Positions 1 through 64,000 of a stretch of 64,000 nt of DNA are shown in pieces. Where the stretch lies: contig CP126203.1 of the NCBI GenBank assembly GCA_030272155.1, forward strand, positions 2,294,001-2,358,000, written 5' to 3'. The notes under the pieces are model-generated. The model worked only from the letters and a program-made list of their open reading frames with translations. It did no database searches and was not told the DNA's origin. Numbering within the stretch: the stretch's first letter is position 1; each line of letters starts with the position of its first letter. Source of the stretch: Tetradesmus obliquus (Eukaryota; Chlorophyta; Chlorophyceae; Sphaeropleales; Scenedesmaceae). The position numbers and the translations under genes are program-made.

Positions 1-825
1 GAGGTTCTGCGCCAGATCAGCAGCTTGACACACATCACGCAGCTGCGGCTGGGGTACTTTCCGAGGACCCCTGAGCGGATCGAGGAGCATGCCAATGTTT
101 GGCCGGATCTGCCAGCTTTGAAGGGCTTGGACATTCAATGGCATCTGTCCGAGGAGGTGATGCCGTCACTTGTGGTGTCGCAGCTGCAGCGCTGCACCGG
201 CCTGACTCAGCTTGGCATAGAGATCGAGCACGAGGACAGCTGGATTGAGGGCACGGCTGCGCAGTTTGCGCAGGCGCTGGCGCAGCTGAAGCAGCTGCGG
301 GAGCTGCGGCTGGCAGGATACGGCTTCACTTTTGAAGAAGAGGATGCAAGATTCCATCACATGAGTGACACGCAAGTGGTGCTTAGCAGCCTGGCTCAGC
401 TGCCGGGGCTGCGCAGCTTAGCGCTGCTGCGGCTAGATCTGACAGATGACCGGGCGGTGCCAGCTGGCGCGACGATATTAGACGACCTGGGTTTACTGAC
501 ACAGCTCAGTCGGCTCGAGCTGGAGTGTTGTGAGACCTGGTCCGAGCATGAGCTCTATCCCAGCTGCCTGTGCATGGCACTGCTGCAGCTGACGCGGCTG
601 ACGCAGCTGCATGTGCTGCGGATGGCCCTGCATCCCGCGATGGTTGACGGCTGGGCGGCAAAGCATGCTGCGCAGATGGGGCAGCTGCAGCGGGTTGAGT
701 GCTTTGTGGAAGACTTTGGCTCCGCTAAGCTGAGCTGGGCTTGCAGGCCAGATGTGCGTGTGGAGCATATTGAACCTGACGGCAGCACCACGCATGTGTG
801 CGGGGGAGGCTGTTTGGAGGGCTAG
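1..825 (+). CDS. Leucine-rich-repeat protein, C-terminal part
   Basis: The reading frame is open from base 1 and ends at TAG (823-825), so this is the 3' end of a gene that begins outside the window. The visible 274 or so residues carry irregular leucine-rich repeats with a recurring core of the type LTxLTQLxL, LKQLRELRLAG, LPGLRSLALLRL and LTQLSRLELE, spaced about 25-70 residues apart. This is typical of the large ribonuclease-inhibitor-like LRR families of green algae. LRR proteins bind other proteins; no second domain is visible that would name a partner or pathway. There is no signal peptide because the N-terminus is missing. Unlike its neighbours it has no triplet-repeat array in its coding part and no intron in the visible part. 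The family call is solid, the function unknown. Confidence 0.75.
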   Translation, partial: EVLRQISSLTHITQLRLGYFPRTPERIEEHANVWPDLPALKGLDIQWHLSEEVMPSLVVSQLQRCTGLTQLGIEIEHEDSWIEGTAAQFAQALAQLKQLRELRLAGYGFTFEEEDARFHHMSDTQVVLSSLAQLPGLRSLALLRLDLTDDRAVPAGATILDDLGLLTQLSRLELECCETWSEHELYPSCLCMALLQLTRLTQLHVLRMALHPAMVDGWAAKHAAQMGQLQRVECFVEDFGSAKLSWACRPDVRVEHIEPDGSTTHVCGGGCLEG

Positions 826-885
826 GTCCTGGCCTAGCCTTTTACGAGTGGGCGTAACCTGGGCATAACTTGTTGTGGAGATCAC

Positions 886-1215
886 AGCTGGCGTGCTGCA
901 AGGCTTGTTGGTGCATCTGGTTGCAAGCAGCGACAGCTGAATGGAGAGGCTGCCTCTGGGAGTTATACATTGGATCTGGTTGCAAGCAGCAACGATTCGG
1001 GATCGACCATCAATGGAGTGGCTGCCTCTTGCAGTTGCAAGCAGCCATGGTGCCTTTTTGGGGGTGGGGGGGGGTTTCTAGATATGTGAGTGGGCAAAAT
1101 GTTGCATACGGCTATTGCAGAATGTACTGTCTTCCCTGCAATTCATCAACTGCAGTTGAACATTGCATCTGGTCACAGGTTGCAAGCAGCGATGGTTGGT
1201 TGGTTGGAGTGGTTG
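886..1215. repeat. Degenerate direct repeat downstream of the LRR gene
   Basis: The phrase GGTTGCAAGCAGC and flanking sequence recur near 920, 979, 1033 and 1179, each followed by an ATGG-containing stretch. Copies are diverged and spacing is uneven (about 55-145 bp). They lie after the LRR stop codon and code for nothing recognisable. Confidence 0.5.
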
Positions 1216-1655
1216 CGTCTGCCGAGCTGGCTGCTGGCGATTGCCTGCAGTGGGCCCCACTTCGGAAGGGAACACTGTTCCGTTTCTGGCAGATAGCGGG
1301 AAGGTCGGCACTGCTGTAACAGAGTTGCGGACTGGCTCATACTATGATGTAGTACATCAAGCTAGACATGCACATCACTGAGACCTAAAATTGAGATAAG
1401 ATAGTTACCAAGCCTTAGCCTAGTAGGCTACATGTAAGTCCTGGCACCATCTCAGCACCATGAGCCACAACAGGTTGAACACATGGTCTGAGACCAGAAA
1501 AGGAGAGTGAGCACCGTAGAACACAATGCACACCCTTCAACGCCAAATCTTTCAAAGCATGAGACTTGTCACAGCCCATCCTCTGGCATGCTTTAGATGA
1601 GCACTGCCTTTATGTACAACATGCCATACATGGCCACTAGGACAGTCAACTTTGA

Positions 1656-2372
1656 ATGACAGTAGTACGAAACGGTAAAGCAGGCATACACATTCCCCCA
1701 TTACATGCAATTTACACTACTGCCACTCCTGCTTCTTGCGAGGAAAACTTCACCTTCAATCTGAGCTACGGTGTCAACCAAGTGGCGTCACTGACAAGGT
1801 GTCACTACCCAGGCTACCAAGGACTACAAGAGGATGGAAGACTGTCAGTGCCGTTGCCCCCAGAGGGCATCGTGGCTCTTCGGGACGGCGCTGACCAGGT
1901 GTTGTTATGGTTGCAGGTAATACTAGACGACGTAGGAGCAGAAGCAGGAGCTGCACATGCTAATCTGAGGTTCAGCAGCCACGGTGGCCTTTCGGGGGAC
2001 CACTTCTTGCCATGTGAGTGCGCATTATGTTGCATGATGCTTATGCTTGTAATGAATGCAATTCGGCAACTTTCCTTATACTGCCTGGCACACAAAAAAC
2101 TTTTTGTGTTTGTTGTGACGTCTGTGCTTGTACTGTATCACCTGCATGCACGTTGTAACCCTTTATACGACAGCTGCGATCTGCAGACTGGTGGTTGCCC
2201 AATGAGCCTGCAGCTGTCATTGGCTCAAACAACGTTGTTTGTTAACAAACAGTGCTCACGCTGTGCACCACAACCCATCACTGTGTCAACAACCCAACGA
2301 GACCACAGGGAAAGCTCTATTCTGGTGCAAGGCGCACATGCCTCGTCAGCACAGGTGTCAGATGCAGCGTGA
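1656..2372 (+). CDS. Open frame of 238 codons, unrecognised, doubtful
   Basis: An ATG-to-TGA frame of 238 codons lies in a stretch otherwise free of recognisable genes. It begins MTVVRNGKAG and lacks the Gln/Ala/Ser runs of the real genes nearby. No family motif was recognised. An acceptor-like TTGCAG at 1913-1918 followed by a donor-like GTGAGT at 2015 inside it suggests that, if anything here is coding, only a piece near 1919-2014 might be an exon. It is listed because of its length; chance openness in moderately GC-rich DNA is the likelier explanation. Confidence 0.2.
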   Translation: MTVVRNGKAGIHIPPLHAIYTTATPASCEENFTFNLSYGVNQVASLTRCHYPGYQGLQEDGRLSVPLPPEGIVALRDGADQVLLWLQVILDDVGAEAGAAHANLRFSSHGGLSGDHFLPCECALCCMMLMLVMNAIRQLSLYCLAHKKLFVFVVTSVLVLYHLHARCNPLYDSCDLQTGGCPMSLQLSLAQTTLFVNKQCSRCAPQPITVSTTQRDHRESSILVQGAHASSAQVSDAA

Positions 2373-3197
2373 TATAATGCTTCTCAATACAGGTACAGAA
2401 TACAAGTGCTTTCACTGTAACATGTACCTGCATCACCGCAGTACCAAGCATAGACAGTGGCTCCCTTTTAGCTAGCTTGAAGAGCTGGCCTGATCAGGGT
2501 CGCAACACATTAGTAAATTTCACCGGCTAGTACCACTGCCGCTGACGCCAGCCTAAAAGTCCTGGTAAAGAGATACAGTAAGCACCAGCAGAAATATAAA
2601 GTTGAAGGCAGCAACAACCAGCAGCTGCGTGCTGAGTAATACAGCATCTACAGAACAGCACTGATCAATGCATACAACAACAAGTTCCCAGCTGCAAAAC
2701 ATTGAACGCCGCCCCCAGGTTGCAGCAGCTGAGCTGGCACACGGTGCCGCAGCGCCGCAAGCGTGTGCTATTGCAGCAGCTGCTGTGGTAAGGCATTCAA
2801 CTGTGCCAGCCAGCTTCGCATGCCAAAAATAGTGCCATCTGATTGCACTGCCTGGTGAAAGACACAGACAAGAGGAAATTTGCACTGCACAGTGCATGAT
2901 GAGCTTGCAGCACACACGAAGGAGGTTGTGTGTTGCCCACACTCAATTTAACCCGCAAGCAAAGGACTGCAATTGTTTACAAAAGGCCACTGATTTTGGA
3001 GTCCGCCGCAGCTCAACAGCCGCCTCACGGCACTTTGCATGCGCTCACATAGATTTGCATGGCATTGTAGACCACATTGGCACATGTGTGCGCTTCAGTC
3101 ATCCCTTGTGAATTGCACAATGATCGCTACAGGTGGTCAGCTGCTGCAGCTGCTGCTGCCGCCACTGCTGCCAGGTTAGCTGGTGTCGGTTGTGCTG
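2373..3197. other. Gene-poor spacer 3' of the Mpv17-like gene
   Basis: No coding similarity is seen on either strand. The stretch lies beyond the stop codon of the minus-strand Mpv17-like gene and probably contains its 3' untranslated region; TTACA at 2976-2980 reads as TGTAA, the usual green-algal polyadenylation signal, on the minus strand. Confidence 0.4.
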
Positions 3198-5662
3198 CTA
3201 GCTTGCAGCAGCCTCGCTGGCCACTGCCAGTGGAGCAGCATTGACGTAGCTGCAGGCAGCAGGCAGCAGGCAGCAAGGGAAACACGCCGCATTGCATGAA
3301 TGTCCCCACGCACTCAAAGCAAGATGTCAAGTCGGAATGCAAGGCAGTAGCCTCGCCCAGCTTGAGCAGTTGCATGCACAACGAAGGCAGCCAGTACTCA
3401 CAGCAACAGGCTGAAGAAAGTGACACAACTTGAATTGTTGTGTTACTGAACCAGACAACAACAGTAACAGCAGAAGCAGCGCACCTGAGGTATGTGTTCC
3501 ATAGTATGGCGCATGCATTGACTGCCAGCACGCGCTGCTGAGGAGGCACAGGGGGTTGCTAACAACACCAATAACAGAGGGCAGCAGTTGTTAAAATCAG
3601 AAGCAGCGCACCTGAGGTATGTGTTCCATAGTATGGCGCATGCGTTGACTGCCAGCACGCGCTGCTGGGGAGGCACAGGGGGTTGCTAACAACACCAATA
3701 ACAGAGGCAGCTGTTGTTAAAATCAGAAGCAGCGCACCTGAGGTATGTGTTCCATAATATGGCACATGCGTTGACTGCCAGCACGCGCTGAGGACGCACA
3801 GGGGGTTGCTAACAACACCAATAACAGAGGCAGCTGTTGTTGACAACAGAAGCAGCGCACCTGAGGTATGTGTTCCATAGTATGGCGCATGCATTGACTG
3901 CCAGCACGCGCTGCTGAGGAGGCACAAACATGAAGTTGGCCACATTAACTGTGGGCCAGTACACACTGCCCGTCACAAACAGCTGCGGCAGCTTGTACTG
4001 CACCTGCTGCCAGGCTTCCTGCAAAAGTAACACATGTCGCAACATGTCATATATGTGGTGCGATGTCATGCTGTAGAACAGCACATGCGCGATGATGCAC
4101 ATGGGACAGTGCGAAGCATGGAGCAGCTGCAGCTGATCAGCATGCAGAGTTCACTCTCGTACAGCTTGTGCTCAAAAGGTCTTTAACACGTGTTCCCGCC
4201 TGCATGGCTGAGATCACTTGATGTGAGCGGCTTGGACAGCCTGCCGTAGCCCAGCCTGTACTGCAGCTGTACTGCTTGTCAGAGCTGTACTGCAGCTGTG
4301 CAGTAGCTGTACTGCTTGCCACGGCTGTGCTGCAGCTGCAGTGCAGCTGTAGTGCTTGCCACAACTGTACTGCTTTCCACAACACCTGCACTTACCTGCA
4401 TGCTGCGCCCCTCCAGCAGGCTTGAGTAGAGCAGCACCAACATCGTGCAGCTCATGCTGAACTGCAGCTGTACTGCTTGCCATAGCTGTACTGAGCACGT
4501 AATGCTGGTCGCCTGTGCACTGACCTGTATGCTGCAGCTGCGCCGCTCCAGCAATCAGCAATGGTATGCTTGTCTGAGCTTTACTGCGGCTGGGCACTAC
4601 AGCTGAACTGCTTGCAACAGCTTCGCTTGCATGCTTACATGCAATCCCTCTAGCAGCAACTGCACTGACCTGTATGCTCCGCCCCTCCAGCAGGCTTGAG
4701 TAGAGCAGCACCAGTGAGGTGTAGGTGGGGAACAGCGTGACCTGGCCCACCAGGGACTTGGTGACAGCCTGGCATTCGAAAGTTGTCACAACATCACAGG
4801 GCAGTCAAGCTCAAGGTATATGTGCGCACTTCCAATTGAATAAAAGGTTACCTTTTATGTTGTGCAAGTGTGACCTGTCTTACCAGGGAATCAGTGACAG
4901 CCTGGCCAGGGAGTCAAATGCCATTGAAAGTTGTCACGATGCCACATTCGCCAATGCAGTGCGGTTCATGTGTATGCAAGCGCTGTCCCAGGTCCTCAGC
5001 TACCATCTGGTGCACGCACACAAGTTGTTGGCGCTTTGACTTCAAAAGTAAGGGGAACAGAAGCAGCATGTAAACATGGCTGCAGGTACCAATCACACGA
5101 GATGGGCTATCAAACTGCATGCTTGCAGCTGGGTTGTGCCTGATCGACATGCATCCAGCCTGTAAGCAAATTGTGCAGGCTTGAACTGTTCCACATACTA
5201 GCATCAATGCTGGTTGCTGCCGCAGTGTCACTTGCACAGGGCACAAATGCTGCCACCAGCAAGCCTCACATTCTGCAAAGTCTTGGCCGTGCCAAACTTG
5301 CCATCAAGCCACTGGAAACCCCTGTTGCATGGTGGCCGAGACATGGGAAATGTGGTGAAAATTTTCTTGTTATGCAGGACGTGCAGCTCCCAGTGCTGCT
5401 GCTCTTTTCTACTGTTACAACTGCTGCTGCTCTGCAGTGTGCCTTGCGGCTACATTACGCTGGTGATGGTAACATACTTGAAAAACAAGGGTCCGTGTAG
5501 AGTTAGGCCAATGACCCCGAACCGAGCAGCCCTAGCCACGTCTACGCGCACGGGCTGCCTGTTCCGTTGGCACTGTATCGCTTGGCATGCTGCGTCTCCC
5601 AGAGCCATCAGCGAGCATGACGTCAAAGCAGCCCGATGTATAGGCTTCAAACTCGACAACAT
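3198..5662 (-). CDS. Mpv17/PMP22 family membrane protein
   Basis: Five exons join in frame: 5662-5478, 5321-5270, 4768-4670, 4018-3861 and 3249-3198, giving about 181 residues, normal for the family. Mpv17/PMP22 proteins are small four-helix membrane proteins of peroxisomes, mitochondria or plastids, thought to form or modulate channels. Family marks in order: LGDAACQ in helix 1, RAARFGVIGLTLHGPLFFK, the junction-spanning FQWLDGKFG, VGQVTLFPTYTS, and the C-terminal signature VYWPTVNVANFMFVP followed by R and WNTYLS. The last exon adds YVNAAPLAVASEAAAS and a TAG. Family and splice phases agree at all four junctions. The ATG at 5662 is the first in frame after an upstream TGA, but an extra 5' exon encoding a targeting peptide cannot be excluded. 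Introns 2, 3 and 4 carry partial copies of exons 3 and 4. The organelle is not determinable from the sequence. Confidence 0.9.
3485..3925 (-). repeat. Donor ladder: three extra copies of Mpv17 exon 4 end
   Basis: The last ~65 bp of exon 4 plus its GTGCGC donor and about 60 bp of intron recur downstream. Exon ends fall at 3861 (functional), 3738, 3612 and 3485, a period of 123-127 bp. Each copy encodes LAVNACAILWNTYL and keeps the donor; none has an acceptor. Frame and family length select the first donor. Confidence 0.9.
4385..4945 (-). repeat. Copies of both edges of Mpv17 exon 3
   Basis: Exon 3 ends at 4670. Its 3' edge (LLYSSLLEGRS plus a donor) recurs at about 4394-4450 and, more decayed, at about 4515-4555, both inside intron 3. 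Its 5' edge is echoed upstream at about 4880-4945. Between the 3' copies the intron is filled with short CTGTACTGC-type repeats. Confidence 0.75.
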
Positions 5663-6052
5663 GGCTGTTGACAGCTTGCAGCCTCGCCGTGAAATGTCGA
5701 GAAAAGGTCACCAAGGGGTGCCTGCTTGTCTGACAGTCAACAAACTTCTCAGCTGGACTGAAACAAACAATCAATAGAGATCAAGGGAAACTTCTGCATG
5801 CCTACTCACCAACAGCTGCTGAAGCTCCACCCACACGGTGTAATTCTGGGAGAACCTAAGCCATGCATCTCAGATAACCCACAAGAACCCTAAGTGACGG
5901 GATAAGCTGTCAGATACACTGTTTCCAGATGATCGAAAAGGTTTACCAAACGATTGCCTTCACACCACTAGTTCACAGCTCCAGTTGCTGTTCCAGACCG
6001 CCAGAAATAGACGTTGCTGTCCCTTGACATCTGCGTACACCGCACCAATATA
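5663..6052. other. Spacer between tandem minus-strand genes
   Basis: About 390 bp separate the F-box gene stop from the Mpv17-like ATG. It should hold the 3' end of the former and the promoter of the latter. No TATA-like or other clear motif was recognised. Confidence 0.4.
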
Positions 6053-6176
6053 TCAGCCAGCAACAACGACCTGCTGCTGCTGTTCGTGTGCCAGCATCAA
6101 GTCAAGCTTCAAACCCTCCTCAAACCAGCTGCACTGCTGCTGCTGCTGCTGCTCCAATGAGCCCCAGCACATCCAA

Positions 6177-6207
<31 letters not shown>

Positions 6208-8002
6208 AAGTTGCATCCAGTACCCGAAACAGCTGCTGTCCAGGTACCACCACAGCAGCGGCCAGCAATGCCTCCCGCTGGCTTGCTGCTGCAGCAGCAG
6301 CTGCTGCCTCTGCTGCCTGCTGGGGGCTGCGAGCCCTCTGCAGTGCCGCTGCTGCTGCACCTGCCCCTGCAGCAGCAGACTGGGCGGCTGCATCTGCTGA
6401 TGCCAGGCCAGGCAGCGGCAGCACGAGGCTAGCCCGCAGATCTGCATGACAAGACACTTGCCAGGGTACCTCTGCTGCTGCTGCTGGTGGTGGTGGCGTT
6501 GGTTGAACACCTTCTGGAGAAGTGTCCTGCTGCTGCTGCTGCTGCTGTTGGCTACTCTGGCTGCCTGCCTGCCTGCCAAGCACCACCTGCAGTACGGGGC
6601 GGGGCAGCAGAGGACCCCAGCCCTGATCACTGCTATCCTGCTGCTGCTGCTGCTGCTGCTGCAGTTGCTGCTGCTCTGCTGCTGCAGAGCGCCCTGCCTG
6701 CTGCACTTGCGCCGCCCTACAGCAGCAGCAGCGGAATCAGGTGCAAGTTCAAGGAACTATGAGATGCAGACAGGACATCTCATGTTCTGGTCAGCACAGC
6801 AAGGACGGTCAGGGCCGCGGGCAAGCGGTCAAAGCCTAGTAAGTCACTGGCTGGGTGTGTTAACATGAAGCGGCCAGCGCCACAGCTCTGCTCAGCTGGG
6901 TCAGTTGTAAGCCACACATGAACTACAGAACAGCCCTCCTGCACGTCTGCCGGCTGTAACCACAAAGGGCAACGCACAGGAGAGCTGTTTTGTAGTAGAG
7001 CAACACGCGTCGCGGCTGCCTTGAACATTCGATTGAGTACCAGAGTGCAAGTTCGACTCCAGTCCTCCCTTGAGCTGGGAGGTCCCACCAGTGGCTCATC
7101 CTGCAGCCTTGCTGGAAAGAAAATCGAAAGGAAAGGCATAACGGAAAGGCATACAACTCTACAGCTTCAGTGGGCTCCCCTTGGCTGGGGCAACACCAGC
7201 GGCTCATATGCAGCCATAAAAAAATTCAAGATCAACAACAAGCAGGGAGTCAAATGTAACAGCTCCAGCGCGCTCACCTGGGCTGTGGTCCCACCAGCGG
7301 CTCATCCTGCAGCCATGCTGCCAGCACATGCTCCACAGCACCTGGGTCATCAAGCCTGCAGCAGCAGCAGCAGCAGCAGCAGAAGAGATGTAGACTGAGC
7401 TGGGACGCCAAAATTGCATGAAGGCGTGCTCAGGTGATGTGGCAAGGGCAGAGCACACCACACGCCGCAACTGTGTAATCAGCTGCACACATAGCTACCT
7501 CATCCCATTACCTAAACGCACTTGGCAACGCCTGCATGAAGGCTTGCTCAGCAGTCCCTGACGCAACTGCATAACCCGCTGCAAGCATAAATAACTCACC
7601 CCACTGCATGATCTTACCTGTCAATCGCTTGCATGAAGGCTTGCTCAGCAGCCCCCGACGCAACTGCAACCCGCTGCAAGCATCACTACCCCACCCCACT
7701 GCGTAACCCCACCTGTCAATTGCTTGCATGAAGGCTTGCTCAGCAGCCCCAAGCAGCCTATCCATGTTAGCAGCAGCAGGAGGAGGCACATGCTCAGCTG
7801 CACGTTGACCCCTATAAGCGCCGTGGGCGTCATCTTCCTCGTCGTCATCGCTGGGATTACTCTCGGCAGCGTCATCCACTGATGACGTGTCAGTGACGTC
7901 ATCAACTTGCTCATCTGCCTCCTCAGAGGATGAGCCAGCAGCTGAGTCAGCGTCTTCACTCATACTGCAGCCAGCACCTGTGACACCTCCTGCTGCTGCT
8001 GG

Positions 8003-8037
<35 letters not shown>

Positions 8038-9307
8038 TCGGCTGCTGCTGCTGCTGCCAGTGGTGTGCTGCATGTGGTGCTAAAGCGTCCGGCTGTAGCC
8101 ACTTTGGCACTATTCCACCGCTGCTGCTACTGCCGGCAACGCCGCCGCCAGCAGCAGCTGCTGCTGCGGCTTGGCTGCTGCTGTTGCTGCCAGCAGTGTC
8201 ACTTGCACTACGGCCACCATAACCACCAGCGTCTGTTGCATTTGCAGCTGCCTCTGCTGCTGTCCCGCGGCCCCTAAACCTCGCAAGGCTACTGCCCAGA
8301 GAGGCCCAAAAGCCACCAGCTGCACCCTGCTGCTGCTGCTGCTGCCGGCCACTGCTGCTGCTGCGCTGCCGGCGCCTCCACTGCTGCTGCTGCTGCTGCC
8401 GTACCACAAGCTCCTCCACCCCACGCCCCTGCCGCTGCTGCTGCTGTGTCAGCAGCCGTCCTGCTGCTGCTGCTCCCAGGGCCGCGTCCCGCAGCTGCAA
8501 GCCAAACTCTGCTGTATTCTCCAGTGCAGTGCAGCAGCTGAAGCCTTGGGTGCAGCCGCCAGGCTGTATCTGCATGGCCCCAGATCTCAGCAATGCAGCA
8601 GTACTGGCGAGCTGCTGTGCAGGCACTGCGTCTCCCAGGCCAGCGATGTAGCGCAGTGCGATGTAGAAGCGCAGGTCCTCCTGCTGCTTCTGAAGCTTGC
8701 CGTACATGCGCAGCTGCATGAAGCTGCGGCGATGCAAGATAAGAGATGCGAACAGGATAAATTGTGAGTGTATCGTGTATGTGTGTGTTATGTGAAACAG
8801 GACAGCGCAGACACAGGCATCGCAGAGCTGCCTGAAGCTACCGCGGTGCAGTGCATAAACAGCATTGTGCAGACAGGATGTGGGCTGAAAAGGTGCCGCG
8901 TCTATTGTGTACATGTTGTGCCAGGAACAAGCATGCCAGGTTACATGCAGAACAGGGTGGAGCACTTGAAATTCATCCAGAGAAGCTGCATCAGGTGATA
9001 TGCAGGCCACATCAGCCTCTGAGCCCCACTCAATGTGTGCTAGCATACACAACAACCCTAGTCACCAGCCACCGCTGCACAACCCACGCTGCTCACCGTG
9101 CCACGGGAGCATCTGGGTACAGTGCAAACGTCTGCAGAGCATCTGTAGCCTGCACATGCATTAAGGGGGAGCCCGGTGCCAGCTGATGCTTTGAGGGGCC
9201 CACCCACACCTGCAGCTGCATTGGGGGGTACACAGGGTACCTGCAGCAGTCATACAGCAGCAAATGCACTTGTCAGCATACCGCAGATGACAAGAGTAAT
9301 GAGGGAT

Positions 9308-9340
<33 letters not shown>

Positions 9341-9876
9341 CAGGTACGGTGACGCTTGAAGGTGTGTAGTGTTGCTGCTTCATTGCTGGTGTGTTGAGCT
9401 GCGCATGTCAATCAAACTGCACACCAGCGGCGAACCAGATACTGATACAAGAGGGATGTAAGCAACTTGAAGTCCAGCAAGTCTACTCGCCCAGCTTGTT
9501 TGAACGCCCTGTGAACTGCCAGCTGTACATATGCCACGCGCACAGCAGGCCCCGCCAGCCCAAACGCAACGACGTGGACACACTACGTGCCACTGCTGCA
9601 AATTCATCCAGCCTGTTGGAGCGCGATGTACACTGCCAGCTGCGCCCAACATGGCACCAAGCCATAAGCAACAAAACACCTGACCCAGCACCTCAAAAAC
9701 CAGCTGTGCCCCTTACTCACCCGGCTTGATAGAAGGCCCTGTAGACTGCCAGCTGTACGTATGCCACGCGCACAGCAGGCCCCGCCAGCTCAAACAGCAG
9801 GCCCTCGTCAGCCACCTGCGTGGGGGAGCCCGTGCTGCTCCAGAAGTGGCGGTCGTTGTGCAGCGTGTTGTCTGGC

Positions 9877-9917
<41 letters not shown>

Positions 9918-10689
9918 GCTTTCCAGCAGCAGTCTTGTCATACAGCAGGGCTACTACTGCCCCGGCAGCAACCCTGCAAGAGCCTGCCTGTGCTGCTACA
10001 TGCACAAAATCAATAAACGCATGTCTTTCTCCTTCACAACATGATGGCACTTTTGTTGCTGGCGCTGGCGTGATTAATTGAGCAAGCAGTGCACAGAATG
10101 CAAATTTTGCTGCAGGGGAGCCATTGCTGCTGCTGCACGCACCCAGTGCTTGCTGCTCGTTGTCGGTTGACGAGGCATGCACTGCTGCTGTGATGAGTGG
10201 CACCAGGCAGCTGGCTTCCGCCTCCCACACCCCGCGCACATGCCTGCAGCACAGCACAGCGCAGCATAGCACAGCACAGCACAGCACAGCACAGCGCAGC
10301 GCAGCGCAGCGTTGTGCAGCGCAGCACAGCACGATGGCCACCGCATAGCAAGCGCAGCACCGCACAGGACAGCACACGCCAGCAAGGCAGGCGGTAAGCG
10401 CCGCGCTGGAGCAAATCACAAGGACTGCACTAGCTGCAATACATTGACTGGTACGTGTGTGTGTCCTATACTAGATGGCTAACAGGGCTGCCATTTGTGC
10501 TGCAACACGCATCGTATGGCTCCTGCTGACACCATGCGCAATTGCTGCAGCTGCAGCCTGACCTCACCAAGGATGACATGCAAGTTATTGGAAGGCAAAG
10601 TCAGTCAGGCACAGTGCAGTCCAAAGGTGCAGTCCATCACAGCCAGCTTCAGTGCATCATGTAGGGCTTCGGAGGGGTTCATGTTCACC
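6053..10689 (-). CDS. F-box protein At4g00755-like, with low-complexity C-terminal extension
   Basis: Exons that keep frame: 10243-10143, 9871-9721, 9240-9097, 8723-7713, 7355-7278 and 6716-6053 (about 714 residues). A further exon ending at 10689 is phase-compatible, but its 5' limit is unclear. The core resembles the conserved region of plant F-box protein At4g00755: AVHASSTDN, then DNTLHNDRHFWSSTGS, RAFYQAGYPVYPPMQLQVWVG, LQTFALYP, and the LRMYGKLQ / DLRFYIALRYIAGLGD block. The F-box itself is not visible and probably lies upstream. F-box proteins pick substrates for SCF ubiquitin ligases; the target is unknown. After about residue 175 the protein becomes Gln/Ser/Ala-rich with an acidic Ser stretch, far longer than the plant protein, and the last exon is mostly poly-Gln and poly-Ala. 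The extension beyond 7713 rests on phase alone. Confidence 0.7.
7068..7345 (-). repeat. Copies of the F-box gene penultimate exon end
   Basis: The exon edge coding LQDEPLVGPQP (ending at 7278) recurs near 7170-7215 and 7070-7115 in the following intron, with decreasing similarity. An open frame of 119 codons starting at 7139 includes the last copy and is judged fortuitous. Confidence 0.65.
7405..7765 (-). repeat. Donor ladder after the long F-box exon
   Basis: The exon end coding AEQAFMQAIDR (donor after 7713) recurs at about 7612-7660 and 7520-7560, with a weak remnant at 7405-7435. Spacing is about 100 bp. The intervening intron phrase with CACCCCACTGC is repeated too. Confidence 0.75.
9495..9800 (-). 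repeat. Copies of the F-box exon 9871-9721 donor edge
   Basis: The segment coding LAGPAVRVAYVQLAVYRAF with its donor recurs at about 9500-9565 (near-perfect) and 9612-9655 (partial) in the next intron. Only the 9721 donor joins the next exon in frame. Confidence 0.75.
9880..9916. repeat. CAG array forming a 3' splice tract
   Basis: About twelve CAG triplets on the plus strand read as CTG on the gene strand and sit immediately upstream of the acceptor for F-box exon 9871-9721, in the place of the polypyrimidine tract. Confidence 0.7.
10248..10335. repeat. Pentanucleotide microsatellite (AGCAC/AGCGC)n at an acceptor
   Basis: About sixteen 5-bp units, mixing AGCAC and AGCGC, end a few bases from the acceptor of F-box exon 10243-10143. 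On the gene strand the array reads (TGTGC/TGCGC)n and would form its 3' splice tract. Confidence 0.75.
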
Positions 10690-11845
10690 TGAATGCCTCT
10701 TCGACCTGCTGCATGCGAGCAGCATTGTCGTCACAGAAGCCCAGCACATGCTGCAGCCGCAGCCTGTGATGATGCTTCAGGCGCTGCCGGAACACCCGCT
10801 GCTGCTCCTGCTGCAGCTGCTGCTGCTGATCCTGAGCTGCGCCCTGCATGGCTGCAGGCTGTACACAGGTGCGTGCCACAGAGGCCCTGCAGGATGGTGC
10901 TGCTGCTGCTGCAGTCCTGCCTGATTCCTAACGGCGAAGGTGAGGCTTAGCAGGCGGTCTAGACGGGCTGCTGGCGTGGCAGAGGAGAATGCAGAGGAAA
11001 CCAAGTAGCAGCTCAAGAAGCAGTTGTGAGGAGCCTGCTGTGTCGGAAAGGTCTCAGCAGGGCGTCCGTGCCAGCTGACATCTTTCAATGCTTCTAGTTA
11101 AATCCGTCGATATACTTGATCAAGCCGAACTCGTCGGGGATGTTCCGTCTCCTGTGGTTCAGTGAGTGACATCAAGGATTCCTCATCACGACCTCTGCCT
11201 CAGCGCTCGTTCCTTCTTTCTGTGCCTTCGGATTCTAGGTTGGGCCGGTTTATCCGGTTTGGTTAGGAGCGGGGAGCAGGTGGCCCTAGTTAGGCGTTGC
11301 TGTCTCCTAGGCCTGCTAATCGCAGCTCATCTGCTGTTTGGAAGATCCTTATTCTGTTCGGACCTTTTCACAGTGAGTGAGCGCTCGCTGCTGCACCATG
11401 GTCGGTCGTGTGTGCAAACGAACAAACGCTGGCCTGCGACCACACCGTGAAATCATCACAGACATCCACTAGTGATTGCTTGTGTGCTGAATCTTATCTT
11501 ACGTTGCTTCACAACGGGGCATTTGGGTCTGACAAACATCCTGCTCATTGTGCTGTATGCAGCAAATGGGGAGATTGTCCAAGCGTACTATTCAATGCCG
11601 ACTGGCTCGCAAACAGCGTGATCAGCCCAAGGGCGACCACCTTGGCGTCAGCGCAGAAGGTGTGTGCAGGTCAACAGTAGCAGTTCACACGCAACGGTGT
11701 GGTCTCTGGGGCCGTTCTCGCAGCATCAAGGCAGTCTCAGCGTCATATTTTGGCAGACAGAAGCAATGTAGCCTGCCTACAGCTCCAGCTGGGCTGCAGT
11801 GTTCCTGCTCATTGCTTGCTGCTTCTGCTGCTGGTTGTCCTGCAG
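10690..11845. other. Region between divergent F-box and SAP30-like genes
   Basis: The missing 5' exons of both genes and their promoters should lie here. On the minus strand, 10879-10690 is open and encodes a basic/helical stretch (VFRQRLKHHHRLRLQHVLGF) ending at a phase-compatible donor, so it may be an upstream F-box exon. On the plus strand a basic open stretch at 11560-11663 could be a SAP30 exon, but its phase does not match 11846. No promoter motif was recognised. Confidence 0.35.
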
Positions 11846-13009
11846 GCATGAAGGCATCTCCATCCAGGTCTACTATGATGCGAGCAGCAGCATTCGGCTC
11901 GGTAAGCCACAAGTGACGACTTTAATTGGTGTTGTTAGTGTTGAGTGTGCAGCTGTAGTGTGTCAGTTTGAGCTCTTCCATACCAATGGATGGTGCGCCT
12001 GCACAGGTCTGTTGCTGAGTACCAGACACATCATCAGCATCAGCAGTTTCTGCGCTCACTTCAGTCTATAATCCTGGTGCTGGCTGACTTCATCTGACTG
12101 TGACTTGTGGTGCGTATGTGTCCGCTGCTGCTGGCTGCAGATCATAGACTTTGACAAACTGGGGGAGGAGTCGTTGCAGCGATATCAGCAGACATATGGC
12201 TTGGTGAGCAGCAGCATGCGTCCTTGCAATCAGTCTTGCAGCGCTGCTAGGCTTACGCCGGCTTCAGCTGCCAGGCAGTACAATCAGAAACAGCTGCCAC
12301 AACATGCGGGTCAACACGAACAGCACACCTGGGTGTTGTATGTCTAGAACTCACGCAGCAGGCGCTCAGCTATCCGCGCTGAACCAGCCAGTATCACGGT
12401 GCAGAATCAGTCTAACTGGGTGTGCCTGCACGGCATCACAAGAACGAAGTGAAGTTCGTTTGATGCATCGTCATCACCGGCTGTGTCAGTTCACTGTTGA
12501 CCATGGCTTGTTTGTGTGTCTTGGTGTTTCTCTGATTCCTGCAGGGCCTCACGCCAAGCAGCAGCAGGGCAGACCTCGTGTGGGCCTGCAAGCACCACTT
12601 CATGTACCAGGAGGTGTGTACACGGCAGCAGCAGCAGCAGACATGGCCAGCTGTGGCAGCAGCTGCCATGCCAGCTGTTGCAGCTGCCGCAGCCAGATGT
12701 CGGCACATGAGCGTCTGGCACATCAGCGGCAGCTGCCACAGGCAACGGGGTGTGTGAGCATAGAATTTGCCGACCTGCATTGGTGGCTGAAATCGTGCCC
12801 ATCGCACAGGGTCGCACACAACAGGTGGATTGGGTACCAGAGCTGCTGTCCAAGGCTTGCAGGAGCTCACAATCCTATACTTCCCTGTCTCTTTCTTCCA
12901 TTCTCGTCTGCTGCTGCAGGTGGTTGACGAGGGCAGCTTGCTGTTTGGCTTTGTGGCAGCGCTGCGCAAGGACAGCTCCTCAGACAGCAGCCTCTCCTCG
13001 ATGTGCTGA
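11846..13009 (+). CDS. SAP30-like Sin3-binding protein, 5' exon(s) missing
   Basis: Four exons join in frame: 11846-11901, 12148-12203, 12545-12613 and 12920-13009 (TGA), about 89 residues. They cover the SAP30 Sin3-binding domain: IQVYYDASSSIRL, then DFDKLGEESLQRYQQTYGL, then LVWACKHHFMYQ and VVDEGSLLFGFVAAL. In the family, the (V/I)DF-KL-LRRY helix and the HFM-Q-VDE helix contact the PAH domain of Sin3 in histone deacetylase complexes. The acceptor ATAG at 12144-12147 is chosen over CTGCAG at 12135-12140 because only the former keeps frame and gives the conserved DFDKL. The first listed exon begins mid-codon, so at least one upstream exon exists but was not located. The length fits short plant SAP30-like proteins. 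No junction ladders were found in this gene, unlike most others here. Confidence 0.75.
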
Positions 13010-16000
13010 TGCCGGCAGGCACAGCAGCAGCAGCGGGAGCCGCAACAGCAGCAGGGACCACGCAAGCAGCAGCAGCAATCATCCTGCAAGCTCTGGTACC
13101 GCTAGGCTGTGTACAGCCACAGCCAGGAGGGTTGCTAGCTGGGCATGTGAGGTTTGCTGTTGCATTGCAGCAGCTGCCCACAGTGCGTTGGTGCAGCTGG
13201 CGCGCTGGACAGCCGTTACCTTGGCCTCAGATAAGCTTCTGTGCACACGGCATCATCAGGTGGACTTCAGCGTGGCCATTTGGGAGTCGTGGAGGTTGAG
13301 CTTGGTGCTGTGCTGTGCTGTGCTGTTTGTGCATTTGGGAGGGTTGCATGTGGGGCTGCTGTGGTGCTGTATGTGGACATTTGTTGTTCATCAGACATGT
13401 GTTAGCAGTATCAGCAATTCTAGTCGGACCTGCAGGTGTCGTGCAGCTACTGTGCCCTGCTGTTGCCTGCTGCTTCGGCAGCAACGCAGCTTGGGTGCTA
13501 GCAGCTTTGCATGCACCTTGCACTGTTGTTGCGTGATGTATTGTGCTGTTTCGTCTGATTTGATGCTGTTGTGTTTTTCCACATGGTGTGTGAATGAAGC
13601 AGCATAAGGCGACAGCTGTCGGCTGATCGACAGCGTGTTGTGTGGGTCGCTGTGCTTGCGTCCATGGACGGTGTGTTTTGTGGTTAGCGGGTGTCCGCTG
13701 TGTGGTGGGTGTTCTGTAGTGTGCGGCTGTGTGTTTGGGTGTGTTGTGGGGCATGTTTTGGGACCGTTTTTTGCATCTCAAGTAGGCAGTCACTCTTGAC
13801 TATCTTTCAACACCATGCCGTGGGTGGCTTTTGACAGACCACATGCATGAGCTGCATGCTGAGCAAAGCAGGCTGACACGGATGCTTTCTCATTCGCTTC
13901 TTTTTGTACGGGCCGGCCCCACGTGGGCTGTCATTTTTGCGCGTGACAAGCTGTGTGCGCCACACCCAGCCACATGCTGTGTGCTGCGCAACTGTGAGCA
14001 CAAGCACAGCATGCTTGTGGTTACTCCGGACGGCAACTCTTGCAGGATCTGCTGCATAGCGAGACTGGCAACACACACGCAAGAGGAATAGCGTGTTGTG
14101 TGATCATGTGTATGTGTGTGGCAGGTGTTAAAGAGTGTTGCATGGTTTGGATGCGCCAGTCAGCTTGCCGTCTGCTGCTGCGGGTGCTGTCCGCACCTGG
14201 CGCGTGGCAGCCGCAGTCTGCCTTGCAGGAAGCAGCGATACAGCAATTGTCTAGCGCTTGTTTCATGGTAGTCGTTTTGTTTCGGATGCTTCTCAGCAAG
14301 CCTTGGCTTTTGTCAGAGTGAGTTTGCTGTGGCTTGCAGGACCCTCTACTCTATGCAATGCAGCTGCTTGGCTAGCATCACTTGTGTGTCTGTTGCAGCT
14401 GGTAGTTCGGACCCAGCAGCACAGTATTCACAGTATTGTGCTGGCAGTTCACGGAGATGTCACGAAAGCCTTGCAGGGAGCGCAGCTCTGGCATGTGCAC
14501 AGCTGAAGGAGCGGCCTCTATGTTTGCTGCTCAAATGCCGCGACTTGAAACCTGGCACAGCAGGATCCTGCAACAGCCAGCAGTGCAAGCGTGGTGCCGC
14601 AGCTAGGCGTTCTTGGCCAGTCTTTGTGTGAGCTGGCTGTTGTTGCTGGCAGAGCACCGTATCCAGGGCTCTTCGGGTTGGTTATTTCCCTATGTCCTCT
14701 TTTTTCTCCTGTTTTGATGTTATTTTGTTGTTGTCTTTTCTGTCACTGCATCGGCACTCTGGTGCTGTTTTGCCTGTCAGCTGTTACGTATGCACCTGCC
14801 GCAGCAGGGTGCAGCAATCGGACTGTCACCTGGCCTCTTGTGGTTGACAGGCGTCACTTGTTGCTGATATTTGAAGAACACAGTCAGCATGGCCTCCAAA
14901 TATCTCGATTCCTGAAGAAGACATACCTTTGTGCGCGTGCCAGTGTGTGTGCCATGCCTCTGCAACTTGTCTCATGCAAGCATCAGACCATCCTATGTGT
15001 TGACTTTCATGCTCGGCAGGGCTCGGCGTGGGTTGTCAGACAGTCATAACACCACAGCTTGTGCGGCATGTGATTAGCTGGGACCGTACCGCCGCACCTG
15101 CCGCACGCCAGTGACACGTAGTTTGTGTCTCCTGCATACCAGCAGCAGTCACGTAGCAGCATACAGCTCTCGTGACATTTCGCTGGCGAAGCCAATGCAC
15201 GCTTGCTGTGAACCTCGCTTTTGATCCCTGGGTGCTCCCACGTTTGGGCTGGCTTGTGAGCAGGGTGCAGGTTCTGCGGAAGGCTAGCCAATCGCCTGTC
15301 AAGCACATGTTGCAGCACCTCAGTGGCATTGCCCTTGGTGCATTCAGCTGTGCTGTGCCGTGCAGGTGTGTGCGTTTTGTGTTGTGTGTGAGAGATATGT
15401 GCTTGAAGAACAACAAGTGCAGCAACCGTTGATGGTGTGGGCTGAAGAGAATGAGTGTGTGAGGTTGGCCTTCAAGTGTGGCTGCGTGTGAAGTTTTGGG
15501 CGGGTTGCAGGCGTGGGTTCAGTATCAAGCGTGGATGCTGGGGACCCCTGCCAGCAGCTTACGCGTTTAACAGGGAATGTCCCGGTATGATTATGCAGTG
15601 CAGGCGGGGACGCTGCAAAACAACTAGTAGCATAGCGCAGGCATGCAATGCTCAACAAATCCCGCGAGGGCAAGTTGTTACACACATTGCAAATCCTGAG
15701 TCAGTGGCGTTCTGGGAAACGGCCTGCCAGGTGCAGCATAGCGCCTGCGAGTAACTCAGCCTGGCGGCCACTGCTACTGCTGCAGCAACTACTGCAAATG
15801 TCGACGCAACAGCGTCACCCGCAGTCCCACCGCCCTGTCACTGGAGCATGTCTGACGGCGCCATCACGTTTGATGGACAACTCTGCTATTCCTTCCCCCA
15901 AAAGCGGCATCAGCACCACAATCTGCTAGAAACATGCACACACAGCAAGGCCACTAGTGCACAGTACTATGTGAGAGCTAGCTAGCACAGCGTGCACAGC

Positions 16001-17436
16001 ACAGCCTCACTCTGGCACCTGGAATGACTTGCAAGTGCACTGCCGGCAGCACATATCCAGCGCATGCAATACAACTGCACAGGCCTGCAAGATGAACACA
16101 CACGGCAGCACAGCATAGGTATGCTTGTTGCGCTGCAGATTGGCCTAAACAGTCATCTACGGTGTGACGCTGCGTGATTGTGACAAGCAATTGACAGATT
16201 GCGGCTGTTGTTGGTGTTGAATGCAAGTTAGAGATGCATTCTGCTCCTACTAGCTGCCCTGGACAAGGGCTCGCTTGTCATGCAGGCACTGCCAGCTGCA
16301 CATCTTCGGATGCAATGCAGTGCAAACCAACAGTAGCATGATATTCTTCATAGTCTTCCTGCCACTGACTTGCATTGCTCCTTCCTCTGCAGTGCCGGGC
16401 AAGGACAGCAGAGGGCACACACAAGGCAGCAAAGACATGCACAGCTTGCTGCAGTGCACTCATCGCCGTGCAAAATGTTGCCACAGATGTGATGCTCAAA
16501 CCTCCACGCTAGCTGCATGTTGAGGGCTAGCTGCACAGCCTCGCATGCACATCCACCAGAATTCACAACACTGCTGCGCCTTGCGGAACGGCAGCACATA
16601 CATGTGTACACAGCGTGCGCACACACATGCCTGCACTTCACATAAAGGCCAGCTGCTGATCTGGCACCACACGCACCACACAAACATGAGCAAATAACAA
16701 CAGAGACTGCAGAACTCTGCAGCAAGTACACACGGCCAGAACCCCGTATAGCAGAAATCCCGGTGTATCACTCGCCGAATCACCCTCCCACCCTGCACTA
16801 CTGCTGCACTTCAGACGACCCAAGTCAAACGCTCACTGCCGGCGCACATGCCTGACTACGCGCAACATGCAGCAGCTGCGAACCACAGGGTAGGACTGCT
16901 GCGTAACCACAACACAACCATCACTCCTACACACCTGTCAAGCCATTTTCAAGCCAGCCAGCCGCAAGCTAGGCGGCTGCTGTAATCGCAGCTGCATTCA
17001 CTGCTCAAGCCCTGCGCAGCAGCAGGAGTAGACCAAGTGCTGCTGCCAGCAGCAGCAGCGACGCCGCTGTCAGCAGCAGCGCCAGCGGCTGCTGCAGCAG
17101 CAGCACGACCAGCAGGGCAGGCAGCGCAGCAAGCAGCAGCAGTACTGCTGCCTGCCGACCGCACGGCTCCACCACAAGCACAAACACCAACAACAGCAAG
17201 GCCAGTAGCATGGTGCAGCTGATCCAGCAGCAGTTGCCGCTGCTTATGCAGCGATTAAATGCTGTTGACGAACACAAACGCTGCTGCTGTTTGCAGTGCC
17301 CACCAGGAGCAAGCTACGTCGCACCAGCTGTGCGCAAGCACTGGCTGCACCCTAAGCCTACAGCACCCCAGAGGCAGAAGCACAACTCCTGTGCTGCTGC
17401 TGCTGCTGCTGCTGCTGCTTGGTTGGCTGCTGCTGC
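13010..17436. other. 4.4-kb stretch without a recognisable gene
   Basis: Several open frames of 60-150 codons exist on both strands, none with a family motif. Weak candidates are a plus-strand stretch at 13161-13251 bounded by TTGCAG and GTGGAC, and 14400-14505, which follows TTGCAG and ends in TGA (LVVRTQQHSIHSIV). They cannot be joined into a convincing model. The SAP30-like 3' end and the CYP710 3' end should lie at the two margins. A leucine-rich open frame on the minus strand at 17005-17277 is a translation of CTG triplets. Confidence 0.4.
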
Positions 17437-19400
17437 TTAGTTGGCTGCTGCCCTCCTGCTGAAGGTGAAGATGGAGTCCCAGGGATAGATGGTGGGCAGG
17501 TACTTGATGCGGTCGCTGTCCGGGGTCCTGCAAGGCACAAATGAGTGGTTGATGAGGATCAGGCACATACCACTGCACAATGAATGGTGGGCAGGTACTT
17601 GATGCGGTCGCTGTCCGGGGTCCTGCAAATGCACAAATGCAGTGGTTGATGAGGATCAGGCACATACCACTGCACAATGAATGGTGGGCGGGTACTTGAT
17701 GCGGTCGCTGGCGGAGGTCCTGCAAATGCAGCAAGTCAACGCAGGTTGACCCCGCAGTTTCAGGTTTCTGATTTGGAACCAAGCTACAGCAGAAGCGCAG
17801 CAGCTGTTTGTCCATAAATCGCCACAAGGTCCTTCGTCCATGAAAAGCCACATGGCCCTTTGTTTGAGACACACGCTGGCAGCCGACCAACAGCGCCGGC
17901 TCCTGCCGCATAGCTTGCTGCCGCTTTGTGCAAGCAGTGCCACGGCTAGGCAAGCCCCAAGTGACCGTGGTCAACTTTCCCAAACGCCCCCAGACGCTGT
18001 CGAAGCCCATAGTTTTGTCACAATTGATTCGCACTTGTTATAGTGTTGTCACATCTCTCGACGTGTGCGGCTCCAGTCCAGGCTGGTGGCCGCAATAGGC
18101 ACGAAGGCTATGAGGTGGTTGTTGCCTTACTCCTTGTCCAACAAGAACCCCTGTCCTTGAGACAAGACCAAGTTGTTACATTTGGGTTACATTGTTGTTG
18201 TTTTCTCACCGTGTGCGGCTCCAGTCGAGGCTGGTGGACAGGATGGCCAGGAAGGTGATGAGGTGGTTGTTGGCGTACTCCTTGCCCACGCAGTAGTGCG
18301 GGCCGTGGCCAAACACCATGTAGTTGCCCGCAAACTTGACGTCCTCCTTGCGCTCCGGGCTGCATATCGTTTGCATAAGGGTGGGCAATGATGCGAAAGG
18401 CAAGCAAAGCAGTGTGGTGAGATCAGTCAGTGCCACCAGCGATGCACAGTAACAGACACCATGTAGTTGCCCGCAAACTTGACGTCCTCCTTGCGCTCCG
18501 GGCTGCGGTTTGCCAGAGGGTGGTAAATGATAACAAATAACAGGCAGGGCAACATGACGCAATCATTGAATGCCTTGAGCAATGCACAGTTACAGATACC
18601 ATGTAATTGTCCGCGTACGGCACGCCTTTCTTGTGCTCCAGGCTGCAACATCAGGTGCATAAAATCATGAACAAGCAGGCTGAGCAGTGTCGCTGAGTCG
18701 TCAATGCCAGAGCAACCGGCCGCAGCCAAACACTATGTAGTTGCTCACTGTTCTTACACGTGTGATGCTCCAAGGTGCTATTTCAACATGACCAATACAA
18801 TCATCGAAGCGCCCCCGGTCGAACTTGTCGCCATCTCTATAGCCCTCACACCTTCCGCCCTTTTTCACACGCCCTGACCTCACACCTCACACTTCTTCAA
18901 CCCCCTGTCACTCCTCTCACTCCTGTTGCTCCAACCTGGTATCACCATTAACCATATTACAATCCCATTCACCCACAGCCTCACCCCACACTCTTCTGCA
19001 AACCCATGTCCCTCTCACTCCTGCTGCTCTCACTCCAAACATGTCACTTTTAAGTGGCAAACCCCCTCACCCAAAGCGCTCCGGGTCGAACTTGTCGCCG
19101 TCTGTGTAGCCCTGCCTGCAGGCGGAGATGATGTCAGGGATGATAAAGGCGCCCTTGGGCGCGGTGTAGCTGGGCGTGAGGTTGAAGGGCTTCATGGCTA
19201 CCTGCGGCACCATGGGGGCCGGCGGCCTGAAGCGCAGCACCTCCTTCACCACCTGTTGCAGCAGCAGCAGCAGCAGCAGCAATATGAGTTTGTGGGACAA
19301 TGTGCATGCGGCGTGAGGTTGAAGGGCTTCATGGCCACCTGCGGCACCATGGGCGCCGGCGGCCGGAAGCGCAGCACCTCCTTCACCACCTGTTGCAGGA

Positions 19401-19442
<42 letters not shown>

Positions 19443-22400
19443 TGAGCGGAGCACGACCTAAGCAGCTGCCTGTGGCGCAATGCAGGCTGCAAAAAGACAA
19501 TGGATGCAGGACAGGCGAAGCAGGCATGCAAGCCGCAACCGGCACGAACATGAGGACTCCCACCACACTGCAAGGCAAAGCCGCAGCCACGCACCTGGGG
19601 CGTGTAAGGCATGGCTGCCAGCGTGTCCCCGGTGATGGTGGCGCCAGGTCCGGCCACAGACAACATGCAATGCACTGCCGCTCAACCCGCCCACACCACA
19701 ACTCAAGCAACTGCCCAAGGCGCGATGCAGGCTTCAGAGACGACAAGCAGGACCTGGGTACTCAGGCATGCAGCCCGCAACCGGCGCAGGCTTGAGGCTT
19801 CCACGCCGCAACGCAAGCGAAGCTAAAACCAAAACACGCACCTGGCGCGTGTAAGGCATGGCTGCCAGCGTGTCGCCCGTGATGGTTGCATCCAGGTCCG
19901 GCCGCGCCGCCTGCTGCTCGTCGCGCACGCGCTGCAGCACGTCCGGGTGGTCAGCCATCTGCGTGAGCACCCACACCAGGCTGGCTGTGCTGGCGTCCTG
20001 GCTGGCAAACAGGAAGTCCATCACCGTGTAAGCCATCTCGCCCGTGCTGCTGTACTTGGGGGGCGGCACGTTGGCGGCCTCCGCCTCCTGCAGGACGGCA
20101 CAAACAGACACAGTTGGTGTGTGGCATGTGAACGCGGTACAGTTGGTTGGTGGCATGGTCAGGTTTCAGCCGGTGCTGCTGTAGTACGTACATGCGCTGC
20201 ACTGCATGAACGCACAGGGCGCGCCTCGCACTCCTCGAGGATCTGCTGTGCCTTGACGTCCAGCAAACAACCCAACAACACACACACGCACCCTCACACA
20301 CACCACTACAATGCTGCTGGCCATTACTGACACTGCTGCTGGCCATCACTGACACTGCATGAAAGCACAGGGCGCACCTCGCATTCCTTGAGGATCTGCT
20401 GCGTCCAGAAGTCCAGCAGGCAGGAGGGCTCCGCGCCCGCCCTGATGCGCTCCTTGCTGCGCAGCACCGCCTCCTCCAGCACCACCAGGATGTACTGCCG
20501 GCCCTGCAGGCGATACAAAAAAAACAACAGGCAACAACTTCATTCCAAAACAATGTGTCATGTTTGATAAAACATTGTGTCATTTTTGGTTTTCTTCCCA
20601 AAGGTGTGCAGGCAGCGCCGCCTGCTCCAGCAACATGGTATGAGTGCATGTACAGGGATAGTATTATGTTATGGGTGTTGCCTTGGCGCCTGCCCTCCAA
20701 CACCACCAGGATGCACTGCCAGCCCTATCGGGGTGGTGACCACCAGGCAACTAACAACTTACGTTGCTTTGTGATCTTGATCTAGTGCTGTGTTCCTGGT
20801 TCATGTTTTGCCCATCAAAATTGATTTTCAAGTGTGTATCTGTGCATCCACCTGTAGTTCCCATGCAGCTGCAGCTCTAAAAACTACTAGGCAAAAAAGA
20901 ACACCCACCTTCATGGCGCGCCAGACTGCAGTTCCCGGGAACTTGAGCGGGAAGGTGAGGAAGCCGCCCACCATGTCCATGTAGCAGTCCGTGAACTTCT
21001 TGGCCACCTTGGGGTCGTCCAGGTAGGGCCCTGCGGGAAGGTTTTCAAATTCAAACATGTTTGCTTCAAATTTTGAGGACATATGACCATACAGCAGTCG
21101 GTGAACTTCTTGGCCACCTTGGGGTCGTCCAGGTAGGGGCCTGCGGAAAAGTTCGAAATGTTGAACATGTTTGAGTTAGATGTTTCGGAATGTTTGCACC
21201 GAGGACATATATCCATGTAGCAGTCCATAAACTTCTTGGCCACCTTGGGGTCGTCCAGGTAGGGACCTGCCGGAAAGTTCGAGATAAATGAGATGTTGGT
21301 TAGTGATTGTGAATGGCCTTGGACAAGTGTCCATGTAGCAGCCGGTGAACTCGTTGACCAGCTGAGTCGAGGTCGTTCAGGAAGGGGGCTGAAAAGCGGA
21401 TCAAACTTGGGTTCAACAAAGTTTTTGAATGTTTTTGCATCCAACGCACATGCACATCTATGATTGCCTTGGCCACCATGGGCTCGGCCAGGCCCAGTTG
21501 CCAACGCCACACACTGCTGCTGCTGCTGCTGCCCGTGCATGACCGCTGCCTGCGTATCGCCCAGCAAACTGAAACACTCACCAATGAACACGCGCTGGCT
21601 GGTGGCGCAGTTCATGTCGCGCACCATGTCACGGACCTCCATGGGCTGACCGGGCTGGGCGTCCTGCAAAGCACAGTGCAGCAGCAGATACAACACGGTT
21701 TGCTTGCGCGTGGTTGTTCAAATTTGAAAAATTCCAGACAGCTGTGTTGATGCACATACGCGCTCGCTTATGCACGTAGCGCCATGGTGTTCTCGACACA
21801 GTACACCACAGGAAACGGTGACACGAAACAACATGGTGATGTGGCATGTTGCGTCACGTGTTAATTAACATGTCACGCCCACCCACCTGCGCCGTCATCC
21901 ACTTGTCCAGCCACTCCCTGATGACGCGGTCCTGCTGCTCCACGTACATGCTCAGCGCGCGGCGCGTGAACAGCGCCAGGAAGCTCTTGCGCAGCGCCTG
22001 TGGGATGAGGGTTAAACCGCGGGGGCAAAGCTTGTGAAGTACTCAATCAAGGTCATTGGTTTGAGGCGCCAAGGCAGGCACATGACGCCGCTTCAGGAGC
22101 TGACACTTGCACGTCCTGATGGGAAGTGACTGCTGGCGCGCACGCAACAGAAACTTTGCATCTGCTGTGTTGCGGGACAGTTCCAGCGCCGCTTGCGAAC
22201 ACACAGCTACGGCTGCCGGCCAGCCCTGCTTATAAAAGTGACACTGCTGCTTGCTGCTGCTGCTGCTTGCGCACCTTGTGCTCGGGGCCGTGCATGAAGG
22301 CGATGTTGCGCGTGCCCAGAATCATCTTGGCGTTGGGGTGCAGGTCCAGCAGCAGCGTGTCCTTGCTGCGGGAGTGACCGCAGCACACCAGCAGGGCAGC

Positions 22401-24001
22401 AAGCAGGCAGGCAGAACCAGAGCAGCAGGCTTCAACACAGGATATAATGTGTTGGGGTGCAGGTCAAGCAGCAGCGTGTCCTTGCTGCGGAAGAAACAGA
22501 GCAGAAGACAACCGGCAGCAGGCAGCAGGCAACAGCAGCAGGGCATGCGTACACGACATGGTGGTACCACATTGGGATGCAGGAGCAGCGGCAGCATACC
22601 TGTGCTGCAGGGAGGGCAGTAACAAGCACACCGGCAAGCACAGCAGCAGGAAGCCAGCTGGGCGGCTTTCTGAGCAGCATGCAGCAACACGCGCCCCTCA
22701 CCACACTCCGCACACACACCTGTTGTGGTTGAAGCAGTGCCTGATGGTGGCTGGGTCGGTCACCATGACCATGTACTTGGTCACGATGCTGTTCCAAGAC
22801 AGCCCCGGTGTGCAGTAGTCGCGCTGGCGCTCCCAGAAGGCGTGCGGGTCCTGCACCATCTCAACCATACTGCCCAGGAAGGGCACAGTGTAGCTGGGGC
22901 CTGCAGGAACAGAAGGGCAGCAGCAGAGGTTGTGAGCTTGATGAATATGATAGAGCAGCGTGCGGGTCCTGCACCATCACCACGATGCTGCCCAGCAAGG
23001 GCACGATGTAGCTGGGCCCTGCAGGCAGGGAGGTGCAGTGGCAGATGTGTGGGTTCAGCATGACTGCAGATGTTATGTTGTTGTGTGCGGGGTGCACTCC
23101 ATCTCAACCATACTACCCAGGAAGGGCACGGTGTAGCTGGGGCCTGCAGGAACAGAAGGGCAGCAGCAGCAGCAAGTATGTTTGCTTGCAACGGGTGCAG
23201 GGCTTGAAGATGAGATGTGTGTGCATTTCCATCTCTACAATGCTGCCCAGGAAGGGCACAGTGAAGCTGGGCCCTGCAGGCGATCGGCGACAAGTTAACG
23301 CAGCAAATCATGTTCGAAGGGCTCACAGGTATGGCAGCACAGCTTGCAGGACTCGGCACGTGTGCAGTGCACGGTGTGCACCCACATGTACAGGACATAC
23401 ACATAACGCTATGCAGGAAAACGCAGCCGTGTTGAACCATACCGGCACTGACTGCAGGACGTTGCAGATTGCATGCTTGCCAGCAAGGCACAAGCTGCAT
23501 CGCCAAGCTAGCGGCTGCAGCACCATCATATCCACAAGCGTTCGCAGGACTGTTGCAGTTTGCTGTAGCGCCAAAATCAACAACGGCAAATGCCCTTGAC
23601 CACAGCACTGAACCTGACCACTGCACTGCACCTGCTGCAGGTGGCACGCACGCCTGCACCTGCTGTGTCTGCTGCTGCAAACCAAAGCATGCCGTCCTTA
23701 CCCAGCAGCCTACAACGTAAGGCATATCTGTGCACGCACCTGGCAGGCGGTGGCCCTTGCCCAGGCGCCCGAACTGGAACTTTACTTGCTCCAGCACAGC
23801 AAGCGCCAGCAGCGCAGCCAGGCTCCACACAACTAGCATGCCAGGTGAAGGCAGTGTAAGGCTTCCTGGCAGCTTTGCTGCTGCTTCGCTGAGCAGCGCC
23901 ACCTGCTCTGCTGGCAGGTACGTTGTCAGCAGGTTGCTGAGGTTGTTCAGCTGGTTGGACAGGCCCAAGGCCTCGTCCACCATCTGCGCAAGGAACAGCA
24001 T
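17437..24001 (-). CDS. CYP710: Cytochrome P450 CYP710 family, sterol C-22 desaturase
   Basis: Eleven exons join in frame: 24001-23740, 22900-22720, 22365-22275, 21997-21887, 21663-21582, 21030-20909, 20503-20378, 20087-19842, 19252-19071, 18359-18210 and 17527-17437, about 547 residues. CYP710 enzymes introduce the C22-C23 double bond of sterols such as ergosterol and stigmasterol at the ER. Seen in order: an N-terminal hydrophobic anchor (LVVWSLAALLALAVL), GPSYTVPFLGSMVEMVQDP, LHPNAKMILG with FMHGPEHK, DMNCATSQRVFIGPYL, the I-helix DFLFASQDASTASLVW, EVLRFRPPAPMVPQ (ExxR) and the heme loop FGHGPHYCVGKEYANNHL, with Cys as the iron ligand. The tail DRIKYLPTIYP is also CYP710-like. A start 13 codons upstream (24040) is possible. 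Eight of the eleven exons have edge copies in neighbouring introns, which explains the 6.6-kb length. Confidence 0.92.
17528..17725 (-). repeat. Acceptor ladder upstream of CYP710 exon 11
   Basis: The 5' edge of exon 11 with its acceptor (TGCAG before GGACCCCGGACAGCGACCGC) recurs with exon-first bases at 17622 and 17719 besides the functional 17527, a period of 95-97 bp. Each copy encodes DSDRIKYLPTI or a close variant. Confidence 0.9.
18050..18850 (-). repeat. Copies of both edges of CYP710 exon 10 and end of exon 9
   Basis: The 5' edge of exon 10 (PERKEDVKFAGNYMV with acceptor) recurs at about 18460-18502 and 18598-18642, with a remnant at 18720-18745; functional first base 18359, spacing about 140 bp. 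The 3' edge of exon 10 (LITFLAILSTSLDWS) is echoed at about 18058-18170. A decayed copy of the exon 9 end (GYTDGDKFD-like) lies at 18795-18850. Confidence 0.8.
19255..19440 (-). repeat. CAG arrays and an acceptor-edge copy at CYP710 exon 9
   Basis: The start of exon 9 (VVKEVLRFRPPAPMVPQVAM) is duplicated at about 19318-19395 with its acceptor. Both the real and the copied acceptor are preceded on the gene strand by a CTG array (19255-19280 and 19400-19440 as CAG). Confidence 0.8.
19590..20735 (-). repeat. Edge copies around CYP710 exons 7 and 8
   Basis: The 3' edge of exon 8 (TGDTLAAMPYT plus donor) is echoed at about 19597-19655. The 3' edge of exon 7 (QQILKECE-like plus GTGCGC donor) is echoed at about 20218-20262. 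The 5' edge of exon 7 is echoed upstream at about 20690-20735. Confidence 0.7.
21085..21500 (-). repeat. Acceptor ladder upstream of CYP710 exon 6
   Basis: The acceptor and 5' edge of exon 6 (GPYLDDPKVAKKFTDCYMD) recur with first bases near 21140, 21266 and, diverged, 21388; the functional one is 21030. A further remnant lies at 21460-21500. Period 110-126 bp; similarity falls with distance from the real exon. Confidence 0.9.
22440..22625 (-). repeat. Acceptor-edge copies upstream of CYP710 exon 3
   Basis: The exon 3 start (KDTLLLDLHPN with CGCAG acceptor, first base 22365) is repeated near 22447-22490 and, more diverged, 22570-22615. Confidence 0.75.
22955..23285 (-). repeat. Acceptor ladder upstream of CYP710 exon 2
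   Basis: The exon 2 start (GPSYTVPFLGSMVEMVQDPHA) with its CCTGCAG acceptor recurs three times in intron 1, first bases 23018, 23143 and 23273 against the functional 22900. Period 118-130 bp. Confidence 0.9.
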
Positions 24002-24886
24002 GGCTGCTGCTCTGCTGCTGCTGCACTGATGGAGCTGCAACCAGAAGCAATGGTCCTGCAGGCAGAGGACAGGGGCAGGGCAGAGGCGGGAAAAGGCAGC
24101 AGAGCGTCAGTCCGTCAGGAAGAATGTTTGGGATACGTAAACTACTGTGACTTGAGCTTGGGGGTATGTAGCTGCCGCGTTCAAGAGGATGGTGAGGGGT
24201 GTATGCGAGTCACCCGTTCACGTATGCGCCTCTTATATGCGCTGATCAGGGTGGCTGGTGAGCTGCCAGCTGATAAACATAAATATAAGCCGCTGCGTAG
24301 CCATACTGGCTTGCTGCAAGAGTCAGCAGGGCTGCCCGAGGATGCCTTTGTGGGCTGGCGTAGGTCAACAACACCATGGGCTCCGTTCCTAAACAGCCAC
24401 TGTGATCATACACCTATAGCATAAGATATATGCCTATGCTATCGCGCTGCACAGCCCGCTGCACGACTAGCACTGACGAGTACAGCTGTAACGCTGATTT
24501 TCTGCCTTGAGATTGCTGACACTCAAAACATGTGAATCATTATATCAAGCAACGATCAACGGCTGTCCAACCACGGACCTGGCGGAGTGAGTGCGACTTG
24601 AACGTCGCCGCTGTGGACCGCTACGCCGGTAAGCAGTCTTCAATCTTATTCACAAAAGCAAAGTGCATCGCTTCAAATCAAAAGTGATGGGTAGTCACCT
24701 GCCAAAGGACATGCTACAGGGAGTCAAGGGTTCTGTCCTGAGGGGGCGTTCCTACTTTTCCCTTGTGTTCCCCTTTCACGAGCCGAACTTCCAAGCTGTC
24801 ACTGTTATTGTTTCCTATAATTCGGCTGTTGACTGCCAGCATACGTTGGGGTGGGGCTGGACAGCTCCAGCAGCTGGAGCAGCAAG

Positions 24887-24917
<31 letters not shown>

Positions 24918-25300
24918 TGTTGCCAGCATCAACCGCACAATACGCCAACTGACACAGCATGCAAGGCCCCCAGCGAGCCCTTCCAGCTGCTGTTGCAGCC
25001 CCGCTGGAGTTGGTAGCACTGCCAGAGGTGTTCAGCGTAGTGGACAAAGCCAACCTGCCGGCACTGCAGGCAAGCAGCAGGCATTTGATCGCAGCAGCCG
25101 CAGCATGCAGGCAACGCATGCTAAAGATACCGCACGAGCCAGCATGGTGTATCTGATGCTTGAGATGCTGCTTCACACCAGTGGAGCAGTTGACCACACA
25201 TGCATGCTGCAGCACACTATTATCACCACGTGCCACACGACCTAATTAAACTGTTACAGCCCTGTTGCCCTGGACCCGTTTCTTCTCTCGCATGCTGCAG
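24002..25300. other. Divergent promoter region and unresolved NEPRO-like 5' exons
   Basis: This lies between the CYP710 start and the first certain exon of the NEPRO-like gene, transcribed away from each other. Two overlapping frames near 24890-25150 could supply the latter's first exon. One (ATG at 24959) looks structured (LPEVFSVVDKANLPALQ) but its only GT donors are out of phase. The other ends at AGCATG/GTGTAT (25146) in the right phase but looks less protein-like. A CAG array sits at 24892-24917. Confidence 0.4.
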
Positions 25301-26757
25301 GCGTCTCTGCAGCTGCCTGACCTGTGGCAAGAGGCTGCTGTGCTGCAGCGGCTGGCCTACAAGAACAAGAACCAACACAGGGCCTCAAAGCACCTGCAGG
25401 CAGTGCATCAGGTGAGGCCGGGCAGTGCGCACTCTGCCTCCATTTGCGTTGTTGTGTCTGATAGTTTGGGTATGATGTGCTGCAGTCCCTGGGAAGCCAG
25501 CCAGACAGTTTCATCATCTGTTATGATGTTATTCAGGCAGTTGCGTGACGTTTAAATGGCTGTGTATGGGTGAGCAGGCTGGATTGCTATAGTGCTCAGT
25601 GCAGTCCTGCAGTGTGTAGATCAGTCATTAACAGTCATGCTCCGCTGGCAGCCGCGTGTGTTACAGCCTGAATTGACTCTGCTCGCATGCCACATCTGCA
25701 GGTATGCAAGACTTTGAAGCTGTTCAAACAGCTGCAGCTGCAGCAGCTGCTGCAGGAGCTTCACAGCTCTGCAATGCGCACATCGCTGCCAGAAGAAGCA
25801 GCAGCAGCAGCAGCAGCAGCAGGTGATGCAACCCACCGCAGCAGCAAGCGCCGTCAGCAGCAGCCTAACCCAGCAGCAGCAGGTGAAGGAGCAGGCAGAC
25901 GATCAGTGCTATTGCCCAGCTTTCAAGCAGGCTGCTTCGTGGCGCGGCGGCTGCTGTGCGGCTGCCAGCTGTTACTTGACTGTCATAACAGCGTTATGAC
26001 GGCTGCGCAGCACTTGTCAGGCCAGCTCAGCAGGGGCTACTTCATGCCTTTCTGTCTGGTGGCAGTGGCCTGTGTTGCGCGGCTGCGTGTGCTTGGTGTA
26101 TCTGCTTTGCTGCAGATCCTGCAGGCATACAACTCCCTGGTTGGGCTGCTGCCGCTGCTGCCGGTGCAAGCACAGCCAAATACAGCAGCCGCCGGCAGCA
26201 GCAGCAGCAGCAGCTGTGCTGTCTTGGCACTTGACAGCCAGGGTCTTCCACAGATGGTCAACCTGTCATGGCTTGGGCCAGTACCTTCCTTGCAGTGCAT
26301 TGCCTTTGATGATGGGGACAGCTTTGCTAGCAAGGCAGCAGCTCTGCAGGAGACATTTTGCATAAGCAGGCCTGGTGCAAAGGTGGCAGCAGCAGCCGCT
26401 GCTGCTGCTGCTGGTGCTGGTGCTGGGGCTATGAACTGGGAAGGAGCAGCAGCAGCAGCAGCAGCAGCAGGTCAGTCTGGTGGTGCAGCAGCATCAGCTA
26501 CAGGAGAGCTGGGGGTCAGCATCGGCAGGGAGGAGTTTGAGCGCATCATGCAGCTCAGGCAGCAACACGACCAGCAGCAGCAGCAGCAGCAGCAGGGGCA
26601 GCAGCAGGGGCAACAGCGTGGTGCGAGGGGTCCAGGTGGGCTCAGGGGCAGTGGCAGCAGAAGCCGCAGCAGCTCACCAGCTGCTGCTGCTGCTGCTGCC
26701 CCTGAGGTTGTCATAGTGTATGAAGATCGGCAGCCTGCTGGACCACTGGCAGGCGCC

Positions 26758-26795
<38 letters not shown>

Positions 26796-26883
26796 GGTCG
26801 AGCAGCCCGCAAGGATTGATGTGCCTGCCTACACAACTGCTGGCTTCGGGCTTGGGCTAGGCCTGGGGCTGGGTGCGGTGGCT

Positions 26884-26916
<33 letters not shown>

Positions 26917-27107
26917 GACTTGCAGCCCCCTGGCCTGGCCATGCGGCAGCAGCAGCAGCAGCCGCAGGTGGTACAGCAGCCAACCATTGTACACCCCGCA
27001 GCAGCAGCAGCAGCAGCAGCAGACATTGTGGCTGGTATGGACGTTGACATGCCGCCAGAGGATGTGGCGGAGTTTGAAGACCTATATGGCACACAGCCTG
27101 CCTGTGA

Positions 27108-27166
<59 letters not shown>

Positions 27167-27320
27167 CTGCAGTGCATGCAGCAGGCGGTGCAAAGCCTGC
27201 ACAGTGGAAGCAGCAGGGCAGCGTTGCTGCTGCGCTGGCAATGCAAGGCCATGGCAGCAGCAGCAGCGATGATGATGACGACTTGGCTGGCAAGCTACCC
27301 AGCTGGACAACGCAGCAACA

Positions 27321-27355
<35 letters not shown>

Positions 27356-28113
27356 TGCTAGCCGCAAGAGTACCAGTTACAACACAGCCTCTGCCTAGCA
27401 CTGATGCTGGGAATCCAGCTGCAGCATCACTGTTCAGTGAGCAGGCTACTGCAGGTGCTGCTGCTGTTGTCGCTGCTGCTGGGAGTAGGGTTGGCGGTGA
27501 CAACGGGGCTGCCCAGGCAGGGCTGCAAGAGGCAATGCAGCAGCAGCAGCAGCAGCGTGTAACGCAGCAGCAGCAGCAGCACCAGCAGCCTCAATCTGCG
27601 CTACAGCAACAGCTGCCAGCAGCCCAGCTGCCTGTAGCAACAGCAGCAGCAGCACCAGCACAGGGGCCTGTACCTCTGCTGGCCACCAGAAAGACAGCTA
27701 AAAGAGAGGCAGCCAAGCAGAAGAAACAGCAGCAGCAGCAGCAGCAACGCCCTTCTGGTGATTGGGCTATGGAGCTGCTGCTTGGAGGTGCCGCCCCGGC
27801 AGCGGCAGCAGCAGCAGCAGCAGCAGATCCTTTAGATGCAACAGCAGTGGCAGCTGCACGGTTAGGCCGGCTGAGACCGCCTCACCAGCAGCAGGAGCAG
27901 AAGCAGCAGCAGCAGCAGCCTCTGGCAGCAGCAGCAGCAGGTGTGCCTCCTGCAGGGCCAGCTGTGCCACCCCGCTCTCAGCGCAAAGGCGCAGCAGGCA
28001 AGAAGGGCCGGCAGTCGAAGCCCAGCAGCAGCAGCCAGAGGGACGGTGGGTCAGGCGGAGCAGCAGGTGCCAGTGGGGACCCAATCCTAGATATGTTGCT
28101 TGGGGGGCTGTGA
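25301..28113 (+). CDS. NEPRO/DUF4477-like protein, RNase MRP-associated, 5' end unresolved
   Basis: Exons 25301-25411 and 25702-28113 join in frame for 840 residues; the first begins at a codon boundary, so an upstream exon is expected. The conserved part is at the start: VLQRLAYKNKNQHRASKHL, then LLPSFQAGCFVARRLLCGCQLLLD, and LSRGYFMPFCLVAVACVARL-RVL ending in a YNSLVGLLPLL helix. This matches the pattern of the nucleolus and neural progenitor protein family (DUF4477), nucleolar proteins linked in other eukaryotes to RNase MRP and pre-rRNA processing. The remaining ~650 residues are low complexity: runs of Gln (up to about 15), Ala (one run near 27111-27162) and acidic SSSDDDDD. The gene ends SGDPILDMLLGGL, and this end is duplicated twice beyond the stop. 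The family call rests on pattern similarity without an alignment. Confidence 0.72.
27109..27163. repeat. GCT array encoding a long poly-alanine run
   Basis: About eighteen uninterrupted GCT triplets inside the NEPRO-like coding exon encode poly-Ala. It is one of the few coding arrays in the GCT rather than the CAG/GCA/AGC orientation. Confidence 0.85.
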
Positions 28114-28378
28114 GCACTTTTTGAAGCCACCTCAGCCCAGCAGCAGCAGTAGCAGCAGGGGTGGCGGCAGCCAGGGTGGTGGTGAGTCAGGCGGTGCAGC
28201 AGGTGCCAGTGGTGACCCAATCCTAGATATGTTGCTTGGGGGGCTGTGAGCACTCTTTGCAGCAATTGCAGCCTGGCAGCAGCAGCCAGGAGGGTGGCAG
28301 CCAGGCTGGCGGGTCAGGCGGCGCAGCAGGTGCAAGTGGTGACGCCATTCTAGGTATGCTGCTTGTGGGGCTGTAAGC
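28048..28378 (+). repeat. Tandem copies of the NEPRO-like C-terminus beyond its stop
   Basis: The last ~65 bp of coding sequence (SGGAAGASGDPILDMLLGGL plus stop) and about 70 bp of 3' sequence occur three times: ending at 28113 (functional), 28248 and 28376. The second copy keeps the peptide exactly; the third changes ILDMLLGGL to ILGMLLVGL and TGA to TAA. Confidence 0.9.
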
Positions 28379-28438
28379 AGTCTTTGCCTGCTCTTTTAAC
28401 GGCAGTGCAAAGGCCTTTTCTAGTGGGATGATGTGTGC

Positions 28439-28443
28439 TGTAA
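28439..28443 (+). terminator. Candidate polyadenylation signal TGTAA
   Basis: TGTAA, the common green-algal polyadenylation hexamer core, follows the NEPRO-like gene by about 325 bp, just after the C-terminal copies. The assignment is by position and motif only. Confidence 0.35.
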
Positions 28444-28637
28444 GGGGTTGCCAAATGGCTGCCGCTGAAAATGTTCTGTCTGCTGGCTGAGGTGTAGCAC
28501 CATGTGTGTCAGTGCGGCACTTGCGCGGGCCATCATGTTTGTAAAGGGAGAGATTTCAATTTGTTTATGGGTGGTGTAATGAGCAGTTGACCCCTAGCAG
28601 ACACATCCAATGTTCCGTTGTGAACGGACGCATTGTC

Positions 28638-28745
28638 CTTGCCAAGTTGGACAAAGTGAGGTTCAGCACTTCACCAGTTTGACAGCCATGCAAGTTGGAC
28701 AAAGTGAGGTTCAGCACTTCACCAGTTTGACAGCCATGCAAGTTT
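28638..28745. repeat. 53-bp perfect tandem duplication
   Basis: A unit containing AAGTTGGACAAAGTGAGGTT and CACTTCACCAGTTTGACAGC occurs twice head to tail without a visible mismatch, suggesting a recent event in non-coding DNA. Confidence 0.9.
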
Positions 28746-28855
28746 GCTTGACTCAGGCATGCGCATACCTTGTGCCACGTGTTGTAGTGCGCGCAGCGGC
28801 CACATGATGGCAGAGGCATTGCGCAATGCATTCAGGTGCAGCTTCTCACGGTATC

Positions 28856-28925
28856 CGTGTCATGTGTCATATGCTGCAACACAATTGACATCGATGTCAT
28901 GTGTCATATGCTGCAACACAATTGT
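28856..28925. repeat. 35-bp tandem duplication
   Basis: The phrase GTCATGTGTCATATGCTGCA followed by ACACAATTG occurs twice in a row in the gene-free spacer. Confidence 0.85.
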
Positions 28926-30827
28926 GTGAGCCGCCGACGGCTGCAGGCGGCGCACCAGCAGCCAACTTTTGACATTTGCACCAAGCGGGACCCGGCGCGG
29001 ACTAGCGACTGCTGTGGGCATGTCTTTGAGGATGTTGAAGGCCACTGCAGTTGATTTGTAACGCCGTTGTGTATGTTTAAATTTTTTTTGTTACCAGGGG
29101 GGACGAAATCCTACTAGGATTTCCAGTACTGGCTAGTCACACGCAGCAGCCAGGCGAACCTGACTGCAGGGGACACAAAGGCAATATGTTACAGTTACCA
29201 CTCATGATCTATGACTGATTGATGCTTTGAAAGCAGGCCACTGCGCTACACGCACACAGCAACTGAGAAAACCACGACACTACGTCAGGTTTAGGGTGCT
29301 CCACGCAGAGCAACTCACCACACAGACAACCACGGCTACATCGGCAATGGTGCCGTTGCTTGTGCAACAGCCGCGCTCAGAAAACCACCAGCACATTCAT
29401 TTGCCTGCACACACTGTGTGCTGGCAGCTACAACATTAGAATCCCTGTGCTGTATGATATGAAGACATCACTGTTATCACTTCGTCCTTATACATCACCA
29501 GGTGTGCACATACAGTAGCTGCGGAGCCAGGTGCCAGCACAGCCGAGGCCACACAGATGGCGCCACCTCATATACCAGCGCCAGCCGCTCACAGACGTGC
29601 CCATATCCTGAACACACTGGCCATATTACAGTGCCATCACCAAGCGAGTGGGTGTGCAGCAATCTGTCACCACATAACCGCGTCCTTAAACGCTGTGCAC
29701 ATACAAACAGGAGGCCCTGCTGTGGCAGTTAGGATGGTTGTCTCACAAGCAATGACGGGCTGGAGCTCACTGGATCTCGTTCGCTTAAACGCTGCTAACC
29801 ATTGCCAACTGCCGGACAGCAGCCATGACAAACGCATCACAAAGGACTGCTGTACTACAGCATAATATATACTGCCCCTCTACCACACAAAGCACACCAT
29901 TCAATCATCCCAGGTGCCAAATCTCCTGGCGACACACCATACAGCCCCCTGGAATCAAACCAAACATCACAATATTAGTGTTTTGACCAGCACCAAAGCA
30001 GGAGCAAACCGCTGTACGTTGCTGCACATCCAGCACAACACGCTACATAAGCAACACAGACACGTGAACCCAGGACTGGCCCAGTGAGGCACAACTCCGC
30101 TCATACGGTGGTCATACTAGCACGCAGCTTTTCAGGACGATAGTGGTGACCGTATTGGTCGCAGGCATCACTCTGTGCAGATTATGATCGTGTGTAAACA
30201 CGCCGCAGATCAGCAGGCCAAAGCGCAGGCAATCCAACCACACATACGGAAGCCACGGCTGCAGTACCGGCTGCCTCAACGGAGACTAACAGCTGAGCAT
30301 AAAACCTACAAGCTGCAAGGAAGCTCACGACTAATCCCAACCACCAGGCATTCATGGCACTGCCATACTTTGATCATTGACCACGCACACAAACAATTGC
30401 AATCCCAGATACATTACACACCATCACAGCTGCGGTACAGGCTGCCTTTATATGGAGCAACTAAATCATCAGCAATCGTTTTGCAGGGTATGCCTGCAAG
30501 CAAGCTTTTTCAAAATAATCGCAGGAACTAGGCATTCATCACAATGTCACATGTGATCACGAGTCACGCACACACCAGTGTCAACACTTTTGGGTTATTC
30601 ATCATCAGCTGCTGCTGCCGCTGTCTATGGCAATACTTAGCAAAGTCCACACAAGCAGTATAGCGCAGCCTGAAACATTGGTTGATATCCACATTCAAGA
30701 CGCACATCGTCATTCAGCCTGAGTACTTCAACATTCTGCACACACCAGCCGCTGCTGCTGCCGCCGTTTCTCAGGCAGCAGCCTGCTGCTTAGCAAATAA
30801 AGTACTTCAGCGCTGCTGTACGGCTTC
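28926..30827. other. Gene-poor spacer
   Basis: No family motif or exon chain was found on either strand. Base composition is less GC-rich and triplet arrays are nearly absent, unlike the genic parts. It lies between two converging genes, so both 3' ends fall at its margins. Confidence 0.45.
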
Positions 30828-31372
30828 TTAGAAGGCGCGGCTGGACTCGCGCACGCAGATTGTCTGCTGCTGCAGCAGCTGGCCGTTGACCTTGCGCACC
30901 GCGCGCTGCACCGCCCGCTGCGCGCAGCCGGCCTCATACACCACGTAGCCGTAGCCCAGGCTCGCCTTGCTGGCGGGGCTGCGCACAATCCACAGGCTGT
31001 GCACGCGCCCGCAGATTGAAAACAGCTGCAGCAGCGCGGCCTCGTCCACGTAGCCTGGCAGGTTGCCCACATACACGCCGCGGCGCGCGCTGCCAGCTGC
31101 TGCACTGCTGGCAGCAGCAGCGCCCGCTGCAGTGTGGCCCGCGGTCCTGCCGCTGCTGCTGCGTGCGGGGGCTGCTGCAGTGGGTGAGGGGCTGAGCGCT
31201 GCAGCCGGGTGTGCTGCGGGTGCAATGATGCTGCTGATATTGGTGAGGCTGCGCGGCCGCGTGCTGGCTGCTGCTGCTGGCCGAGCGCACTGTGCCGCCT
31301 TGGCATTGCCGCTGCTGCTGCTGTTGTTGTGGCTCTGCAGCAGCAGGGGTGATGCTGGATGTGCGTACTGTG

Positions 31373-31424
<52 letters not shown>

Positions 31425-31732
31425 GCCGCCGCCCTGGGCGAAGCTGAAGCGGCTGCGGTTGCGGCTGTAGGGTGAGGCGCTGCTGCTGCTGGGGTGGTGG
31501 CTGCTGAGGGGTGGGGCGCCCTCCTGGCTGCCCTGCTGGCCCTGCTGCAGCACCTCAGCCTGTGGAGGGTTACCGCTGCTGCTGCTGCCGTTGCTGCTGC
31601 TGCTGCCGTTGCTGCTGCTGCCCTGGCCCTGCTGCAGCACCTCAGCCTGTGGGGCGTTGCCGCTGCTGCTGCTGCCGTTGCTGCTGCTGCCCTGCTGGCG
31701 CTGCTGCAGCACCTCAGCCTGTGGGGCGTTGC

Positions 31733-31778
<46 letters not shown>

Positions 31779-33183
31779 CTGGCCCTGCTGCAGCACCTGA
31801 GCCTGTGGGGCGTTGCCGCCGCTGCTGCTGCTGGCGCTGTTGCTGGCATTGTCTTTGCTGTTGTCCACTAAGTTGCTCCATGCCTTAGTTGCAGGGGCCT
31901 TGGCGCGCGCAGGTGAAGCAACCAGGTGCGCTATCGCGTCAGCAGTGGTGATGGGGCGAACAAACCCTGCGCTATCGCACGAGGAGCTGTCTGCCAGGTT
32001 GCTTGACAGCTCAGCGTCTGCAGCAGCGCACATGTCGTTGTCTGCTGCAGTGGTGATGGGGCGCTCGGTGCTGCTGGCAGCCAGGGTGGCTGCTGCTGCA
32101 TTGCTGCTGGAGGTGGCTGGATAGGGCAGGCTGTTGCTGCTGGTTGGAGCAGTAGAGGCGGCCTTCATGGTGCTGCTGCCAGTGGTGGTGACAGTTGTGG
32201 TGGTGCTTGTGGTGGTGGTGGTGCGCCACAGCCATGTGGTTGTGGTGGTTGTGCTGGTGGTGGTTGTGGTGGCAGGCTGCTGGCTGGCTGGGCACTCCAC
32301 AAATACAGCTGGGAAGGGGTTGTCTTTGCTGGGAACGGCTGCCTTGGTCAGGGCAAGGTTGCTGCTGCTGCTGTCGTTGCTGGGCGAGCGGGGTGCCAGC
32401 AGTGTGCACAGCACAGCATCCTTGGACGCAGCACACCACCTGTTTGAGGCAACAGGGATTAACAAAGCAGCACTCAGATGATAGTTTATGAAGCCTATTT
32501 GGGTTGCAATATTCTTAGTGTGAAGCAAAGTGAAGCAAGGCATGCAGCCTGACATCTGCAGCAGTGGGCAGCGCTGCTGCTTCAATTTTTGAATTTGAAA
32601 TAATCCACATCAGAACACTGCCAGGCTGTGCAAGCAACACCTCAGCACTGCTGCGTTTGCTGCAAGGGAATCATTCCCACCTGCATGATGCTTGTGCGAA
32701 GCGAACAAGGTGGGCAGATGCTGGGCGGGTGAAGTACAGCACCGGGTGAGCCAGCTGCTGCACTGCCTTCCCGCCAGCGCTGCCGATGCTGCTGGTCAAG
32801 CGCCACTGGCTCGCCATAAAAAACTTGAAAGCCCGAACTATGTTGTCGATGGCAGGGCTGCTGAGCGATGTCTTGCTGTGCTTGCATGCCACGGCGACAC
32901 ATTCGCTGGTGTAGTGCGCTGAGCCGGCCGCCAGAGCAAATGCGAAAACCAAGGAGAAGGGAATGTATGCACAACCCACTGGCACAGGGAAGTGGTTGAT
33001 GGCCAGGGCTTCAATGGTGTCGAAAGTGGCCATGCCCATCTTGGCGAGAGTCTTATTGAAGTCTAGGCTCCTCAGTCCAGTCACAAACCAGCTGAAAGAA
33101 ATGAAACTAGCTGACAATGACGTTATCAGACAGAACAGGCAGGAGAGCAGTTCGAGAGCGTGAAAGACCGTTGCAAGAGACAT
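30828..33183 (-). CDS. RRM-domain protein with hydrophobic N-terminal exon and low-complexity middle
   Basis: Two exons, 33183-32681 and 32439-30828, join in phase through a split AGG codon to give about 704 residues. The C-terminal ~80 residues form an RNA recognition motif: RNP2 is VYVGNL and RNP1 is GYGYVVYE (the usual basic residue before it is Leu). RRMs bind single-stranded RNA; the role here is unknown. The N-terminal 167 residues come from exon 1 and contain at least two hydrophobic segments (LLSCLFCLITSLSASFISFS and IPFSLVFAFALAAGSA). The middle is Thr-, Ser-, Ala- and Gln-rich, with four repeats of GNAPQAEVLQQGQ and a poly-Ala run. The exon 1 link rests on phase and splice sites; alternatively exon 1 is a separate small membrane-protein gene of 170 codons that reads through the donor to a TGA. 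The RRM is certain, the fusion less so. Confidence 0.72.
31378..31428. repeat. CTG/CAG array encoding poly-Ala in the RRM gene
   Basis: About fifteen CTG triplets on the plus strand read as GCA (Ala) on the coding strand, just N-terminal of the RRM region. Confidence 0.8.
31540..31820 (-). repeat. In-frame protein repeats of the RRM gene
   Basis: Four copies of a unit encoding SSSSGN(A/P)PQA(E/Q)VLQQGQ, 75-95 bp each, separated by Ser/Asn runs of variable length from triplet arrays. They show the same local duplication habit as the intronic ladders, but here in frame. Confidence 0.85.
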
Positions 33184-34027
33184 CCCAACATACAGTTCGC
33201 GAACGGTAGAATCAACAAGCAGTGATGTCGAGTTTGGTTATTGCCTCTGAAAGAGGAAACACTTTGAAGGCTGTTTCGGTGTATGCGCTGTTGCACCTGC
33301 TACAAAGTGCCTATGTTGTAGTGACTTGTCATTCTGTTGAGCTACAGCCACTCGAACGGGCCGCTGACGCTTAATGCACCACAAAACATATTAAGCTGTG
33401 TCGCTTGATGATTGGTAGTTGCTGAATTACTGTGAGGCAGAGGCAGTGACAACTAGTCACTAGGCTGTAGCAGCAGCTGAGCTGCCTGCTCCATGTGGAC
33501 TGGCAGAGTGCACTGCTTGGAGGTGGTCAGCCCAGCAATCAGTGCTCACGATGACGTTTATGCGTTCACAGAGCTGCTAACGAGCCTTTGGACAGTTGAA
33601 CATTTTCAGCCACATGAATGAACGGATGTGTTCGTGACTGCAGACACCACAGTCAAACACCAGGCCGGCAACCAGTGCGCATACGCACCAAGCTGCCATG
33701 CCTCAAGAGCGACTTGTGCTCCGAGAACTAGGCACATGCCACAAGCATCCTCAAACTTGAGGATGTTGCAACCGTTGCAGTTGCTGCAACCTCCTCAGCA
33801 GTGCTTGGGGCCTATTAGGCCCCATTGGGGCTTAAAGCCCTTGTGTCAGCTGGTGTGGCAAACCCTACACACCCCTGTTATCATTTGGCCTGACATCTGC
33901 ATCACCCGCACTGCACAGAAGTATCCTGCAACAAGTTATATCACAAGCATCTGGGCTTGAAGCTGCTTGGGAACCTCCAGACCTTCAGTTGCTTTGCTGG
34001 TGCAGGCCAGTGCAGAGTCTGGGCAGC
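33184..34027. other. Divergent promoter region with paired palindromes
   Basis: This lies between two genes read away from each other. It contains two short perfect inverted repeats close together: 33807-33823 (8-bp arms GGGGCCTA) and 33828-33840 (6-bp arms GGGCTT). Their position fits a promoter or transcription-factor site, but no known box was recognised. Nothing coding was seen. Confidence 0.4.
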
Positions 34028-35241
34028 ATGCAGCACGCTGGTCGCCTCGCCAAAGCCGCTGGCCGTGCGGCTGTGCCGGTTGCAGCGGGTGTGGTAGCCA
34101 CTACCTCGCAGCCAGTGGCCCAGGCAGATGCATATGCTGGCGATGTTCTTCCAAGGAGGAGGATCCAGGTTGGTTGCTTGTGCCGCATGCCTGCAAGCAA
34201 ATGTGCCACTAGTATTCAGCAGAAGGAGATAAATTACGTTGTGCTTGTTCAGCGGCTTGCATGCCACTGCCGCGATTGCTGTGCCGTGAGCACTTCCGTG
34301 AGTGCTTTGGTGCTGCCCGCCTCGCGTCGCTGTTTTCTGTTGCCAGGATGCCTGGGAGTTTGCAGACCTCTCCGATAAGGAGGTTCTGTTCAAGCCGGAG
34401 GAGATCGATGATGCCCTGGCCTGCCTTACAGGGTGAGCTGCTGCTGCTTCTGCTTGCATCCATGCAAGCCCGTTTCTTACCCCTACTTCTTCGCACACTG
34501 CACGATGGCTATTACCCTGCAACTATCGTTGCTTTTGCAGCTAGACAGCACACGCCCTGTACGCCATGCAGCTCTTCTGTCACCTCACATATCTGCTCTC
34601 TGGTAAGGACCTGGCTGCAGCTTAATTCAAATTACCGCCTTCCACTGCTGTCCATTCTGCTTGCAGGAAGCCCCAGGCTCCCTACCCCTCTGCAGTAATT
34701 GAGGAGCTCGACAGCGACATCAGCAGCGATGGCACAGCAGATGCTGTGCTGGGCAGCTACTATTCTGCTGGATCCAGCAGCGTCAGCAGCAGCAGCGTGG
34801 CAGGGCTGCCCCTGGACATGCAGGACCTTTGCACGCTTGCAGGAAGGCTTGTGAGTGCCGGTTTTGTTACTGTCTTCCTCTTTTGCGGGTTATCTTTGGA
34901 TTGTAGTTGCGGCAATCACCTCAGTTCCTAGCAACCTTGAGCTTTGACTTTGTTGATTGGAATCCCTGTGCAGCAGCCGCTGCAGCAGAGTGCAGCCGCT
35001 GCTGGTCTCGGAGGGTTGTGCTGCGCCGAACGCTGCTGCTGGCACGCCCCATGATCAGCAGGGTGTGCATGTCATGCACACTGCAGCGCACCTCTTGCGT
35101 CTGCAGCGCACCTCTTGCGTCTGCAGCGTACCTCTTGCTGCCACGGCTCCACACCTTCTCAACAGACTCACGGTGTTGGTGGCATCAGGGAATGGCAGGC
35201 AGCCGTATTGTGGTATCAAGTCTTGGGCTGCATGCGATGTA

Positions 35242-35280
<39 letters not shown>

Positions 35281-36197
35281 AGCTCAAGTCGCCGGGAGTG
35301 CAGCAGGAGATCCTGAAGGCGGCCTGCTGCGACCCTGAAGTCTTTGAGATACTGGCCAGCAAGACAGACCTGGTGCGTGATGCAGCAGACATGTGCATTA
35401 ATGAATGGGCAAACTGCATGCTACTTTAAACGTTAGCTGCAGCAGCTGCTGCTATAGCATGTTATTGCCGTGCCATGCTGTCCATTGTATGAGGTTGGTA
35501 GAGTGCTGCTGCTGCCTGTGCACTCATGTCACCTGTATGCTTGCAGCACAGCAGGCATTGCATATGCTGTGCCAACCAGCAGCCAGCATGCTCGCAATCG
35601 ACAGCTTGCCAATTTGAATCATCGTGCACAGCCCTGTTTTCGCATCATGGTCTCACTTGCACGCCCTTGTTGTTCTTCTCCGTCTTGAGCTCAGCAGTTG
35701 CGTTGACCAGATGTTGTCATGTTTGACTTTGCGTTGACTTTTTCCTGCAGCCTGAGTACCTGGAGTCAGCTGGCTTTGCAGCACGTGGACTGCTCACTGG
35801 CACAGCGCCAAATCTCACAGCAGCAGAAGGGGAGGACGCAGCAAGCACCAATGGCTCTAACAGCAGCAGCAGCAGCAACGCAGCTGCAGCAGGCCCTACT
35901 GTTCTTGAGCAGCTGCAGGCAAAGCTGAATGAGGGGGTGGCGAAAATCGGGGAGCAAGTGGAGTCTGTTGGCAATGCAGTGGTAAGGCTTGGCCGCTGGA
36001 TGAAGGCACAGCTAACCGGCGAGGAGTATGTTGCAGATGCAGCAGCAAGCAAGGGCAGCGGCGCCGCAAAGAACAAGGCGGCTGGCGTGTTTGCTGCTGT
36101 GACGGTCGCCATGGTGGCGATCGTGGCGGTGGTGGTGCTGCGCATGCCGCCGCATGCGAGGCGCAACTTGCTGGCGCGAGTGTTCAAGCGCGCCTGA
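34028..36197 (+). CDS. Unrecognised protein with C-terminal membrane anchor
   Basis: Exons 34028-34168, 34347-34432, 34667-34850, 35283-35372 and 35751-36197 join in frame for about 315 residues. The N-terminal 47 residues (MQHAGRLAKAAGRAAVPVAA) are basic and Ala-rich, like an organelle-targeting peptide. Then come an acidic stretch (EFADLSDKEVLFKPEEIDD), a Ser-rich linker, a helical module (SPGVQQEILKAACCDPEVFE), a coiled-coil-like segment (LEQLQAKLNEGVAKIGEQVE), one C-terminal transmembrane helix (VFAAVTVAMVAIVAVVVL) and a basic tail. It resembles a tail-anchored membrane protein. No family was recognised. The acceptor of exon 4 directly follows a long CTG array. A candidate exon at 34541-34601 was excluded because it breaks the frame. 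Confidence 0.65.
35244..35282 (+). repeat. CTG array serving as 3' splice tract
   Basis: Thirteen CTG triplets end in CTGCAG, whose AG is the acceptor of the next exon (35283). A pure microsatellite thus occupies the whole polypyrimidine-tract position. Confidence 0.85.
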
Positions 36198-37451
36198 GCT
36201 TAACAGGATGAGGCGGCGCTGCTTGGGTGGTGCAGAGGTATGGAGCCGGTTGCAGCAGGTGACGTGGTTGTTGTGATGGGCGTCGTCGATGTTGACGCTG
36301 CCAGCACAAACAAACACAGAAAGAAGCAGCAAACAGCATGGCGCACCTGTGCTGTGTCACCTTGGCATTGCATTCTTTGTTGGTGCGGAACGGCATGTAT
36401 TGAAGCTAAGTGTATGTATACAACATCAGCTTGTAGTTTCTGAAAGGGGGTGTACACCGTACGTGACACGTCACATAATAATGATCAAAGGGTTGTGGCG
36501 GCTGTGGTCAGCCGCCCTGCTTGTTTGTTTGTACGCTGCACGCACTACGACGTAGTGCATGTATGCAGATTTGTGCGAGGATGTGCTGGCTGCGTATGCA
36601 CCAGTTGTGACTCTACACCCGCCGCTTGTGGTTATGTGCGGCCAGCTTGACAACCAGATTCGATTGTACTGCTTGATGCCTGTTGGACTGTACTGTATTC
36701 TATTGTACTGCTATAGTGTGCGGTGGGTTGTAACCCCGGGTTATGATGGGCCAGCATCGATTATGCAGAGCGGTGTATTATGCAGAGCGTAATGCCAGCA
36801 AACATGATGGTGTAGTCCCTTCTGTTGCCGCTCCATTGGGGCGCGGGGCCGATGGCGTTGATGCTATGGCTTGATGGGTAACATGATGATGATGATGATG
36901 CAGAGCGGTGTACCACCAGGTATGAGATTAGATGCCGGTTTGGGCGTGCACGTCTTGCAGTCAACAGGGTGTTTTGTTGTGCAGTGTGCTGTTGCGCTGT
37001 GAGTCTAGCAATGGAGCGGGCGTCCACTGCGTCACGGTTGCAGCACTGGCTGTTATCTTGGTGAAGTGGATCCAGCCATTGGCTGCAAGCAAGTTTTCGG
37101 CATTGAGCAGCATGTGGATGCCTGACGGTGACGCTAGATGTGGCCTCTGGGGTCTATATATGTATATACATTTCAGGCGTTTTGTAACACTGTAACATGT
37201 TCGGAAGTTAAAACTGATGTAGTTGAGACTGATGTAATAGTACGAGGTGACGAGACTTACAGGGCAAGATGCGTCTTGGGTTTCTTGGGTTGTTGCAAAA
37301 CCCCATGCAGCTGCTGTACTACACACACATGCCAACACTGCTACCAAACCACGCACAGCTGGTCTGCAGAAGAGCAACTGCACAACCTCAGCAGATGCAT
37401 CGTTGATCTTGGGATACCAGTCCACATTCACACCCAGCACAACAGCACAAC
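36198..37451. other. Spacer between converging genes
   Basis: No gene is seen. The phrase TTATGCAGAGCGGTGTA recurs at about 36761, 36778 and 36898, next to a short ATG microsatellite (36884-36899). A TATATATGTATATACAT stretch lies at 37155. TTACA at 37257-37261 reads TGTAA on the minus strand and may be the polyadenylation signal of uL23m. Confidence 0.4.
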
Positions 37452-37957
37452 TCATCTACTCCGAGTAGATGACTGAGTCAGCTCCCGCCCTTGCTGCTGC
37501 TGCCGTCGCCGCTGCTGCCGCTGCCCCTGCTTCTCTGAACCCAGCGCTGCCGCTCCTGCTTCTGCTACCGCTCCCACTGCTGCTGCTGCTGGCGGCGGCG
37601 CAAACAGGCCCCGCCGCGCCTCCTGCACCTGCTGCTGCCAGCCGTCCAGTTCCCGCTGCATCTGCTGCCGCCGAATTATCTGGCGCTCCTGCGCCGTAAA
37701 CGTCATTGCCAATAACTGCTTCTCCTCCTCACTGCGCTGCTCCTCGCGCTGCTGCTTCTTCTGCTGCTGCTGCTCTTCCGGCAGCTTCTTGAGGGATGCC
37801 AGGAACTGCCGCTGGTCGCGCTGCAGCCGCTGCTGCTGCTCGGAGAGTCGCAGCAGCTCCTGCTGTCGCTGCTTGCTGTTCTGCCACTCTTCGAGCTTTT
37901 CTGGGGGTGGCTCGAAGATGACGTACGCCTTCTTCCAGTCTGACAGGCGCCTGCATG

Positions 37958-37990
<33 letters not shown>

Positions 37991-39114
37991 TTGGTGAGGC
38001 GCGACAGGGAAGATGACGTATGCCTTCTTCTAGTCTGACAGGCGCCTGCAGCAGCAGCATGTGGTGGGCGAGGTGAAACAGGTGCCAGCCGTTGAAAATT
38101 TGGCATGTAAAAGGACAAAATGCGGCAGTAAATGCACATGTACGCACAAGAACAGCACAGTCGCGCAGGACTGCATGCAAGCAACAGCTGCAGCCACGGA
38201 GCGTGCTGCACTCAAAGCGCGCACAAGGTGCGCATGTATCTTGACTTCATTGTCACTGCACGACCCAGCCAGCCTGATACTGCTGCCGCTGCTGCTGCCG
38301 CTGCCGCTGCTCATCAACTCCATTGCGCCCGCCTGCCGCCGCTGCTGCTGCCTGCTGCTGCTGCTGCTGCTGCTGCGCATCTGTAACGTGGCTTGCCGCT
38401 GCTGTCTTTGATGCGCAGCTTGCAGCGCTGCTGCTGCTCACTGTCAGCCAGTGGCAGCACCATAAACACACACGTCCAATGTACACCCAGCCAATGAAAA
38501 GACCGAAGTTGCGCCTGCGCACCTGTAGTGTGGCTTGCCGCTGCTGTCTATGATGCGCTGCTTCCTGCCCTGGTAGTTGATGGTGGACACACATCTAGCC
38601 TACTGTGGCGCTGCTGCTGCTGCTCCTGCGCACCTGTAGTGTGGCTTGCCGCTGCTGTCTACGATGCTCTGCTTGCGGCGCTGCTGCTGCTCACTTGCAC
38701 CGTGTGGCAGCACCATAAACAAACACGTCCAATGTACACCCAGCAATGAAAAGACCGAAGCTGCGCCTGCGCACCTGTAGTGTGGCTTGCCGCTGCTGTC
38801 TATGATGCACTGCTTGCGTCCCTGGTAGTTGATGGTGGACACACATCTAGCCTACTGTGGCGCTGCTGCTGCTGCTGCTGCTGCTGCGCACCTGTAGTGT
38901 GGCTTGCCGCTGCTGTCTACGATGCGCTGCTTGCGGCGCTGCCGCTGCTCACTTGCACCGTGTGGCAGCACCATAAACACACACGTCCAATGTACACCCA
39001 GCAATGACAAGACCAAATTGTGTCGCACCTGTGATGTGGCTTGCCGCTGCTGTCGATGATGCGCTGCTTGCGGCCCTGGTAGTTGATGGTGGAGACACAT
39101 CTAGCCTACTGTGG

Positions 39115-39150
<36 letters not shown>

Positions 39151-39717
39151 GCACCTGTAGTGTGGCTTGCCGCTGCTGTCTATGATGCGCTGCTTGCGTC
39201 CCTGGTAGTTGATGGTGGACACGCGCTCCACCTGCATGCCGTGCACCGCCTCCAGGAACGCCTTGATCTCCAGCTGAAAAGCAATAAAAGAGCAATAGAA
39301 AGGCGATGCAATCAGCAGCAGATGCGATGATAGGTAAGGTGAGAGGCAATCAGGCCATGCACCGCCTCCAGGAACGCCTTGATCTCCAGCTGCAAAGATA
39401 TTAGGCAGAGCAGGGCAGTCAGGCATGAGGTTGCAGGAGACGAGGAGGAGAGAGCAGGGCGGGACACGCGCTCCACCTGCATGCCGTGCACCGCCTCCAG
39501 GAACGCCTTGATCTGCAGCTGCAGCAGCAAACAGCAGCATTGCATTTGACAGTGACATCACGTGATGCCGTGGCATTCATATGCTACGTGAGACACACAA
39601 CCAGCGATGCTGCTTGCCGCCCACAGAAAGCGCTGCAGGCGCTGCCTGGTGATACACCCTTGACAGCCCTGCTGCACTTGACGGCTTGAAGAGAGGTTGC
39701 AATTAGAAACTCTTCTC

Positions 39718-39755
<38 letters not shown>

Positions 39756-39772
39756 GAACTTGCAGTCACTAG

Positions 39773-39817
<45 letters not shown>

Positions 39818-40072
39818 CTGCAAGTGCAGCACTGCATGCTGTCTGTGCTGGCTGCTGCTGCTGCTGCTGCAACAACCCTCTCTACACCCTCGTCCACCAA
39901 GTGCTACAACACGCCTCGCTGTTTGTACCTTGTTGACTCGAGGCTCTGTTTTGAAGGCCACCTCTCGTAGCCAGCCACACTCCAGCACCTGCTGCAGCTC
40001 AGCCTCGCTGATGGGCAGCATCGTCAGCTTTATGTTTGGAAACCATGTGGGCAGCCTGCGCCACATCGACAT
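37452..40072 (-). CDS. MRPL23: Mitochondrial ribosomal protein uL23m
   Basis: Three exons join in frame: 40072-39929, 39273-39155 and 37950-37452, giving 253 residues. Residues 1-105 or so are the uL23 fold: MSMWRRLPTWFPNIKLTMLP, KTEPRVNKLEIKAFLEAVHG, then VERVSTINYQGRKQRIIDSS and the C-terminal strand DWKKAYVIFEPP. The WFP-N-KLTM start and lack of a plastid-type sequence point to the mitochondrial form, which sits at the peptide-exit side of the large subunit. The rest (about 140 residues) is a Gln/Arg/Glu-rich, probably coiled-coil extension not found in bacterial L23. ATG at 40072 is the first in the frame. The 1.2-kb intron 2 is mostly copies of the exon 2 donor edge, and intron 1 holds acceptor-edge copies, so a 119-bp exon is flanked by eight partial duplicates. 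Confidence 0.88.
37961..38055 (-). repeat. CAG array and acceptor-edge copy at uL23m exon 3
   Basis: Upstream of the exon 3 acceptor (first base 37950) the gene strand has a CTG array (CAG at 37961-37990). Beyond it lies a copy of the exon 3 start (RRLSDWKKAYVIF-like) with its own GCAG acceptor at about 38000-38052. Confidence 0.8.
38373..39154 (-). repeat. Donor ladder after uL23m exon 2, six copies
   Basis: The end of exon 2 (VSTINYQGRKQRIIDSSGKPHY plus AG/GTGCGC) recurs downstream at about 39028, 38891, 38775, 38635, 38520 and 38377; the functional donor follows 39155. Spacing is about 115-145 bp. Some copies are truncated to KPHY-proximal sequence. The intron part, including the phrase CACGTCCAATGTACACCCAG, is repeated with them. 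Confidence 0.9.
39345..39530 (-). repeat. Acceptor-edge copies upstream of uL23m exon 2
   Basis: The start of exon 2 (EIKAFLEAVHGMQVERVS) is repeated at about 39352-39392 and 39468-39522 in intron 1; the functional acceptor precedes 39273. Confidence 0.85.
39720..39818. repeat. Facing CAG and CTG arrays in uL23m intron 1
   Basis: A CAG array (39720-39753) is followed 20 bp later by a CTG array (39776-39815). Being inverted relative to each other they could pair into a hairpin of more than 30 bp in the pre-mRNA. Confidence 0.8.
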
Positions 40073-40467
40073 GTGTGATGTGCGGCGCCTGCAGCGAGGT
40101 GATCAGCTGGCAGTGAGTTGCAAGACGAGCGACTGTAGCGACTGCAGCAGCAGCAGATCTAGTGTTGCTGTGTACGTGTTGCCACCACGATGTAACTTAA
40201 AAGTTAAATCAAATGTCTGAAGCGGAAATAATTGCTCACATGCGCGACGAGCAGGCTTAAACTGACCGCGAGGTACAGTGTCATTTGTCACCCAGTGCTG
40301 TTGGCTGAGCTGCCAAAGCCTGGACTGCTGCTCTTTGCTGAGCATTTGACAGGCACAATGCTGCTACAACTTGGCCAGGACGTTTTCTGACCTTTGATTG
40401 TTGAGCTCAGCACAAGGAGGCAGCTGGTATAGCAGGTGAGCACCCTCAGGACTGCTGCTGAGCAGCC

Positions 40468-40510
<43 letters not shown>

Positions 40511-41167
40511 CACTGCCACCAGCCATGCACTGCCTTCTTGCATGTATCCTATTGCAGTGAAACATCAGTCAATGATCCTGACAAATCTGTTGAGACAACA
40601 GCCCAGCAGCTGAGCGGTTCCTGCAACTAGTCACAGCAGCCTCTGGCATCAGCTGGTGCCAGCTCTTTTGTCACCCCAAGCAGCTCACACAGGCAAGCCG
40701 CCAATCCTGTAACATATTGCATGAAGACGTTGCTTGCTGCTTGATGTGTTATTTATCAAATCAAGCACCTGGATAGCAGCTGCTGGGCCCGTCTCCCGCC
40801 CTACCGGCTGTCGTGACAAGGTGCAACAGCAGCAGCAGGTGCCACTTTCAGGGTGCTGCAGCCCACCTGCGCTGCCATCTCTTAGCCCAGGCACCACCCA
40901 TTCACATACATTACAGGAAGGAAACAACCGCCCACTGATGCATGATCCACCGCTAAACTAAGGTTTCTGTGGTGCCTTCTGCTCTGCTGTCGTCGTGCTT
41001 TTGAATGCAGGGATTGCAACGCATCTTGCACCTACAATCTAACAGTAGCTGAGCAGCAGCGAGTGCTCCGGAGTGTGCACAGTTAGTGCAGAGACAGCAG
41101 CCAGGTATTGTGAGTCGAGGAAGGCCGTATATTGCATCCGCAGTGCTGCTGCTGTCAAAGCAGCAGC
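40073..41167. other. Divergent promoter region between uL23m and the m5U methyltransferase
   Basis: No gene was recognised. A (CTG)14 array lies at 40469-40511. Both transcription starts should be here. No defined promoter box was seen. Confidence 0.4.
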
Positions 41168-43126
41168 ATGCACCGCCTGCGTAGCAGACAGCTGCGGCCA
41201 TGCAGCAGTAAGAGAGCTATAAGCAGCAGCAGCAGCTGCAGCAGTAGCGAGAGGGTTGCAGCCAAGTGCAGCAGCTGGCGCCGGCGGCTGTCTGGTTGCA
41301 GCAGACCGCAGGCCTCCCCGCGTAGCTTCCCTCAAGCTGCTGCTGCTGCTGCTGCCGGGAGCTTCAGTTCTGCTGCGCTCAGCAGCGACAGAAAACTAGT
41401 CACAACAGCAGCAGCAGCAGCAGCAGCAGCCCCAACAGCAGCAGCAGCAGCAGCAGTGCTGCCAGCTGTCGGAGCAGAGTTTGAAGTGGGCTGTGAGCGG
41501 TTGGGTGTCGGGGGCGTGGGGGTGTGCCTTCTGGGCCCCACCCGGCTGGTGCTGCTGGTGAGAGGGGCGCTGCCAGGCGAAACACTGCTGGCACGCATCA
41601 CTGCTTTGAAGAAAGGTGAGTGTCATGACATATGCTATATCATATTAAGTTACATATGCTGTGTAAGGCATGTGATGGACTGTGCAGCAGCAGGCTGGTG
41701 CTGCTGGTGAGAGGGGCGCTGCCTGGCGAAACGCTGCTGGCGCGTGTGGGAGCAGACTACTTGTAACTGCCACAGTGACTTCGTTTGTCAGGGGGGGGGC
41801 AGGGGCATTTGTCACAACATGCAGGCCCCCCCTACCCCCGGGGGGCGGGGGGCATTTCAGACCCTTTGATGGCCAGTTTACTGGGAAACGGGGCCTTCGG
41901 AGGGGGGGGGAGCAGGGGCAATGTTTGGCGAAAGCCCTGGTGCCAATGCCCCCAGGCGTGGGGGCATTTTCGAGGCCTGACAAACGAAGTCGCTGTGGCA
42001 GTTACAAGTAGTCTGCTCCCTAATGGACCAGGCCATAGTGCTGGTGAGGGGGGCGCTGCTGGCGCGTGCCACTGCAGGCCCTGTGGTGTTTCACAACAGG
42101 TGAAATGTGTCGCTGCTCGCATATTGACTTTCTAGTCCTCCAACACCTGCTGCTGCTGCTGTGTCTCCTGCTTTATCTGCTACTGCTCTTCTTACTGCTG
42201 CTGCTGCTGCTGCTGCCAGGCTATGCAGAGAGCGTCAAGTTACACAGCCTCTCCCCTCACAACCACCCAGCCCTGCCCGCCTGCCAGCACTACGGCACCT
42301 GTGGCGGCTGCAGCCTGCAAGCCCTGCAGTACACTGCACAGCTGCATCACAAGGCACTACACATCCAACAGCTGCTGCAGCGAGTCGGGAAGTTTGATGC
42401 TGCAGCAGTACATGCCGCAATGCTGGAGCCTGTTGCTGCTGCAGCTGGGCAGCAGTACGGGTACCGGAATAAGGTGCAGCTGGCGTTTAGCAGCAGGGTT
42501 TGGCTGGCAGACGGCGCAGCAGCAGTAGCAGCAGCAGCAGCAGGTGGTGAAGGCAGTTTGGGGGCTGGGGCAGATGTTGCAGCAGCAGCGGCAGCAGCAG
42601 GCGTGCTGCGGGCAGGGCGTGTGGAGGATGGGTGGGGCCTGGGGTACTTCCTGCCTGGCAGCAACTCGGTGGTGATGCCGGTGCAGCAGTGCAGCCTGGT
42701 GGTGAGTCTTGAATCTTTCGGATACTGTTGTAGTTGCGTGTCAGTACGGTGCAGCAGATCCTAGGACAGCTGGTTGTGCCTGCAGCTGCAAGCAATTGGT
42801 CTGGTGTAGGACTGTATGTGTTGCTCAACAGGCGTACACGCATTTGTCCACGCAACGGCAGTGCTGGTTATCCGTGAGTAGCGCTGCAAATCCATCGGCA
42901 GTATTTGCACATTCATGTTACCTACTCACACGTTTCACCTTCTACATTGCACCGCCTGCTGCAGGCTCCACAAGTCAACCAGCTGATAGCAGCAGTGGCA
43001 CGGCTGTGCCAGCAGCAGCAGCTGCAGCCGCACAACCCGGCCACTCGCAGTGGCGTGCTCAGACACCTCATTGTCAGGTGCAGCTCAGCAGCAGCAGCAG
43101 CAGCAGCAGCAGGGGATGGGGAAACC

Positions 43127-43159
<33 letters not shown>

Positions 43160-43290
43160 CCCCAGCTGCAGATGATGGCTGTGTTAGTGACAACCAGCGG
43201 CTGCGAGTCTGCTGCGCTGCAGCCGCTTGCTGCTGCTTTGATGGCTGAGGTGCCTGGGCTAGTGTCTGTGGTGCACAGCACTGAAGCAGG

Positions 43291-43349
<59 letters not shown>

Positions 43350-44111
43350 ATCAAGAGGATGATCCTCTAGTAGCCAGCAGCTCAGGCAGCAGCCAGGGTG
43401 CTGCTGCGGCAGGAGCACGGCAACCGAAAGGCGGCGGCAACAGGCGATCAAAACAGCAGCAGCAGCAGAAGCGAGGTGGTAGGCAGGGCGGCAATAAGCA
43501 GCAGCAGCAGCAGCAGCAGCGTGGTGCGCGTGCGCTTGCAGTGGCATCTAGTGAGGTGCTTTCAGGTGTGCCACATTTGGTGGAGACACTGTCAGGGCTG
43601 CAATTCCACATCTCGCCTCACTCCTTTTTCCAGACCAACACGAGGCAGGCAGAGCTGTTGTATGAACAAGTGCTGCAGGCAGTACAGCAGTACTATGCAG
43701 CAGCAGCAGCAGCAGCAGATGCGGCCAGCCAGGCTGCAGCAAGCACTGACATCACCACCACCAGCAGCAGCAGTCCTACTGCGTTGCAGCAGCAGCCGGC
43801 ACAGCTGTCTGGCACTGTACTGGATCTATACTGCGGCACTGGCACCATCTCTCTCCTACTAGCCAGCAGGCTCAAAGGTGCTTGCCAGCGCGTGGTCGGG
43901 TTTGATGTGTCGGCATCTTCCATCGCAGATGCGCGCGCAAATGCGGCGCGCAATGGTGTCACAAACGTGCAGTTTGTGTGTGGGGACCTGGCGCAGCTGG
44001 CACTAGGAGAGCTGCTGGGTCCTGACAGCCCTGCTGCTGATGGTCCTGACAGCCTGGCAGCTGCTGCTCCTGCTGCTGCTGATGGTCCTAGCAGCTCGAA
44101 GCAGAGGGCTG

Positions 44112-44144
<33 letters not shown>

Positions 44145-44428
44145 CTCAGCAGGGCTCCTGCAAGCCTGATGTAGTTGTGGTTGATCCTGCAAGGGCAGGT
44201 CTCAGCAGGACTGTAGTTGACTACCTGCTGCGCTGCGGCGCTCAGCGTGTGGTGTATGTTAGCTGCAATGCAGCAACACAGGCGCGGGACCTGCAGCTGC
44301 TGTGTGGGGGTGGTGGGGGCGGCGGTGATGCTGCTGCGGGGTGTTTCAGGCTGGCGTCGTGGCGCGGTGTGGATTTGTTCCCGCAGACGGACCACCTGGA
44401 GACTGTCGTGGTGCTGGACAGGTGCTGA
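41168..44428 (+). CDS. TrmA/RlmD-type RNA (uracil-5-)-methyltransferase
   Basis: Exons 41168-41615, 42220-42701 and 42965-44428 join in frame for about 797 residues. These enzymes use S-adenosylmethionine to make 5-methyluridine in tRNA or rRNA. The first 100 residues are Arg/Ser-rich and may target an organelle. Then follow a TRAM-like strand region (VGCERLGVGGVGVCLLGPTR), the iron-sulfur ligands CQHYGTCGGC with a later Cys in PVQQCSLV, YGYRNKVQLAFS, the substrate region PHSFFQTNTRQAELLYEQV, the SAM motif DLYCGTGTISLLLA with VGFDVSASSIADARANA, DPARAGLS (usually DPPR), and the catalytic VSCNAATQARDL. The four cysteines point to the RlmD-like, Fe-S branch. Large Ala/Ser/Gln insertions from triplet arrays separate the motifs, making it about twice the bacterial length. 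The ATG at 41168 is the first in frame. Confidence 0.92.
41690..42090 (+). repeat. Copies of the methyltransferase exon 1 end, split by a mobile element
   Basis: The exon 1 segment coding LVLLVRGALPGETLLAR is repeated at about 41694-41747 and again, shortened, at about 42033-42078. The inverted-repeat element 41748-42020 lies between the copies. Confidence 0.8.
41748..42020. mobile_element. Non-autonomous element with 45-bp terminal inverted repeats
   Basis: The first 45 bp (41748-41792, beginning GGGAGCAGACTACTTGTAAC) and the last 45 bp (41976-42020) are inverted repeats with one mismatch. The 183-bp interior is G-rich, with several runs of seven to ten G or C, and encodes nothing recognisable. 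Size and structure fit a MITE-like DNA transposon derivative. No target-site duplication is evident at the ends, so the superfamily is not assignable. Confidence 0.8.
43286..43346 (+). repeat. GCT array encoding poly-Ala in the methyltransferase
   Basis: About nineteen GCT triplets in a coding exon, between the central domain and the SAM-binding domain, encode an unbroken Ala run. Confidence 0.85.
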
Positions 44429-44579
44429 GGGCATAATGCAGCAGTGTGTTCCGAACTGTTGTGGGTGCTGCAGGTAGCTACTAGCTAGCTACTAGCCAGC
44501 ACACGGTGTGCTGCGGGCAGTACGTCATGTTGTTGCGGCAGTACAGCTGTCATGGTGTTGTTACGTATCCAGGTCATGC

Positions 44580-44584
44580 TGTAA
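44580..44584 (+). terminator. Candidate polyadenylation signal TGTAA
   Basis: TGTAA lies about 150 bp after the methyltransferase stop and before the next gene on the same strand, the expected place for a green-algal polyadenylation signal. Confidence 0.4.
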
Positions 44585-44665
44585 AGTACGGCTCACCTCA
44601 TCATCTTGCGTTGCAATAGTTTATCTAGCCTAGTTCAGGTGTTGGCTGCAGGTGTTTGCCTCACG

Positions 44666-45849
44666 ATGCAAGTCCAGATGCCGCGAAATGCAGCAGCGCA
44701 GCAGAACATGCCAAACGGAAATAAGTCGGATAGAGTTCCGAATATCTATTGGAGATCCGTGAGCACTGATCAGCTGCGTCAGGAGCCTCGATACGTGGCA
44801 CTGCCACCTGTCTCGCTGCTAGGCACCACACAAGGCGCCCTGAGCTATCGGTGAGGCGATGTGATTGCCCAAAAGCTATCAACATATGCAAAGGAAAACA
44901 AATACAATAGTAACAGCTCAATACATCAGTGGTGAAGGTATCGGGTGCTCCTCAGCAAGGTGACAGCAGCTGCTGGCAGCAGCAGCAGCGGCATGGCCTG
45001 AGGCTGTCCTTGTACAAGCACACAGCAGCTGCTGCAACAGCTTCATTCCATCATCGTCATTTGTTTTATCTGCTGCTGCTTGCTGCTGCTATTTGTGTTG
45101 CCTGCCCCAGATATGTGCGTCAGGAGTCTCAGCTGTGGCGGGAGCTGCATGACGGCATGCTCACCACAGGTACACACGGCAGCAGCAGCAGCAGCTCCTC
45201 CATGCAACCATCAGCATATGCTTTACTGTACATAGGATGTTTTTCTTTAACATGCATCACTTACAGCATTGAAATGGCAACCAGCACAGCTTGCTGTTCA
45301 GGACCACTGGGGCCCGACAGGGTGACCAGCAACGCAGGGCCTGAGCCAAACTGGCCACGCAGCAGCACCATGCTGCCCATGTGCCCGTCAACACACAACA
45401 GTCCTGCTTCAGCCCACCTTCACCCCTGCTTACATGTTGTAAAATGAAAACTCTGCCTTGAAAAAACACTTTGACCTGGGTACACATGGCTGGCTGCCTG
45501 TTGCCCTGCAGGCCGGCTGAAGCAGGCGCTGGGCATGCATGAGCCCAAGGCAGCGCAGCTTGTGGGCATACACCCGGGGTCGGTGAGCAGCAGCAGCAGC
45601 AGCAGCCGCAGCAGCAGCAACATCAGCACCTGTGATCCAGGAAGGCAATGTGCGGCTGCCAGCAGCAGCAGCAGCAGCAGCAGCTCAGAAGTGCGGCTGC
45701 ATGGTGTTAGTTCGTAAGGCAGCTGTTCCAGGCTTGCGTTTGAACACCTAAAGCTGTGCTGGGTGGGACGAGCAGCAGCCGATTTGAATGGCGTACAACC
45801 TGCACGATTGCTGCTACTAATGTCACTCACGCTGCCTGTTCCCCACCCC

Positions 45850-45888
<39 letters not shown>

Positions 45889-48138
45889 GCCATGCAGAGG
45901 GGCTCCAGCCACCTGCTGTCTGCCTACTTCCACCTGCTCACCACAGCCAGCAGCAGCAGCAGCAGCAGCAAAGACGACTGGGCAGATGCTGCTGCCACTA
46001 CCACCAACACCACCAGCAGCAGCAGCAGCAGCAGGGATGCCAGCAATGAAACAGCCCGCAGGCTGTTCAATGAGCGGCTAGCTGCTGAGGGTGCTGCAGC
46101 AGGCAGGCCGGCAGGCTCGCCAGCATCAGGCCCCACGTCTGCAGGCACGTTTCAATGCAGCTGGCTTAGGGGTTTAGAAACTCTGGTATAACACCACCTT
46201 TTAAATGCAATATAACAAAAACCAGGAAAACTGTCACGCGACCGCCTTGCTGTTACTGAATTGCTGCAGACTTGGCGGCTGCCTGCCACCGTGTGGGCAT
46301 GGCTGGCGACATCCCAGTGAAGCTGGCCTGGGGCAAGGCGCAGGAGGCGGCTGCCCTGCACTGCCTACTACAGCTGTTCCCTGAGGCAGCGGTGGAGGAG
46401 GTGCGGCAAGCTTTCGGTTGTTATGTTTTCATGAACAGCAGCGGCAGCTGCTGGCGCTGCTGCAGTGTTTGTGCTTGTGAGGTTGTCTAGCCTGCTGCTG
46501 TGTGACAGGGGGTGCTGATGCTTCGCATGGCTGTTTGGTTGCTGGCGACATCCCAGTGAAGCTGGCCTGGGGCAAGGCGCAGGAGGCGGCTGCACTGCAC
46601 TGCCTGCTGCAACTGTTCCCTGAAGCTGCGCTGGCAGAGGTGTGGCACTCTGCCATCTATTGTTGTCACGTACACCGCTGCGCTGCATCGCTGTTTGTTG
46701 GCTGGTGGTGACGGCTTGTTGCCTGGGGCAAGACGCAGGAGGCAGCTGCCCTGCACTGCCTGCTGCAGCTATTCCCTGAAGCAGCGGTGGAGGAGGTGCG
46801 GCACTCTTGCATGTATTGTCATTATATTGCAGTGTTCGTGCTTGTGAGGTTTGTCTGCTGGTAATGGCGGCTTGTTGCGCAGCAAAAGGTGCAGGAAGCG
46901 GCTGCACTGCACCGCCTGCTACAATAGCCACCTGAGGTGGCATACTTGGTGCCTTGCATTCACTTGCCTTGCGGCCTGCCCCCTTTCCCTGCTGCACCCT
47001 CTTGTCATTGCATTGCAGGTTGGGCTGTTTGTGGTCAACCCCAATGACCTGCCGCCATCTTGGGGCACTGACTCATCAGCAGAGAGCCTGCCAAGGTGAG
47101 ACACTGGCTGCTGCATTGTCTGTTCTTTGTGCTTTGATTTGCACCATGCAGCTGCATGCAGTTTTGGACGCAAAAGGGCGCATCAGGATGGATGGTGAGC
47201 TTTGTATGTTTGTTTTGGGCCAAGCACTGACAGATTGTGTTTGCAGTCTGCAGTGCAGGCTGCTTCACAACAGAGCGCATTGCACGTTGACTTGACATTG
47301 TTGTCACCCATGTTGTACTTGCTGCTGTTGCCCTGCATCACCTGTTTTTTTGCAAGGTACGTGCGAGGCATTGCACATGGCTTTTGCTTTCGCACTGACG
47401 TCCGGATGGCTGCCGTGCTGTTTGTGCTGCTATCTTTCGTCACTCCTGCTGTGAAATGGAAGATGTGGAGCATCACCTGATGGCCTCATTGTGCACAAGC
47501 TGCACCTGCAGCAGCAGGACCTGCAGGCAGCAGCGCGGCTGTCAGCAGCAAAAGACCCGCAAGTAGCAGTGCAGTGGCTTCTGCAGCAGGGGCTAGACCA
47601 GCAGCTGTGCACTGCCAGCAGACCGGCCAGGGGCGTACCACTGGCTGACAGCAGCAGCAGCAGCAGTGAACAGGGCGAGGCAGAAGCAGATCCAGGGGGT
47701 GAGCAGGAGTCAGCAGCAGATAGTGATAGGGTTGCTGCAGCTGCTGCTGTCGACACCAGCAGCAGTGGCTGTGATGCGTCGGATGTGACAATCGGAAGCG
47801 AGAGCATCAGTTCGGCAGCAGCAGGAACAGCAGCCAGCAGCAGCAGCAGCAGCAGCAGCAGCTCAGGGGCAGGGCTCTCAGCTTCGACTAGGCAAGTAGA
47901 TGTCGCGGCAGAGCCCAACAGCAGCAGCCAGCCACACCACAGCACCCCTGCTGCTGTTGCTGCAGCTGAGCCATGGACAGCTGCAGCTGGAGGTCTTGCA
48001 TTTGAGCCAGTGGCCGCTGCTCTGCTGCGGCTGCTGCAGGGACTGCAAGATGCCCCTGGCAGCAGCAGCAGCAGCAGCAGCAGTGACAGTGGCAGGCAAG
48101 CACAGCCAGCACCAGCAGCAGTGGCTAGCGAAGCTGAA

Positions 48139-48199
<61 letters not shown>

Positions 48200-49659
48200 C
48201 CACGCTGTTTGTGCGTGAGGTGGTGGAAGTGAAGAACCACTGCCCCTTTGCCTTCAGGTGAGCACCTCGCACAGATAATCAAGAGCAGGTCTGCGGTCAG
48301 CGCACAAACCTGTGTCACCTCAAACAGCAGCTTGGAAGCGCAAGGGCAAAAATGGGCGCACACATGTGTCAACTGGCTTCAGCTGTTGCGCTGCTGCAGG
48401 TCTGCCCTTGTTTGAAGCGTCTAATGCAGATCGAACTTGTGCATCACCCTGAAGCGCAGGTCATAAAGCGCAAAGGCAACAGGGTCGGACGCATGTGTCT
48501 GTCGGCTTCAACTGTTGAGGCTGTTGCGTGATGCAGATTCGACCTGTGTTTGACCGCAGGTTGAAGCGCAAGGGCAAGAAGGGTAAGGTGCATATGGCTT
48601 TTGGCTTCAACTGTTGAGGCTGTTGTCTGATGCAGATTTGACTTGTGTTCGAGCGCAGGTCAAAGCACAAGGGCAAGAAGAGGAAGGTGCACGTCTCATT
48701 TGGCTTCAGCTGTTTGGGATGTGGTTCAAATTGCTTAGATAAATGTGATGCGGTTTGAACCCAAACTGCAGGTCAAAGCGCAAGGGCAAGAAGGGGAAGT
48801 GCATGTTTCATTTGGCTTCAGCTGTTGAGGCTGTTGTCTGATGCAGGTTTGACCTGTGTTTGACCGCAGGTCAAAGCGGAAGGGCAAAAAGGGCAAGGTG
48901 CACGTCTCATTTGGCTTCAACGCGCGCGGGCCTGCGCAGCGCGTGCACCCCCAGTGGGTGCCTCAGCTGCAGATGCACATGCTGGCTACCGGCTGCCAGT
49001 CTGCACTGCTGGTCAGCAGGTGGGTTCGTAGGAATCCTGCAAGCCCGTATTCCTGCAAGCGTGCTCGGTGGTTGGTTCTTCTTGCAGGCATGTGTTGTGT
49101 TGTTGGGGGCAGCATGTGCAGTCGGGTAGAGTAGGTCTAGCAGCAGCGGCAGATGCACATGCTGGCCACTGGCTGCCAGTCTGCCCTGCTGGTCCGCAGG
49201 TGGGTTCATAGGAATCCTGCAAGCTGCATGTCTGCAAGTGTTCTCAGTGGTTGGTTCTTCTTGCAGGCATGTGTTGTGTTGTTGGGGGCATCATGTGCAG
49301 TTGAGTGGAGTAGGTCCAGCAGCAGCCCAGAGTGAAAGTCGGTTCTGTGTGTTGCGCTGCTGTCCTGTTGCTGCTGCAGGTGCGCTGACAGCGGCGTGCG
49401 TGTGTTCCGGCTCTGGAGGGATGACACATACCTGCAGACGATGCTGAAGCTGCTTTCAGTGCTGCAGACGCAGCACGTGCTGCAAGGTGTGCAGCCAAGC
49501 GCAGCAACGTTCAGCAGGCTGCCTGGCTATAGGGCGTTCCTGCATAGGACAGCTACCCTGGCTCGCTCTGCAGAGTGCATAGCAGCAGCAGGCGAGGAGG
49601 TGACGAGCAGGGTGCCTGAAGCCGCAGATGGCTACAACCTGGTCAAGTTCTGGCAGTAG
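44666..49659 (+). CDS. YqaJ-type (phage lambda exonuclease-like) nuclease
   Basis: Nine exons: 44666-44850, 45111-45169, 45512-45582, 45898-about 46090, 46270-46400, 47019-47095, 47463-48257, 48870-49019 and 49380-49659, about 646 residues. The order of motifs is that of the YqaJ family of PD-(D/E)XK alkaline exonucleases: RYVRQESQLWRELHDGMLTT with RLKQALGMH, AWGKAQEAAALHCLLQLFPE, GASPDGLIVH carrying the catalytic Asp, VVEVKNHCPF carrying Glu-x-Lys, and PQWVPQLQMHMLATGCQSAL. The tail VRVFRLWRDDTYLQTML is also typical. Such enzymes degrade one DNA strand from ends for recombination; nuclear copies are common in algae. About 220 Ser/Gln-rich residues are inserted between the Asp and Glu-x-Lys motifs. 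The end of exon 4 is uncertain (46090 fits the phase, weak GTGCTG donor). The ATG at 44666 is the first in the frame of exon 1. The YqaJ genes' presumed viral origin is family knowledge. Confidence 0.85.
45848..45890 (+). repeat. CTG array before a YqaJ acceptor
   Basis: About thirteen CTG triplets followed by CCGCCATGCAG form the 3' splice region for exon 4 (first base 45898). Confidence 0.8.
46290..46925 (+). repeat. Donor ladder after YqaJ exon 5
   Basis: The exon segment coding AGDIPVKLAWGKAQEAAALH and LLQLFPEAA with its GTGCGG-like donor recurs at about 46535-46640 and 46720-46800, with a shorter copy at 46868-46925. The functional exon ends at 46400, the only copy with an acceptor in phase. 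Confidence 0.85.
48310..48905 (+). repeat. Acceptor ladder before YqaJ exon 8, five decoys
   Basis: The exon 8 start (SKRKGKKGKVHVSFGFN) with its GCAG acceptor recurs upstream; AG positions are near 48330, 48459, 48559, 48658 and 48771 before the functional 48869. Period about 100-130 bp. Upstream copies have frameshifts and substitutions that increase with distance. Confidence 0.9.
49138..49205 (+). repeat. Donor-edge copy of YqaJ exon 8
   Basis: The exon 8 end (QMHMLATGCQSALLV plus GTGGGTTC donor) is repeated about 180 bp downstream. The following intron stretch with GCATGTGTTGTGTTGTTGGG is duplicated too. Confidence 0.85.
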
Positions 49660-49948
49660 TGTGCTGCAGGACGGGGCAGCAGCTGGCAAATTTCAAATGC
49701 TGTCGTAACAGGCTGACAGGCAAGGGTTCAAGTGGAACCCTACCCTCCTTTTGGGACTTGATGGCTGCTATTGCGGAGCGCGATTCTCGATTTTCGTTAC
49801 CAGAACACATATGTGAACATTTCGCGACTACCTGCGTGAGCTTGGACTACACACGACATCATCACCGGTGCTGCACACATCTTTGCTGTAGCCTGTTCTT
49901 GAGTAGCATCCTGAGTGCGCGTTCGGCACTGCATCAGATAGTGGCATA
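49660..49948. other. Short spacer between YqaJ and RPN13 genes
   Basis: Only 289 bp separate stop and start of two same-strand genes, so the 3' end of one and the promoter of the other must be compact. No motif was recognised. Confidence 0.4.
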
Positions 49949-51794
49949 ATGAGTGTTCCAGTTTCAGCTGGCGCCCGTGTGATGGCAGAAGGGAGAGTGG
50001 GCCTGCTCGTGAGGGACGGTACAAAAGTGACCCCCGACACCCGCAAAGGCTTGCTGAGGGTCATCAGGGTAAGCCAATCTTTCTCAACGCTTTAGATCAA
50101 TGTACCTGCAGGCGCTGACGATGAAACTCGCTCCTGCAGACGGAGGATGGGCTACTGCACTTGGAGTGGTGGGAGAGAAAGGATTCGGGCAACGCAGACG
50201 CACCCGAATACGATGAGATCGTGTTCCCTGATGAGGCAGTGTTTGAAAAGGTTAGGATCCACGTCTTGCTCTCCTGGCAGTCTGCTTGGCAGTACAGCAG
50301 TACAGCAGCAGCACCAGCAGCAGTGACTGTTCTTCTGGTGCATTCTCCTGACAATGCTGAACCTGCTGCAGCTGCTGCATTGCGTTACTTCAAGAACCAA
50401 TTGATGAAAATCATTCCCGCATTCATGCATATCCTGAACTCTACAAGTTGGCTGCTTCTTTTGGTAATTGCTCAAGCACATACAGCAGCTGTGTACCGCA
50501 TTGCTGCTGTCTGCTGCAGCCTGCCAAGGCGCCTGCCTGCGTGCTCATGCTGCACTGTCCTGTTTTTGCATTATACATGGCCCGTATGTCTCAGCTGGTT
50601 TCACCAAAGACAAAACTCTAAAGCTTACAACGTGCCGTATGCACCACTGTGCACTGCTGCTGTCTGCTGCAGCCTGCAAAGGTGCCTGCCTGCGTGCTCA
50701 TGCTGCGCTGCCCTGTTTGCCTCACAGTGGCTCATTTGTCTCAGCTGGTTCCATCATATACAACTCCCGAAGCATACAATGTACCGATTGCTCAACACTG
50801 CTGCTGTCTGTTGCAGCCTGCCAAGGCGCCTCCCCGCGTGTTCATGCTAAATGTTGCTGTCATATCTTGCATCACGTACATGACTCACTTGTTTCAGCTG
50901 GCTCCATAACGACAACTACTCAAGCTTTTAAGTTCCCATCTGCACACCGCTACTGCTGTCTGCTGCAGCCTGCCAGGGCACCTCCGCGCGTGTTCATGCT
51001 GCGCTGTCCTGATTTGCATCATACGTAGCTCATTTGTCTCAGCTGGTTTCACCATAGACAACATCTCAAGCTTATTAGATAACGTACCGTTTGCACAACA
51101 CTGCTGCTGTCTGCTGCAGCTGCCAAGGCGCCTCCCCGCGTGTTCATGCCAAGTGTTGCTGCCCTGTTTTGCATTATACATGGCCCATATGTCTCAGCTG
51201 GTTGCACCAAAGGCAACTGCTCAAGCTTATAACGTACCGTATGCACAACTGTGCACTGCACCTGTCTTCTGCAGCCGGCCAAGGCACCTCCGCGCGTGTT
51301 CATGCTGCGCTGCCCTGTTTTGCATTTACAATGGCTCAGTTGTCTCAGCTGATTCCATCACATATAACGCACTGTATGCACAACTTTGCACTGCTGCTAT
51401 CTGCTGCAGCCTGCCAAGGCGCCTCCGCGTGTGTTCATGCTGCGCTTCAAAGAGCAGTCAGACAGGGACAAGCTCTTCTGGTGAGGCCAGCAGCAGCAGC
51501 AGCCAGCAGCAGCGGCAGCAGCAGCAGCAGCCAGCAACAGCAGTGCGGATCTTCTGAAGTGGCAGCTACTTGGCTACAACCGGTTGTTGTGAGTGTCTGA
51601 ACAATTGCCCATATGCTGCTGCGTATGGTGCTGTCGTTATGCACTCAGCAGCAACCGTTCAGAGCAACGAGCTTGAGCAGGGGGTGCATTTTTGTGCACT
51701 GAGGAACTCTAAACGGTGCGCATGATGGCCCCTGCAACCTACCCTTTTGCGCACCTGCTCCGCGTTTGGGGCCACTCCTCATCCAACGTGCCGC

Positions 51795-51833
<39 letters not shown>

Positions 51834-52231
51834 GCTTGCAGGATGCAGGAGCCATCCGAGGCTGGGGACGATGACTTCTGCAGGAGGGTGAACAGGGCCA
51901 TCAACACACCCATGGGTGCGTAAAAACTACTGGCAGCAGCAGCAGCAGCAATAGTAGTAGTGTTTCAAGCGCAAAGAGCGGGGGTCCTGTTGAAACAACA
52001 GCCGCGGCGGGTCATGCACGCAGCCGAGGGCGGCAGCAGGATTGCCCCAAGTTGCTCGAAAGGTGCTTAGCTCATATGCGTTTTGTGATTCAAGCACGCG
52101 ACTGCTGCTGCTGCTGCCGCCGCAACTCGTTATGAGTGCCCTGCAGGTGATGACATGGAGGATGAAGGGCCTGATTCAGACCTTCCCCAAGAGGTGCAGC
52201 TCATATGCATTCAATAATTCAAGCGACTGCA

Positions 52232-52264
<33 letters not shown>

Positions 52265-55200
52265 GCAACTCATCCTAATGTATGCAGGCGTTGATATGGA
52301 TGACGAGGGGCCTGATTAGACTCTCCCCAAGAGGTGCAGCTCATATGCATTCAGTAATCCAAGCAAGCAACTGCTGCTGCTGCTGCTGCTGCTGCAACTC
52401 ATCCTAATGTATGCAGGTGTTGACCTGGAGGATGAGGGGCCTGATTCAGACCTCCCGCAGGAGGTGATCAGCTCAGATGCGCTGCTGAGGGGACACGTGT
52501 CGCTGTGAGTGACGCTAGTAGACTCGTTGGAAGCCAGCAGCAGTAGCAGCAGCAGCAGTTTCATTGGGAGCCAGCAGCAGCAGCAGCACCACTTGAGGCA
52601 GGAGATTCATTAGTCCTGCTGTTTGGGCTGCATTCATAGAAGCATGCGGCAGAGCAAGTTTGCTTCTGTTTTTAGCCGCTGCCATCCTCGCCAGCCATAT
52701 TGTTGGTACTTATGATGTTCTGTGCTTCTTGTGCTTTGATGCAGTGCGCCTGGTGCTGGCACGTCCATGGAGGCGGGTGACAGCGTGGGGCTGGTGCCAA
52801 CAGGGCCAGGCCAACAGCCGCTGGCACCTGCACAGCTGGCAGCACTGCTCAGGTGAGGGCGCAAACCAGCCGGGGATTGTTCCCACTTTCGCCCTTTGGT
52901 TTGCGGAAAACTATTGAATTGCTGGTGAGCTGAGATAGCTGAGATAGGAGAGGACTACAGGGATACAACGCAGCAATTTCGGCTAGCTGGTGTTTGCAGC
53001 GCTGCTCGGGTTGCATGAGGCAGTAGTCTGGTCATTTGGCAACAGGCCCTGGCCAGCAGCCGCTGGCACCTGCACAGCTGGCGGCACTGCTCAGGTGAGG
53101 GCGCAAACCAGCCGGGCATTGTTCCCACTTTCGCCCTTTGGTTTGCGGAAAACTATTGAATTGCTGGTGAGCTGAGATAGGAGAGGACTGCAGGAACACA
53201 GCGCAGCAGGTTTGATTATTTTGGTGTTTGCAGCGCTGCTTGGGTGGCATGAGGCAGTGTTCTGGTCAATCTGGCAACAGGGCTAGGCCAGCGCCGCTGG
53301 CACCTGCACAGCTGGCGGCACTGCTCAGGTGAGGGCGCAAACCAGCCGGGCATTGTTCCCACTTCGTCCTTGGTTTGCGGAATACTATTGAATTGCTGGT
53401 GAGCTGAGATAGGAGAGGACTGCAGGGACACAACGCAGCAGGTTCGGCTATGTGGTGTTTGCAGCGCTGCTTGGGTTGCATGAGGCAGTTCTCCGGTCAT
53501 TCTGCCGACAGGGCCAGGCCAGCAGCCGCTGGCACCTGCACAGCTGGCAGCACTGCTCAGGTGAGGGCGCAAAACGGAACATGCTGGAGTTGGTTTTCAC
53601 TCATCCCATTTGTTTGCTCAATACATTTTCTGCACTGATGAATCAGGAAAGGGCAGGGCTGCAGCGACACAGCGCAGCAGGTGTTGTGAAGATTTGGCCG
53701 TGGCAGCGCTGCTTGAGCTGTCTAAGGGCAACGTTTGGGTGGTTCTGGTGTTCAAGGAGCGCGATGCGCACAGCAGTGGGGTTCACCATCTGCGGCAGCA
53801 GCAGCAGCAAATTTTAAGATGCGCGGGTGTTTCCAGCACCATGTGTCCGCTGCGTGCCTGTGTGCATGTGTACCGCCTGCGCTGTAACATGGCAGGCGGT
53901 GCCGGCGGCCCGGCCCCAGGTAGCAGCAGCACTGCACGCATCTCAAGTCGACACCTGCTGTGCCTGCTGCCTGCTGCCTGTACCCCGTAATAAGTTGACT
54001 CTGCAGCGGCATGGCAGGCGGTGCCGTCGGGTGCACCCCAGGCGCAGCAGCGCTGGAAGCATTTGTGAACGACACCTGCTGTGCCTGCTGACTTACTCCT
54101 GGTTGATTTGGCTTTGCAGCGGCAGGCAGGCGGTGCCGGCGGCCCTGCCCCAGGCACAGCAGCGCTGCCACATGTGCAATTGATACCTGCTGTGTCCTGC
54201 TGCTTGCACTCTTTTTTCACTCACTTTGCAGCGGCATGGCAGGCGGTGCCGGCGGCCCCGCCCCAGGCGCAGCCACAGACCCTGGAGCCTCGCTTGCTGC
54301 TGCGCTGATGGCAGCAGTGGCGCGGCGGCAGCAGCAGCAGCAGCAGATGCGCGACATGGCGGTGGCGCCTGGCCCCGGGCTGCAGGAGGTGCTCAAGCCT
54401 GAGGTGCTGGGCCCACTGCTGCAGGACCCCGAGGTGTGTTACAAAACTGTTGTTATTATTGATTTTGTTCACTTTGAGATCAATGTGTAACAGGTGCCAT
54501 GGCGGCGGTGGCGCCTGGCCCCGGGCTGCAGGAGGTGCTGAAGCCTGAGGTGCTGGGCCCGCTGCTGCAGGACCCCGAGGTGCGTTATAGAAGCGTTTCT
54601 TGGTCCAAAAAACATTGACAAAGCAATGATATTTTATGTAACAGCTGCCATGGCGGCAGTGGTGCCTGGCCCCGGGCTGCAGGAGGTGCTAAACAAAGCA
54701 TGCCTAAGCTCGCTTTCTCTCCTAGATGATGTGTATACTGCCCTGATTGCGTGCAGGTGCTTGAGCGGCTGTCTGCCTACCTGCCGTAGGGGCAGCGCAG
54801 CAGGGGCGCGCTGCTAAGCAAAGCATGCACACAGCTCCACACTCCCTTTTTGAATGATGTGTCTACTGCGTCAAACGGCTTGCAGGTGCTGGAGCGGCTG
54901 TCTGCCTACCTGCCGGAGGAGCAGCGCAGCAGGGGTGCACTGCTGGAGCTGGCGCACAGCTCGCTTTCTCTGCTAGATGATGTATCTACTGCCCTGATTG
55001 CCTGCAGGTGCTGGAGCGGCTGTCTGCCTACCTGCCGGAGGAGCAGCGCAGCCGGGCCGCCCTGCTGGAGCTGGCGCACAGCCCCCAGTTTGCGCAGCAG
55101 CTGGCCACCTTCAGCGGCGCCCTGCAGACCGGGCAGCTGGACCTTGCCCAGTTCGGGCTGCAGGCGCAGGCGAGTTACTGGTGTATGTGTTGATTGGTGA

Positions 55201-56278
55201 AAAGGTCGGTGTGTGCATGCTTGTGGTTTGTGCAGCAGCTGGCCACCTTCAGTGGGGCGCTGCAGACCGGGCAGCTGGACCTTGCCCAGTTCGGGCTGCA
55301 GGCGCAGGCGAGTTACTGCTTAGCAGTGCTATCTTATTGTATTGATTCTATCCATTGGTGTTATAATATGTAGAAAATAGGTGTTGCAGTTATTGAGTGT
55401 GTCAATTGTACCATAACCTTTGTTGATAGCGCGGAAAGGCTTGCGGTTTGTGGAGTCATGTTTGCGCAGCAGCTGGCCACCTTCAGTGGCGCGCTGCAGA
55501 CTGGGCAGCTGGACTTGGCGCAATTTGGGCTGCAGGCACAGGCGAGTTACTTATGTATGTTATGATTGGTGAAAAGGTCGTTGTGTGCATGCTTGTGGTT
55601 TGCGCAGCAGGCTGGCCACTGTCAGTGGGGCGCTGCAGACCGGGCACCTGGACCTTGCCCAGTTCGGGCTGCAGGCGCAGGCGAGCACCTGTCAAATCTG
55701 TTGTGAAAGAGCTTGCGGTGTAGGGGTGTAGGCGTGTTGTTGCGGGATTCATGCTGCAGACTGGGCAGCTGGACCTTGCCCAGTTCGGGCTGCAGGCGCA
55801 GGCGAGTTACTTTCATGTTTGTTATGCCACTTTCTTGTGTGTGTGATGCAGTGAAAAGGTGGCTGCGCAGTTATTTGCGGTTTGTATATCCCTGTCTGCT
55901 GTCTCGGGATTCACACTGCAGACTGGGCAGCTGGACCTGCTCGGTTCAGGCGCAGGCATGTAATTAAACTTAAGATGGTTTTGTATGAAGAAGGTTGTTG
56001 CGCAAATGCTTGCGGTTTGTGCGTCCATGTTTGCTGTTGCGGGAGTTGTGCTGCTAACTGGATGCAGCTGAACTTACTGACAGGCAGGCTTCAATCGGAG
56101 GTGCCACACTTGTTCACTTTTCCATGTACTGCCAACAATGTAACTTGTGCTTCTGCTGCTGCTTGCACTACTGCCGCTTGCGCTGCTGCTTGTATTGCTG
56201 CTGCAGGGCTTCACAGTGGCTGACTTCCTGAGGGCTATCCAGGACCTCGTTGACAGGGAGCAGCAGCAGCAGCAGTAG
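49949..56278 (+). CDS. RPN13: Proteasomal ubiquitin receptor RPN13/ADRM1
   Basis: Nine exons join in frame: 49949-50068, 50140-50250, 51410-51480, 51842-51915, 52417-52504, 52745-52852, 54232-54433, 55008-55169 and 56207-56278, giving 335 residues, the usual length. RPN13 sits on RPN2 at the proteasome cap, binds ubiquitin through its Pru domain and recruits the deubiquitinase UCH37 through its C-terminal DEUBAD domain. Pru motifs: VTPDTRKGLLRVIR, LLHLEWWERK, EIVFPDEAVFEKV-like, PPRVFMLRFKEQ, LFFWMQEPSEAGDDDF spanning exons 3 and 4. DEUBAD: LGPLLQDPEVLERLSAYLPE, LAHSPQFAQQLATFSGALQT and GFTVADFLRAIQDLVDRE. All phases agree. Intron 8 uses a GC donor (CAG/GCGAGT). About 1 kb of coding sequence is spread over 6.3 kb because most introns are filled with partial copies of the neighbouring exons. 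Confidence 0.93.
50505..51409 (+). repeat. Acceptor ladder before RPN13 exon 3, six decoys
   Basis: CTGCAG acceptors followed by the exon 3 start (PAKAPPRVFML) occur with AG ending at 50519, 50672, 50816, 50968, 51119, 51274 and 51409. Spacing 135-155 bp. Only the last runs on into KEQSDRDKLFW with a donor. The intron part (a phrase with GTCTCAGCTGGTT and CAAGCTTATAACGTACCG) is repeated in each unit. Confidence 0.93.
52140..52470 (+). repeat. Acceptor ladder before RPN13 exon 5
   Basis: Three copies of the exon 5 start (GVDLEDEGPDSDLPQEV and variants) with GCAG acceptors ending at 52146, 52287 and 52416. The second has an in-frame TAG. The last two units also carry a CTG array. Confidence 0.9.
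52800..53565 (+). repeat. Donor ladder after RPN13 exon 6, three decoys
   Basis: The exon 6 end (GPGQQPLAPAQLAALL plus AG/GTGAGG) recurs with exon ends at 53094, 53328 and 53560, after the functional 52852. The unit is 232-242 bp, the longest in the window, and includes about 155 bp of intron with CCCACTTTCGCCCTTTGGTT. Confidence 0.93.
53890..54290 (+). repeat. Acceptor ladder before RPN13 exon 7
   Basis: The exon 7 start (GMAGGAGGPAPGA) is repeated at about 53889-53930 (acceptor lost), 54007-54055 and 54120-54170, before the functional 54232. Confidence 0.85.
54490..55010 (+). repeat. Exon 7 donor-edge and exon 8 acceptor-edge copies in RPN13 intron 7
   Basis: The exon 7 end (AVAPGPGLQEVLKPEVLGPL plus donor) is copied at about 54497-54582 and, truncated, 54648-54692. 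The exon 8 start (VLERLSAYLPEEQRS with GCAG) is copied at about 54757-54810 and 54886-54962. Both kinds of ladder share one intron, converging towards its middle. Confidence 0.85.
55170..55175 (+). other. Non-canonical GC splice donor of RPN13 intron 8
   Basis: Exon 8 ends ...GCGCAG at 55169 and the intron begins GCGAGT. The next exon starts at 56207 after CTGCAG. No GT near this point keeps the conserved LQAQGFTVADF reading, so a GC-AG intron is the simplest model. Confidence 0.75.
55225..55960 (+). repeat. GC-donor ladder after RPN13 exon 8, five decoys
   Basis: The exon 8 end (LQTGQLDLAQFGLQAQ) with the GC donor recurs with exon ends at 55307, 55541, 55680, 55801 and 55955. Four keep GCGAG; the last reads GCATGT. 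Upstream parts of the exon are lost progressively in later copies. Confidence 0.9.
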
Positions 56279-57484
56279 TAGCACGGCTGGCAGCAGCAGC
56301 AGCAGCAGCAGCACCTTGCATAAAGCAGCATGGCGGGATGGTGGCGGTACCCAGCAAGCTGCGGGGCCGGCACATCACATGGTGTAGGTAGGAGCTGACG
56401 GTGACCGTGGCCTCAACCTCAAAATGTGGCAGTGTCAGCAATGGTGTGACCCGCTCGCAGCGGATTGCGAGCCGTGGTGTTGCTTATGTGGTTTGGGTGA
56501 TGATGGTTGTAGTGGCAGTTGAGTTGGTGGCAGTAGTTGTTGCGTTGCAGTCAGTTGGGTAGAGGTAGATGCTGCAGGCAGTACTTTGTTTGTAGTGATA
56601 ATTGGATGTTATCTTTCTTAAAAATGCAGCAGCTGATATGCTTCTGATGCAGCGCGCAGCTGAGGGGTGTTGCGAACGTGTTGGGTTGTGCTGTGCAGGC
56701 TGCGTGATGCTTTACGCTTCACGCTTGGCGTGGCGTGATCATGATATGCCTGATTTTGATGTGGTTGGTCAGGATGTGTGTGGCCATGATTGTTGCTACA
56801 ATCACGATGCTAGCGGCAGGTGTGGCCGGGAATCATCATCAGCAAAGCCACGCTACCTGGCTTGATGCATGCCAGATGTTGTTGTCCTGCAAGCACAACC
56901 TCGGCGACAAGTGGCAGAGCTGTAAAGATGGACAGTCTGTGCTGTTGACCATGCGTACGACTGACTGGTATTCTCTGAGCGGCCTTCTGCCTTCGTCTCA
57001 TCAGGCTGCTTGCTTAGCAGTAGCTGCATGTTGCAGTTGGGGGCTGCCAGGGGCAACCTGGCTTGAAACCCAATGGCTGTTGTTGAGTTGCTCATGATCT
57101 CACAAGTGCGTCAAGGTGATGTTCCGAAGTTGGTGATCAGCTGTGCTGGCAGCCTTTTTATGCTCTCCCAGCACTGGTTATCCTTCTGCAGGAAGGTCCT
57201 GCTGGGAACTTGTTGTCATGCAAGCTGATGTGGCATGACCTAGACCTGAACCACTTGCCAACGTTGTTGAGCCTGCGACAGCTGTATGAGCACTTTAATT
57301 ATGACCCTGCTTAGGTTGGTTGTGTTCCTACTAGTTTAGATGCTGCACGGACGCCTGCGTTGGGGTCCTTTGTGACAGCAGCTGTTGCATCTCGTTGTGA
57401 GGGGTTACATACCTCCCGCAGCCATTGCTGGTGCTGACATGCAAACTAATTACGTAATTTGTATGTGATTGCAACGTCGTCATA
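56279..57484. other. Spacer between RPN13 and SET-domain genes
   Basis: No coding chain or family motif was seen. A CAG array continues past the RPN13 stop at 56293-56313. It should contain the RPN13 3' end and the SET gene promoter. Confidence 0.4.
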
Positions 57485-60471
57485 ATGCTGCAGCAAAGAC
57501 TGGCCTGCCGGGGTCGTCCTTCGCAGCAAACCCGCCCGTTCCTGCCAAACGCTGGCGCATTCGCACCGCACCCTTCACGTGCAGCATCTCAGACATTAGT
57601 GGAACCCGTATTGCAAAGCGGTGACGTGTATGGGCAATTGGCACATGCAGCTGGCGCCACAGTAGCAACAGCAGTAGGCACAACACAGCTTGGCAGGGGC
57701 CTAATTGTCAGCAGGGACATCGACTCTTCCAGGCAGCCGCTGGTGTCAGTCCCGGTGCAGAACGCTCTCGTGATAGCAGACGACCCTGTCGGTTCAATTA
57801 GCATATACAGCGATAGAGCGCACAGGAGATGGCAGGAGGTCAATGGGGAGCTGCCAGAGCTGCTGCTGGAGTTCCTGCAAGGTAACAGCAGCGTCCACAG
57901 CACCCTCTTCATAATATCAAATCTTGCTATGTGGACAGTTGTTGTATTGCATCTTGTTTGGCATTCAAACACATGAAGGTGCGCACATCCACCGCATGTC
58001 CTGCAAGTTGGCGCCAATTCGGGCTCTTCCTGCTGCTGCCACTGCAGCCACTCCCACCCAGCACAGCACACAGCTTCCTGCAAGCAGAAATTCGCACCAG
58101 CTGCCACCTCAAACCTCATATCTTCCTACTGCTGCAGGCGATGCGCGCTGGGACATCCGCATGGCTGCCTGGCTGCTGTATGTGAAGCAGATGGCAGCAC
58201 AGCCTGGCAGCCTGCCGCTGTGGCAGGCCTACCTAGGGCTGCTGCCGCAGGAGCAAGACATGTGCTGCCTGCTCAACTACAGCAGGGCAGAAGCGGCAGA
58301 GCTGCAGCTGCCAGGGCTCGTGGTGAGACGCCTGGTTTGAATCTTTGTTGGCGTAAACACAGCCAGCATGGGCTGTCGGCGCGACATATGCTGCCTGCTC
58401 AACTACAGCAGGGCCAAGGCGGTGGAGCTGCCAGGGCTGGTGGTGAGCCCTCGTTTGGAGCTGCCTTGTTTAAACACTGCTCGCAAAGCATGGATAGACG
58501 GTGTTGGGCAGGGCATGCGCTGCCTGCCTGCTGAGTCACATCAGGGCTGAGGCTGCTCTGCACGACATGCTCAGCCTGTCTTCATCTTGACTTGTACTGC
58601 CTGTGTACTGCTGCTGTACTTTCTTGCAGGCTGAGGCCGGAGTACAAGATGACTGGGCTGCCTACCTGCATGGCAAGTACCTGCACTACAAGAGCGGCAG
58701 CCTGGCGCCACTTAGTGTTCACTTGTACTGCCCGTGTACTGTCATTGTACCTCATTGTACTGCCTTGCAGGCTGAGGCCGCAGTACAAGCTGATTGGGCT
58801 GCCTACCTGCATGGCAAGTGCCTGCACTACAAGAGCGGCAGCCTGGCACCACTTTAGTATTCATTTGTACTGCTGCTGTACTGCCATTGTACTGCCTTGC
58901 AGGCTGAGGCCGCAGTACAAGCTGATTGGGCTGCCTACCTGCATGGCAAGTGCCTGCACTACAAGAGCGGCAGCCTGGCACCACTTTAGTCTTCCTTTGT
59001 ACTGCTGCTGTACTGCCATTGTACTGCCTGGCAGGCTGAGGCCGCAGTACAGGCTGATTGGGCCGCCTACCTGCAAGGCAAGTACCTGCACCACAAGAGC
59101 GGCAGCCTGGCGCTACTTAGTCTTCATTTGTACTGCCATTGTACTGCCAATGTACTGCCTTGCAGGCTGAGGCCGCAGTACAAGCTGACTGGGCTGCCTA
59201 CCTGCAAGGCAAGTACCTGCACTACAAGATCGGCAGCCTGGCGCCACTAAGCCTTCATTTGTACTGCCATTGTACTGCCAATGTACTGCCTTGCAGGCTG
59301 AGGCCGCAGTACAAGCTGACTGGGCTGCCTACCTGCAAGGCAAGTACCTGCACTACAAGATCGGCAGCCTGGCGCCACTAAGCCTTCATTTGTACTACTG
59401 CTCCTGTACTGCTGCTGTACTGCCTTGCAGGCTGAGGCCGCAGTACAAGCTGACTGGGCCGCCTACCTGCATGGCAAGTACCTGCACTACAAGAGTGGCA
59501 GCCTGGCGCCACTAAGCCTTCAATTGTACTGCTCCTGTACTGCCATTGTACTGCCTTGCAGGCTGAGGCCGCAGTACAAGCTGACTGGGCCGCCTACCTG
59601 CATGGCAAGTACCTGCACTACAAGAGCGGCAGCCTGGCGCCACTGAGGCTCAGCGGCAGCCTGGCGGAGAGCTTGTGGGCCATCAGCATGGTGCGCAGCA
59701 GGACGTTTTCAGGTGAGGGAGAACCTTGGAATGTTTTTTGATTCAAACCTGTTAAATGTGATGATTGCCGCACCAAAATGTGCTACCCGCTGACTTCAAA
59801 CATCACCTGTTTGTTGCAAGCCTCCGCGTGCCTGGCTTGAAATGTATCGATGCATTCTCGCCCTGCTGCTGGTGGCCTTGCCGGTCCTGCTGCTGGTGGC
59901 CTTGCCGGTCCTGCTGCTGGTGGCCTTGCCGGTCCTGGTGCGGGTGAAGCTGCTGTTGGACCTGCCAGTCCTGCTGACACAGCGCTGCTGCTGCTGCTGC
60001 TGATGCAGAGGACATGGCTGGCGAGTGCCTCACCCTCATGGTGCCCTACGCTGACCTGGCCAACCACAGCTCTGACAACAACAGCACATGCTGACGCACT
60101 GGCCTGCTGCTGCTGCTGCTGCTGCAGAGGACATGGCTGGCGAGTGCCTCACCCTCTTGGTGCCTTATGCTGACCTGGCCAACGACAGCTTCGACAACAC
60201 ACACATGCTGACACACTGACCTGCTGCTGCTGCTGCTGCTGCTGCTGCCACCCTAGAGGATATGGCTGGCGAGTGCCTCACCCTCATGGTGCCTTCTGCT
60301 GACCTGGCCAACCACAGCTTCGACAACACACACCTGCTGATGCACTGGCCTGCTGCTGCTGCTGCTGCTGCTGCTGCAGAGGACATGGCTGGCGAGTGCC
60401 TCACCCTCTTGGTGCCTTATGCTGACCTGGCCAACCACAGCTTCGACAACACACACCTGCTGATGCACTGG

Positions 60472-60524
<53 letters not shown>

Positions 60525-61681
60525 AGAGGACATGGCTGGCGAGTGCCTCACGCTCATGGTGCCTTATGCTGACCTGGCCAACCACAGCTTTGACAACAAC
60601 AGCACCTTCTGCATGGCCAGGGATGCCAAGAGGTGTGAGCTCATCTTGTGAGCTCATCTTGTTACCCACAGCGTGCGGTCTGAAGATATAGCGCATTGTT
60701 GCTGCTTTCAACGGTCCCATGATCAGCACATTCGCGTCTGCTGCTGAAACCACCGCGGAAGACAGCAAGCAGTGGCGATGTTACATACCAGCCGTTACGC
60801 GGCAGGTTCCACCTGAGCTGCCATGCGCGCTGCTGTGTGGGCGTTTGCTGGCTGTTTTTTCACACTGCTGTTTTTACATCCTGACACACTGCTGCTGCTG
60901 CTGCTCCTGCTGCTGCTGCTGCTGCTTGCAGCTTCCAGCTGCAGTCGCTGCGGCCGCTGGCTGCTGGCGAGGAGCTGACCATCTCTTACGGCGCCACCAA
61001 GCCCAATGCGGAGTGCCTGAGGGACTACGGCTTTGTGGTGCCTGGTGGGTGCTGCTGTGGTGCTTTTCTTTCAGCTGTTGCGCACTGGTTGCATAACACC
61101 AATTCTAGCTGCAGGCTGCAGATGGCTGTGGTGCTTTTGTTTCAGTTGCTGCGCACTGTCTGCATGACGCCGAACTCCTCTGGCTGGGCATCGACATCTT
61201 TGCAGCGTTGGCATCTTTTGTGTGTCAGGTGCTCGCAACTGGAACAGTTTCTGCCTTGTGCAGTGGTGTGAGCGGCTACCTTTTCAAGCATGCCATGGCT
61301 GTGTGGTGCCTGGCGGATGCTGCTGCAGCTGGCTGTGGTGCTGTTGTTTCAGCTGTTGCATCACACTGGCTGCATGACCGCCAATCTTACCTGCCTGAGG
61401 GAGTACGGCTTTGTGGTGCCTGGTTGGTGCTGCCGCATCCAGCTGTGGTGCTTTTGTATCAGTGCACATAGCTGCATCACACTAATATTGGATGGCTGGG
61501 GGCATCGCCACCTCTGCAGTGTCTGCGTGCTACGCTCTTGCGTAAGGTGCTAGCAGTGGATGTTTTATGCCTGGTGCAGTGGTGTGAGCAGCAGGCCTGT
61601 CAAGTATGCCATGTGCTCCTGCTGAATGTGCTGCGCAGGCAACCCCTGTGATAGGGTGTACTTCACCAAAAGCGGCGAAGC

Positions 61682-61723
<42 letters not shown>

Positions 61724-62866
61724 CGATGAGGAAGATCCTCTGCCGAGGTTGAACCCTGTGTCACTGCTGCAGGTGGGTGGGCTCTGCTGCTTTGACTGCG
61801 TAGCATGGCCTTCTGCGGTTGATCGCCAGCTCAGGACACATTCAACCTGCAGCAGGGGCCAGGGGCCACCATGTCAATGCTTTACAGCAACAGCATTGAG
61901 CCGTGTAGAACCCGCAGGTTAATGGTGCCTTTGCCTGGCACAATGCCTGGCACATTGGCCTGATGGCACTTGAGCACAACACACTGGTTGAAAGCATGCA
62001 GCGCACAGGCCACATTACAGGGTAGTGTTCAGCACTGCGCAACATCAGCGTGTACAATGTGAATGATCTTGAAACCCTGAACTCTTGCCCTGGAACCCAA
62101 AAAAATACCGTGCTCCTGCAGGCGCTGAGCTTCACTGGTGACCTGTCAAACAGAGACATCAAGCCGCAGCAGCACACCTCACCCCTGACAGCAGAGCAGC
62201 AGCTGCGCCTTGCACGCCGCAGATCCGCGCTGCTGTCAATGCCCATTGCGAGCCCTCCAGCCGCCGCCAGCGGCCGCAACAGCAGCAGCAGCAGCAGCAG
62301 CGGCGCCGGCGGTGGGGGTCTGTTTGGGTGGATGGATGCAGCCACGCAACCTTGGACCCCCACTGGCAGGCCTGATGCAGAGCCTCTGAGTGCTAAGCAG
62401 GTGGGCGTATGTACTACGGTAGTACCGTGCATTATGCAGCATTGCAGACAGGTGTTCTGTCACATGCCTTGTCTTCGCATGGCCATACCAGGATGATGCA
62501 GGGCAAGGTAGTTGGGCATTTCGCTGCAGCACGTGTAGCACCACGCGCTGCAGCTGTAGTTATAACTTGGTGGGTAGGTGAGAAAGCCTTCAAGCACTGC
62601 ACTTGATCTGGTGGTAGTGGTGCGGCTGCTGCTGCTGCTGTAGGCCGAGTTCACAAGCCAGTTCAACATGCAAGTTGCCCTAGCATGCTTAGCTGCATGT
62701 CGAGGCGCAGGCATGCAATATTGTGCATGTCACAGTCCATTGTTGGGCGGTTGCAACAACCCGCACAATGCCGTCTGTGCCGGTTGCCCTTGAGCCGATC
62801 CAGGGCGTTGGTTGACCAGGATATCACAAGTCTGCCCACGTATCTCTGCATGCGCCCCTCTGCTGC

Positions 62867-62907
<41 letters not shown>

Positions 62908-63375
62908 CAGGTGCAACAGGAGCGCGCCGCCGTGCAGCAGCTGCAGCAGCTGCTGCTCCAGCAGCTGGTGCGGCTGCCCACATCTGCAGCACACGACGAG
63001 GAGCTGCTGCAGCAAGCGGCAGAGATAGCAGCCAGCAGCAGTAGCAGCAGTAGCGGCAGCAAAACTTCTGGCGGCGGCAGCAGCAGCAGCAGCAGCAGCA
63101 GCAATCTGAGCGTGCCGATTGCAGCCGGGGAGCTGCCATTACTTGATCAATCAACACTGCCACAGCAGCAGCAGCAGCAGCAGCAGTGGAGGGCCAGTGC
63201 TGCCGGGCATGCCAGCAGCACAGCAGCCGCAAGTGCAACAGCGGATGCAGCAGCAGTGGCGGCCAGCCCTCGCCTGCAGACTGCTGTGAGGGCCAGGCTA
63301 GAGCAGAAGCTGCTGCTGCGGGAGGCTGTGGGTGTGCTGATTGTGTATGATGAGTTCCTGGCACGGAACTTCTGA
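57485..63375 (+). CDS. SET-domain protein-lysine methyltransferase, Rubisco LSMT-like
   Basis: Eight exons join in frame: 57485-57881, 58138-58322, 59562-59712, 60527-60632, 60932-61044, 61639-61772, 62122-62400 and 62911-63375, about 609 residues. The N-terminal ~35 residues are basic and Ser/Ala-rich, like a plastid transit peptide. The split SET domain shows GRGLIVSRDID, WQAYLGLLP, then VPYADLANHSFDNNS with the SAM-binding NHS, and GEELTISYG with the catalytic Tyr, followed by LRDYGFVVPGNPCDRV. This is the arrangement of Rubisco large-subunit methyltransferase relatives, which trimethylate lysines in plastid or cytosolic proteins. The C-terminal ~290 residues, with Ser and Gln runs and helices (RARLEQKLLLREAVGVLIVY), take the place of the substrate-binding region. 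The target is unknown. Introns 2 and 3 consist almost wholly of acceptor-edge copies of the exon that follows. Confidence 0.88.
58378..58555 (+). repeat. Donor-edge copies of SET gene exon 2
   Basis: The exon 2 end (DMCCLLNYSRAEAAELQLPG with GTGAG donor) is copied at about 58381-58445 and, heavily decayed, 58512-58560. Confidence 0.75.
58625..59561 (+). repeat. Acceptor ladder before SET gene exon 3, seven decoys
   Basis: Eight near-identical GCAG acceptors end at 58629, 58770, 58902, 59034, 59165, 59296, 59430 and 59561. Successive spacings are 141, 132, 132, 131, 131, 134 and 131 bp. Each unit has about 85 bp of exon start (AEAAVQADWAAYLHGKYLHY) and about 46 bp of intron rich in TGTACTGC. 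Only the last copy continues into the full exon and a donor. Copies differ by few substitutions, implying recent expansion or homogenisation. Confidence 0.95.
60000..60600 (+). repeat. Acceptor ladder before SET gene exon 4, four decoys
   Basis: The exon 4 start (EDMAGECLTLMVPYADLANH) recurs after AGs ending at 60008, 60127, 60256, 60379 and 60526 (functional). Each acceptor is preceded by a CTG array that lengthens towards the real exon, to about 17 triplets at 60472-60523. Period 119-147 bp. Confidence 0.93.
61285..61435 (+). repeat. Donor-edge copies of SET gene exon 5
   Basis: The exon 5 end (CLRDYGFVVPG plus GTGGGT) is echoed at about 61386-61432 (LREYGFVVPG with a donor changed to GTTGGT) and as a shorter remnant near 61293-61330. 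Confidence 0.7.
61681..61722 (+). repeat. AGC array encoding poly-Ser in the SET protein
   Basis: About thirteen AGC triplets in exon 6, after the NPCDRVYF motif, encode an unbroken Ser run. Confidence 0.85.
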
Positions 63376-64000
63376 CTGATGTCATGTCATACGGAATGAT
63401 GAATGCCTGGCACGAAACTTCTGTGTATGATAGCAGACAGCATTGGTATGATTTTATGGCAGCATGCTGTTGATGATGAGTTCACATTGACAGCGTGCTA
63501 GTGATGGTATGTTGTCATTGGGCAGAATGCTATTGGTGAGGATAGCACGCGGCTTCTGGTTGCTGTGCAGGAGCGTGCTGGAGGCTCATCAACAATGTGG
63601 TGCTGCTTCGCAGGTTGCATTGTCATCATCATCATGTTACTTACAGGTTGCATTGTGAGCTGCTCAGCAACTAGCTGACTGCAAAAAGGGTCCATTGCAG
63701 CTGGGGTTGCAGGCGGCACTGTACAGCTGTGAAGCTGTATACTGTGCGGCGTGGAGGCAATGGCGTCCTTGCTACGGCTTGTCTGGTGATAGCACTTCCC
63801 CTGCCATAGTGTTGTCTGTCTACTCCAACACTGGCAATGAGTATGTACTGGGCATGCTTTGTGCAGCCGTGTGCTGAGTCCGGTAACGCTGGCGGTTGGT
63901 CTGTTGTTGCTACGGCAGGCCATGTTGTGGTGGTTGTTCACAACGACCCTGCATTGGTGTGCGGCTGATGCCGCACAGGTGAATTGTCTTTGCCTCGGGC
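63376..64000. other. 3' spacer of the SET gene with a C-terminus echo
   Basis: The final coding phrase CCTGGCACGGAACTTCTG (63358-63375) reappears as CCTGGCACGAAACTTCTG at 63406-63423. The rest has no recognisable gene up to the window edge. Confidence 0.5.

Follow-up and report, generated by a model that had tools for sequence, protein, structure and literature searches.

We found that large parts of some introns of Tetradesmus obliquus are filled with tandem arrays, here called ladders, that straddle the edges of coding exons beyond what random duplication and selection would give. Each ladder carries one to several near-copies of an exon edge (decoys) in the adjoining intron, and protein comparisons support the outermost copy as the functional one. 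We think it rather probable that the ladders stem from recurrent tandem duplications of ~130 bp over coding edges, with the outermost copy kept in use and a splice choice that goes by exons first. The window, the whole stretch of DNA that we analysed, is 64,000 nt of contig CP126203.1 (assembly GCA_030272155.1, positions 2,294,001–2,358,000, forward strand).

The ladders are real and beyond chance. Of the window, 28.0% lies in near-direct self-matches; the figure for 20 random genomic stretches of 10 kb is 16.6% (0–53% in single stretches). Across the 317 introns of the window and of this 200-kb random sample, the intron downstream held a copy of the 3′ exon edge in 49/278 cases and the intron upstream in 8/280; for 5′ edges the counts were 43/286 upstream and 13/286 downstream. 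Matches fell to 1/1130 for antisense queries, 0/1130 for shuffled queries and 4/1096 when edges were compared with one further intron of their gene. Eighteen of the 21 wrong-direction matches lie in exons of at most 120 bp, in which the 60-base queries for the two edges run into each other. The first-pass annotation had described introns filled with tandem copies of exon edges, donor decoys lying downstream and acceptor decoys upstream, and both the self-match coverage and the controlled polarity counts agree with it. Gene models came mostly from our own gene finder (training ~291 kb, with loci L001–L008 used for training only; testing 264 kb; genome 104.7 Mb), and thresholds were fixed while the analysis ran. 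Queries more than 40% masked and exons shorter than 35 bases were dropped, as were, before counting, near pairs with more than 60% microsatellite and matches shorter than 40 or 50 bases.

A ladder is present at 104 of 598 edges (17%) and in 73 of the 317 introns, and the spread over genes is very uneven (χ2 114.7, p = 4e-10). Among models with at least six edges, those with fewer being left out of the per-gene list, 26 of 37 in window and sample have at least one ladder. The earlier statement that most genes are laddered thus holds for genes with one ladder or more and fails for edges and introns. In the window, where at least ten of thirteen genes had been claimed, we found ladders in only six of the nine models that have six or more edges; a merged pair of genes, both laddered, makes up one of these six, and one laddered edge (28066) was lost when low-complexity decoys were filtered out.

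Three genes modelled on proteins, CYP710, RPN13 and ASNS, bear on which copy is used. The CYP710 features are as follows.

17437–24001, minus strand: CYP710-type sterol C-22 desaturase gene (spliced alignment of P0001; Pfam p450 on P0001)
23740–24001, 22720–22900, 22275–22365, 21887–21997, 21582–21663, 20909–21030, 20378–20503, 19842–20087, 19071–19252, 18210–18359 and 17437–17527, minus strand: the 11 CYP710 exons
22958–23271, minus strand: acceptor ladder of exon 22720–22900 (decoys 22958–23016, 23085–23143, 23229–23271), absent from P0001
21083–21492, minus strand: acceptor ladder of exon 20909–21030, four decoys at 110, 236, 358 and 469 bp
17584–17719, minus strand: acceptor ladder of the last exon, 17437–17527 (decoys 17584–17622, 17681–17719)

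The CYP710 model is identical to the T. obliquus protein P0001 at 541 of 542 residues, and the decoy repeats are absent from that protein. Seven proteins from other genera reproduce the internal junctions with few exceptions. Eleven of the 20 CYP710 edges are laddered, compared with seven of 16 in RPN13, in which 74% of intron bases lie in arrays.

49992–56275, plus strand: RPN13/ADRM1 proteasome ubiquitin-receptor gene (P0121; Pfam Rpn13 domains on P0121)
50520–51311, plus strand: acceptor ladder of exon 51410–51480, six decoys at 135, 291, 441, 593, 737 and 890 bp
52147–52348, plus strand: acceptor ladder of exon 52417–52504 (decoys 52147–52208, 52290–52348)
53037–53560, plus strand: donor ladder of exon 52745–52852 (decoys 53037–53094, 53272–53328, 53503–53560; step ~235 bp)
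53888–54160, plus strand: acceptor ladder of exon 54232–54433, decoys at 112, 225 and 347 bp
54504–54693, plus strand: donor ladder of exon 54232–54433 (decoys 54504–54579, 54649–54693)
54757–54960, plus strand: acceptor ladder of exon 55008–55172, decoys at 122 and 251 bp
55226–55957, plus strand: donor ladder of exon 55008–55172, five decoys

RPN13 matches the T. obliquus protein P0121 (OEZ86_009133), which is without decoy repeats, at 316 of 317 residues. The full 323-aa RPN13 of P0122 comes from contigs of at most 1182 bases and looks like a decoy-free cDNA product, since such contigs cannot span a gene of more than 6 kb. Exon start 52417 is used in P0121, P0122 and P0128; the diverged orthologs P0123–P0126 aligned in part to the decoy at 52147–52193, and two of them also to the decoy at 53512–53560 or 53526–53560. 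The exon ends 54433 and 55172 are our choice over the aligner's. For exon 54232–54433 the aligner drew the last 45 bases from 54535–54579 with all seven RPN13 proteins; either copy gives identical residues, and we assigned the outermost. The donor of exon 55008–55172 looks, in our reading, like a GC site (GCGAGT at 55173), where the aligner has 55163 plus a 6-base exon. More generally, a few segments fit two near-identical copies equally, so that proteins cannot always assign the source copy; among such copies we preferred the outermost, which needs no extra jump.

ASNS is identical to P0155 at 558 of 562 residues. P0154, a public ASNS entry for T. obliquus (UniRef only), takes in a decoy, positions 4343–4408 of locus L011, as an exon that is missing from P0155 and from four aligned orthologs. 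The three genes together have 57 decoys at 28 edges in a search of the intron side, and a two-sided test gave 27 right-direction against 2 wrong-direction matches, the latter in two exons, 71 and 88 bp long. These counts and the proteins P0001, P0121 and P0155 favour the earlier view that the functional site is the outermost copy. Elsewhere, the Top6A-like protein of locus L023, built without decoys, aligns with small gaps to archaeal Top6A (2zbk) over residues 2–226.

Further ladders of the window are in a SET-domain gene, in which four of 14 edges are laddered, and in several other models.

57651–63375, plus strand: SET-domain protein gene (hand model and gene finder; Pfam SET PF00856 on the decoy-free part)
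58383–58443, plus strand: donor decoy of SET exon 58138–58323, 120 bp downstream
58630–59519, plus strand: acceptor ladder of SET exon 59562–59712, seven decoys at 131, 265, 396, 527, 659, 791 and 932 bp
60011–60462, plus strand: acceptor ladder of SET exon 60529–60632, four decoys at 147, 270, 399 and 518 bp
46541–46923, plus strand: donor ladder of exon 46270–46400 (putative Rab3GAP catalytic-subunit-like gene), three decoys
48564–48820, plus strand: acceptor ladder of exon 48870–49019, three decoys at 98, 211 and 310 bp
41680–42079, plus strand: end-region copies of exon 41242–41615 (putative TrmA-like gene), 41680–41744 and 42039–42079
3485–3800, minus strand: donor ladder of exon 3861–4018, three decoys at 123, 249 and 376 bp
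7414–7655, minus strand: donor ladder of exon 7713–8723, three decoys at 95, 192 and 310 bp
37452–39273, minus strand: nested-ladder region, exact exons uncertain (gene-finder model only), with decoys 38009–38045, 38381–38430, 38523–38572, 38775–38824, 38892–38926 and 39064–39096

The duplication step has a preferred size. The first decoy lies at a median of 130 bp from its own edge, with 74 of 91 first steps within 80–160 bp, and successive decoys step by 131 bp; in CYP710, RPN13 and ASNS, 23 of 28 first steps are 95–153 bp and five are 221–267 bp. Edges have one to seven decoys, or two to eight copies, which fits the units of about 95–240 bp and two to eight copies reported before, and the preferred size goes beyond that report. 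Decoys of one edge have a common exon breakpoint within 3 bp in 54 of 114 pairs (random, 9.8%), and this, the regular steps and Tandem Repeats Finder all point to head-to-tail arrays with period and breakpoints in common. We found no motif in the base composition at breakpoints. The proposed fall of similarity with distance is weak: the nearest decoy is the closer one at 29 edges and the farthest at 17 (p = 0.07).

The arrays prefer edges over the interiors of introns and exons, as the first-pass annotation had expected. We counted 72 arrays at edges versus seven in intron interiors, while random duplication with selection, calculated on array-free introns, predicts an edge-to-interior ratio of 0.58–1.8:1, that is, an edge share of 0.37–0.64 against the 72/79 seen (28/30 at identity of at least 88%). 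Tandem Repeats Finder gave 30 edge and 4 interior arrays at periods of 60–250, three of these four interior arrays being ones that we reassigned post hoc to ladder pieces, and 1 edge and 8 interior arrays at periods of 30–50; minisatellites of 30–50 bp show no such edge preference. Four curated genes have 23 arrays at edges and two in interiors, and 41–74% of their intron bases lie inside local arrays, nearly all exon-edge anchored. The phenomenon is not strictly tied to splice junctions. Of 31 predicted stop codons, eight have copies of coding ends beyond them (0/31 in the antisense control); one of the eight cases is a false end within a SET ladder, and the ASNS end is the only one verified by protein. 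Since copies occur beyond some stop codons and about a third of decoys match the exon part only, the ladders probably do not originate in splicing as such.

Decoys decay neutrally and the outer copy is constrained. Decoys differ from their edges by 5.6, 5.4 and 14.0% at codon positions 1, 2 and 3, and from each other by 8.0, 8.0 and 13.2%. By our own arithmetic, free decay would give ~13 stop codons among the 764 changed codons, and 12 are present. An unexplained minority of 13 of 139 decoys differs at third positions only (6 expected), and synonymous differences exceed the neutral-decoy expectation (~252 versus ~152 for the functional lineage, also our arithmetic). Decoy splice sites are largely intact (GT 47/65, AG 81/85), and 46/65 and 70/85, respectively, reach at least the 10th percentile of real sites. 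The match runs past the splice site in 94 of 150 decoys and covers the exon part only in 56, a count that shifts with the cut (29/71 edges, 69/134 decoys, 56/150 decoys); at the stricter cut of 134 decoys, third-position divergence is 0.157 for exon-only copies and 0.130 for through-copies. The exon-only matches are at odds with simple duplication and decay, which predicts an alignable intron part.

In the reading that we favour, a stretch of ~95–160 bp with a coding-exon edge and adjoining intron would duplicate in tandem, and the array would then expand. Repeated duplication across a coding edge, the source proposed in the first-pass annotation, accords with the arrays, the steps, the polarity and the edge enrichment. 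Frame-damaging duplications would be lost, while duplication of a single edge would be harmless as long as the outermost copy stays in use, because the inner copies end up within the intron, where they would decay neutrally under an outer copy that stays constrained. Tolerance of such duplications would follow from splicing that acts as though exons were defined first: with the outermost sites the intron is as long and the exon as short as the ladder allows, even though most decoy sites fit the consensus about as well as real ones, which suggests that splice choice judges exons rather than introns. Our working guess is that the duplications start in exons and end by end-joining in the intron, perhaps because exons are the only places where recombination repair between diverged homologous chromosomes meets matching sequence. 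A more specific version, which we hold tentatively and at less than even weight, is an exon-edge-directed copying of a nucleosome-sized (~130 bp) boundary stretch into the adjoining intron or 3′ flank, seeded in exons by matching homologous chromosomes and end-joined in introns, which would grow in this way; seeding and joining of this kind would also account for the exon-only copies.

Other readings share much of this evidence. If arrays were renewed on a conserved anchor, duplications would originate equally at edges and in interiors, and unequal exchange and gene conversion would re-copy the selected edge, so that edge ladders last and expand anew while interior arrays dissolve. Fresh exon parts beside unalignable intron parts, decoys of differing ages and breakpoints within one ladder (ASNS 6782–7142) and the surplus of synonymous-only differences all speak for renewal; yet fresh arrays should then be frequent inside introns as well, and they are rare there, and decoy stop codons are as frequent as without conversion, and we regard it as somewhat doubtful. 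Neutral tandem duplication at random sites followed by selection, with an edge enrichment that is only apparent (through short introns and a constrained exon part that stays visible longer), predicts the polarity, the outermost use, the neutral decay and the copies past stop codons, all of which are seen, and intron similarity indeed fades faster than exon similarity. It is unlikely nonetheless: selection alone leaves the preference over intron interiors unexplained, the observed edge share exceeds its prediction even at high identity, the preference persists in Tandem Repeats Finder, where most of the unit must match, and is reversed in 30–50-bp arrays, and it gives no reason for the narrow step size. 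That the copies serve as alternative or mutually exclusive exon ends under selection seems very improbable. The decoy exon of P0154, the many good decoy splice sites, the usable site pairs that the gene finder had found around 41 decoy-like exons (removed from its models) and the 13 third-position-only decoys would suit such use, but that exon is missing from P0155 and the four orthologs, P0001 and P0121 are without decoy repeats, and the stop-codon counts and the divergence by codon position agree overall with free decay, so we rejected alternative tandem exons for want of coding constraint. Tandem arrays are a known weak spot of assemblies, but we rejected assembly error, whose probability we put close to nil: decoys are up to ~20% diverged from the real edge and mostly non-identical, they occur at 104/598 edges on many contigs, and the ASNS decoy peptide is also in P0154, an entry that may or may not stem from another assembly.

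Several known systems resemble the ladders in part. In intron gain by tandem duplication, to which an entry by Lehmann et al. 2010 is reportedly related, an AGGT-bearing exon segment is copied and a new intron arises between two exonic copies. There too a genomic tandem copy touches splice sites and leaves the mRNA unchanged, but the duplicate creates a new intron, whereas in T. obliquus it sits inside an existing one and enlarges it. We rejected this origin for introns judged in aggregate: the first decoys sit ~130 bp away from the edge that they copy instead of at the opposite end of the intron (intron median 430 bp), with up to seven decoys per edge. A 1995 study is said to describe a tandem repeat unit of ~12 bp with a splice donor in human 6-16/IFI6. 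Such a unit likewise gives several candidate donors at one edge, but in one human gene and with a short unit, whereas in T. obliquus the units are ~130 bp long and occur in many genes, at donors as well as acceptors. Small tandem duplications, in connection with which Vaughn and Bennetzen 2014 is cited, are also short tandem copies. Paired nicks and patch-mediated repair of breaks can produce them, and they could plausibly have supplied the first copy, although the passages on these routes describe neither centring on exon edges nor long ladders (PMC8355091). Introners, in the passages on them, are dispersed element families that create introns, algal genomes included; they too multiply intron-related sequence in many genes, but the three T. 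obliquus units tested are private to their own ladder (PMC9860276). These units, from the ladders at 58630–59519 (SET), 50520–51311 (RPN13) and 3485–3800, had 8, 5 and 4 matches in the whole genome, all in their own ladder (the search skips very common words), and exon edges matched another intron of their own gene in only 4/1096 cases, so we rejected an introner family. As far as tested, the ladders are neither intron gain by tandem duplication nor introners, in line with the first-pass annotation, and literature searches, which drew on parts of the sources, turned up no earlier description of exon-edge ladders that we recognised.

Intron growth is usually ascribed to transposable elements. 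The decoys can mislead annotation, as the public ASNS entry P0154 illustrates. Should the preference for one duplication size at coding edges hold genome-wide, it points to a duplication or repair bias of a kind of which we know no description. Each ladder is also a natural competition among a row of near-identical splice sites, one that the outermost apparently wins, and the question of exon versus intron definition thereby becomes directly testable in an alga. If the edge-directed process is true, the whole genome would put naturally to the test that splicing passes over many near-perfect inner sites.

Copies of a flanking exon edge are present in 73 of the 317 introns in the window and a comparison sample, bearing out the first-pass annotation's claim that introns contain tandem copies of exon edges. 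The proposed direction also holds, with decoys (inner copies) of donors lying downstream and those of acceptors upstream: 3' edges are copied in 49/278 downstream versus 8/280 upstream introns, and 5' edges in 43/286 upstream versus 13/286 downstream introns; controls for these edge tests gave 1/1130 (antisense), 0/1130 (shuffled) and 4/1096 (one other intron of the same gene). Exons of at most 120 bp account for 18 of the 21 wrong-direction hits. With longer queries and only the intron side searched, we found 184 decoys at 104 of 598 edges, and decoys occur in 26 of the 37 gene models having at least six edges. The load is very uneven between genes (p 4e-10), from 11/20 laddered edges in CYP710 to 1/34 in a gene at L028, which we take to be ABC-transporter-like, and zero in eleven models. 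Single units of the SET, RPN13 and 3.5-kb ladders, searched genome-wide, gave 8, 5 and 4 matches, none of them outside the unit's own ladder.

The window (C13:2294001-2358000) belongs to a genome of 104.66 Mb in 17 contigs, and the comparison sample is 20 random 10-kb stretches. The self-training gene finder, written for the purpose, settled on CAG|GTGAG for donors and TGCAG|G for acceptors; its exons have a median length of 133 bp and its introns one of 256 bp. Because it often called inner copies as exons, a rule was applied that took out 41 decoy-like ones. The CYP710, RPN13 and ASNS models rest on spliced alignments to real proteins, whereas the SET gene was modelled partly by hand. Thresholds throughout were set as the analysis proceeded. 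The spliced window exons are identical to P0001, the T. obliquus sterol C-22 desaturase, at 541/542 residues, and P0121 (T. obliquus RPN13, OEZ86_009133) matches the window at 316/317.

Among 95 arrays with matches of at least 50 bp, 72 lie at edges, 7 in intron interiors, 7 in exons and 9 between genes, the excess at junctions that the first reading had called for. Random placement of units of the same size gives edge:interior ratios of 0.78 in the present introns and 0.58-1.8 in array-free introns; the preference has a binomial p of 6e-10 at an assumed edge share of 0.6, in a small sample where arrays within one gene are not independent. The exon part stays visible for longer, which can raise the apparent preference, in our judgement not to the observed extent. 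Tandem Repeats Finder placed 30 arrays of period 60-250 at edges, 4 in interiors, 3 in exons and 2 between genes, and three of the four interior ones are ladder pieces, reclassified after the fact. At period 30-50 it found 1 edge and 8 interior arrays (Fisher p 3e-5 versus period 60-250, reclassification not applied). The four curated genes have 23 edge versus 2 interior arrays. Also recorded were a 40-bp minisatellite of about 7 near-identical copies in an ASNS intron, distant from exon edges (L011:8738-9027), an intergenic satellite-like array of period about 311 bp and 9.6 copies (L016:6955-10000), and very numerous CAG/CTG triplet runs across the window, in introns and as poly-Q, poly-A and poly-S tracts in predicted coding sequence.

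The tie to exon-intron junctions, supported by this preference, is not exclusive, as copies of the last coding bases also follow 8 of the 31 predicted stop codons, against 0/31 in antisense. Of these eight, one is a spurious stop within the SET ladder, two show steps no longer than about 50 bp, and the predicted end at L012 may itself be a copy; only the ASNS case, with a step of about 162, is protein-verified. Start-codon copies number 3/22, one of them false. At L012:7395-8225 the coding end, stop codon and 3' flank stand in three copies, the later two downstream, forming a stop-codon ladder. L026:6005-6552 holds an in-frame coding array (114 bp, 4.8 copies, 92%) that gives the protein's predicted C-terminus a 38-residue repeat, its unit being of the same size as those of exon-edge ladders.

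The three protein-based genes carry 57 decoys on 28 edges, and a two-sided edge test on them gave 27 hits in the right direction versus 2 in the wrong one (CYP710 11:0, RPN13 7:2, ASNS 9:0). Nearly all internal junctions of CYP710 and ASNS are reproduced by proteins of other genera. For these two genes the protein fits favour the outermost copy as the functional one; RPN13, where the aligner drew on decoys, is less clear-cut. The exon start at 52417 is given by the species' own P0121 and P0122 and by P0128, but decoy 52147-52193 supplied part of that exon when the diverged orthologs P0123-P0126 were aligned, further decoy pieces were used for P0125 and P0126, and decoy 54535-54579 was used for all seven proteins. 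The RPN13 copies encode nearly identical residues, so the protein cannot decide between them; in these segments the outermost copy needs no extra jump. The last laddered RPN13 donor (window 55163-55180) looks, by our reading, like a GC donor, GCGAGT at 55173. With its decoys left out, a fourth gene, the Top6A/SPO11-like one at L023, can be aligned with archaeal Top6A 2zbk across residues 2-226, leaving small gaps. Ladders can also mislead gene prediction, as the public T. obliquus ASNS entry P0154 contains a decoy exon (L011:4343-4408) that is absent from P0155, a second annotation of the same species, and from the four orthologs aligned.

The first step, from real edge to first decoy, has a median of 130 bp (74/91 within 80-160) and the next step a median of 131; in the protein-based genes first steps are 95-153 bp in 23/28 cases and about twice that, 221-267, in 5/28. 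Exon and intron parts each make up about half of the unit and are anticorrelated (about -0.6), and just 7/159 copies have more than 90 bp of exon, although the exons are longer. A search for a breakpoint motif at the unit ends found none.

Functional and decoy copies differ at 5.6% of first, 5.4% of second and 14.0% of third codon positions, and decoys differ from one another at 8.0, 8.0 and 13.2% in the same order. Twelve decoys contain a stop, near the roughly 13 that we calculate from 360 amino-acid-changing codons, and together these patterns suggest that decoys are mostly relics. Pure decay does not fit two further features: synonymous differences exceed expectation (about 252 versus 152), and similarity ends at the splice site in 56/150 decoys, though divergence is only slightly higher (9.1 versus 7.7%).

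We consider it fairly probable that the ladders arise by tandem duplication across coding edges with the outermost edge in use, a little less so given the ambiguous choice of copy in RPN13. Such a duplication would be harmless while the outermost edge remains in use. This filter explains the polarity and survival of the copies, but not the size peak or the scarcity of interior arrays, for which seeding in exons by recombination-based repair and renewal on the conserved edge are both candidate causes. Our full-text searches of open-licence papers, which mostly do not reach subscription journals, turned up no earlier account of exon-edge ladders that we recognised. A human minisatellite reportedly gives several donor sites, and is the nearest precedent to the T. 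obliquus ladders within the portions of the literature consulted.

Inner splice sites are mostly intact (GT 47/65, AG 81/85), and many of them reach the scores of real sites, which suggests, from sequence, that site choice must rest on context. By the principle in PMC3488318, the outermost site should be taken at either end of an intron under exon definition, but not under intron definition. Outermost use at both ends of T. obliquus introns would then be what exon definition predicts, contrary to intron definition.
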